A stretch of 39,990 nucleotides of DNA, taken from positions 1 to 39,990 of the forward strand of contig CALDTL010000024.1 of NCBI GenBank assembly GCA_937923965.1. Reading direction: 5' to 3'. The notes beneath the pieces were generated by a model that had not been told where the DNA came from, searched no databases, and saw only the letters and a program-made list of their open reading frames with translations. The first letter of the stretch is position 1. Every line of letters begins with the position of its first letter. This document shows positions 1 through 39,990 of this stretch, piece after piece. The DNA comes from an uncultured Caulobacterales bacterium (GTDB taxonomy: Bacteria > Pseudomonadota > Alphaproteobacteria > Caulobacterales > Maricaulaceae). Both the position numbers and the translations under genes were made by a program.

Positions 1-1066
1 CGTCAAGTTAAGCGCCAGCACAGCTGATTTATATTACGACACGATCACAGAGGCCCTTCAAACAGAGGCCTTCCGCCCTCGCTCTATTTTAGACACCTTC
101 AATGTGGAGTTCATCGCCACAACGGAAGGCGCAACTGATACGCTTCCCCACCATGACAAAATTATCCGTGACGGCTGGGGACATCGCGTCGTGACAACTT
201 TCCGCCCGGATGATGTCCTCGACCCCGATCATCACGGCTTTAGAAAAAACATTGAAAAAATAGGCGAACTCACCGGTCATGATAGTTTATCTTGGACAGG
301 ATATCTTTCGGCGCTGCGCGAGAGGCGCGGATATTTCAAAGCGCGCGGCGCAACAGCGACGGATCATGGACACCCAAGTCCTGCAACTCGAAATTTTTCG
401 ACTGCCAAAGCCGAAAGTCTCTTTCTAAAATGTCTAGCGGGTGACGCCGCAGCCTCTGAGCGCGAAGACTTCCGCGGGCAAATGCTGACAGAAATGGCGA
501 AAATGAGTCTCGATGACGGGCTCGTCATGCAACTCCACCCCGGCAGTTGCCGCAATCATAATCAATCGCTCTTTGAAACTTTCGGTGCGGATAAGGGCGC
601 CGACATTCCGAAACGTGTGAGTTACACAGACCATCTAAAACCGCTTCTCGATGTTGTCGGCAATGAAACGAATTTCAAACTCATCTTATTTACACTAGAC
701 GAAAGCAATTACGCCCGAGAGTTAGCGCCCCTTGCGGGTCATTACCCCTGCCTGCTGCTCGGCCCGCCGTGGTGGTTCCATGACAGCCCGGAAGGTATGA
801 TGCGCTTCCGCAGCCAGGTCACAGAAACCGCCGGATTTTACAATACAGCGGGGTTTAATGATGACACGCGCGCCCTACTCTCAATCCCTGCCCGTCATGA
901 CCTCGCCCGCCGGATGGATTGCCGCTTCCTGGCTGAACTCGTCTGTGAAGGCCGCATCGACCAAGATGATGCCGATGAAATCATCCAAGACCTTTCGGTT
1001 AATCTCGTCCGGCGCGCCTATAAATTACCGCAGCCTGCAGCAGTCAAATTATCCGCCGCCGAGTAG
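1..1066 (+). CDS. uxaC: Uronate isomerase (glucuronate isomerase), 5'-truncated by the window edge
   Basis: Isomerises D-glucuronate to D-fructuronate (or galacturonate to tagaturonate) in the cytoplasm, the entry step for saturated uronic acids. The reading frame is open from base 2, and about 354 C-terminal residues are visible, against roughly 470 for the family. Family-like stretches include FNVEFIATTE near the left edge, LHPGSCRNHN in the middle and GPPWWFHDSPEGM towards the end. The GTG at 104 is an internal valine (it corresponds to the FNVE segment), so it is not the start. In this locus the enzyme would process uronate released as a saturated sugar, complementing the KduI/KduD route for unsaturated uronate. 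The downstream FGE gene is convergent, 53 bp away. The family call is firm; the substrate (glucuronate rather than galacturonate) is inferred from context. Confidence 0.9.
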   Translation, partial: VKLSASTADLYYDTITEALQTEAFRPRSILDTFNVEFIATTEGATDTLPHHDKIIRDGWGHRVVTTFRPDDVLDPDHHGFRKNIEKIGELTGHDSLSWTGYLSALRERRGYFKARGATATDHGHPSPATRNFSTAKAESLFLKCLAGDAAASEREDFRGQMLTEMAKMSLDDGLVMQLHPGSCRNHNQSLFETFGADKGADIPKRVSYTDHLKPLLDVVGNETNFKLILFTLDESNYARELAPLAGHYPCLLLGPPWWFHDSPEGMMRFRSQVTETAGFYNTAGFNDDTRALLSIPARHDLARRMDCRFLAELVCEGRIDQDDADEIIQDLSVNLVRRAYKLPQPAAVKLSAAE

Positions 1067-1119
1067 ACCTGCGGAATAGCTAGGGCAATATGCGCACAAC
1101 TGAGGGCGCCCGAAAATCA

Positions 1120-2088
1120 TCAGTCTTTGGCCGTTTTAACTGTCCTAAATCCAATATGATTGGTCGAAAAATCGATCTCTTGTGGTTGACGGGCCGATGC
1201 ACGATACCGGCGACAGAAATTCTCGGCACACAGGAAGGACCCGCCCTTTATAGTATGGACCGGATTAGACCCCGGACTACCCCAAGGTGTATCCGTCCAT
1301 TCCCAGACATTACCAATCATATCATATAACCCATAAGCATTGGGGTCGTAACAGCCAACAGGAGACCGTAGATGATATCCATCCTCTCGTGTATTCTGGA
1401 TTGGGAATGCGCCCTGCCAAGTATTTGCCATCTCGTTTCCATCAGGCGATTTTTCACTTCCCCAAACGTATAATGTGTCTGCTCCGGCCTTTGCCGCATA
1501 CTCCCATTCTTCCTCCGTCGGCAGTCTGCGTCCTGCCCATTGCGCAAAAGCGCGGGCATCATCCAGCGTAACTTGAACAACAGGATGCGTCTCACGTCCG
1601 ATTATGGAACTCTCTGGGCCTTCGGGGTGACGCCAGTTTGCCCCCTCCACAAAGCGCCACCATGAAGGATGTGTTGCTGTTGGTTGAATAAAAACCGCGC
1701 CGCCTGGAACGTCGAAACCCGGTTGAATTTTTTCTGCTTCGGTTAAATAGCCCGTCGCCTCAATAAAGCTTTGGAATTGAACATTGGTGACTTCAACGGC
1801 ATCTATTTCAAAAGCGTCAAGTTTAACTCGGCGCGTTGGGCGTTCTTCAGGATACGCATCATTTGATCCAATGATGCCGCTCACTTTATCCAGCCTTATT
1901 GGACTTGGTAACACGTCCAAACAGACCTGCTGAGGCATCGCGTCAGCTATTTTGACTTCGCCGCGCTCGGGAGGGTTACAGCCTTGCAAGATAATTGATG
2001 CTAAAATTATAGGTCGATAGTCAAAATCCAAGCGCACTTTTCGGGGCTCCAGCTTCGCAATTATTGACGTAATTTCAGTGAAAAACAT
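1120..2088 (-). CDS. Formylglycine-generating enzyme (sulfatase-modifying factor), putative lipoprotein
   Basis: Oxidises the active-site cysteine of S1 sulfatases to formylglycine and so activates them. The 322-residue protein is an FGE-sulfatase (SUMF1) domain from about residue 70 to the end: an EVTN..F entry motif near 99, RLPTEEEWEYAA near 188, GNVWEWT near 259, and a C-terminal GGSFLCAENFC segment. Cys287 and Cys292 have the five-residue spacing of the two copper-binding catalytic cysteines of true FGEs, so this is likely an active enzyme and not just a C-type-lectin-fold relative. A short hydrophobic run ends in LQGC (Cys37), which may be a lipobox and would place it in the envelope. 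The N-terminus is uncertain: the ATG at 2088 lacks a good ribosome binding site and about 22 residues precede the hydrophobic run. The two S1 sulfatases at 15984 and 25709 are the obvious clients. Confidence 0.88.
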   Translation of the reverse strand: MFFTEITSIIAKLEPRKVRLDFDYRPIILASIILQGCNPPERGEVKIADAMPQQVCLDVLPSPIRLDKVSGIIGSNDAYPEERPTRRVKLDAFEIDAVEVTNVQFQSFIEATGYLTEAEKIQPGFDVPGGAVFIQPTATHPSWWRFVEGANWRHPEGPESSIIGRETHPVVQVTLDDARAFAQWAGRRLPTEEEWEYAAKAGADTLYVWGSEKSPDGNEMANTWQGAFPIQNTREDGYHLRSPVGCYDPNAYGLYDMIGNVWEWTDTPWGSPGSNPVHTIKGGSFLCAENFCRRYRASARQPQEIDFSTNHIGFRTVKTAKD

Positions 2089-2220
2089 ATATCAAACGAC
2101 AAGAAAAAATAGCGGTTTTACCTTTTCTAACATCAAATAATCAAGCATCGACCATATTCAGATGGGTAACCTTAAGGCCATGAGGCTCTGCATAGTCGTT
2201 AGTTTACCGCACCTTTTTAC

Positions 2221-3669
2221 TCAATCGGGATCTTTAAGTCTGACGACTGGCCCATTGTCGCCAACTAAATACATACGGCGCCATTCAGAGCCGTCTGGTT
2301 TTTCCGCGATAATCATTCGCGCGTCAGGATGTGCATTTTTAATGAAGGCACTTGCGGCCGAACCTGGACTGTCGAGATTACTTAACGACTTTGGTCTGGT
2401 TAGTATTTCGTCTCCTGGCGCCACTTTGAAATCCCCAAACTCCAACAAGACATCTCCGCGGGTGAAGCTTTGTCCGGAGTTTTGACTTTCCCACCAGCCC
2501 ACCTTGGTTTTATTTGTCTTCGGATCAATTCCGCTCAGGAGAAAGCGCACAGACTCTCCGTCGACTAAAAAGTCACCGCGCCCTATCGGTAATCCGTTTT
2601 TTACATCACCAACCCAGCCCTCACCATTCCACGCAAAATAACTCGCATGTTTCGGTCCGCCTATTTGCCAGCCTATATCCTCACCAATATAAGCGTTAAT
2701 GTGAGGCATCCCGCTGGCATCAACTTTCGTCATCCCATTGAACGTCCACATTTCGCCCGTATTTACCGCTAGGGCTTTTTCATCCGCGACGTCTTTTGTG
2801 ATGGGGAGTTGTAACGCTTCGCCGGTGACATTGCTCCAAATATTATTCTTTGTATCGAACTTCGCGAAATATAGATTTTTACGTTCCGTCGAATGTCCAC
2901 CCCGATTGTTGCGCGGCGCGCCTCTGTCCCAACAATAGTGATAGTCAAACCCTATCACAATTTCGTCGTTCAACCCCTTAGACACCGAAGCATACCAACT
3001 GTCACTGCCGATATCATCGTCGCGGCGTTTTGATTTTAAAAATGAAACAGGCTTTGCAAATGTCAGTCCGTTATCAACGGACTTTTGATAGACCCAGTCA
3101 CTGCGATGCGCCCCATGGCGGTAAAACAGATAGATATCACCATTATCCATTTTAATCGCCTGATTGTAAGTCCCGAAGGGAGGCACATTATTCAGATCCC
3201 TCCAACTCGTGATATCATACGGGTTTAGCGAGACAGCATGGCGATTTTCACCTGAATGATGACCTCCCAAAGAGTTGTCTCCATGGAGCAATTTATCGCC
3301 GCCATGTCCTCCGTAAAATATGTGAATATAGCCCTCATCATCGATAATCATTGTGGGTTTGCCATGGCTGTCGATTTTCTTTGTAGGGTCCTTGCCAAGT
3401 ATGCTGGTACCCGCCTGAAAGGGGCCGTTCCATGTTCCGTTTTGATGATTATAAGCGGCGACATAAGGGTCTTCATTGGGGCCTTGATAAGCGACATATG
3501 TAATCCCATTAACATGTTCTCCCGCCGGATGCTGCACGACCGCAACACCCTCTCCAAATCCATTTTCAGCAAAATAGGGTGTCGTAGCATCGCCATTTGA
3601 TGGGTTGGGTGAACAGCCCGCGAGAAAAATAAATATACTACCCAACAGGCCTTTAGATATTTTGTTCAT
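2221..3669 (-). CDS. BNR_4-repeat polysaccharide lyase-like lipoprotein, candidate ulvan lyase (PL24/PL25-like)
   Basis: Predicted to cut the rhamnose-uronate bond of ulvan by beta-elimination, leaving an unsaturated uronate. I chose the ATG at 3669 because GAGGAAA precedes it and a lipoprotein signal follows directly (hydrophobic run ending LAGC, Cys19). The mature part is one BNR_4-type beta-propeller domain (482 residues in all). Candidate catalytic residues are His122 in a GGHGG loop, His144 after GGHHSGEN, the YRHGAHRSDW segment near 183-192 and YHY near 243-245. Known PL24/PL25 ulvan lyases use two histidines with a tyrosine and arginine, and the spacing here is compatible. A paralogue begins at 39491. 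The gene is divergent from the DUF5060/GH3 pair, with an operator-like motif between them. Alternatives are another BNR_4 polysaccharide-active family; the exact PL family cannot be fixed by eye. Confidence 0.75.
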   Translation of the reverse strand: MNKISKGLLGSIFIFLAGCSPNPSNGDATTPYFAENGFGEGVAVVQHPAGEHVNGITYVAYQGPNEDPYVAAYNHQNGTWNGPFQAGTSILGKDPTKKIDSHGKPTMIIDDEGYIHIFYGGHGGDKLLHGDNSLGGHHSGENRHAVSLNPYDITSWRDLNNVPPFGTYNQAIKMDNGDIYLFYRHGAHRSDWVYQKSVDNGLTFAKPVSFLKSKRRDDDIGSDSWYASVSKGLNDEIVIGFDYHYCWDRGAPRNNRGGHSTERKNLYFAKFDTKNNIWSNVTGEALQLPITKDVADEKALAVNTGEMWTFNGMTKVDASGMPHINAYIGEDIGWQIGGPKHASYFAWNGEGWVGDVKNGLPIGRGDFLVDGESVRFLLSGIDPKTNKTKVGWWESQNSGQSFTRGDVLLEFGDFKVAPGDEILTRPKSLSNLDSPGSAASAFIKNAHPDARMIIAEKPDGSEWRRMYLVGDNGPVVRLKDPD

Positions 3670-3788
3670 ATCAAATTTCCTCACGCGATCGCTTAGCTTA
3701 ATCTGAGCTGGGGTTGCCAAAACCAAACCCTCAAATATCCACAAATTATAAGAGCCGGGGCAACTCACGGAATGATTACATCACTTTC

Positions 3789-3814
3789 AATCATTTTATT
3801 GCATAAATAATCAC
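3789..3814 (-). promoter_or_regulatory. Operator-like motif between the BNR_4 lyase and DUF5060/GH3 genes
   Basis: On the minus strand the site begins TGATTATTTATGCAATAAAA. It shares the TGATT...TGC core with sites at 14446, 23359, 23953, 34953 and 39272. It lies about 120 bp from each divergent start codon (3669 and 3934), almost exactly midway. The inner part forms TTTAT-TGC-ATAAA, a perfect 5-bp inverted repeat with a 3-base spacer, and the outer part repeats TGATT directly about 20 bp apart. The regulator is not shown by the sequence; the DeoR protein at 8849 is the nearest candidate. Confidence 0.7.
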
Positions 3815-3933
3815 ATCAAGATATAGAAAATTATAGGGAAGGCTGTGCGTTTCGACTGCTCTCGCATCCATTGGTGGGTCGCGGTCGGGAAATGCACTAG
3901 CAAATAAGAAACTACTCAAAAATTGAGAGCAAA

Positions 3934-6447
3934 ATGAAACAGCATACACAATCGAAAATACTGGCTGGTTTTTTCTCTATCTTCTTGATTTTCTTGGCAC
4001 CCAAAGCTCTCGCGCATGAGATTGAGAGTACCGACACGCTCTTTGAGCGCATGACGTTATCAATAGAAGGCCCCACCTCAGATGAGCGCGGCGAGATCAA
4101 TCCATTTTCAGACGTGCGTCTTGATTGGATAATTTCTAAAGGCGATAAAACATGGGCCGTTCCTGGGTATTTCGCAGCTTGCGGGGATGCCGCAAATACA
4201 GGCTGCACATCGGGCAATATTTGGCGCGCTCATTTTATCCCTTCCGAACTAGGCGAGTATGAATGGACTATAAGGTTCCGCAAAGGCACCGATATCGCTA
4301 TTCGCAATCCCGCAGGAACCCCTGTGGAGGGCGACGGACTTGAAGGGGAATTTTCTATCGACCGTCAATCTAGCGACCCCATCACAGCAAGGGGCACGCT
4401 CGCCTACACAGGGGAACAATATTACCGATATTCTGGTGACGATAGCCTGTTTTTCAAATTTGGGCCTGACGCACCTGAGAATATGCTGGCCTATTCTGAA
4501 TTTGACGCCACGCCGAATTACAAATCTTTTCGCAAAGATTGGGAGGCCCACCGCAAAGACTTCACGGCTAAGGGCCGTCCTTTTCTTTGGCGAGATGAAA
4601 AGGGCAAAGGCATATTAGGCACGTTTGAATATCTGGCCAAAGCAGGCGCAAATTCCGTCTCTATGTTACTCTGGAACACTGGCGGAGATGACCGCAACGT
4701 CTTCCCTCACCTCTTGGCGGTTGACGCGGATGACTATGTTTCAATGAAGCCCAAGAAACAATGGGAGTCTGGTGTTATTCAAGACAGGTTTGACGTTTCC
4801 AAATTGGAACAGTGGAAGCAAACATTCTTATATGCCGACTCACTGGGCATCCATTTGCATTTCAAACTTCAGGAAACAGAAAATAATCTATTTATGGATG
4901 ACAGTGCGCTCGGACGCACACGAAAGCTCTATATCAGAGAAATGATGGCGCGTTTCGGACACATGTTAGCGCTGAGTTGGAACATAGGCGAGGAGAACGT
5001 CCAGCACCCTGGCGATATTCGCCATATGAAAAAATACATTGCCGCTTATAATATCTACAACCACCCTATCGTTCTACACAGCTACCCCGACCAGAAAGAG
5101 CGGTATCGCCCGTTTCTGGGGGCTAACTCCGATTTAAACGGACTAAGTCTGCAGGGCCGCCAGGATGACTACTCAGATCTTCGCAGCGACGTCGTAGGCT
5201 GGGCGAACACCGTCAAACTCGCAGGCAAAAGTTTAGTTCTATCATATGACGAGCCGGGCCGCGCGGATGGCGGGGCAACGGTGGATATTGACTATCCCGA
5301 CGCATTGCTGCCCTCGAAGCGAGAGATCACTATTCCCGCAAAGCAGTTCCTGCGCGATGCCCTTTGGAATGCTCTGACAGCCGGCGCGAGCGGTGTGGAA
5401 GCTTATTATGGATATAAAACGGGATGCAGTGATTTAGACTGCCAAGATCACCGGACACGCGCGAGCCTCTGGCGCGGCGGAAAACACGCTTTGCATTTCT
5501 ATCAGAAATATGTGGGCGAAAAAGCCGTGGACATGCGGGCAAATGATGATGTGACCGTCGCCACCGACGACTATGTTTTCGCTAATCCGGGCGAGTTTTA
5601 CGTGATTATCCCGGGCGCCGAGGATGTCCAGCTACGGCTTGCGGGGATGCAAGGCAAATATATCGTTGATTGGTATGATCGCGACATGGGAGGCGAGTTA
5701 CAAAAGGGGTCAAAACCGTTTGTTCTCGGCGGCGCAAGCTCCATAACTGACCGAAATCGCAGGCGGCAGGGACCGTCAGCCGTTTCACTCGGTAACCCGC
5801 CATCAGGCGGAAGTGGACAATGGGCCATTATGGTGACGAGGTCTGGAGAAAATGACATTCGCGTTGAAGCGGAAGATTTCGTCACGCAGCGCCTCACAGA
5901 TAAACGAAAATGGTGCCGAAAGAAGGACTGCCCTGCAGACTGGCAAAACATTACGCCCGGAACAGAAGAGTATATCGCCATTACGCCCGACACACGATTG
6001 TCCCATGATGACCGCTTGATCCGGGGAGAAAATTTCACGAATAAACCAGGAAAGATGGCGGTTATCTCTTATGATGTTGACTTTCCGATGGCAGGTCGGT
6101 GGTATGTATGGGTCCGCACGTTCAGCAGAGGTAGCGAAGATAATAGTGTTCATGTTAGCTTGAATGGAGACTGGCCTGAAAGCGGCGCGCGGATGCAATA
6201 TTGCCCCGGCCGCAACCAGTGGTATTGGGACAATCGTCAACGCACCATTGAAGACCATTGCGGTGTCATTGGCGGAATATGGATAGACGTCCCCTCAGCT
6301 GGTCAACACAGCGTAGAATTTTCAATGCGCGAAGATGGTTTTGTCATGGACGCATTCTATCTCACGCTAAGTAGCCGAATGCCCGCCATCCTTCAAAAAG
6401 AGAATGATCAATCTAAATCCACTGAGATGAGAAAATACCATGAATAG
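3934..6447 (+). CDS. DUF5060-containing TIM-barrel glycoside hydrolase-like protein, secreted
   Basis: Probable secreted glycosidase of 837 residues; the activity is unknown. Residues 1-28 are a Sec signal with an ALA cleavage site. Residues about 35-145 look like a DUF5060 beta-sandwich (IWRAHFIPSELGEYEWTIRF). Residues about 160-600 look like a (beta/alpha)8 barrel. Candidate catalytic acids are Glu353/Glu354 in SWNIGEEN and Glu440 in LSYDEPGR, the layout expected of a retaining clan-A-like enzyme. From about 640 to 830 is a beta-rich module (RVEAEDF... then FSMREDGFVMDAFYLT) resembling carbohydrate-binding domains of marine polysaccharidases. The GH3 start codon lies inside its last codons, so the two are translationally coupled and probably act on the same fragment. 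Family-level GH assignment was not possible from the sequence alone. Confidence 0.75.
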   Translation: MKQHTQSKILAGFFSIFLIFLAPKALAHEIESTDTLFERMTLSIEGPTSDERGEINPFSDVRLDWIISKGDKTWAVPGYFAACGDAANTGCTSGNIWRAHFIPSELGEYEWTIRFRKGTDIAIRNPAGTPVEGDGLEGEFSIDRQSSDPITARGTLAYTGEQYYRYSGDDSLFFKFGPDAPENMLAYSEFDATPNYKSFRKDWEAHRKDFTAKGRPFLWRDEKGKGILGTFEYLAKAGANSVSMLLWNTGGDDRNVFPHLLAVDADDYVSMKPKKQWESGVIQDRFDVSKLEQWKQTFLYADSLGIHLHFKLQETENNLFMDDSALGRTRKLYIREMMARFGHMLALSWNIGEENVQHPGDIRHMKKYIAAYNIYNHPIVLHSYPDQKERYRPFLGANSDLNGLSLQGRQDDYSDLRSDVVGWANTVKLAGKSLVLSYDEPGRADGGATVDIDYPDALLPSKREITIPAKQFLRDALWNALTAGASGVEAYYGYKTGCSDLDCQDHRTRASLWRGGKHALHFYQKYVGEKAVDMRANDDVTVATDDYVFANPGEFYVIIPGAEDVQLRLAGMQGKYIVDWYDRDMGGELQKGSKPFVLGGASSITDRNRRRQGPSAVSLGNPPSGGSGQWAIMVTRSGENDIRVEAEDFVTQRLTDKRKWCRKKDCPADWQNITPGTEEYIAITPDTRLSHDDRLIRGENFTNKPGKMAVISYDVDFPMAGRWYVWVRTFSRGSEDNSVHVSLNGDWPESGARMQYCPGRNQWYWDNRQRTIEDHCGVIGGIWIDVPSAGQHSVEFSMREDGFVMDAFYLTLSSRMPAILQKENDQSKSTEMRKYHE

Positions 6448-8806
6448 ACGTGATATTTTGAAAAATATTGGAGCTACGGGGGCTGGAAGTGTTGCCCTTA
6501 CCGGCGCTGGTTGTGCAGGGGGAGAAATGTCAAGCGCATCGTCCAAACTCGATTTCAGGGATGCCTCTTTTTCCCCGTCACAACGGGCAAAAGCGCTCAT
6601 CTCTCAAATGACTCTTGAAGAAGCCGCCGCTCAATTAAATTGCCCCCGCGCCGCCGATGTCATGGCTGACCCGGATACTTTCCAATCTAATCACCCCTAT
6701 TTTGAATTTGGCATTGGCGGCGTTTACTCCGCTAGCCTAGATGCGGGACCTGCAGAGAACGCGCGGGCCGTCATAGCATTACAAGAGGCTGTTATTGAGC
6801 GTAGCAGATTTGGTATCCCTGCCTTTATCTTCGAAGAATGTCTTGCTGGCTTATTGGCGACAGGGGCAACTCAGTTTCCGCAAGCTATGGCCATGGCATG
6901 CGCCTTTAACCCCGCCTTAGTCGAAAAGGTTTTCAGTGCCACAGCGGCGGAGGCCCGGTCGCGCGGGTCGCAGGCCTGCTTCTCTCCCAATATAGATGTC
7001 TGCACAGACCCGCGTTGGGGACGCTCAGAAGAAACTTGGGGCGAAGATCCTTATGTGATTTCGAAATCTGCGAATGCTATTATCAAAGGCTTGCAAGGCG
7101 AAAAATCCGACTATTTGGCCGAAGATAAAATGGCCGTTAGCCTCAAACATTATGCCGGATATGGCCAAGGTATCGGTGGTCGCAATTTTGCGCCCTCTCA
7201 TATCGGCCCCGTCGAACTTCAAAATGTGACACTCGCCCCCTTCAGAACAGCCGTAAAGGACTCCGGCGCGATTGGCCTCATGGCCTCACACGGAGAGATT
7301 GACGGTGTTCCTGCCCATGCAGATGTCACGCTTTTGGATGACACGCTTCGCCGAGATTGGGGTTTTGATGGATATGTTGTCTCCGACTGGGACGACATAC
7401 GCCGAATCTATAGCCTTCACGGCGTGGCGGGCTCAGAAGCTGACGCGGCCATCATGGCCTTAAAGGCTGGTGTTGATATCGAGCTTGCGAACAATGGTGT
7501 TTACATGATGCTGCCGCAGCTCGTGCGCGACGGTAAAGTGAGTGAAAGTTTCGTGCGGCGCGCGGCCGAACGCATCTTGCGGGCGAAGTTCAAATGCGGG
7601 CTTTTTGACATGCCATTGGCCAAACCTGACCTCGCGCAACGACTTGCTCGCAATACCCCGCACAAAGCCCTCGCGCGCAAAATGGCCGAAGAATCAGCGG
7701 TTCTGTTGAAGAACGAAGGCAATCTCTTGCCGCTGAACCCAGAGAAAAAACAGCGTATCTTGGTTGTAGGGCCTAATGCCGCCTCGGTGCATCTCGGCGG
7801 ATATTCTCCGAAACCTCATCAGGGCGTCAGCCTGCTCGAGGGTATCCGTGACTATGCATCTGGCCGCGACATTGAGGTCGTCTACGCACCGGGCTGTAAA
7901 ATTACGGTTGGCGGTGAAGGCAATAATGAGATCGAAACAGACGCCGATGACACAGCTAGGTTTGCCTCTGAGGAAAGTAACCGTAAACTGATTGCTGAGG
8001 CAGCTGCTATGGCCCAGACCGCTGACACTATCATTTTAGCGGTTGGCGGTAATGAGCATACGGCGAGAGAAGCCTATTTCGCAGGTGACTCTCGCGGTGA
8101 CCGAGATGACATCGATCTATTTGGCGATCAGAACCAACTGATCGCAGCGCTTGTTGGGACCGGTAAGCCTATGGCGGCTGTCTTGATACATGGGCGCCCC
8201 TTATCCCCTCAATTGCTCGCGAAAGAATGTCCGGCCATTCTCGACGTCTTTTACCCAGGTGAAGAAGGTGGTCATGCCATTGCGAGACTATTATTTGGCG
8301 ACGTTAATCCCAGCGGTAAGTTACCCGTTACATTGGTTCGAAATGTGGGCCAAATTCCGGGGTTTTACTACCAACAACCCACGGGGCGATTCCGAAATTA
8401 TGTTGCGTCGGACTCAACCCCGCTATTCCCGTTCGGACATGGGCTGAGTTACACGAGTTTCGATGTTAGCGCCCCGCAAGTTCAAAGCGCCGAAGTGTCC
8501 GTGAACGGTGAGATTAAAGTAACCGCCCGTGTAAAAAACACCGGACGTCGGTTTGGCCAAGAAGTTGTCCAACTTTACATCCGAGATGAAATCGCGAGCC
8601 GTGCCCGGCCTATAAAGCAACTTCGCGGTTTTCAGAAAGTCGCATTGGAGCCCGGCGAAGAGCGCCAAGTGGAGTTCACCTTGGGTCCAAAGGAATTTGG
8701 CTTTTATGATGCGGATGGAAAGCTACTTTTAGAGCCCGGAAAACTGAAACTAATGGTCGGTGCAAATAGTCAAGAGCTGAAAAGTGTGACCGTGGCGCTC
8801 ACATAA
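6440..8806 (+). CDS. GH3 family glycosidase (candidate beta-xylosidase/beta-glucosidase), Tat lipoprotein
   Basis: Removes terminal beta-linked sugars; in an ulvan locus beta-xylose is the likely target, but beta-glucosidase is possible. The 788 residues start with a twin-arginine signal (MNRRDILKN) followed by a lipobox-like GAGC, so export is probably by Tat with lipid anchoring. The N-terminal GH3 barrel carries KHYAGYG near 235 and the nucleophile motif GYVVSDW with Asp316. The second domain starts near 425 (AEESAVLLKNEGNLLPL), and a fibronectin-III-like domain (QEVVQLYIRD to the end) closes the protein, which is the standard three-domain GH3 layout at normal length. The ATG overlaps the end of the upstream gene by 8 bases. 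It converges on the DeoR gene, leaving 42 bp between them. Confidence 0.9.
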   Translation: MNRRDILKNIGATGAGSVALTGAGCAGGEMSSASSKLDFRDASFSPSQRAKALISQMTLEEAAAQLNCPRAADVMADPDTFQSNHPYFEFGIGGVYSASLDAGPAENARAVIALQEAVIERSRFGIPAFIFEECLAGLLATGATQFPQAMAMACAFNPALVEKVFSATAAEARSRGSQACFSPNIDVCTDPRWGRSEETWGEDPYVISKSANAIIKGLQGEKSDYLAEDKMAVSLKHYAGYGQGIGGRNFAPSHIGPVELQNVTLAPFRTAVKDSGAIGLMASHGEIDGVPAHADVTLLDDTLRRDWGFDGYVVSDWDDIRRIYSLHGVAGSEADAAIMALKAGVDIELANNGVYMMLPQLVRDGKVSESFVRRAAERILRAKFKCGLFDMPLAKPDLAQRLARNTPHKALARKMAEESAVLLKNEGNLLPLNPEKKQRILVVGPNAASVHLGGYSPKPHQGVSLLEGIRDYASGRDIEVVYAPGCKITVGGEGNNEIETDADDTARFASEESNRKLIAEAAAMAQTADTIILAVGGNEHTAREAYFAGDSRGDRDDIDLFGDQNQLIAALVGTGKPMAAVLIHGRPLSPQLLAKECPAILDVFYPGEEGGHAIARLLFGDVNPSGKLPVTLVRNVGQIPGFYYQQPTGRFRNYVASDSTPLFPFGHGLSYTSFDVSAPQVQSAEVSVNGEIKVTARVKNTGRRFGQEVVQLYIRDEIASRARPIKQLRGFQKVALEPGEERQVEFTLGPKEFGFYDADGKLLLEPGKLKLMVGANSQELKSVTVALT

Positions 8807-8848
8807 CCAGCTAAAGACATTGCGCCAGCTTTTTCAAACAGCAAAATA

Positions 8849-9658
8849 CTATTTTACAACCACCACGTCGATATCATGTTCGTTAAGCATCTCACGGGCT
8901 TCTTTGGAAATACCTGCATCTGTAACGACAGTATCAATAGCTTCTAAGCCGCAAACGGAAAGACTTGCCTTGGCTTGAAACTTAGAGCTGTCTACCAACA
9001 AAATAACTTTATCGGCTCTGCTAATCAGTTGCTGTTCATTTTGAACCAAGAGTGGATCTGTCTGCATGAGACCCCGTGCCGTGACGGCTTGAGCCCCAAT
9101 GAAGAGTTTTGTTGCAGAAAACTTATCGACGATTCCGTGACTATAAGGATCCAATACAAGGGCCTGTTCTTGAAACACTTCGCCGCCAGCAATCAAAATG
9201 CGAAGTTTCGGTTGCCCCAATAAAGAATTCATAATGGGTATGGATGTTGTCAACACCATAAGGTTTTTCGCCTTGATATGCTGGGTCATATAAACCGTTG
9301 TGGAACCGCCATCGATAATGATTGAGTCATTGTCTTCTATCATTGAGGCCGCTTTTTCACCGATAGCGCGTTTCTCTTTCATATTCAAAGAGAGCGTGTC
9401 GGCCTGATTCAATTGTCCGGATAGACCGAAATATGGGTCCCCTAGAGCCGCATTTGGTCCAACAGCGATAGCTCCGCCTCGCACCCGGCGCAGACGTCCC
9501 TCCGAATGCAATTCGTTGAGATCGCGTCGGATTGTGGCAGGCGAGACAGACAATGCGTTAGAAAATTGCTCGACCGAAGTGACCTTAGTTACATGCAGCA
9601 TATCAACGATCCGGCTCCATCGTTCATAGATAAAGAGCTTATCATCTTCGGTCTTCAT
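8849..9658 (-). CDS. DeoR-family transcriptional regulator
   Basis: Likely sugar-phosphate-responsive repressor of the locus. The 269 residues have an N-terminal DeoR helix-turn-helix (SVEQFSNALSVSPATIRRDLNEL then GRLRRVRGGAI, residues about 28-65) and a C-terminal DeoRC sensor domain with the DGGSTT phosphate-binding motif and the SSKF segment typical of the family. Size is normal. The gene stands alone between convergent GH3 and the codirectional rhaD-rhaI-lldD operon. DeoR-type RhaR proteins control rhamnose genes in alphaproteobacteria, so rhamnulose-1-phosphate or a related ester is a reasonable inducer. It is the only intact transcription factor seen here, hence the first candidate for the shared motif, but its own upstream region lacks a clear copy of that motif. 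Confidence 0.88.
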   Translation of the reverse strand: MKTEDDKLFIYERWSRIVDMLHVTKVTSVEQFSNALSVSPATIRRDLNELHSEGRLRRVRGGAIAVGPNAALGDPYFGLSGQLNQADTLSLNMKEKRAIGEKAASMIEDNDSIIIDGGSTTVYMTQHIKAKNLMVLTTSIPIMNSLLGQPKLRILIAGGEVFQEQALVLDPYSHGIVDKFSATKLFIGAQAVTARGLMQTDPLLVQNEQQLISRADKVILLVDSSKFQAKASLSVCGLEAIDTVVTDAGISKEAREMLNEHDIDVVVVK

Positions 9659-9686
9659 ATTGCTGTGTCAGAGACGGCCATGTATC

Positions 9687-9717
9687 CCACCCTTTATTAT
9701 AATTCTATGATGGGTGG
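9687..9717. promoter_or_regulatory. Inverted repeat upstream of the DeoR gene
   Basis: CCACCC at 9687-9692 is matched by GGGTGG at 9712-9717 across a 19-base AT-rich spacer (centres 25 bp apart). It lies 30-60 bp upstream of the regulator start, where an autoregulatory operator or promoter element would sit. No run of T follows, so it is not an obvious terminator for lldD. Function is unproven. Confidence 0.3.
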
Positions 9718-9786
9718 TTACGCGTATCCCAACCTACTGTAGGCCTATTATGATAAACGAATTGTCTCTGGCAAGCAAATAGCACC

Positions 9787-10932
9787 CTAATTTTTTCGCC
9801 GAATGTAACTCTCATTTAACGCCTTCAGGCTTCCAACGCCCGCCAAAATCATGTCTCGGGCAACAGCGTCCTGTAACTGTTGAACGGCTTGGATAGCGCC
9901 TTTTGCCCCAAAAGCCGCGAGGCCGTACAAATAAGGCCTCGCAAAACTGACCGCATCGGCCCCCAAGGCAAGAGCTTTAAGAACATCCGTACCCCTCCGA
10001 ATGCCGCCATCTACAATTAACTCGGCATCGCTGCCGATCGCTTGCCGAACGTCTTGAACACAGTGAATAGGGGCAAGAGAACTATCGAGTTGGCGTCCAC
10101 CGTGATTGGATAGCGAGATAGCCTGGAACCCTGTGTTAATCGCGCGTTTTGCATCATCTGGCCTGGCTATTCCTTTAATCAATGCAGGACCACTCCATTC
10201 TCCCAGAAGCCACTCTGCGTCATCCCAGGAAAAATCTGCACTCAATTGTTGTGCAACAAATTCGTTCAAGCTTACTGCACTCGTATCTTCTGCCAGATTC
10301 GCATATTTAACGCTCGGTTTCGTCACATAATCAAGTGACCAAAGCGGTGCATTCATGGCGTGCCAAACCTGTTTAAGTCCCAGTTTTGGCGGGATTGTAA
10401 ATCCATTTTTGGGGTCACGTTCACGGTTACCCGTGATAGGAAAATCAACGGTAAGAATTAAAGCCGTATATCCCGCCGCTTTAGCCCGATCCAACATCTC
10501 TTTAACGAGCACTCGATCGTTCCAAACATAGAGCTGAAACCATTTTGGCCCTTTTGTCAGGGCCGCGATTTCTTCAATAGAGCGAGAGGAAAGTGTTGAG
10601 AGACAATAGACCGTTCCCACGGAGTCCGCCGCTTTGGCAGGCCCTATTTCTCCGTCCGTATGAAATAGGCGGTTTCCCGCTGCGGGCGACAATATAAATG
10701 GGACATCTATTTTTTGCCCCATAATCGTGGAGGACATATTGGGCTTATCAACACCTGAAAGTACCCGGTGGGCGAGTCGGTAATCGTCAAAGGCTGTATG
10801 GTTTTCAAACCTCGTGACTTCATCATCAGAGCCGCCATCAATGTAATCGAACACCATTTTATGGGCCCGGCGCTTTGCAGCACGGCGATAATCTTCAACA
10901 TTAAGGCAATCAGTAAGCCGGCCCGGAAACAT
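9787..10932 (-). CDS. lldD: FMN-dependent L-lactate dehydrogenase / alpha-hydroxy-acid oxidase
   Basis: Oxidises L-lactate to pyruvate, passing electrons to the respiratory chain or oxygen. The 381 residues match the FMN-dependent alpha-hydroxy-acid dehydrogenase fold and length: FDYIDGGSDDE near 28, QLYVWNDR near 133, the catalytic SNHGGRQLD with His277 and Arg280, and the FMN-phosphate motif DGGIRRGTDVLKAL near 310. It is the last gene of rhaD-rhaI-lldD, 5 bp after rhaI. Placement with the rhamnose genes makes sense: rhamnulose-1-phosphate cleavage gives L-lactaldehyde, and the dehydrogenase domain of RhaD would give L-lactate, the substrate here. Other short 2-hydroxy acids cannot be excluded. 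Confidence 0.9.
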   Translation of the reverse strand: MFPGRLTDCLNVEDYRRAAKRRAHKMVFDYIDGGSDDEVTRFENHTAFDDYRLAHRVLSGVDKPNMSSTIMGQKIDVPFILSPAAGNRLFHTDGEIGPAKAADSVGTVYCLSTLSSRSIEEIAALTKGPKWFQLYVWNDRVLVKEMLDRAKAAGYTALILTVDFPITGNRERDPKNGFTIPPKLGLKQVWHAMNAPLWSLDYVTKPSVKYANLAEDTSAVSLNEFVAQQLSADFSWDDAEWLLGEWSGPALIKGIARPDDAKRAINTGFQAISLSNHGGRQLDSSLAPIHCVQDVRQAIGSDAELIVDGGIRRGTDVLKALALGADAVSFARPYLYGLAAFGAKGAIQAVQQLQDAVARDMILAGVGSLKALNESYIRRKN

Positions 10933-10937
10933 ATAGA

Positions 10938-12221
10938 CTAGACTATACCCGAAGATGGATTAGCGCTGGCGGGTCTTTTAGCTTCGAGACTGTCTCTGTA
11001 ACCAAGCGAGCGATAGAACCCTACAGGGTCGATTGCACCGCCTGCATTAAACCGCGCCATATTCAATATGGGAGTTACATCCGTTTGATAGGCGGTTTTC
11101 AGACACTGACTAGCCATCATAGCGTCGTTCTCATCTTGATAGCCCTCAAGTTCCGTGCGGTTAATGAGAAGAGCCTGCACATAAGACCGCTGAACCGCCA
11201 CCGCAGATGTCGCTAAGCTTTCAATCGGATCTGTCATATTGTGAGATTGGTCGAGCATATATTCAGGACGGAATTTTTTGGCGCCGCGATGTTCAGCATC
11301 GATCAATTCGTTGAATATGAGAAATTGCTGAAAGGGGTGCAATGATCCACTATCCAAATCATCGTCGCCATATTTACTATCGTTAAAATGAAACCCTGCC
11401 AGTTTTTCAAATTGGATGAGGCGAGCGACAATCATTTCGATGTTTACATTCGGGGCGTGATGACCCAGGTCAACAAGTGAGAAACACTTCTCGCCCAGAT
11501 GTTGGGCTGCCAAAATATTGCTGCCCCAGTCTTGAATAACGGTCGAGTAGAAGCTTGGCTCGAACATTTTGTGTTCGATAAACATACGCCAATCATCAGG
11601 AAGCGATTTATATATTTCTTCCATCGCTTCGAGGTAGCGTTCAAATTGCCGCGTGAAATTAGACTGCCCCGCAAAATTGCTCCCATCACCGACCCAAACT
11701 GTTAGGACTTCTGACCCAATGGTTTTTCCCCATTCTATACAATCAATATTATGCGCAATCGCTTGGTCACGGGTCGATTTATCAGAATGCGATAAGCTAC
11801 CATATTTATAAGAGTGCGCTTGCCCGATCTGATCTTGAAACGTATTTGAGTTCACAGGACCAAATGTAAGCCCATGTGCATCCGCGGCGGCCTTCACCTC
11901 GGTCATGTCATCGACGACATCCCAGGGAAAATGGGGAGAGACCTCTCCCGTTATGCGAACCAACTGATTGATAACAGCGCAATCCTCGAGTTTCTCAAAA
12001 ATATTGCGTGGCTCTGATTTTCCAGGGAAGCGCGCAAATCGTGTACCACCCGTACCAGCGCCCCAACTGGGTACGGCCACTTTAAAGTTCATTGCTTTTT
12101 TAAGCACAGACTCAATATCTATACCGCGCCTAGACAATTGAGCCCCTAGAGTCTCAAAGTCGCTTACAAGGTCAGATTCAAGTAATTTGTTCGCATCAGC
12201 AAGTCTGCTCTGATTAATCAT
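10938..12221 (-). CDS. rhaI: L-rhamnose isomerase (alphaproteobacterial/Pseudomonas type)
   Basis: Converts L-rhamnose to L-rhamnulose in the cytoplasm. The 427-residue TIM-barrel protein belongs to the RhaI type, not the E. coli RhaA type. Metal ligands line up with those known from Pseudomonas stutzeri RhaI at a constant offset of three: Glu216 (FIEHKMFEPS), Asp251 (LVDLGHHAPN), His278 (FHFNDSKYGDDD), Asp286 and Asp288. An AGCAGGACG ribosome binding site precedes the ATG at 12221. It sits between rhaD (29 bp upstream) and lldD (5 bp downstream) in one operon. The call is firm. Confidence 0.93.
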   Translation of the reverse strand: MINQSRLADANKLLESDLVSDFETLGAQLSRRGIDIESVLKKAMNFKVAVPSWGAGTGGTRFARFPGKSEPRNIFEKLEDCAVINQLVRITGEVSPHFPWDVVDDMTEVKAAADAHGLTFGPVNSNTFQDQIGQAHSYKYGSLSHSDKSTRDQAIAHNIDCIEWGKTIGSEVLTVWVGDGSNFAGQSNFTRQFERYLEAMEEIYKSLPDDWRMFIEHKMFEPSFYSTVIQDWGSNILAAQHLGEKCFSLVDLGHHAPNVNIEMIVARLIQFEKLAGFHFNDSKYGDDDLDSGSLHPFQQFLIFNELIDAEHRGAKKFRPEYMLDQSHNMTDPIESLATSAVAVQRSYVQALLINRTELEGYQDENDAMMASQCLKTAYQTDVTPILNMARFNAGGAIDPVGFYRSLGYRDSLEAKRPASANPSSGIV

Positions 12222-12250
12222 CGTCCTGCTTTCTTATGTTATTTACGAGC

Positions 12251-14350
12251 TTAACGGGTAAATGAAGGCGCGTGTCCGGCGTCTACATTGATTATGTTAC
12301 CCGTGGACTTTGAAGATGTATCGGCTGCAAAGAAATATACAGCTTCGGCAATATCTTCAGGAAAAACTGACCGCTTTAAAAGGCTACGTTGTCGATACAT
12401 ATCCTCTAATTCCAGCTCTGACATTTTATAAGCATCCGCCCGTTCTTTTTTCCAACCACTATTCCAAATCTTAGATCCTTTTAAGACAGCATCGGGGTTC
12501 ACAACATTGCACCGAATACCTAGCGGTGCGCCCTCAAGGGCGACGGCGCGGGAAAGCTGAACCTCAGCGCCTTTGGCCGTGCAATAAGCCGAAGCTCCAG
12601 GTGATGCGACGAGTGCATTTTTGCTCGCAATGAACACGATGCTCCCGCCAATATTTTGGGCTTTCATAACCTTAAAGCCCTCTCGGGAGACCAAAAAATA
12701 TCCCGTTGATAAAATATCCATGGTTCGATTCCACAGCTCCAACGATGTATCCTCCAAAGGCGCTGAGCTCGCTATTCCGGCGTTGGACACTAAAATATCC
12801 ATGCCACCAAATTCGGTCGAGCAGTTGGATATGGCCTTCGTCACGCTTTTCTCATCCGTGACATCGCAAATTGTTGACCTGACAACATCAGGCGAGAAGG
12901 CCTCAGAGAGTTCTTTTGTCTTAACCTTTAGAGCTTTGGCATCGATGTCAGCAAGCATGACACAGGCCCCTTCTTGCAAGAGACGCAATGCTGTTTCAGA
13001 GCCAATTCCTCCAGCCCCGCCTGTCACAAATGCGATACGCCCGGCCAAGGATTTCGGCTTTGGCTGGCGCTGTAGCTTCGCCTCTTCAAGTAACCAATAT
13101 TCAATATCAAAGGCTTCTTGCTCGGGCAGGCCTATATATTTTCCTACGCCGTTGGCTTCGCGCATGACGTTAATAGCATTGACGTAAAATTCACCTGCAA
13201 TTCGGGCCGTTGCCTTGTCTTTTGCAAAGGTCATCATGCCAACCCCAGGTATCAAATAGACAACCGCATTGGGATCGCGAATAGCTGGGCTATTATCACG
13301 TTTTGAACGCTCATAATAACCTCTATAATCTTCCCTATACGCCTCGAGTTGCTCATCAAGTCCTGCAATTACCTTTTCAATTTCTTTAGCTCGATCTGTC
13401 GCCGTCGGCTTGAAGTTAACCACCAAAGGACGGATTTTCGTCCGTAAAAAATGATCGGGGCAAGATGTGCCCAAGGCCGCAAGTGGTTTGAGGTTTTTCG
13501 AGTTCACAAACTGCAATATTTCATCGGAATCATTAAAGTGCCCAATCTTCATTTGATCACCCGTAATTTTGCCTCGAATAATTGGCATCAATGCGCCGGC
13601 AACATCTCGGCGGGCGGCAGGTGATAATGATTTCTGATATTTCACACCCCCAAAAGCCGCTTTCTTATTATTTTCATCCAACCAATCGGCGGCCAATTGG
13701 ATAATTTCCAAAGTTTTCAGGTAGCACGCTTTTGAGCTATCGCCCCAGCTGAATAATCCGTGCCCCTCTAGCACAATACCTTCCATATCGGGATTGGCTC
13801 TCGCCATTTCACCGAGTTTCAAACCAAGATCAAAACCAGGACGCTGCCAAGGCAGCCAGCCCAAACGCCCTTTGAAAACTTTTTTTGTCAGCGCTTTCGA
13901 GTTTTTAGTACAGGCAATTGCAATGACAGAATCCGGATGCATATGATCGACATGCTTATGCGGAATGAATGAATGCAGAGGCGTATCAATAGAAGCAGCC
14001 CGTGAATTTAGATTGAATGTACAATGCGGGAGATAACCCACCATTTCATCCTCATGCTCCAAGCCACGATACAGGCCCTCCAACGCATGTAACTTATCTA
14101 AGTACAGGGTCGAAAAACCGTCTAGCTTAATGGAGCCTAAATCCCCACCAGATCCTTTTACCCACATCACATCGACCATTTTCCCGGTTAGCGGATCTTT
14201 CTGACGAAGCTTCGCAGATGTATTTCCTCCCCCGAAATTCGTGACTCGTAAATCAGATCCCAATAAATTTGAACGATATCTCAACCTCTCGGGACCAGTC
14301 ATTCTCTTCGCTTTTCTGTCGTTCCAGAGGCTTTTTAACTTACCGGACAT
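12251..14350 (-). CDS. rhaD: Bifunctional rhamnulose-1-phosphate aldolase / lactaldehyde dehydrogenase
   Basis: Splits L-rhamnulose-1-phosphate into dihydroxyacetone phosphate and L-lactaldehyde (N-terminal class II aldolase) and oxidises or reduces the aldehyde (C-terminal short-chain dehydrogenase). The aldolase part covers residues about 1-400, with zinc-type histidines His131/His133 (PHKHVDHMHP) and His197 (EGHGLF). The dehydrogenase part runs from about 435, with the nucleotide motif TGGAGGIG (443-450) and a YCTAK catalytic pair. The natural-fusion family (RhaEW/RhaD) is around 700 residues, and this protein is 699. I chose ATG 14350 because AGGAAG sits just upstream; a longer frame would begin at a TTG at 14395 without one. 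First gene of the rhaD-rhaI-lldD operon, divergent from the kinase. Confidence 0.93.
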   Translation of the reverse strand: MSGKLKSLWNDRKAKRMTGPERLRYRSNLLGSDLRVTNFGGGNTSAKLRQKDPLTGKMVDVMWVKGSGGDLGSIKLDGFSTLYLDKLHALEGLYRGLEHEDEMVGYLPHCTFNLNSRAASIDTPLHSFIPHKHVDHMHPDSVIAIACTKNSKALTKKVFKGRLGWLPWQRPGFDLGLKLGEMARANPDMEGIVLEGHGLFSWGDSSKACYLKTLEIIQLAADWLDENNKKAAFGGVKYQKSLSPAARRDVAGALMPIIRGKITGDQMKIGHFNDSDEILQFVNSKNLKPLAALGTSCPDHFLRTKIRPLVVNFKPTATDRAKEIEKVIAGLDEQLEAYREDYRGYYERSKRDNSPAIRDPNAVVYLIPGVGMMTFAKDKATARIAGEFYVNAINVMREANGVGKYIGLPEQEAFDIEYWLLEEAKLQRQPKPKSLAGRIAFVTGGAGGIGSETALRLLQEGACVMLADIDAKALKVKTKELSEAFSPDVVRSTICDVTDEKSVTKAISNCSTEFGGMDILVSNAGIASSAPLEDTSLELWNRTMDILSTGYFLVSREGFKVMKAQNIGGSIVFIASKNALVASPGASAYCTAKGAEVQLSRAVALEGAPLGIRCNVVNPDAVLKGSKIWNSGWKKERADAYKMSELELEDMYRQRSLLKRSVFPEDIAEAVYFFAADTSSKSTGNIINVDAGHAPSFTR

Positions 14351-14445
14351 ATGGCTTCCTATTTGCTGAGAAGATCTGAAATCATTGGATTTCAATGGAC
14401 AAGTCTAAGTCAGTCTAGCAACTACAGCCCACCGCACTCAATTTC

Positions 14446-14471
14446 AATCATTTAATTGCATAATTAGTCAC
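14446..14471 (-). promoter_or_regulatory. Operator-like motif between rhaD and the rhamnulokinase gene
   Basis: On the minus strand it starts TGACTAATTATGCAATTAAA, matching the motifs at 3789 and 23953 with few changes. It lies about 95 bp from both divergent starts (14350 and 14566), again at the midpoint, so one bound protein could control both rhamnose transcripts. The bound regulator is inferred, not shown. Confidence 0.7.
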
Positions 14472-14565
14472 TTTTGCTAAGAGCTACTAATTTTAACTTT
14501 GTGTTGGCAGGTTCTTCGAAATCTAAATTACTCGCTAACAAATCATGCAAAGAAGGTCTGAAGAT

Positions 14566-15975
14566 ATGAATGCTAATGACCCATCCGTTTTAATATTTGA
14601 TATTGGTAAAACCCACGTCAAAGTCACCCTATTGGATAGGGCCGGCACCAAGCTTTATCAAACCCGCACGTCCAATAAGGTCAAGGAGACCCACCCTTAC
14701 GCAAGCCACGATATTTACCACATCTGGACATGGTTCGTCACTGAACTCTCAAAATTAGCAGGACAGTATAATGTCGCATCCATAAGCATAGCCACGCATG
14801 GCGCGACCGCAGCGCTTGTGGACCCAGAGACGTCAGCTTTGCTATTGCCTATAATGGATTATGAGTTTGAGGCATATCCGGATGATATTCCAGAATACAA
14901 CCCCTTACGTCCTTCGTTCAACATCACGGGCAGTCCCGAATTACCTGCTGGGCTCAATTTAGGCCGACAGCTGCATTGGCAATGCCAGCTACTCTCTAAA
15001 AAGGTCACTCAAAGCGCGGCTTTACTTTTGTACCCGCAATATTGGGCTTGGCGCCTCACAGGGATATTATCGTCAGAAATCACATCCTTGGGATGCCATA
15101 CCGACTTGTGGAATGTTAAAACAAACTCCCCTTCAGCCCTCCTTGACACACTGGGACTACAAAATGCCCTCCCCCCTATGTCCAAAGCGTGGGAGCCTTT
15201 GGGGAAAGTTTCGCCAGAGATAGCAGCGCAAACGGGCTTGAGCGGCGACTGCATTGTTTATCCGGGCGTTCACGATAGTAATGCAGGATATCTTCCCATG
15301 CTGCGAATACCTAAAGAAGTTCGGCCGACTGTCATTTCGTCCGGGACTTGGACAATCATAATGGACTCACAAGCCAACACTGAAGGATTGGATCCAAAGC
15401 AGGATATGCTTATCAATATTGACGCTGAGGGATCGCTGCTCGCCACAGCCCGTTACATGGGCGGGCGTGAATTTGGTTTGATCTGCGAGCGCTTTAACAC
15501 GGACATAGCAACCACCTTCACAGATGAAGACGTACAAATGGTTATAGACTCAAATACACTTATCTTACCTTCATTTTGCGAGGGCACCGGTCCGTATCCA
15601 CATAAAACAGGACGCGTAATATTTGAGAACGGACCGATCGATATTAATGGCAAAGCCGCGGCCACACTTTATTCGGCATTAATGATCACTGATATTTTGA
15701 AAAAATTAAATACTGACACTCAAAGTGACATTTTAGTGGAAGGTAGTTTTGCCTCAAATTCTGTTCTTTGCGGCCTCATTGCAACGCTTAACCCGGAAAG
15801 AAAACTACGTATTCAAAACCGAGGAAACGGCGTAACAGAGGGATGCTTCCTTATCACACAGTGGCATTCCGATTACCCTCAAGACAGTAACCTTGAGGTC
15901 GCCCCTTATCCGTCTAAAAATCTAGGTCGATACGCCAAGAACTGGAACGCAGCTTTAAATCAATTGCATAACTAA
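14566..15975 (+). CDS. rhaB: Rhamnulokinase-like FGGY carbohydrate kinase
   Basis: Phosphorylates L-rhamnulose to L-rhamnulose-1-phosphate with ATP. The 469-residue protein has the FGGY N-terminal phosphate loop (LIFDIGKTHVKV, residues about 8-20), a substrate-side segment ISIATHGATAALVD and the central GVHDSNAGY...ISSGTW motif that opens the second actin-like domain. I chose the ATG at 14566 because AGAAGG lies 9 bases upstream; an in-frame ATG at 14545 lacks such a site. Sequence alone does not separate rhamnulokinase from other FGGY kinases, but divergence from rhaD-rhaI-lldD makes rhamnulose the best substrate. It ends 8 bp before a convergent sulfatase gene. Confidence 0.85.
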   Translation: MNANDPSVLIFDIGKTHVKVTLLDRAGTKLYQTRTSNKVKETHPYASHDIYHIWTWFVTELSKLAGQYNVASISIATHGATAALVDPETSALLLPIMDYEFEAYPDDIPEYNPLRPSFNITGSPELPAGLNLGRQLHWQCQLLSKKVTQSAALLLYPQYWAWRLTGILSSEITSLGCHTDLWNVKTNSPSALLDTLGLQNALPPMSKAWEPLGKVSPEIAAQTGLSGDCIVYPGVHDSNAGYLPMLRIPKEVRPTVISSGTWTIIMDSQANTEGLDPKQDMLINIDAEGSLLATARYMGGREFGLICERFNTDIATTFTDEDVQMVIDSNTLILPSFCEGTGPYPHKTGRVIFENGPIDINGKAAATLYSALMITDILKKLNTDTQSDILVEGSFASNSVLCGLIATLNPERKLRIQNRGNGVTEGCFLITQWHSDYPQDSNLEVAPYPSKNLGRYAKNWNAALNQLHN

Positions 15976-15983
15976 CCCGTGAG

Positions 15984-17432
15984 TTATTTATACAATTCTC
16001 CCTTCGCCGTAGCTCTTGTTTCAGCTGGAATTTCTTGAAAGAGGTTGTGCTTGATCGAGCTATATTTCGGGTCGGATGCTACGTTTTTCCATTCGTGCGG
16101 ATCAATACGCAGATCATAAAGCTCCTCACTACCGTCGGCATACCGGATATAGCGATAGTCCTGGTCGACGACCGCAAAGTTATCTTTTCCATATTCGGTT
16201 GTAATGAACCTTCGCGTTGATGCGGCGCCCTCCAAGTGAGGCAGCAAAGACTGACCGGAATTTTCAGCATTCTTTGGAAGACCTGCGAGGTCAACTATCG
16301 TCGGATATAAATCCACTAATCCCACCGCGGACTCTGTCGTTCCCACTTTCACGCCTGGCCCGGATATAATCAACGGAACCCGCGTTGACCGGCCCCATAA
16401 AGACATTTTGGCAAAGCGGCTTTTTTCACCCAAGTGATAGCCGTGATCCGAAAACAAAATTATGTAGGTATTATCAGCATATGCCGATGCGAGAAGCGCA
16501 TCCACGGCAATCCCGATACAATGATCAACAAAACTAATGCTTGCCAGATAAGACTGCAAAATCGGACGCCACTCTTTATTTTCTATCGCCCACTCAATCG
16601 TTGGCATCTGCGGAACGGCTGTAAGTTTCTGACCCGCGAGAGGAATGTCATCCATATCTGTTTCGAGCCAAGGCGGAAGCTTGATATCTTCCAAGGGATA
16701 CATATCAAACCACTTCTTAGGCGTATGCCACGGGACATGTGGGCGGATCATGCCTAAACCAAGAAAGAAGGGTTTTGCATGATTTTTTTGAAGCCATTTT
16801 TCTCCCCAACGAGCGGTTTGATAGTCAATCATTTCACCATCGGTCTCTGGGAATACGCCCCAATCCGTGTGGGTTTTATTACTGTCCCACTTTAAGCGTT
16901 TTGGTGGCTTCGGTCCAAAATCCCCGTCTCTAAAATACTCATCGAAACTTCCTTCCGGTGCGCCTTGATGGAAAAGTTTCCCGCGGCCAGCCGTATAATA
17001 CCCAGCGTCTTTTAAGTATTCGGATAAAAAGGGCGTGGGACTTACAGCTTGAATGGCGGCGCGCAACTTATCATCCGGCATTTGACCGTAAAGGCCGGTT
17101 TGGTGAGGATGCAGCCCACTCATTAGACTTGCACGCGAGGGCGAACAAATGGGGGCCTGGGCATGGGCATTCGTAAATAGCATTCCGCACCCCGCCAGTG
17201 CGTCAATATTCGGCGTTTTTACATTGGCATTTGTTCCCAGAACACCGATCCAGTCATTTAGGTCATCGATCGGTAAAAAGAGAAAGTTTGGCGCTGATGA
17301 GAGTCCTGTCTTTGATACCACAGCTCCATCAGAGCAAGCCGAGAACATTGACGTTAGAGCTGCTGCGGAGCCTAATTTCAAAAGCCCGCGGCGATTATAA
17401 CCAGCCAATTTCTTGGTATAAAAATCTGACAT
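15984..17432 (-). CDS. S1 family sulfatase (iduronate-2-sulfatase-like, S1_7-like), Tat-exported
   Basis: Removes sulfate esters from sugar residues after export. The 482 residues contain the sulfatase signature CSPSR with Cys96 (APICSPSRASLMSG), the residue converted to formylglycine, and the calcium-binding pair Asp56/Asp57 (PIDDLNDW). The IDDLNDW/HPHQTGLYG wording resembles iduronate-sulfatase-type S1_7 members. The N-terminus carries a twin-arginine motif (YNRRGLLKL) with an SAC lipobox-like site at about 33. I chose ATG 17432; the longer frame starts at a TTG at 17474. The target could be rhamnose-3-sulfate or a sulfated uronate/xylose of ulvan oligomers. It stands alone, convergent with the kinase. 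A weak relative of the regulon motif lies 30-50 bp upstream (17463-17483). Confidence 0.88.
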   Translation of the reverse strand: MSDFYTKKLAGYNRRGLLKLGSAAALTSMFSACSDGAVVSKTGLSSAPNFLFLPIDDLNDWIGVLGTNANVKTPNIDALAGCGMLFTNAHAQAPICSPSRASLMSGLHPHQTGLYGQMPDDKLRAAIQAVSPTPFLSEYLKDAGYYTAGRGKLFHQGAPEGSFDEYFRDGDFGPKPPKRLKWDSNKTHTDWGVFPETDGEMIDYQTARWGEKWLQKNHAKPFFLGLGMIRPHVPWHTPKKWFDMYPLEDIKLPPWLETDMDDIPLAGQKLTAVPQMPTIEWAIENKEWRPILQSYLASISFVDHCIGIAVDALLASAYADNTYIILFSDHGYHLGEKSRFAKMSLWGRSTRVPLIISGPGVKVGTTESAVGLVDLYPTIVDLAGLPKNAENSGQSLLPHLEGAASTRRFITTEYGKDNFAVVDQDYRYIRYADGSEELYDLRIDPHEWKNVASDPKYSSIKHNLFQEIPAETRATAKGELYK

Positions 17433-17611
17433 AGTCTCAACCCCGCACGAATTATGCTGCGTATATTTGCGCAATATTGACTAAACCTAACGCTATCATC
17501 TGTATGAGCAAACAGGAAAACATAAAAATAATGAATTATAACTTCCTTTGTTTCGAAGGATAATCGGCTTTGGCACGTTAGTTATTATGAGCCAGATGGA
17601 GATTGGAATAA

Positions 17612-18964
17612 ATGTTTTCGAAAGAAACCCTGATTGCGACCAACCGCTTTGGCCTCGGTGCAAACTTGGATGACATTTCGAAGGCCCGTGTCGATCCCAA
17701 GAAATGGCTTAAGGCGCAAATCTCTTTAGATCACACCTCGCCTAAGGCATTTGCGGGATTGGCAACCAGCCGCCAACTCTTAGAGCAAGCTTTTTTAAAT
17801 CGCCGCATCAAAGATGAAGATACAAAAAAGAAAATCCGCAAAATCAGAAGGCAGCAATTCAACAAAGCGCTGCTGGCACGCCTAATAAACCAAATTGAAA
17901 CTCAGCAGCCCTTTGCCGAAAGATTGGTAATGTTTTGGTCAAACCATTTCACCGTTTCGCGCACTCGGGGTTTTATTGGCCCTGCTATCCCGGCCTATGA
18001 AAATGAAGCCATACGTCCGTTCATATTTGGATCCTTTGAAGACATGTTAATAAGCGTCGCTCAACATCCCTGTATGTTGATTTACCTCGACAATATTTCA
18101 TCTATCGGCCCTAATTCGATCGGGGGAATAAGACGTGAGAAAGACCTCAATGAGAACCTCGCCCGAGAATTTCTTGAATTGCACACACTGGGAGCACAAG
18201 GGGATTACACCCAATCAGATGTCACCAATTTCGCAAAAATTCTCACGGGATGGACGGTTGTCAGGAGACCCAAGAATCAGAGAGTGCCTGCCGGGACATT
18301 CCAATTTGACAATCGCATTCATGAACCTGGCCCACAAAGGCTGCTGGGTAAGGATTTCAATCAAGGCAGGAAAGCTCAAGGTGTTGAAGCTTTGAAGGAA
18401 ATTGCCCGCCAGCCCGCGACTGCCAAATTGATAGCCACAAAACTTGTAAGGCATTTTGTAAATGATACGCCGCCCGCCCGAGCGGTTGATATGATTTCGC
18501 GCGTTTTTTCCGAGACAAACGGAGACCTTGCCGAAGTTTCAAAAGCATTGATAAAACTTGAGGTCGCTTGGCAACAAACAGGGACAAAAATTAAATCACC
18601 AGAAGAATTGGTAATCTCTACGTTTCGCGCTTTACGGGGTGAAGGGCCGGTATCACTACCTAGACGGAGATTACTTTTTGCAGCCCTTAAATCTATGGGG
18701 CAAGAGATTTTCCATGCCCCATCGCCGGCCGGTTGGCCTGATATTGAGGTAGAGTGGGTGGCACCAGAGTCACTCATGCGGCGTATTGAATGGATTCACG
18801 AAATAAGTCAGCAGAGCTCGACACCCAGTCGTCCTCTCGAAATATTCAAGAACACGATCGCGCCATTCGCGTCAGATAAGACCACGCGACTCATCCGAGG
18901 TGCCCCTAGCAGAGAAGACGGCTTAGCCTTGATTTTCTCAAGCCCGGCCTTCCAGCGGAGATAG
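17612..18964 (+). CDS. DUF1800 family protein
   Basis: Function unknown. The 450 residues match the DUF1800 family: NRFGLGAN near the start, ERLVMFWSNHFTVS near 105, NENLAREFLELHTLG near 178 and the closing PAGWPDI / LIFSSPAFQRR region. No export signal is evident at the N-terminus. It is followed two bases later by a DUF1501 gene; this pair occurs together widely in bacteria. It has an upstream GGAGATTGGA ribosome binding site. Its position between a sulfatase and the TonB receptor suggests an accessory role in the locus, but nothing in the sequence proves that. Confidence 0.85.
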   Translation: MFSKETLIATNRFGLGANLDDISKARVDPKKWLKAQISLDHTSPKAFAGLATSRQLLEQAFLNRRIKDEDTKKKIRKIRRQQFNKALLARLINQIETQQPFAERLVMFWSNHFTVSRTRGFIGPAIPAYENEAIRPFIFGSFEDMLISVAQHPCMLIYLDNISSIGPNSIGGIRREKDLNENLAREFLELHTLGAQGDYTQSDVTNFAKILTGWTVVRRPKNQRVPAGTFQFDNRIHEPGPQRLLGKDFNQGRKAQGVEALKEIARQPATAKLIATKLVRHFVNDTPPARAVDMISRVFSETNGDLAEVSKALIKLEVAWQQTGTKIKSPEELVISTFRALRGEGPVSLPRRRLLFAALKSMGQEIFHAPSPAGWPDIEVEWVAPESLMRRIEWIHEISQQSSTPSRPLEIFKNTIAPFASDKTTRLIRGAPSREDGLALIFSSPAFQRR

Positions 18965-18966
18965 AC

Positions 18967-20136
18967 ATGTTAACCAGGCGCCTCTTTACAAAATTATCTG
19001 CAGCAGGATTGCTCTCCAATGCTGCCGCCTCGCCAGTATTTGCATTTGCCCCCACTGAGAAAAATTTAATTCTTATAAATCTCAAAGGAGCCATGGACGG
19101 CCTTCATGCCTTAGTCCCTTATGCCGATTCAGATTATCGCAAATTGCGCCCGACACTCGGACTCAGCGGCCCTGGAACAAAGGGAGGCGTGCTCAATCTG
19201 GATGGTCATTTTGGGCTCCACCCTGCACTGCAACCCCTTCGCGCCCTATACTTTTCAAAAGAGCTCCTTTTTATTCCTGCTGTGAGCACTCAATATCGAC
19301 GCCGCTCTCATTTTGAAGCCCAGAATATGCTCCAAGGGGGCGGCGCATCGCCTTATCAACAAAAGACCGGGTGGTTAAACCGGGCGATGATTCAAATGGG
19401 TATGTCGCCCAGCCGCTTAGGTCTATCATTAGGCCCCACTTTACCGCTCATCATGCAAGGGCGAGCCGATGTGAGAATGTGGTCGGATAGCCGCCTCCCC
19501 CAAGCTGGCGAAGACTTTCTTACGCGGGTCGGGGCGCTGTACGATGACGACCCCGTGCTACGAAAAGCCTTTACGCAAGCTCAAGAGGATACGGCAAGTG
19601 CCTCGATGATGAGTGGTATGCGTCTTGGCAATGGCCGCCTAGAATTAAAAACGCGAGCCGCGGTTTCGATACTCAAAGAGAATAATGGACCGCGTATCGC
19701 CGTCATAGAGGCGGGCGGATGGGATACTCATTATGCTCAAGAGCGACGTTTAAATAAGCTATTTGCGGAACTCGCGCTGGCGATATTGCTTATAAAAACG
19801 GAGCTTGGTGAAAGCTGGAAAAATACAGCTGTCATGGTGGTTTCAGAGTTTGGCAGAACAGCCGCTGAAAACGGGAGTAAGGGAACGGATCACGGAACCG
19901 GTGGTTTGGCCATTCTGGCAGGCGGTTCTGTGAAGGGCGGAGAAATTCGGGGCAAATGGCCAGGTCTGTCTTCAAGAGCGTTGCTTGACAACCGGGACTT
20001 GGCTCCCGCGAACCATCTGGAAAGCGTGTTCAAAAGCACTCTTATTGAACATTTAGGCCTAAGCGACAGTCAGGTTGCAGATCATGTCTTTCCCGATTTC
20101 GAGTCTATTCCGGTAATCACAGATCTCTACCAATAA
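18967..20136 (+). CDS. DUF1501 family protein, Tat-exported
   Basis: Function unknown. The 389 residues begin with a twin-arginine signal (MLTRRLFTKLSAAG... ending near FAFA). Typical DUF1501 segments are LKGAMDGLHALVPY near 40, EAGGWDTHYAQ near 250, VSEFGRTAAENG near 297 and GTDHGTGG near 312. The family belongs to the alkaline-phosphatase-like fold group, which also contains sulfatases; the Asp-His and Glu residues in the last motifs sit where metal ligands would be expected, but there is no CSPSR signature. It is co-transcribed with the DUF1800 gene and ends at the 20141 hairpin. A role in sulfate or phosphate ester hydrolysis is only a speculation. Confidence 0.85.
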   Translation: MLTRRLFTKLSAAGLLSNAAASPVFAFAPTEKNLILINLKGAMDGLHALVPYADSDYRKLRPTLGLSGPGTKGGVLNLDGHFGLHPALQPLRALYFSKELLFIPAVSTQYRRRSHFEAQNMLQGGGASPYQQKTGWLNRAMIQMGMSPSRLGLSLGPTLPLIMQGRADVRMWSDSRLPQAGEDFLTRVGALYDDDPVLRKAFTQAQEDTASASMMSGMRLGNGRLELKTRAAVSILKENNGPRIAVIEAGGWDTHYAQERRLNKLFAELALAILLIKTELGESWKNTAVMVVSEFGRTAAENGSKGTDHGTGGLAILAGGSVKGGEIRGKWPGLSSRALLDNRDLAPANHLESVFKSTLIEHLGLSDSQVADHVFPDFESIPVITDLYQ

Positions 20137-20137
20137 A

Positions 20138-20160
20138 AAACCCCGCCAAAAGGCGGGGTA
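20138..20160 (-). terminator. Intrinsic terminator of the TonB receptor gene, possibly bidirectional
   Basis: CCCCGCC (20141-20147) pairs with GGCGGGG (20152-20158) around an AAAA loop. Read on the minus strand the stem is followed by six T, a classic terminator just after the receptor stop codon. On the plus strand the following bases are TAAGTTTT, weaker but possibly enough to stop the DUF1800/DUF1501 transcript. Confidence 0.9.
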
Positions 20161-20182
20161 AGTTTTCAGGGAATTAAATCAT

Positions 20183-23100
20183 TTAGAATCTTTGTTGCAC
20201 ACTCAAAGTCACAGTTCGTCCGTCAAAGTCACGACGTCTTGGCAAAGCCTCAAGGAGCTGGAATTCTTCACGGATAACGTTTGTTAAGTTAAATCCTTGG
20301 AGTCTAAATTGTGTGCTTTTCCTTGGGTTGTAAGTCAAAGACAGATCATATTGAGTACGCGCTTTAGTCTGACGGGCTGCACCAAAGAATGTGCCGCCAG
20401 ATTCCAGATCTGCGCGGGAACGGTAATTCTGCGCTAGACGTACGGAGAACTTATCGTCTTCATAATAGCCAATTAAGTTATAGCTGTGTTTTGACACACC
20501 TGGAAGTCTTACCTCATCGGTCCCTGTTTCTACATAGCTGTAATTAAATGTGCCGCCGAAGTTACCCCAGAAACCGTCCAGGAAGTCAGCATTCTGAGTC
20601 GCTTGGAACTCAAGACCATTGACGCGAATTGGCTCTGCATTAATGAAACGCGAAACATTCAAAGCCGGATTTTCACGACCGTCGAGTCCGATATCGAGAC
20701 GGCATCGCCCTTGAGAGTCATTGAATGGTGTTCCGTTTCCTATCGCTGCCGCAACATCGGGATTATCGGCTGCAAGCTCATCCAGGGGTAGTGTACAAAA
20801 CGGATTGTTGACCCCGCCTGTTGACCGACGTTCAATTGTTCCGATTACCTCTTTTGTGAAGTAATTGAGGCCTATGATACTGCCTGGACGGTTATACCAC
20901 GCAATACCTAAATCAAAAGCCTCCGAGCTTCTTGGCTCAAGCCTTAATCCCGATCCAACAATATTAATCCGTCCACTTCTCACTTCCTCATCAGTATCGT
21001 CTGGTTCAGGTTCTGTTACAGTGACCGTTGACGGTAATGGTTGAAATTCAGCCAAATTGAAAGCCTCGAACGTTTTATAATACGCGAAGTTCATGACCAC
21101 GTCTTCTCGCAAATTTGCGATGATATTCGCTGACGGCAACCACTCTTTATAGCTCCCTACGCCCTCTTCTTCTGGCCCGAATTCTGTTAAACCTGCCAAA
21201 TCCGTCTCAATATAGCGTAAACCAAAGTTACCTCGCACCGGGAAGGTGTCATAGTTTTCTTCGAAATCAAATTTGACCATACCGAATAATTCGAGATTGT
21301 CCCGTTCGGCCGTGAAGGTTCTATTCACCGGATTAGCAGCGCCACTTGCTACAGGACTAAAATCTCCGTTACGCCAGTTATTTGTGGCTTGGTTAAAATC
21401 TGTAAAGGGGTTGGGGATGAGTGGAACCGGCCTAGGGTTAACGAGCCTTGAGCCCCTAAGAGCAGTCGGAACGATGATATCACTAGGCACGGTCTCTCCA
21501 TTACCGCTCGTCTGCAAGGGTAGAAGCAACTCTCTGACTCTATCCAGATCCAGCGATAGGAACTCATCGCCTCCTGACCCGTCAACACGCCCCCCAAAGA
21601 AGCTTGCGCCTTGAGATGCGGCCGTGCCCGGAGCAAATATACTATTGTCTAGACTGTCCACATTGGTGCCAAACAAAGAGTTGTTGAAACGAAATGCGCT
21701 TGCAGTTTCATTTTCAAATCGACCCCCGACTTTGACGCCCACAAATGGTCCTTTGGAGAAGTTATATTCCAAGTCACCGTCAATCGCTTGCATTTCACGG
21801 TCTACGCCCTGAGCGAAACCAGCAATCGTAAAGACATTAACCACACCAGCATCATTGAGACGGCGAACCTGAATACCATTTGTGCTTTGGAAAGCCCAAC
21901 CTCCGCCTGAAAGATCAAGTGAGGTTTCTGGAATATCCAGAGCAATGGAGAAATCTTCGAAATTGTCACCGCCTGAATTGATGTTCGCAACCACACCATT
22001 CGTGCGATCTATCCTATCGGGCCTCGATTCTGTCGCCGAGCCCGTCTGGTTAATCCGCGCATCAAACTGGTCTAAAATAACAAAATTTGAGGCTTCAGAA
22101 ACTGTGCCGATAACATTCAGCTTAAGGTTTTCGGTCTCCCAAGTTGCTTGAGGATAGATAGCCCATGTTTCTTCCCGGCTCGGGAAACGACGATTGCCGA
22201 ATGCAATCTGAGGGTCTGCTGATGTGATGGATTGATGAAGATAGACATCTTCGCTCGTTCCATTGCCGTCGAAGTCAAAATTTCCAATTAATCGACCATC
22301 ATCCGGCGACGTAACCTGAGGACGGGATTGGCGAGGCTGCACCTGAACAATATCCTGAGTCGCATCGTTCAAATCGCGTTCGGCATAGATACCGTCCAAA
22401 CGTAGATTGAAATTGTCATTGACCTCATACTCAACCCCGGCAGCAGCGGATAGACGATCGCCCTCTATTTGGTTGGTAAATCGACGGAAATCCCCGACAT
22501 AAAGATCACTACGGGTCGCCCCTCCGTCCCACTCGGACGACAGATTTGGAGCATCATTGCGATATTCTGTAATATTCAAGCTGTCTCGACGAAAATTCTG
22601 CTTACTGTAAGCTGCTGTCCCATAAACTCCGAATTTGCCGTCATTAAAATGTTTAGCATAGGTGCCGTAGACACCTGGGTTAAATGCTTCAGTTGATTCT
22701 TCGTATTCAAGCTTTCCGCGCACAACTCCGGCGCCGTCGCGCCGCTGTAAGGCGGAGTTGAGCTTCAAGTTTACATTTGCAGCCAAACCACCTGATAAGG
22801 ACTCAGCTGTGAATGACTTCTCGACGTCAGCGCCATTGAATATCTGGCTGTCAAAAACGCCAAATGGGTTACCCGAGCGGTTAGCGTCCACGAAGCCCCG
22901 CGGGCTTGCAATACTTTGTCCCATCACGGTTGTCTGCGTAAAGGCACCAGGTAGGCCGCGCACACTGATCGTTGCGTCCCGGCGATCCCCAGAACGGTCA
23001 ATTTGAACCCCTGTAATACGCTGTAAGGCTTCACCCAAGTTCAGATCTGGAAAGTTACCCAAATCATCCGCTGAGATACCGTCGAGAATGACGTCAGCTT

Positions 23101-23284
23101 TCCGCTTGTTCGCAAGCGCATTTTCTGTTGTGGCCCTAATGCCCGTCACAACAATTTCATCTACCTCCGCGCTCTCCTCAGAAGTTTGGGCGTGCGCGAT
23201 TGACGTCGCAGATAAACTCATCGCTGTACCAGCGACTGAAGCTAATAATGTTGACTTTACTGTATTGAATAATTGGCCGCTCAT
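20183..23284 (-). CDS. TonB-dependent receptor, probable oligosaccharide uptake
   Basis: Outer-membrane active transporter, most likely importing ulvan oligosaccharides. The 1033 residues start with a Sec signal (cleavage near AHAQ at about 33), then EVDEIVVTG and the plug domain (ADVILDGISADDLGNFPDLNLGEALQRITGVQIDR, to about 150), then a beta-barrel ending in an aromatic residue (SVQQRF), as outer-membrane proteins do. It resembles the large carbohydrate receptors of Caulobacterales and Sphingomonadales and not siderophore receptors. There is no SusD partner. The AGAGGGAAAA ribosome binding site supports the start at 23284. A regulon motif lies 75 bp upstream, and the strong hairpin at 20141 ends the transcript. 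Confidence 0.92.
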   Translation of the reverse strand: MSGQLFNTVKSTLLASVAGTAMSLSATSIAHAQTSEESAEVDEIVVTGIRATTENALANKRKADVILDGISADDLGNFPDLNLGEALQRITGVQIDRSGDRRDATISVRGLPGAFTQTTVMGQSIASPRGFVDANRSGNPFGVFDSQIFNGADVEKSFTAESLSGGLAANVNLKLNSALQRRDGAGVVRGKLEYEESTEAFNPGVYGTYAKHFNDGKFGVYGTAAYSKQNFRRDSLNITEYRNDAPNLSSEWDGGATRSDLYVGDFRRFTNQIEGDRLSAAAGVEYEVNDNFNLRLDGIYAERDLNDATQDIVQVQPRQSRPQVTSPDDGRLIGNFDFDGNGTSEDVYLHQSITSADPQIAFGNRRFPSREETWAIYPQATWETENLKLNVIGTVSEASNFVILDQFDARINQTGSATESRPDRIDRTNGVVANINSGGDNFEDFSIALDIPETSLDLSGGGWAFQSTNGIQVRRLNDAGVVNVFTIAGFAQGVDREMQAIDGDLEYNFSKGPFVGVKVGGRFENETASAFRFNNSLFGTNVDSLDNSIFAPGTAASQGASFFGGRVDGSGGDEFLSLDLDRVRELLLPLQTSGNGETVPSDIIVPTALRGSRLVNPRPVPLIPNPFTDFNQATNNWRNGDFSPVASGAANPVNRTFTAERDNLELFGMVKFDFEENYDTFPVRGNFGLRYIETDLAGLTEFGPEEEGVGSYKEWLPSANIIANLREDVVMNFAYYKTFEAFNLAEFQPLPSTVTVTEPEPDDTDEEVRSGRINIVGSGLRLEPRSSEAFDLGIAWYNRPGSIIGLNYFTKEVIGTIERRSTGGVNNPFCTLPLDELAADNPDVAAAIGNGTPFNDSQGRCRLDIGLDGRENPALNVSRFINAEPIRVNGLEFQATQNADFLDGFWGNFGGTFNYSYVETGTDEVRLPGVSKHSYNLIGYYEDDKFSVRLAQNYRSRADLESGGTFFGAARQTKARTQYDLSLTYNPRKSTQFRLQGFNLTNVIREEFQLLEALPRRRDFDGRTVTLSVQQRF

Positions 23285-23358
23285 TGCGTTTTCCCTCTAA
23301 TTTAGCGCTTGATCAAAACGTAAGATTTAATCAAATGTTTGACGCTTTATGCGTTATT

Positions 23359-23380
23359 ATGATTATTTTTGCGCATTCTG
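23359..23380 (+). promoter_or_regulatory. Operator-like motif upstream of the TonB receptor gene
   Basis: TGATTATTTTTGCGCATT starts at 23360, sharing TGATTATTT and TGC with the copy at 3789 and TGATTATTT.TGCG with that at 39272. It is 75 bp from the receptor start. The 335-bp region 23285-23619 holds no gene and contains this site and a weaker one near rhaM; I see no other structure in it. Confidence 0.6.
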
Positions 23381-23562
23381 TCTACTCACACAACCCCAAC
23401 GCCGTAAAGTGATATTTTGGAATTTGGGAAAAAAATTAGCAAAAAGTTGCATATTTGTTACAATCAACAGTCTATCCCGCTTAGTTTAGCCTTTTTAACC
23501 TTACTTTCTCCAGAATGGTCGATGATCAAAACTTTCGAAAAGAATCAAAAAACTCCAAGACA

Positions 23563-23583
23563 CTTGCGCAAATATGATTATTA
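23563..23583 (-). promoter_or_regulatory. Weaker operator-like motif upstream of rhaM
   Basis: On the minus strand TAATCATATTTGCGCAAG agrees with the regulon pattern at most positions, including TTTGCGCA shared with the 23359 site. It ends 37 bp before the rhaM ATG. It is less well conserved than the six main copies. Confidence 0.4.
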
Positions 23584-23619
23584 GTTGTGGCTCGATTACG
23601 CGGCAAAAGGGAGAGAGAT

Positions 23620-23934
23620 ATGGCCTCATATGCGTGGATATTGGGCGTCAGACCGGGTTACGAAGACGAATATTTAAAACGTCATGATGAGATTTGGCCA
23701 GAGATGACAGAGGCACTGATCGCCTCAGGAATCAGAAATTACAACATTTTCAAGCACGGTTTAGATTTGTTCGGTTACTTCGAAACAGACGATCTCGCAG
23801 CGACCCAGAAATATCTGGCGGATAATGACGTGAACAAACGCTGGGCAGAGTATATGGCCCCCATTATGAAGGTAGATATCGACCCGTCGACAGAGTTCCC
23901 CTACCTTTTACCGCGGGTTTTTTATCACAGGTAA
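23620..23934 (+). CDS. rhaM: L-rhamnose mutarotase
   Basis: Interconverts the anomers of L-rhamnose, feeding the form used by the isomerase. The 104-residue product has the same length as E. coli RhaM and shows its characteristic segments: His22 in RHDEIWPEM, Tyr41 in NYNIF, FGYFE near 51 and NKRWAEYM near 72. I chose the ATG at 23620 because AGGGAGAGAG precedes it; a longer frame starts at a GTG at 23587 and would add 11 residues not present in the family. It is the first gene of a plus-strand series that continues, after an operator-like motif, with the permease. Confidence 0.93.
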   Translation: MASYAWILGVRPGYEDEYLKRHDEIWPEMTEALIASGIRNYNIFKHGLDLFGYFETDDLAATQKYLADNDVNKRWAEYMAPIMKVDIDPSTEFPYLLPRVFYHR

Positions 23935-23952
23935 GCGTCAACAATCACATTA

Positions 23953-23978
23953 AATCATTTTATTGCATATTTAATCAC
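23953..23978 (-). promoter_or_regulatory. Operator-like motif between rhaM and the permease gene
   Basis: On the minus strand TGATTAAATATGCAATAAAA, differing from the copy at 3789 by two bases in the first half. It sits 50 bp upstream of the permease ATG and 18 bp after the rhaM stop, which suggests that the permease operon has its own promoter rather than depending only on rhaM transcription. Confidence 0.7.
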
Positions 23979-24027
23979 AGCTGATACGATGTGAAAAAAT
24001 AAGCCTAGAAGGCAGTGAGGGAATGAA

Positions 24028-25686
24028 ATGAGCGAATTTGATAGAACACCTGTGGCGCCCGCATCACTGCAGTCGGGCCGGTACTTTGCCGCCTCATATG
24101 CGGGTGAGCACGTCGCCGGCACAGAGTTTGTTATTGGCGCTCTGTTTGTGTCTTTTGGCCTGGGCGCTGTCGACGTTATTATAGGACTCGTCTTTGGTAA
24201 CCTCTTGGCGGTCCTTACATGGGCGTTAATCTGCGCGCCGATAGCCACGGACACACGCCTTACGCTTTACGCCTATTTGGAGAAAATAGCGGGTCCCCAT
24301 TTCATCAAAATCTATAGTGTCGTTAACGGTGCCCTTTTCTGCATCCTCGCGGGCGCAATGATAACAGTATCAGCCAGCGCGATCAGAATTTTGTTTGGTT
24401 TAGAGCCGCAAACGGGGTTATTCCCAACTGACCTGAGGTTTATTTTGATAGCTTTGGCTGTTGGAGGCGTGGTGGCCTTTGCCGCGGTAAAAGGCTTCAA
24501 ATTCGTTGCCAAATTTGCCGAAGTCGCAGCGCCTTGGATGATCGCCATGTTTTTCGTAGGCGCGTTAGCGACCCTACCGGCCCTCATAAATGCAACCCCG
24601 GGATTAGACAGCGTCAACTCCTCATCTGACCTTATGACACTACTCGGCTCCAGTGTTTTTGTTGACCAAGGCACTGATATCACAATGTGGCACGTCATAG
24701 CTTTTACATGGGGGGCGAACTTGGCGTTTCATGGCGGATTAGGCGACATGACCATTCTTCGGTTTGCGCGGAACAAGGCCTATGGATGGTACTCTTCATT
24801 GGGTATGTTTATAGGCCATTTTGCCGCCTGGATTGCCGCGGGCATAATGGGTGCCGGCGCGGCTTATGTCATGAAAACCCCGCTTCCTCAGCTTGATGCG
24901 GGCGGCGTCGCCTTCCAAGCTTTAGGCGCCGTGGGAATCTTAGCCGTCGTCATTGCTGGCTGGACCACATCTAACCCGACCATTTACCGCGCAGGATTAG
25001 CTTTCCAGTCACTCAATCCGAAATGGTCGCGTGAGAAGGTCACTTTAGTGGTCGGCGTAATCACGGCTATCATTGCCTGCTCGCCATTTGTATTCTCGCA
25101 ACTCTTGGGCTTCTTGGGCATCATGGCCGTTATTATGGCCCCGATTGGCGCCATCATTTTTGCCGAGCACTACCTCTTTAAGCGGATGGGTATGACCCGA
25201 TATTGGCGCGTTGGCCGAGGTGATAATATAAACATGCCTGCGGCTATAACTTGGATCTTATCTGCGCTTATTGCCTATATCTTGGGGTCTGTTTTTAGCA
25301 TCCATATCTTTTTTCTCTTTATCCCAACCTGGGTTGTAGCCCTTATTCTCTATCCCCTGCTCTCCTCATTCATGGGTGCAAAATCGGCCGATTCGGAAAT
25401 TTTGACTCAAATGGAACGAGCCGAAGTTGAACGTAAAAACGCAGAAGCTACAGCCATTCAAAACCTGACATCAGAGATCAAAACAAAACGCCCACCTTTG
25501 GAAATGGTCCTTCTGGCGATAGCAACGCTCGCCTTACTGGTCTGCTTTTATCTTGGATTTAAAGCGGCCGGAGATGCAGGCAGCTCTCAATTCAAGACGG
25601 CTATCATTTGGCCAACCATTATTTATTTCATCGCGGCGACTGTTCTAGTCTTTATCCACAAAGACAAAGCGGCAAGCGCCAAATAA
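24028..25686 (+). CDS. NCS1-family (purine/cytosine permease-like) transporter, candidate rhamnose or ulvan-sugar importer
   Basis: Integral inner-membrane symporter of 552 residues with about twelve hydrophobic segments. Features recalling NCS1 permeases are GEHVAGTEFVIGALFVSFGLG near 25-45, the long TM series, and WTTSNPTIYRAGLAFQSL near 312, which corresponds to the conserved region that in the family precedes the later helices. A charged, Lys/Glu-rich stretch (about 455-490) precedes the last two helices. GAGGGA precedes the ATG. Known NCS1 members carry nucleobases, vitamins or hydantoins, so its placement between rhaM and a sulfatase, with its own regulon motif, suggests a sugar substrate. 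That is inference; the fold-level assignment is fairly secure. Confidence 0.75.
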   Translation: MSEFDRTPVAPASLQSGRYFAASYAGEHVAGTEFVIGALFVSFGLGAVDVIIGLVFGNLLAVLTWALICAPIATDTRLTLYAYLEKIAGPHFIKIYSVVNGALFCILAGAMITVSASAIRILFGLEPQTGLFPTDLRFILIALAVGGVVAFAAVKGFKFVAKFAEVAAPWMIAMFFVGALATLPALINATPGLDSVNSSSDLMTLLGSSVFVDQGTDITMWHVIAFTWGANLAFHGGLGDMTILRFARNKAYGWYSSLGMFIGHFAAWIAAGIMGAGAAYVMKTPLPQLDAGGVAFQALGAVGILAVVIAGWTTSNPTIYRAGLAFQSLNPKWSREKVTLVVGVITAIIACSPFVFSQLLGFLGIMAVIMAPIGAIIFAEHYLFKRMGMTRYWRVGRGDNINMPAAITWILSALIAYILGSVFSIHIFFLFIPTWVVALILYPLLSSFMGAKSADSEILTQMERAEVERKNAEATAIQNLTSEIKTKRPPLEMVLLAIATLALLVCFYLGFKAAGDAGSSQFKTAIIWPTIIYFIAATVLVFIHKDKAASAK

Positions 25687-25708
25687 ACAAAGTAAAAGAG
25701 ATTTATTG

Positions 25709-27175
25709 ATGACCTTGAAACATTTGACCTGCACGGCTTTGGCGCTCCCTCTTCTCATGCTTGGCGCCTGCACAGCGAACGCTGACAAAGACAAAAGCAT
25801 GTCGGTCGTAGCAGAAGCAATATCTGCCTCCGTAGATGCGCCAAACGTCATTTTTATACTTGTAGACGATATGGGCTACGGGCAGCTCGGCGTGACTGGG
25901 CATCCGATTATCAAGACGCCGAATATCGATAAGCTTGCCAATGAGGGTATACTCTTCACCCAGGCTTACTCCGGAAGTACGGTATGTTCACCGTCGCGTA
26001 TCTCGCTTATGACAGGTAAAGATACAGGGGCATTACACTCCAACGCCAATACAATTAAGCTGCGCCCGCAGGACAAAACGCTGGCGCATATGATGGGTAA
26101 TGTCGGCTATAAAACTGCATTATTTGGGAAATATGGTATCGGCACTACCTTTGGTAAAACCGACCCTATGACGATGGGTTTTGATACGTGGTATGGATTA
26201 CTTCACAACGTCACAGCGCATCGCCAATTCCCAATTATGATGTTCCGCGACAATGATATGCAATTCATCGGTCCTAATAAAGGCGGTGCAGAAGAAGCCT
26301 ATGCGCAGGAACTCTTTACCGACGCCGCTGTGGATTACATTGACTCTCATGAAGACAATAATCCGTTCTTCATGTTCCTGTCTTACACCTCTCCCCATGC
26401 AGAGCTCGCAGCACCAAAGGAATACGTAGCTCCCTATTCGGGTAAGTTTGATGAGACTTTTTATACGGGCATGTCAGACCCCGAAAACAAACCAATGTTT
26501 GCGGAATACTATCCCAAGCCGGTAGCCGAACCGAACGCTACACAGGCAGGCATGGTCGCGGCCTTAGATGCCTATATTGGCGAGGTCATGACCGCGTTAG
26601 AAAATAAAGGCGTAGCCGAAAATACACTTGTCTTCTTCACATCCGATAATGGCCCGCATGAAGAAGGCGGCGCAGACCCGATTACAATACGCGCATCTGC
26701 CCCCTATCGCGGAGGAAAACGTGACCTATATGATGGCGGCATTCATGTTCCAATGATTGCGCATTGGCCAGCCAAAATTAAAGAAGGACGGGTGAACGAT
26801 ACGCCCATGGCTTTCGCTGACATCTTGCCGACGCTCGCCGATTTGGCAGATGCCCCGAAAACGGCCATGACCGGACTAAATCCGAATGGTACATCTGTAT
26901 TGCCGCTTTTGATTAATCCTGAGGCTGAATTGGCTGAGCGCGTGCTCTATTGGGAGTTTGCCCAACAACTTGGCGACCCCAATTCGGGCGTTGTGGGGAC
27001 AGTTAAACAAGCCGCACGGCGCGGTGACTGGAAAATTGTTCGCCTGCGCGAGGACGCAGAAATAGAACTCTACAATATCATTTTGGATAAGTCTGAAAGC
27101 AATAACCTCGCGGCTGACTATCCGGACATCGCAAATGAATTTGAAACTATGTTTGACGAACGGTTGGCGGACTAA
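25709..27175 (+). CDS. S1 family sulfatase, lipoprotein
   Basis: Arylsulfatase-type enzyme removing sulfate from the polysaccharide or its oligomers. The 488 residues carry TVCSPSRISL with Cys93 as the formylglycine precursor, the metal pair Asp53/Asp54 in LVDDMGYGQ, and LFGKYGIG near 137. A Sec lipoprotein signal ends at LGAC (Cys21), unlike the Tat signal of the sulfatase at 15984. I chose ATG 25709, one codon after an in-frame TTG. The stop is 3 bp before the next gene, so it belongs to a permease-sulfatase-BNR_4-GH105 operon. It is likely a different S1 subfamily from the first sulfatase; the subfamily and sulfate position cannot be read by eye. Confidence 0.9.
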   Translation: MTLKHLTCTALALPLLMLGACTANADKDKSMSVVAEAISASVDAPNVIFILVDDMGYGQLGVTGHPIIKTPNIDKLANEGILFTQAYSGSTVCSPSRISLMTGKDTGALHSNANTIKLRPQDKTLAHMMGNVGYKTALFGKYGIGTTFGKTDPMTMGFDTWYGLLHNVTAHRQFPIMMFRDNDMQFIGPNKGGAEEAYAQELFTDAAVDYIDSHEDNNPFFMFLSYTSPHAELAAPKEYVAPYSGKFDETFYTGMSDPENKPMFAEYYPKPVAEPNATQAGMVAALDAYIGEVMTALENKGVAENTLVFFTSDNGPHEEGGADPITIRASAPYRGGKRDLYDGGIHVPMIAHWPAKIKEGRVNDTPMAFADILPTLADLADAPKTAMTGLNPNGTSVLPLLINPEAELAERVLYWEFAQQLGDPNSGVVGTVKQAARRGDWKIVRLREDAEIELYNIILDKSESNNLAADYPDIANEFETMFDERLAD

Positions 27176-27178
27176 GCC

Positions 27179-28591
27179 ATGAAGAAAGTGATAAAACCAT
27201 TCGTTTTAGCCGGACTATGCCTTACCTTAACGGCCTGTTCAGCAGCCTCTGAACCACGCCAATCGGCCTCTGTAAATGAACCTGCAAATACACCGGCAAT
27301 GTCAGCACAAGAAACCAATGTCGAACGCCCCTTATCCGAAGCCATTGATCACGTTTGGGCAGGACAGCGCGTATTTTTCGATTTCGTAGAACAAGATGAC
27401 CATCAAATGATTGCCTATTACGATGCCAATCGACAGATGAGTGTTGCAGTACGGAAAATGCGAGATGTGAACGGCGCGCCTTGGAGCTATCACAAAGTGC
27501 CGAGTTGGTTAGGGTGGGATGCGCATAATCGCGTCGAAGTCGCCTTTGATAAAAAGGGTCATATCCATCTGAGTGGAAACTTACACGCCAATAAATTAGT
27601 CTATTTTCGATCTACAAGCCCCTATGATCCTCGCACCTTAGAACAGGTGGATGTGATGGTAGAGCCAGGCGTCGAACAACGTATGACTTACCCAGAGTTC
27701 TTCAAAGACCCTAACGGTGACCTTATATTCAAATATAGAGACGGCTCTTCCGGGGATGGGCGTTGGTTTTATAATCGTTGGGATTCAAATAAGGGTGCAT
27801 GGAGTCGACTTCATGACTCTGTGCTATTGTCAGGTGAGGATGTCCGCGGCGTGTACCCTCTAGGTCCTATTTTGGGCCCCGATGGATATGCGCATATGAC
27901 ATTTACTTGGCGAGAAACACCCATAGCCTCATCCAACCATGACCTGTCCTATGCCCGCAGTCGCGATTTAGTGTATTGGGAAAGCTCGGACGGAAAACCG
28001 ATTGCCTTACCAATTATTTTAGAGACAGGCGAAGTCATTGATCCGATACCCGAACATGGCGGGCTTTTAAATGGACGCCACCCCATCGGCTTTGACAGTC
28101 AAAACCGCGTGCTTGTGACTTATCAGAAATACAACGAAGATAAGCTAACTCAGGTCTTTATTGCGAGAAATGAGAACAACGCATGGAACATCCGGCAAGT
28201 CTCAAATTGGGATGACCTATATGTTGATCTAGATAAGAGCGGCGCATTAGATTTACCCCTGTTGAATAATGAACCAGCCTTTATTAACGCGGACGGCAAT
28301 ATCGTTGTATCTGCCCTATTGAGAGGCGAAAGATGGGAATGGACACTCGATCCCGACGATCTATCCGTTATCTCCGAGGGTAAAATCGTACCGACCTTCC
28401 CAGAAAGTGTGACGGCCTTTGATAAGGATAATGACATTCCGTTTCGTGCTATCCCCTTGATGGAAGATCAAACGTCTAAATCTTCAGAATATTACCTCAG
28501 TTGGGAGGCATTACAGCCCAACCGCGATCAAGCTCGGGTGGATATTCCGCCTGCATCCACATTACGCGTTCACCGCATACCACAGAAATAG
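27179..28591 (+). CDS. BNR_4-repeat lipoprotein, candidate ulvan-active lyase or oligosaccharide-modifying enzyme
   Basis: Unassigned carbohydrate-active protein of 470 residues. A lipoprotein signal ends in LTAC (Cys20). The mature part has BNR_4 beta-propeller wording: GWDAHNRVEVAFDKKGHIHLSGN near 115, RMTYPEFFKDPNGDLIFKYRDGSSGDGRWFYNRWD near 178, and GPDGYAHMTFTWRE near 235. It is clearly diverged from the two lyase-like copies at 2221 and 39491 and probably forms a separate family. Because it sits between a sulfatase and GH105 with almost no spacing, it should act on ulvan fragments, perhaps as a second lyase or as an enzyme that creates an unsaturated end for GH105. Which of these is not decidable here. 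Confidence 0.7.
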   Translation: MKKVIKPFVLAGLCLTLTACSAASEPRQSASVNEPANTPAMSAQETNVERPLSEAIDHVWAGQRVFFDFVEQDDHQMIAYYDANRQMSVAVRKMRDVNGAPWSYHKVPSWLGWDAHNRVEVAFDKKGHIHLSGNLHANKLVYFRSTSPYDPRTLEQVDVMVEPGVEQRMTYPEFFKDPNGDLIFKYRDGSSGDGRWFYNRWDSNKGAWSRLHDSVLLSGEDVRGVYPLGPILGPDGYAHMTFTWRETPIASSNHDLSYARSRDLVYWESSDGKPIALPIILETGEVIDPIPEHGGLLNGRHPIGFDSQNRVLVTYQKYNEDKLTQVFIARNENNAWNIRQVSNWDDLYVDLDKSGALDLPLLNNEPAFINADGNIVVSALLRGERWEWTLDPDDLSVISEGKIVPTFPESVTAFDKDNDIPFRAIPLMEDQTSKSSEYYLSWEALQPNRDQARVDIPPASTLRVHRIPQK

Positions 28592-28602
28592 GAAAAACGG
28601 CT

Positions 28603-29799
28603 ATGTATATCTCTTTGAAAAAATTCCTCTTGGCATCCTGTGTTGGTTTTGCCTTGGTTGGGTGTAGCAATAACACGACGCAGACGGCGGCTACAACAAC
28701 GGCAACAGCAGAAGACCGGCTGCCCGTTATGACTGATGCTAAAAGTTACGGGAAAGCCGCCGCAGAATGGCAGTTAAATACAATTAATGATCTATCATAC
28801 CTTCCGGGCAGAATACCACAAAGCTCCTATAATCGCGGCTGGGTTAAAGGCGCGTTTTATATTGGTTTGGAACGTTTTGCGGAAAAGACCGGCAATCAGG
28901 AATGGCTCGATTTGCTGCTTAACGAATCTCATGAAAACGGATTTGAGATGGGTCACCGCTATTGGCACGGTGATGATCAAATCATGGGCACAATCTACGC
29001 AGGCGCGATCGAGCGCGGCGCAGACGTTGAGCTGTTAAAGCCGACCACAGATATTCTTGATGCGATTATCGCCAAAAACTATGACAGCTCTTTGGAATTC
29101 GTAGAGCCGAAAGACGGTCAGGTCGGCGTAGAGGGCACATGCCAGGTGCGGTGGTGCTGGGCCGACGCCCTCTTTATGGCGCCGCCTGCATGGGCCGCCA
29201 TCAGTAACGTCACAGGCGACCCCAAATACCGCGACTACGCCGTGAAAGAAACAGACGCAACGATTGAGTATTTATATGATGATGAAACGGGCCTCTTTTT
29301 CCGCGACAGCCGGTATTTTGACAGAAAAACGAAAAACGGCGGCAAAGTCATGTGGAGCCGCGGTAATGGTTGGGTCTATGCTGGGCTTGCGCGTCTGATC
29401 GAAGAACTGCCGGCCGACAATCCGAGCCGCGCCGGCTATGTTGAGCTTTACAAATCCATGACCGACGCCTTAATTTCCCGTCAGCGCGAAGACGGTTACT
29501 GGCCAACATCGCTTGATGATGCGGCCCTATTTCCAAATCCGGAAATGAGCGGAACAGCCTTTTTTACTTTCGGCATTGCTTGGGGCATTAATCAGGGCAT
29601 CTTAGACGGTGAAAAATATGTTGCTGCGCGCGATTTGGGATGGAGCGCTATGAAGGCTGGTGTAAAAGAAGACGGCATGGTTGGCTGGGTTCAGCAAATT
29701 GGCAAAGACCCCCAGGGAACCGACAAATTCGACTCGCAGCTTTACGGCGTTGGCGGCTTCCTACTGACTGCGGCCGAGATGATCGAAGCCGGACAATAG
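28603..29799 (+). CDS. GH105 unsaturated glucuronyl/rhamnogalacturonyl hydrolase, lipoprotein
   Basis: Removes the 4,5-unsaturated uronate left by lyases from the non-reducing end of oligosaccharides, giving a product that opens to 5-dehydro-4-deoxyglucuronate. The 398 residues carry a lipobox ending LVGC (Cys21) and the GH88/GH105 alpha-toroid motifs: NRGWVKGAFYIGL near 77, HGDDQIMG with Asp125, RWCWADALFMAPPAW with Asp188, and MWSRGNGWVYAGL near 250. Asp125 and Asp188 correspond to the two conserved acids of the family. I chose ATG 28603: AGGA overlaps the stop of the upstream gene, and the lipoprotein signal starts there. It ends the rhaM-side plus-strand operon and feeds KduI. Confidence 0.92.
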   Translation: MYISLKKFLLASCVGFALVGCSNNTTQTAATTTATAEDRLPVMTDAKSYGKAAAEWQLNTINDLSYLPGRIPQSSYNRGWVKGAFYIGLERFAEKTGNQEWLDLLLNESHENGFEMGHRYWHGDDQIMGTIYAGAIERGADVELLKPTTDILDAIIAKNYDSSLEFVEPKDGQVGVEGTCQVRWCWADALFMAPPAWAAISNVTGDPKYRDYAVKETDATIEYLYDDETGLFFRDSRYFDRKTKNGGKVMWSRGNGWVYAGLARLIEELPADNPSRAGYVELYKSMTDALISRQREDGYWPTSLDDAALFPNPEMSGTAFFTFGIAWGINQGILDGEKYVAARDLGWSAMKAGVKEDGMVGWVQQIGKDPQGTDKFDSQLYGVGGFLLTAAEMIEAGQ

Positions 29800-29811
29800 T
29801 AAGTATAGTGA

Positions 29812-30170
29812 GATATTAGAAGCACAGGTTCATATCAAAAGATTGCCGCAAAAATTGGTGAGCTCATCGATTCAAATGTTTTTCCATCAGGTAGCCGACT
29901 ACCAAGTGAGAAGGATTTAGCTGAAATTTTGGTGTGAGCCGCGCCTCCATTCGCGAGGCCAGAATTATGCTGCAAGCTCAAGGTCGTCTTGAACTCAAAG
30001 TTCGAGAGGGTGCATATGTCCTGGATCGAAAAACGATGTTACTTCATAATCTCCCAAGAGTAGATGCTCTGGAATTAACAGAAGCGCGCGCTTTATTAGA
30101 AGCCGAATCTGCTGCTTTAGCCGCTCCTTTAATTGACGATAGCGCCATACAGGAATTAGAAAAATATTGA
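29812..30170 (+). pseudogene. Broken GntR-family (FadR-type) regulator
   Basis: Remains of a hexuronate-type GntR regulator. From 29821 one frame reads a winged-helix start (SYQKIAAKIGELIDSNVF...PSEKDLAE) and stops at 29935; the next frame carries on with GVSRASIREARIMLQAQGRLEL and the start of the FadR C-terminal domain (LELTEARALLEAESAALAAP), then stops at 30170. One extra T in the run at 29927-29930 would restore the family's LAE.FGVSRASIRE reading. No ATG, GTG or TTG opens the first part, and most of the ligand domain is missing, so three defects occur together. Such regulators often control kdu/uxu genes, and this one lies beside kduD. The remnant ends 63 bp before the convergent kduD gene. 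Confidence 0.8.
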
Positions 30171-30232
30171 GATAATGTATGGCCGTGAGGTAAATAACAT
30201 GACGCGTGATGAGGATATAAACTAATCAGCGG

Positions 30233-31000
30233 CTAGCGAGCCATCCATCCACCATCAACAGTCAACACATGACCATTGACGTAATTAGATGCTGGAGAGG
30301 ACAGGAATACAGCAGCGCCAGCAATGTCAGAAGCGTTACCCCAGCGCCCAGCAGGTATTCTCGCTAATATAGATGTATTGCGCTCAGGATTCGCCCGCAG
30401 GGCGGCCGTGTTATCTGTTGCAATATAACCGGGCGCGATTGCATTAACCTGAACGCCTAAATTTGCCCACTCATTGGCGAGGGCTTTCGTTAATTGCGAA
30501 ACGCCGCCTTTACTTGCAGCATAGGCAGGAACGGTAATCCCGCCCTGAAAACTCAAGAGAGAGGCAATGTTAATTATCTTACCATGTCCTTGATCTATCA
30601 TCTTACCGCCAACAGCACGGCAAAACTGAAATACGCCCGTCAAATTTATATCAATAACCGCGCTCCAATCTTCATCGGAATATTCTCGAGCGGGGCTCCT
30701 TCGAATTGTCCCAGCATTATTCACGAGGATCTCGACAGTCCCGTTTAGACTATAGGACTGCTTGACGGCTTCACTTATCGCATCTGGAGATGATTGATCA
30801 CAGCCGACGGCCAGCGCTTTTCGTCCAAGAGACTCAATTTTGGCAACAGTATCCGCGGCATTTGATGCGCGTGAGGCAATCGCAATGATATCGGCCCCGG
30901 CTTCCGCCAGTCCGATTGCAATGGCCTGACCAATGCCTCGGCTAGCGCCTGTAACAATGGCTGTTTTTCCAGACAAATTAAAAGAAATACTTTCTGACAT
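30233..31000 (-). CDS. kduD: 2-dehydro-3-deoxy-D-gluconate 5-dehydrogenase
   Basis: Reduces 2,5-diketo-3-deoxygluconate to 2-keto-3-deoxygluconate, the step after KduI. The 255-residue short-chain dehydrogenase has TGASRGIG near 18, NNAG near 93, the catalytic YAASKGG near 159 and the KduD-like INLTGVFQFCRAVGGKMI, NIASLLSFQGG and PAYAASKGGVSQLTKALANEWA segments. It is the last gene of the minus-strand operon DUF4861-dctP-dctQ-dctM-kduD, 9 bp after dctM. The link with TRAP uptake of uronate-type solutes is common in related loci. Confidence 0.9.
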   Translation of the reverse strand: MSESISFNLSGKTAIVTGASRGIGQAIAIGLAEAGADIIAIASRASNAADTVAKIESLGRKALAVGCDQSSPDAISEAVKQSYSLNGTVEILVNNAGTIRRSPAREYSDEDWSAVIDINLTGVFQFCRAVGGKMIDQGHGKIINIASLLSFQGGITVPAYAASKGGVSQLTKALANEWANLGVQVNAIAPGYIATDNTAALRANPERNTSILARIPAGRWGNASDIAGAAVFLSSPASNYVNGHVLTVDGGWMAR

Positions 31001-31009
31001 TGGGACGCC

Positions 31010-32308
31010 TTATTGAATGAGGCCAACCGCACGCGGCAAGCCTTCGCTGAGAAATGGAACATAGGTGACAAGAAGAAGCGCGACAATAAGGGCCGCATAA
31101 AGCATGACCAACGGCCTAATGAGCTTTTGAATGGTCGTCCCTGCGACAGCGCACCCAACGAATAGCACGCTACCGACGGGTGGTGTGCAAAGTCCAATGG
31201 ACAGATTGAGAACGAGCATAATGCCGAAATGCAATGGCGACATTCCTAATTCCATCACCACCGGTAGGAAAATTGGTGTGAAAATCAATATAGCGGGCGT
31301 AATATCAAGGAAGGCTCCGACAATCAGCAGAATCACGTTAATCAAAAGCAGAATAATGATAGGGTTATCACTAATCATTAACAGACCGTCGCTGATGGCT
31401 TGCGGTATATTCTCATACGCCAAAACCCACGCCATACCCGTTGACACACCAATCAATAATAAGACCATTGCCGTTGTTTCAATGGATTTGAGCAATATCT
31501 CTGGTAGATCGTTGATGCTAATTTCGCGGTAAATAAATGACAGCACTAATGCGTAAATAACCGCAATCGCGCTCGCCTCTGTGGCCGTGAAAATACCCGC
31601 GATAATTCCGCCAACAACAATCACAAGCATCAAAATGCTCGGGCCAGCTTGTAACAATTTCTTGGCTGCAGCACGCATCAGAATACGATCGGAAAGCGGA
31701 TAGCCTTCTTTTTTTGCGTAGCCCGCCGCAACAATCATAAGCGCCAGGCCTGCGAGAATACCCGGCACATAACCTGCCATGAAGAGCGCCGCGATAGAGA
31801 CACTTCCGGCAGCGACAGCATAAACAATTAGAACATTGCTGGGCGGAATAAGCAGGCCGAGAATTGAGCCCGTCACTGTTACGGCCGTACTAAAGTTTTT
31901 ATCATACCCTTCTTTTTCCATCGTCGGAATCATGAAAGTGCCGATAGCGGAGGTGGCTGCGACAGCGGAGCCTGAGATAGATCCAAATAGCATGCAGGAC
32001 AGCGTATTCACGAGCGCCAATCCCCCTGGAAGTGTTCCAACCAAAGCCTTGGCCGCTTCAATCAACCGCTTTGCGATCCCCCCTCGTCCCATCAAATAGC
32101 CCGATATGACAAAAAATGGGATAGCGAGCAGCGTAAAACTGTCCAGCCCGCCAGCGAGTCTTTGTGCCATGGTGGTCATTGCAGGATCGAAAGGCATGCT
32201 GAGCATGAGAGTCGACACAGAGGCCAGAGCAATACTGACCGCAATGGACACGCCCATCATGACCAAAATAAAGAAAATTCCGAGAAGAACGAGGATTGAG
32301 ATTAACAT
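31010..32308 (-). CDS. dctM: TRAP transporter large permease (DctM-type)
   Basis: Main membrane subunit of a sodium-dependent TRAP importer. The 432 residues form about twelve hydrophobic helices with family motifs VSIALASV near the start, LMGRGGIAKRLIEAAKALVG near 71, GSISGSAVAATSAIGTFMIPTMEKEGYDKNFS near 112 and GLCTPPVGSVLF near 370. The start is one base after the dctQ stop. The solute is unknown; unsaturated uronate or a uronate-containing oligosaccharide fits the neighbours kduD, dctP and DUF4861. Confidence 0.93.
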   Translation of the reverse strand: MLISILVLLGIFFILVMMGVSIAVSIALASVSTLMLSMPFDPAMTTMAQRLAGGLDSFTLLAIPFFVISGYLMGRGGIAKRLIEAAKALVGTLPGGLALVNTLSCMLFGSISGSAVAATSAIGTFMIPTMEKEGYDKNFSTAVTVTGSILGLLIPPSNVLIVYAVAAGSVSIAALFMAGYVPGILAGLALMIVAAGYAKKEGYPLSDRILMRAAAKKLLQAGPSILMLVIVVGGIIAGIFTATEASAIAVIYALVLSFIYREISINDLPEILLKSIETTAMVLLLIGVSTGMAWVLAYENIPQAISDGLLMISDNPIIILLLINVILLIVGAFLDITPAILIFTPIFLPVVMELGMSPLHFGIMLVLNLSIGLCTPPVGSVLFVGCAVAGTTIQKLIRPLVMLYAALIVALLLVTYVPFLSEGLPRAVGLIQ

Positions 32309-32309
32309 G

Positions 32310-32846
32310 CTACATGTCCTCGTTTAATTGGCTGCTTATATTCTTTGGGTCATTTCCGCTGGGTTTATGGATCTCTCCCTTAAAAATAACATCGCCCACA
32401 TAATGAAGCGCATATAAAGACATTAAAATTCCGCTTATGGGGATGATCGAATAAACATAGGACATTCGAACCCCCAGCGCCGCCGATTTTTGATCAAGCT
32501 CATGGGTGAGCTGAACTAATCGCCCGCCGCCATATATTAATATTAATCCCGCGAAGACCAACACAGAAACCAAAGCCACGAGCTCTGCCGCCAAGCGTTT
32601 TTTACCTGTCAGCGGGCTAACAAAAATATCAATTCCTACATGCATGCGGTTCCTAAAGGTATAAACCGCGCCAAGAAGCCCCAACCAAATCAATTGGAAC
32701 CTCGCAATCTCTTCGGTCAGAGAACTCGGCGCGCGTAGCGCATAGCGCGACAGCACTTGCCACGTCACAGTGATGACCATAACGACCGCCAAGGCGACCA
32801 AAGCCCAGCGCAGAAACACATCTAAGGGCGTAATTATAAACTTCAT
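32310..32846 (-). CDS. dctQ: TRAP transporter small permease (DctQ-type)
   Basis: Small membrane subunit, 178 residues with four hydrophobic helices. The SSLTEEIARFQLIWLGLLGAVYTFRNRMHVGID segment (residues about 41-73) is the conserved DctQ motif. The start overlaps the dctP stop by four bases (ATGA), indicating translational coupling, and dctM follows directly. Confidence 0.9.
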   Translation of the reverse strand: MKFIITPLDVFLRWALVALAVVMVITVTWQVLSRYALRAPSSLTEEIARFQLIWLGLLGAVYTFRNRMHVGIDIFVSPLTGKKRLAAELVALVSVLVFAGLILIYGGGRLVQLTHELDQKSAALGVRMSYVYSIIPISGILMSLYALHYVGDVIFKGEIHKPSGNDPKNISSQLNEDM

Positions 32847-33844
32847 GCGCGCGACTCCAGCGCTTCCACCTGCTTGATGAGCGGACCTAACTCTGTCTCT
32901 GCAAAGCGGGCCTTCATCGGCGCAACGGCATCGCGAAAAGGTTGTTTATCAGGATAAATAATTTCAACACCAGCTTTGGCGACCTCTGAAAGCGCCTCAG
33001 CTTCAGCCTCAGCCCAAAGTTCACGCTGGTAGGTAACAGATTTCGCCATGGCTTCGCGAACCCAGCCCCGCTCATTTTCTGTCAATCCGTCATAAACGCG
33101 CCGAGACATGATAACGAGGTCAGGCACTGAGGTATGTTCATCCAGCGTGTAATATTTAGCGGTCTCAAAATGCTTAGACAAATAGTAAGAAGGCGGATTA
33201 TTTTCTGCACCATCCACAATGCCCTGCTGCAAAGCGGTATAAAGCTCGCCCCAGGAAATTGGTGTCGCTGCGCCGCCTAAGGCTTCGACCATCTCAATGG
33301 ACGTACGACTTGGCAGCACGCGTACTTTCTTGGACACAAGATCAGCAGGCGTGCGTACGGGGGCGTCTGTCATGTAAAAACTGCGGCTCCCAGCATCGTA
33401 ATAGCCGAGCCCCTGAAGGCGAACATCGCGCAAGGTGTTTAAAAGAGAACTTCCGATATCACTATTCAGGACCCGCCAAAAATGAGCGCTATCTTGGAAA
33501 AGATAGGGAATAGAGAAAAGCTTCATCTTGGGCGAGAAGCCTTCCATTGAAATGGTTGAAACTTTGGTCATCGCCAATGCGCCGATTTGCAAAAGCTCAA
33601 TCAATTGCCGCTCACTCCCGAGCTGGCCATTTGGGTAGACATCAACACCCATAGCGCCGCTCGAAAGCTCCGTTAATGTTTCTCCCATAAAAACCATAGC
33701 TTTGTGTACTGGGTGATCACCATTTAACGTATGGGCGAGTTTTAGCCGTGTGCCTGACGTGATTTTCGCTGAGCACCCAACGAGGCCTAGGCCAAGGCCT
33801 GCACTCGCTCCGGTCGTAAAACGTCGCCGTGAAATCAGTGTCAT
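32843..33844 (-). CDS. dctP: TRAP transporter solute-binding protein (DctP-type)
   Basis: Periplasmic solute-binding subunit of 333 residues. Family features are LKLAHTLNGDHPVHKA near 34, DVYPNGQLGSERQLIELLQIGALAMT near 64, KVRVLPSRTSIEMVEALGGAATPISWGELYTALQQGIVDGAENNP near 172-216, which includes the conserved Arg of the carboxylate-binding site. The N-terminus has a twin-arginine motif (ISRRRFTTG) and a lipobox-like LVGC (Cys24), so it may be Tat-exported and anchored, an unusual arrangement for TRAP binding proteins. The 5' end overlaps the DUF4861 stop by four bases. Confidence 0.92.
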   Translation of the reverse strand: MTLISRRRFTTGASAGLGLGLVGCSAKITSGTRLKLAHTLNGDHPVHKAMVFMGETLTELSSGAMGVDVYPNGQLGSERQLIELLQIGALAMTKVSTISMEGFSPKMKLFSIPYLFQDSAHFWRVLNSDIGSSLLNTLRDVRLQGLGYYDAGSRSFYMTDAPVRTPADLVSKKVRVLPSRTSIEMVEALGGAATPISWGELYTALQQGIVDGAENNPPSYYLSKHFETAKYYTLDEHTSVPDLVIMSRRVYDGLTENERGWVREAMAKSVTYQRELWAEAEAEALSEVAKAGVEIIYPDKQPFRDAVAPMKARFAETELGPLIKQVEALESRA

Positions 33845-34809
33845 TTGTTTAATTTACGTTGCTGATCATCCACCCAAGCCATGAAACTCTCTTTATCCGA
33901 AATACCCATTGGTCCCTGCTCCCACACACCTGCAAAAGCATATGTCGGGCTCGGCGTATTAAAACGAATAGGATAAGTATCGTTCACACTTGGCATGAGC
34001 CTGGCATCACCATCTCGGTAGAAAAGCACGGCTCCTAGGCCATCTTTCGCTTCACTCTGCTTATCACCCCATGTTGCGATATAACGCCATTCGCCCTTCT
34101 TAACGGTGTTACTGTTGCGGAAACGCTGATTCCCCTCATAATTAACAAGTCCAGACGCCAAGGTCGCATTCGGCATTAAGGACTCTACTTTTACCCATGT
34201 CAGAGGACTCCCACTTTCTATTGAGTAAGTCGCGTCGACTTGCCCCATACGGCCATCACCCAATGGAACATTACCGTGCATGACTTTAAAGGATGCGCTG
34301 TCACCCCGCTCTTTCAAAACCCTGGCCGACACGGCTGCATCGGGTCCAAACCTTTCAAGACTATCTCCGCGATATAACCCGAGCCCTCCAACGCCCATAC
34401 TTGGCCCAACTTTCATGACATCCATACCCCAATCCGCCATGGAGTGGTAATCATTACGATAATCGACTTTATCTAACGCTATGCCAGGTGTTTTCTTTCC
34501 GAAAATATCCGTAACCGACCGCTCATCTAGATATAATCTGTAACCCACAATTTCATTTTCCCACCCGATACCTTCATAAGGAAAAATTTTGTCGCCGACC
34601 TTGTGATTTTCTGGAACGTTTACAGAGGTTCTAGGGGTAAATATCGGATCGGATACGAGCACATCAGACACACGAAGGTCTACACTCGCCAAACCCGTAG
34701 TGGCCATTTGGCCTGCTTGGTCAATCGATGCACATGAAGACAACAACCCTAAGGCCAAGACGCCCGTAACGCGCAAAGAAACCTTAAATTTTTTCAATAC
34801 ATTCTGCAC
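33841..34809 (-). CDS. DUF4861 family lipoprotein
   Basis: Function unknown. The 322 residues match the DUF4861 family, which recurs in loci for uronate-rich polysaccharides. A lipoprotein signal ends SSC (about Cys26). Recognisable stretches are EGIGWENEIVGYRLYLDERSVTDIFGKK (residues about 78-105) and HSMADWGMDVMKVGPSMGVGGLGLY near 121-145. The start is a GTG at 34809 with AGGGA six bases upstream. First gene of the operon DUF4861-dctP-dctQ-dctM-kduD, coupled to dctP by ATGA overlap, and so probably processes the transported substrate in the periplasm. Confidence 0.8.
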   Translation of the reverse strand: MQNVLKKFKVSLRVTGVLALGLLSSCASIDQAGQMATTGLASVDLRVSDVLVSDPIFTPRTSVNVPENHKVGDKIFPYEGIGWENEIVGYRLYLDERSVTDIFGKKTPGIALDKVDYRNDYHSMADWGMDVMKVGPSMGVGGLGLYRGDSLERFGPDAAVSARVLKERGDSASFKVMHGNVPLGDGRMGQVDATYSIESGSPLTWVKVESLMPNATLASGLVNYEGNQRFRNSNTVKKGEWRYIATWGDKQSEAKDGLGAVLFYRDGDARLMPSVNDTYPIRFNTPSPTYAFAGVWEQGPMGISDKESFMAWVDDQQRKLNK

Positions 34810-34952
34810 TTTGATCCCTATCTAACAGCTTCCGAGCATCGCATCCCAAAGTCAGTGAACTTCGCACTGCAGGCTCGACACTTTTCTCTTCAATATAGCG
34901 TCGCTAGCTCGACCTTATACCTCTAAAATCAAATGAGCAATACTGATTTATT

Positions 34953-34974
34953 TTGATTGTTATTGCGTCATTAA
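34953..34974 (+). promoter_or_regulatory. Operator-like motif between DUF4861/TRAP operon and kduI
   Basis: TTGATTGTTATTGCGTCATT shares TGATT and TTGCG with the copies at 23359 and 39272. It lies 143 bp from the DUF4861 GTG and 80 bp from the kduI ATG. This is the weakest of the six main copies. Confidence 0.5.
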
Positions 34975-35053
34975 AATCGAGTCCGTATATAGTTGAAAGC
35001 CTCACCTCCAAGTCTTGAGCGTCAACTGCTCTGAATAACAACAAGGGTTCATA

Positions 35054-35887
35054 ATGGAAATTCGTTATTCTGCGGACATCGTCCGATACAAAACTATGAC
35101 CAATAAGGAATTGCGCGATACGTTCGTGATTGACTCGCTTTGGGGTGAAGACGCAGTCCCCCTCGTTTACTCTGATATTGATCGCGGCGTAATCGGGTCA
35201 GCTGTGCCTGTGACCAAGGCTTTGGAAATCCCGACACATAAGGACCTCGCGAGCGACTACTTTGCCCAACGACGAGAAGTTGGCGTTATAAATATTGGCG
35301 GCGCGGGTAAAATAGAAGTCGACGGTGTTGTTTACGACATGTCTAATTTGGACAGCCTATATATTGGGCGCGGCTCAAAAGGTATCAAATTTTCAAGTGA
35401 TAATGGGACAACCCCTGCCAAGTTTTACTTCGTGAGTTACCCCGCACACATGCGTTACGAAACGCAGCATATCAAAAAATCTGATGCCAATGTCGTCAAA
35501 CTGGGCGCCAGCGAAACCAGTAATAAACGGGTTATTTTCCAACCTATTCACCCGGATATTGTCAAAACCTGTCAGATTGTCATGGGTTTCACGATGCTCG
35601 AATCTGGCAATGTTTGGAATACTTTCCCGCCCCACACGCATAAACGTCGGTCTGAGTTTTACATGTATTTTGACTTATTGGATGACGATGCACGAGTTTT
35701 TCACTTCATGGGAGAGGCAGATAATATGAAGCCCATGATCCTTAAATCGGGCGAAGTCGCGCTCTCCCCAATCTGGTCTATGCATTGCGGCGCGGGCACA
35801 TCAGCCTATACGTTTATCTGGTCAATGGGCGGTGAAAACCAAGTCTTTGACGATATGGATCATATTAAACAAAGTGATATAGCCTAA
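35054..35887 (+). CDS. kduI: 5-dehydro-4-deoxy-D-glucuronate isomerase
   Basis: Isomerises 5-dehydro-4-deoxy-D-glucuronate, the linear form of the unsaturated uronate released by GH105, to 2,5-diketo-3-deoxygluconate. The 277 residues equal the family's normal size. The cupin metal site is visible as His194, His196 and Glu201 in TFPPHTHKRRSEFYMYFDL, with His244 in SMHCGAG. An AAGGG ribosome binding site precedes the ATG. It is divergent from the TRAP/kduD operon, so the two kdu steps are served by adjoining transcripts under a shared upstream region. Confidence 0.95.
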   Translation: MEIRYSADIVRYKTMTNKELRDTFVIDSLWGEDAVPLVYSDIDRGVIGSAVPVTKALEIPTHKDLASDYFAQRREVGVINIGGAGKIEVDGVVYDMSNLDSLYIGRGSKGIKFSSDNGTTPAKFYFVSYPAHMRYETQHIKKSDANVVKLGASETSNKRVIFQPIHPDIVKTCQIVMGFTMLESGNVWNTFPPHTHKRRSEFYMYFDLLDDDARVFHFMGEADNMKPMILKSGEVALSPIWSMHCGAGTSAYTFIWSMGGENQVFDDMDHIKQSDIA

Positions 35888-35923
35888 CGTTATATAAGAA
35901 AGGCGCTCTGAATTTTCTTAGGC

Positions 35924-38900
35924 CTACTCTTTCACCGACCCAATGATATGAACAGGTCCAATGAGCCCTGAGGGTAATAGCTCATCTTCTTGTGTATAGA
36001 AGTCAGCTGTCGTGAATGTCACCCTTTCTCCCAGATTGGGCGGCCTGTTTTCACTATACCAGGCTGGCATTTTTTCCTTGGGCGGCGTTTGTGTTAGAGT
36101 CGTCCACTTGGCCGGCTCAAATCCATCAACATCAGATAATGACGCATCACCGATTAGCCTATTCACCCATAAATTCACGACAGAAATCGATATGGAATTT
36201 TGTCCCGGCTTGAGGGATTTTGAAATATCTATTTGGTGTGGCGCAAGCCAGCTTGTGCCCTGCTCCACCCCATTTACGCTTACCGTCGCTGCAATTTGCA
36301 CATCTCCCAAATCAAGCATGAGTTTATCGCTCGATTTTAACAAATCCTCTGTGACATCAAATTCAGCCTTATAGAGCGCGGGGCCGGAATAATGTTTGAT
36401 ATCAAAATCATCATCATCCGCCCAATCTATCAATCGGTCCAACTTTATAGTTTTATCGGCGCCATAATCAGGATCAAAACTCACAGTCCAAGGCCCCTTA
36501 ACTTCGACTTTGGACGTAACGGTAAACGGCTTTTCTATTTGCGTATCCTGAACAGGGTCATCCCCGTCAAACATTACGAAAACGGACTCTCGGGGCCCTA
36601 ACGTTAAATCGATCACCGTATGGTCGCCCATGACGGAGTAAGACTCTACACCGTCAACGGAGCCGTCCATCGCATCCCAAAGCGAAATCTCTTTTCCGGT
36701 TACTCTGAACTTTGCCGTCAACTTCTGAGCGTCTTTCCCCGGATTGTGAACAAAATAAATATCGTGTACACCCAATTCCCTATGGGCGAATAAAGCCTCA
36801 GCCTGTCCTACAATCTCAAAATCAGGCTTATAATTGATGGATTTCAAAAAACTCTGCCAGCTAGTGGCTTCGATGTCCGCAAGCGGAACCACTCGATCAC
36901 GCGCCCAAATCTCGTTAACTTGTTTTGCGAAAGCCTCACGTTCATCCAAGCTCGCCTCAAATCCGGCAAGCTCTGCCGGAGGGTTTCCGATTATTATCCC
37001 GCCTGATTCTTTTGATAATTCATCAAGCGCGTCGAGAGAGCTTTGTGTCAGAGTGTCACTATTTTCTAGAATAATAAATTTATGAGCGCCGCCCTCGGGC
37101 AGGCTAAATACACCATCTCTGGCCTTGAGCCGATTTTTTAAAACATCCGAATTTAAGCAAATGAAATTAATGGAGAACGGAACGCTCTCCGTTACTTCCT
37201 TATCTGGACATATGCTCGGCGAACCATCGCCAACAAACAGAAGCGCGTCATTCACCGGAATACCTTGGCGCAAGATATGTTGACCGCGAGCCAAATATGA
37301 AAACCACTCTGCCCCTGCACCATCCCACCAAGTTTGCGTCCGATCGAAATGGCTTCCCCAGCGGTTCATTGTCATACCGGGCTTCACATGTGTATTGGCT
37401 TGATGGGCAAAACGGTGGAACATAAATTCATTCACACCCAGCGCCCAATTCGTATCCCCAAGCGTCTTGACGTAAGCGGGGTGGAGCTTCCAATTCGTGT
37501 TCCAGATATCCGTAAAAGCCTCAGCGGAGACAATAGGTTTTCCATAGAGAGCCGATGATGACACGGCCACGTTGACCCTATTTCCGAAATGATTGACCCA
37601 AAACTCACCCATAGGAATGTCAGCTTTGCTACCAGCATCAAGCTCATTAAATGGCCCGTCACCATAAGGCTCAATGTAAACCTGTAAGCCATCAGCATTC
37701 GCAAGCTCGGTAAAATACCCGTAGTAGTTTTCTCTCATCAAATCATTAGATAGATCGCGCAGATCCCATGTGACACGCTCGGCAACCTCAGGACTATCTA
37801 CAAATCGACCCGCAAAGAGAGGCAGGAATGGAATAAGACTGTAACCTTTTTCTTCCTTAAAAATCGCGTCATAGCCTGTCGTCCAATTTTGCGCTGCCAC
37901 TTCATAGCTGTCAATTTCTGTGTATTGATGCGCGTTGGGCGCGACATCTTTCACGGCTTGAACAACTTTACCCATATACGCATCATAGTGGATTTTCAGA
38001 GCTGGGCGGCTAAACTTATCAACTTCGAGGCCAACACCTTCCTCAGATGCGGGTAAGTTTTTTGCACCTGTGGACGTCTGGCCAAAGCGCATAATGGTCC
38101 ACTCACCTTCGGGTAACTGCGCCCTAAGCCGTCCGCTCGCCTGCAAGCTGCTGGACAAATCAATGACCGAGGTTGAATCGATGACCGACGCTGCTGGCGC
38201 TAAACCGATAGACGGCAAGTCACTATAAACTGTTTTTGCGGACCCAGTACGCCCCCAAAAATTTCCGATCGAAGCGACAGAAGATAGTTCAACCTCTTGG
38301 ACATCCAACGGCACCTCTGTTTGCAAACGGAAGTAACGCGCGGTTACTGGCGCGGTTAATGCCTCATCATTTCCCCAGTCATTTTTCGCGGGACGCCGTA
38401 AGGCAAGATTTTGCACTGGCGTATAACTTATGCCGTCATCAGATGATAATAGAAGCGTATTCGCCCGGCGTGCATTCATAAAACGAAATCTGATCGACTG
38501 AAGCGAAAATGGCTTGGTATACTCAAAATCGATAAAAGCCGGTTTGTCTTGGGTTGCCTCCAATCGTGTTGTCCCGATGACAGAACCGTCAGTAATTAGA
38601 TCTATATCTAGATCAGATTGGGACGATGTGACTTTAGGGCGATTATCGACCATCTCTTTTTCGCTTGGAAGACGCGGATAGGCAATGGTCGCGATATCTT
38701 CGTAATAGTTTTCAAGCTTATCTGGCTGCGGAAGAATAATATCTACAACACCGCCGCCGCTCGCAGCTGTTTCTGACCATACCACTTTTTTCATTGAGAT
38801 TTCAGGCGAAATCCAAGGGCCGCCCGATGACGTCCAACCATCGCAATTATGGACTCCAAAAGATAAGCCAAATCTTTCTGCTTCAGACGCCATATGCGCG

Positions 38901-39226
38901 ACAAGCTCTAGATGTTCCTCGGAGTTGAACTTTACAGGCCCTATTGGAATACCCTGCGTGACATTAAAGAGTAATACACCCCCAATTCCCACGGACTCTA
39001 TAGATTCCAGATCCTTGGTAATGCCCGCTTTGGTCATGTTACCACTCATCACGTGGAACCACGTCCGCGGGCGCGAGCTATTAGGCGGAGCTAAAAATTC
39101 AATTTGTAATGCTTCAAGTGAGGTTGAGCCGTCGTCTATAATTTCGGGAGACGAGCACCCTAAGAGCGCCGCTGAAATTACAGCCTGAAAGACGACTTTA
39201 CTTTTTGCAATCACACCGTCCCGCAT
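35924..39226 (-). CDS. GH106 alpha-L-rhamnosidase, lipoprotein
   Basis: Releases alpha-linked L-rhamnose, supplying the Rha pathway. The 1100 residues have a lipoprotein signal (ALLGC, Cys24), then the GH106 barrel start (RPRTWFHVMSGNMTKAGITKDLESIESVGIGGVLLFNV, about 53-90) with FGVHNCDGWTSSGGPWI near 122. A discoidin-like inserted domain (about 205-320) interrupts the barrel. Candidate catalytic acids lie in QVYIEPYGDGPFNELDAGS (about 510-530) and VSAEAFTDIW. A C-terminal GH2-like beta-sandwich occupies about 900-1095. The size is normal for the family. A GAGAG site precedes the ATG. It diverges from the second BNR_4 lyase gene and shares its regulatory region. Confidence 0.88.
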   Translation of the reverse strand: MRDGVIAKSKVVFQAVISAALLGCSSPEIIDDGSTSLEALQIEFLAPPNSSRPRTWFHVMSGNMTKAGITKDLESIESVGIGGVLLFNVTQGIPIGPVKFNSEEHLELVAHMASEAERFGLSFGVHNCDGWTSSGGPWISPEISMKKVVWSETAASGGGVVDIILPQPDKLENYYEDIATIAYPRLPSEKEMVDNRPKVTSSQSDLDIDLITDGSVIGTTRLEATQDKPAFIDFEYTKPFSLQSIRFRFMNARRANTLLLSSDDGISYTPVQNLALRRPAKNDWGNDEALTAPVTARYFRLQTEVPLDVQEVELSSVASIGNFWGRTGSAKTVYSDLPSIGLAPAASVIDSTSVIDLSSSLQASGRLRAQLPEGEWTIMRFGQTSTGAKNLPASEEGVGLEVDKFSRPALKIHYDAYMGKVVQAVKDVAPNAHQYTEIDSYEVAAQNWTTGYDAIFKEEKGYSLIPFLPLFAGRFVDSPEVAERVTWDLRDLSNDLMRENYYGYFTELANADGLQVYIEPYGDGPFNELDAGSKADIPMGEFWVNHFGNRVNVAVSSSALYGKPIVSAEAFTDIWNTNWKLHPAYVKTLGDTNWALGVNEFMFHRFAHQANTHVKPGMTMNRWGSHFDRTQTWWDGAGAEWFSYLARGQHILRQGIPVNDALLFVGDGSPSICPDKEVTESVPFSINFICLNSDVLKNRLKARDGVFSLPEGGAHKFIILENSDTLTQSSLDALDELSKESGGIIIGNPPAELAGFEASLDEREAFAKQVNEIWARDRVVPLADIEATSWQSFLKSINYKPDFEIVGQAEALFAHRELGVHDIYFVHNPGKDAQKLTAKFRVTGKEISLWDAMDGSVDGVESYSVMGDHTVIDLTLGPRESVFVMFDGDDPVQDTQIEKPFTVTSKVEVKGPWTVSFDPDYGADKTIKLDRLIDWADDDDFDIKHYSGPALYKAEFDVTEDLLKSSDKLMLDLGDVQIAATVSVNGVEQGTSWLAPHQIDISKSLKPGQNSISISVVNLWVNRLIGDASLSDVDGFEPAKWTTLTQTPPKEKMPAWYSENRPPNLGERVTFTTADFYTQEDELLPSGLIGPVHIIGSVKE

Positions 39227-39271
39227 TGATTATTTCTCTCTCAAATTATGAATGCGCATTTATGCTTGATA

Positions 39272-39293
39272 ATGATTATTTCTGCGTTATTAT
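39272..39293 (+). promoter_or_regulatory. Operator-like motif between GH106 and the second BNR_4 lyase gene
   Basis: TGATTATTTCTGCGTTATTA begins at 39273 and matches the copy at 23360 in TGATTATTT and TGCG. It lies 46 bp from the GH106 start and 198 bp from the lyase ATG. The rest of the 264-bp region 39227-39490 shows nothing else I can support. Confidence 0.6.
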
Positions 39294-39490
39294 TGGGTTA
39301 TAGACTGGGACTCTAACAATCAAGCGAAAGATACGAGTCCTGGCTTTAATCAATAAGACGAGAGCTTCAGTGTTGTGGAAACCTCGCTTGCAATCGCCGG
39401 GGCCTTTGAGCCTGCTTTCAAGAAAAGTGAGCCGTCTAGATCTGATTAAGCAGGATGAGATTAAAGCCCGGGCAGAAGGAACCTAATATC

Positions 39491-39990
39491 ATGAAAAAAC
39501 TCGCATTAACCTTTGGCGTAGCCTTAAGCGCCCTATTGGCTGCATGTTCGACCCCTAGCGATATTCCCAACGTGCAATCTTCACAGAAAGTCGCCCCAGC
39601 ACAAAAATCGGCCGAGGCAAAAAAAGTGGATCATTTTGCCGAGAATGGCTTTGGGAATGCGGTTGCTATTATTCAACATCCCGCCGGGATTCACAAAGAT
39701 GGTATTACTTATGTTAGCTATCAGGGCGCGTTAGAGGACCCCTATGTTGCGGCCTATAACCACGACACTGAGGAATGGACTGGTCCGTTCAAAGCTGGCG
39801 TCAGCATAATGGGCAAAGACCCGAGCCGAAAAATAGATAATCACGGTAAACCATCGATGATTATTGATAATGCTGGTTACATCCACATCTTCTTTGGCGG
39901 CCACGGCGGCACCCCAGAACAACATGGCGATAATCCTTTGGGTAATCATCATTATGGTGAGAATAAACACGTCGTCAGTAAACGCCCGCT
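39491..39990 (+). CDS. BNR_4-repeat polysaccharide lyase-like lipoprotein, 3'-truncated by the window edge
   Basis: Paralogue of the gene at 2221. The first 166 residues are present: a lipoprotein signal (LLAAC, Cys17), a linker rich in Ala/Lys/Gln, then FAENGFGNAVAIIQHPAG, DPYVAAYNH, KAGVSIMGKDPSRKIDNHGKP and YIHIFFGGHGG, all shared with its relative. By hand, about two-thirds of the 120 aligned residues are identical, and both candidate catalytic histidines (the GGHGG loop and ENKH) are kept. AGAAGGAACC just upstream is a good ribosome binding site. Two related lyases could differ in preferred uronate (glucuronate or iduronate) or chain length; that is inference. Confidence 0.8.
   Translation, partial: MKKLALTFGVALSALLAACSTPSDIPNVQSSQKVAPAQKSAEAKKVDHFAENGFGNAVAIIQHPAGIHKDGITYVSYQGALEDPYVAAYNHDTEEWTGPFKAGVSIMGKDPSRKIDNHGKPSMIIDNAGYIHIFFGGHGGTPEQHGDNPLGNHHYGENKHVVSKRP

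Follow-up and report, generated by a model that had tools for sequence, protein, structure and literature searches.

The window analysed here, a 39,990-bp stretch comprising one entire contig (C24) of a 2.80-Mb alphaproteobacterial MAG, very likely carries, judging from its sequence, the genes with which a marine alphaproteobacterium uses ulvan, a sulfated sugar in the cell wall of the green seaweed Ulva. An ulvan lyase, sulfatases, an unsaturated uronyl hydrolase, a rhamnosidase and an outer-membrane receptor all occur together in the window. A sequence-only reading had proposed an ulvan-type locus in such a host, and both proposals are supported. Two PL25 lyases, a GH105 enzyme nearest to PDB 4ce7 and a gene content common to other PL25 loci point to ulvan. 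The host is alphaproteobacterial: the contigs of G078, a genome of its family, are also those of the Hyphomonadaceae MAG JABDMW. The DNA itself shows the family memberships, the PL25 residues, the gene order and the conservation in two relatives.

The GH3, GH105 and GH106 enzymes, the two S1 sulfatases with one activating enzyme, the TRAP transporter, KduI and KduD named in that reading were all recovered (Table 1). Beyond its list, the window encodes UxaC, DUF5060, DUF4861, DUF1800 and DUF1501 proteins and an NCS1-like symporter. The Pfam scan covered the 26 larger window proteins and the NCBIfam scan 19 of these, with KduD scanned separately; the GH3 protein reached no NCBIfam cut-off.

Table 1. 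Features of the window, with the matches on which their assignment is based.
Feature	Position	Strand	Basis
UxaC, glucuronate isomerase, 5'-truncated at contig edge	2..1066	+	NCBIfam NF002794 411 bits, cut-off 387
Formylglycine-generating enzyme type sulfatase activator (FGE)	1120..2088	-	PF03781 233 bits
PL25 ulvan lyase a	2221..3669	-	PDB 5uam/5uas 533/530 bits; catalytic residues and Zn ligands kept
DUF5060 protein, possibly glycosidase	3934..6447	+	PF16586 45 bits
GH3 glycosidase	6440..8806	+	PF00933/PF01915/PF14310
DeoR-family regulator	8849..9658	-	PF00455, PF08220
FMN-dependent dehydrogenase, L-lactate dehydrogenase type (name from context)	9787..10932	-	PF01070 423 bits
RhaI, rhizobial-type L-rhamnose isomerase	10938..12221	-	TIGR02629 686 bits, cut-off 647
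Bifunctional rhamnulose-1-phosphate aldolase / short-chain dehydrogenase	12251..14395	-	TIGR02632 997 bits, NF006189 1136 bits, both above cut-off
FGGY kinase, presumed rhamnulokinase (RhaK-like)	14545..15975	+	PF21546, PF00370
S1 sulfatase A	15984..17474	-	PF00884 152 bits; 6hhm 155 bits; CSPSR
DUF1800 protein	17612..18964	+	PF08811 377 bits; recurrent in PL25 loci
DUF1501 protein	18967..20136	+	PF07394 111 bits; recurrent in PL25 loci
TonB-dependent receptor 1	20183..23284	-	TIGR01782 431 bits, cut-off 310
NCS1-like symporter, candidate L-rhamnose permease	24028..25686	+	Fold match CodB, Mhp1; gene neighbours
S1 sulfatase B	25706..27175	+	PF00884 204 bits; CSPSR
GH145-type BNR_4 protein, predicted exo-lyase	27179..28591	+	BT3686 type 152 bits, PL42 48 bits
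GH105 unsaturated glucuronyl hydrolase, start inferred inside listed ORF	28603..29799	+	PF07470 (GH88/105) 224 bits; 4ce7 206 bits
KduD	30233..31000	-	TIGR01832 347 bits, cut-off 339
TRAP large subunit (DctM)	31010..32308	-	PF06808 399 bits
TRAP small subunit (DctQ)	32310..32846	-	PF04290 104 bits
TRAP solute-binding protein (DctP)	32843..33844	-	PF03480 257 bits
DUF4861 protein, supersandwich-like fold, heads TRAP run	33841..34809	-	PF16153 157 bits
KduI	35054..35887	+	NF002091 377 bits, cut-off 250
GH106 alpha-L-rhamnosidase	35924..39226	-	PF17132 540 bits
PL25 ulvan lyase b, 5' part	39455..39990	+	Completed on C86 (484 aa); 141-bp overlap

The host MAG is 91% complete, with 3% contamination. 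The right end of the window overlaps contig C86 by exactly 141 bp, a sequence found on these two contigs and in no third place in the genome, and the join rests on this assembly overlap; the left end matched no other contig of the genome. C86 supplies the remainder of the second PL25 lyase, together with a further TonB receptor and ManD (643 bits, cut-off 550). The earlier description of a single TonB receptor without SusD therefore holds for the window, where the Pfam scan of the 26 proteins found one receptor, no SusD and hence no Bacteroidota-type SusC/SusD pair, but not for the locus: the receptor appeared single because the contig ends there. KDPG aldolase and KDG kinase are absent from the window, as had been noted, and a KDPG aldolase and a KDG-kinase-like gene (PfkB kinase) were found on contig C36. 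A further contig, C99, encodes GH78, GH106, GH2, S1 and a heparinase-like protein. C36 and C99 are assigned to the organism by binning alone, in a MAG with the contamination given above.

Three BNR_4 proteins are present, in line with the two to three lyase-like proteins first described; two are PL25, whereas the third is of GH145 type, which is not among the families known for ulvan lyases. The nearest PDB entry to the GH105 protein is 4ce7, an 'unsaturated 3S-rhamnoglycuronyl hydrolase' that we take to come from an ulvan degrader (206 bits; the next entry scores 164). Sulfatase A has its best PDB match in 6hhm, presumably an S1_7 ulvan sulfatase, at a score barely above that of choline sulfatase (146 bits). 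The lipobox and CxPxR are sequence motifs, and both S1 sulfatases carry CSPSR.

For PL25a, the listed ORF opens at 3768; homologues begin at residue 34, and the start at 3669 was used. Its match to 5uam spans PL25a residues 58-510. Residues were mapped by shifting the numbering of the compared chain by a fixed 24 positions relative to that of PLSV_3936. In PLSV_3936, His123, Tyr188 and Arg204 are catalytic, and His208, His264, Cys266 and His278 bind Zn (PMC13193363; this and the other papers cited are represented by excerpts of their text). The triad corresponds to His135/Tyr201/Arg217 in PL25a and His130/Tyr196/Arg212 in PL25b, and all four Zn ligands are conserved in both. The substrate-binding residues Asn122, Lys125 and Tyr246 are all present in PL25b; PL25a retains the Lys and Tyr and has Ser for Asn122. 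The PL25 tree comprised 39 rows, with two very distant rows (L039_2 and L043_2) excluded.

In each of two genomes of the same family, 24 of the 26 window genes are found at 56-93% identity, so chance is not an issue. Those missing are UxaC and KduI in G198 (100 kb read) and FGE and DUF5060 in G078 (two contigs read). Subsets of the window genes also recur in PL25 loci of Sphingomonadales and Alteromonadaceae; among loci chosen for PL25, the recurring genes include TRAP, KduI/KduD, GH105 and sulfatase B, and homologues of the last at 52-55% adjoin PL25 in gammaproteobacteria. A scan of named genomes found at least 36 PL25 loci, a lower bound because only two short peptide patterns were used. 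Within the order, PL25 occurs in 3 of 398 sampled genomes, and in 1 of the 12 listed for the window's own genus; this rarity indicates a trait that is not lineage-wide.

We infer the substrate, the compartments, the sulfatase positions, the exo-lyase step and the cargo of both transporters as follows. Characterised PL25 members cleave ulvan (PMC13193363 for residue roles), and the two lyases would cut Rha3S-GlcA/IdoA bonds by beta-elimination. The TonB receptors would carry the unsaturated oligosaccharides into the periplasm, where GH105 would take off the unsaturated uronate and the formylglycine-activated S1 sulfatases would strip sulfate from rhamnose. Terminal rhamnose may then be freed by GH106, with the GH78 of C99, or by the GH145-type protein. 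The latter, if a lyase, would expose a fresh unsaturated uronate on which the product of the neighbouring GH105 gene could act, and the two enzymes would thus alternate. Unsaturated uronate is predicted to enter through the TRAP transporter and pass via KduI and KduD to KDG, and onward through the KDG-kinase-like enzyme and KDPG aldolase; saturated glucuronate would pass through UxaC and ManD. Rhamnose would enter by the NCS1-like symporter and be converted by RhaI, the kinase, the aldolase/dehydrogenase and the lactate dehydrogenase to DHAP and pyruvate.

The rhamnose pathway described in the earlier reading was recovered. It has a DeoR regulator, a rhizobial-type isomerase and a bifunctional aldolase/dehydrogenase, both enzymes scoring above cut-off, a dehydrogenase of the FMN lactate type, and an FGGY kinase. 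The best NCBIfam match of the kinase is L-fuculokinase (61 bits, cut-off 471), so its rhamnulokinase role rests on position. The rhizobial rhamnose operon described in PMC3870299 likewise has a TIGR02629 isomerase, an aldolase-dehydrogenase and a DeoR regulator. In contrast to that operon, a search of the MAG (91% complete) for TIGR02637, the binding protein of rhamnose ABC uptake, gave no match, and the locus has the NCS1-like symporter instead. This protein matched no Pfam family at E<=0.001 and, in NCBIfam, only TIGR02358 (25 bits, cut-off 310). Its structural model (pLDDT 74, pTM 0.76) matches the folds of CodB (E 3e-10) and Mhp1 (E 5e-8).

Of the 23 close homologues of the symporter examined, 20 have RhaK or RhaI no more than about 8-10 kb away, compared with none of 24 distant homologues, which makes it a candidate L-rhamnose permease. 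An import of other cargo, such as unsaturated uronate, rhamnose sulfate or a nucleobase-like compound, is a possibility to be taken seriously, if not the one we favour. The matched NCS1 members CodB and Mhp1 carry cytosine and hydantoins, the window gene heads the sulfatase-GH145-GH105 run rather than the rha genes, and three of the 23 close homologues have no RhaK or RhaI in the stretch read. Against this stand the contrast between close and distant homologues, two homologue loci (L143 and L145) in which, of the query-set genes, rha genes alone are nearby, and the negative search for TIGR02637. Moreover, in L151, which is among these three exceptions, rha genes and PL25a do occur at a greater distance on the same contig (L040).

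The GH145-type gene begins 3 bp after the sulfatase gene and ends 11 bp before the GH105 gene. Its product was aligned among six distinct sequences, the window's included; same-gene copies (L007, L069) were uncounted and a 37% relative (L141) was excluded. The proposed hydrolase residue His48 is replaced by Gln or Arg in all six (Gln72 in the window), and the lyase-face residues His90, His110, Tyr143 and Arg159, the neutralising Arg by our alignment, are present in all six. With the rhamnosidase His lost and most of the lyase centre retained, the protein is probably an exo-lyase. It is less likely to be a genuine rhamnosidase, or a protein that binds sugar without catalysis, given these residues and the position of the gene between sulfatase and GH105, although one feature favours it: the position of BT3686 Arg333 holds Glu, Ser, Asp or Ala, and none of the six keeps Arg (three MAFFT settings, in a weakly aligned region). 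The Arg333 Ala mutant of BT3686 had no activity on wine AGP (PMC8406133), and the sugar subsite of the GH145-type proteins thus differs.

The predicted exo-lyase resembles Bacteroides GH145 (BT3686 and BACPLE00338; PMC8406133) in its BNR_4 propeller, PL25-like lyase residues, GH105 partner and sulfatase link. It differs from these in the absence of Arg333 and in a context of PL25 and rhamnose/uronate catabolism rather than AGP. According to the excerpts of the same paper, other substrates of GH145-type lyases remain to be identified, and the window offers ulvan as a candidate natural substrate for the marine ones. Taken jointly, and tentatively, marine proteobacteria may have a class of NCS1-family L-rhamnose permeases, not assigned before, that is encoded in ulvan loci with a GH145-clade exo-lyase. 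If so, an exo-lyase with a changed sugar-binding site would cleave rhamnose off desulfated ulvan ends by elimination and supply GH105 with substrate in an alternating cycle, making both a GH78 step and the P29 dehydratase unnecessary.

It is highly improbable that the locus targets another sulfated polymer of rhamnose and uronate, with ulvan as a secondary, related substrate; such a polymer could be a rhamnoglucuronan of microalgal or exopolysaccharide origin, or a sulfated arabinogalactan protein (AGP) capped with Rha-GlcA. GH145-type, GH106, GH2 and GH3 enzymes would also suit sulfated AGP, and in Bacteroides plebeius a sulfatase, GH145 and GH105 act on AGP from wine and seaweed (PMC8406133). 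Ulvan is favoured by the two PL25 lyases, the GH105 affinity to a 3S-rhamnoglycuronyl hydrolase, the partner genes recurring in PL25-chosen loci and the absence of GH43 and GH16 among the 26 window, 5 C86 and 4 C99 proteins scanned.

This kind of system is already known; the lineage is new, as are the proposed exo-lyase step and the proposed role of the transporter. The ulvan PUL H of Formosa agariphila (Bacteroidota; PMC8511951) has a similar cascade of lyase, GH105, S1, rhamnosidase and GH3, with Delta-Rha3S oligosaccharides likewise as intermediates. Its lyases are PL28 and P10_PLnc, and it further relies on a GH78-S1_25 fusion and the dehydratase P29_PDnc, whereas the window has the PL25 pair, GH106, the GH145-type protein and TRAP, with no SusD. 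The putative ulvan locus of Pseudoalteromonas marina PUA1001 (PMC13050008) shares PL25, GH105, a TonB receptor, TRAP and rhamnose genes and, like the window's, is absent from a close relative. It has the additional families PL24, PL40, GH88, GH115, GH43 and GH39, and the text describing it contains none of the terms 'GH145', 'permease' and 'symporter'. Alteromonas sp. 76-1, for which growth on ulvan was demonstrated, also has two PL25 lyases, rhamnosidases and monomer-processing genes, with three PL24 in addition, on a 126-kb plasmid (PMC6431674).

The ulvan degraders named in the literature consulted, as excerpted, are Bacteroidota and gammaproteobacteria, and alphaproteobacteria such as Hellea and Litorimonas belong to the core community on Ulva (PMC10233909, PMC12304696). 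A locus conserved in one alphaproteobacterial family, which may or may not be that of Hellea, leads us to expect that the green-algal wall is digested by some members of this class. It also suggests two functions open to test: rhamnose uptake by an NCS1 permease and, for the GH145-type lyases of marine bacteria, a natural substrate.

The identification of the DUF4861 protein as an ulvan dehydratase (P29_PDnc) was dropped, since in PMC8511951 the putative dehydratases were predicted with PL37 and its text does not name DUF4861; a literature search for the family by name gave no match. Its model (pLDDT 62, pTM 0.70) had no Foldseek match at E<=0.001. In VIA-align, the 50 matches listed, at Z 8.7-11.7, include supersandwich parts of GH38, GH65 and GH95, alginate lyases and the PL40 lyase Uly1040 (Z 9.1), and the model suggests a beta-supersandwich, although the unrelated YidC matches it at a Z about equal to that of Uly1040. 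The DUF5060 protein had no relative in the PDB at E<=1; relatives at 77% and 61% occur in two other PL25 loci.

The interpretation of the window as an ulvan-type locus, first proposed in a sequence-only reading, stands once corrections are applied, and the observation is real. The components then named are present by Pfam and NCBIfam. The BNR_4 proteins number three: two are PL25 lyases and the third is GH145-type. The weakest assignment is the rhamnose kinase: this FGGY kinase has L-fuculokinase as its top NCBIfam hit, far under the cut-off. This kind of locus is already known; the variant is new. Beyond annotation, the analysis offers a conserved alphaproteobacterial architecture and two hypotheses, a GH145-type exo-lyase and an NCS1 rhamnose permease.

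Coordinates of the features discussed (G198, a genome of the window's family; L-numbers, loci; C21 and C99, other contigs of the window's MAG)
Feature	Location	Coordinates	Strand
PL25a	window	2221-3669	-
DUF5060 protein	window	3934-6447	
Sulfatase A	window	15984-17474	-
DUF1800/DUF1501 pair	window	17612-20136	
NCS1-like symporter	window	24028-25686	+
Sulfatase B	window	25706-27175	+
GH145-type protein	window	27179-28591	+
PL25b, 5' part	window	39455-39990	+
Second cluster	C99 (L017)	1-15041	
Further S1 sulfatases	C21 (L018)	1-12000	
81-residue stretch	G198:C1 (L028)	764613-764855	
462-aa protein	L030	12259-13644	
462-aa protein	L034	17256-18641	
415-aa protein	L057	1584-2831	
541-aa protein	L093	2300-3925	

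The window spans an entire contig, C24 (39,990 bp), of a MAG that comprises 2,796,114 bp in 223 contigs (91% complete, 3% contamination), and ARAGORN finds no tRNA in the window. The window's right-hand 141 bp match the end of contig C86 (10,371 bp) exactly and have no third copy in the genome; C86 is therefore very probably its rightward continuation. The second lyase gene is completed there (484 aa), alongside a pectate-lyase-fold protein, a second TonB receptor, a GntR/FCD regulator, a sodium:solute symporter and the D-mannonate dehydratase ManD (643 bits; cut-off 550). The window's left end matches no other contig. For the KDG kinase and aldolase steps, expected from the outset to lie outside the window, contig C36 offers a KDPG aldolase (PF01081, 215 bits) adjoining a PfkB-family kinase taken for the KDG kinase. 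Contig C99 encodes GH78, GH106, GH2, an S1 sulfatase and a heparinase-like protein; both C36 and C99 are assigned to the organism through binning only. Eight sulfatase matches in the genome correspond to seven genes, since a single frame accounts for two of the matches.

PL25a matches PDB entries 5uam (533 bits) and 5uas (530 bits), with a third match only at E 0.45. The available text of PMC13193363 names the catalytic, binding and zinc residues of the PL25 lyase PLSV_3936, whose numbering is offset from the printed chain by a constant 24 (our own count). In the alignment, PL25a and PL25b retain every catalytic and zinc residue, and the sole change among the residues checked is Asn122 to Ser in PL25a. 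Both carry lipoprotein-like leaders, judged by eye. The best solved relative of GH105 is 4ce7, an 'unsaturated 3S-rhamnoglycuronyl hydrolase' (206 bits versus 164 for the next), a sequence similarity that is the strongest pointer to ulvan after PL25.

In a midpoint-rooted tree of 39 PL25 rows, PL25a groups with three more alphaproteobacterial rows (support 100/99), nested within an otherwise Alteromonadaceae group (97/87 with one and 100/99 with two gammaproteobacterial rows). PL25b falls in a different, alphaproteobacterial clade of three rows (100/100). PL25a was likely transferred between the classes, and the two lyases differ in history.

Two genomes of the window's family each retain 24 of its 26 genes: G198 lacks UxaC and KduI (100 kb compared of a single 3.45-Mb contig) and G078 lacks FGE and DUF5060 (two contigs compared). 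Identities to the window are 56-93%, with gene order conserved within blocks and the blocks rearranged. At E<=1e-30, PL25 occurs in 3 of 398 sampled genomes of the order, the window's own included, all within its family; none of the 11 further genomes listed for its genus has it. A scan of named genomes yielded at least 36 PL25 loci, in taxa including Caulobacterales, Hyphomonadaceae, Erythrobacter, Aurantiacibacter, Pontixanthobacter, Sphingomonadaceae, Alteromonadaceae and Bacteroidota. The better-covered Sphingomonadales loci hold varying subsets of TRAP, DUF4861, NCS1-like, S1, KduI or KduD, GH105, FGE and DUF1501/1800. Among the open-access ulvan papers listed, including those on PL25, Sphingomonadales and Caulobacterales (for two topics, 20 of 117 and 20 of 36 papers), no title or abstract opening describes an alphaproteobacterial ulvan locus. 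PMC10233909, in the text available, predicts 127 ulvan PULs, and tables such as its own may already contain alphaproteobacterial cases.

ORF spacing defines two gene runs. DUF4861, TRAP P, Q and M, and KduD are joined by 4-bp overlaps and 1- and 9-bp gaps, a spacing that ties DUF4861 to uronate uptake. The NCS1-like symporter, sulfatase B, GH145-type and GH105 genes follow one another at gaps of 19, 3 and 11 bp, which ties the symporter to oligosaccharide finishing.

The nearest solved relatives of the GH145-type protein are of the BT3686 type (152 to 133 bits), followed by the PL42 L-rhamnose-alpha-1,4-D-glucuronate lyase (48 bits) and Uly1 (35 bits); short ulvan lyases score 20 bits or less. 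According to the accessible portions of PMC8377490 and PMC8406133, His48 on the posterior face of GH145 serves rhamnose hydrolysis, release by the lyase site requires three anterior-face residues (His90, Tyr143 and Arg333), and His110 and a neutralising Arg are likewise conserved on that face. Among six distinct sequences (window, G198, G078, Paraglaciecola algarum, Alteromonas aestuariivivens and a Paraglaciecola MAG), His48 is kept in none, and His90, His110, Tyr143 and Arg159 in all. The protein is read here as a probable exo-lyase with an altered sugar subsite. The main point against that reading is the loss of Arg333, kept in 0/6 sequences in a region where the alignment is weak.

No Pfam family matches the NCS1-like symporter at E<=0.001, but its predicted structure (pLDDT 74, pTM 0.76) matches CodB (E 3e-10) and Mhp1. 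At E<=1e-90, homologues occur in 62 of 295 genomes of the family that includes Glaciecola KUL10, at 25 places with at least 49% identity (close) and 47 with 41-44% (distant). Neighbourhoods were inspected for 23 close and 24 distant places, with flanks of ~8 kb per side (shorter at contig ends) for 21 and 19 of them and ~9-10 kb for two and five, respectively. RhaK or RhaI lies beside 20/23 close versus 0/24 distant homologues, counts that express association rather than probability because the genomes are related, not independent. Sixteen of the 18 rha-positive loci with ~8-kb flanks have no PL25 nearby, and in Glaciecola KUL10 the NCS1-like gene stands between RhaI and RhaK. The close exceptions are L131, L136, which begins at a contig end, and L151, whose contig carries rha genes and PL25a further away (L040). 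In another family (G737), two distant places have no RhaK or RhaI beside them. The rhamnose ABC binding protein TIGR02637 has no match in the 91% complete MAG. The available text of PMC3870299 lists RhaT, an ABC system and RhaY (MFS) as rhamnose transporters and names no NCS1 member.

The DUF1800/DUF1501 pair has 37-42% counterparts in Erythrobacter, Pontixanthobacter and Glaciecola PL25 loci. The DUF5060 protein, possibly an unclassified glycosidase, has no solved relative, and is retained in three PL25 loci (77%, 61%); part of it resembles, at 45%, a distinct 415-aa protein of Alteromonas aestuariivivens. A 541-aa protein, BNR_4-like by eye, lies between DUF5060 and KduI in another alphaproteobacterial PL25 locus (G482). 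In both relatives GH106 has a 462-aa protein close by, which matches no NCBIfam model at E<=1e-5 and for which the window yielded no counterpart. Beside GH3 in G198, an 81-residue stretch with 74% identity to the PL25a end is probably what is left of a third PL25 gene. C99 holds a second cluster of this kind; its S1 sulfatase shares 65% identity with the G198 orthologue of sulfatase A, and its heparinase-like protein (646 aa) recurs at 54-62% in PL25 loci L048, L049, L064, L066 and L093. Outside the ulvan contigs, two further S1 sulfatases on C21 adjoin a GMC-type oxidoreductase and a DUF1080-like protein, both labelled by eye.
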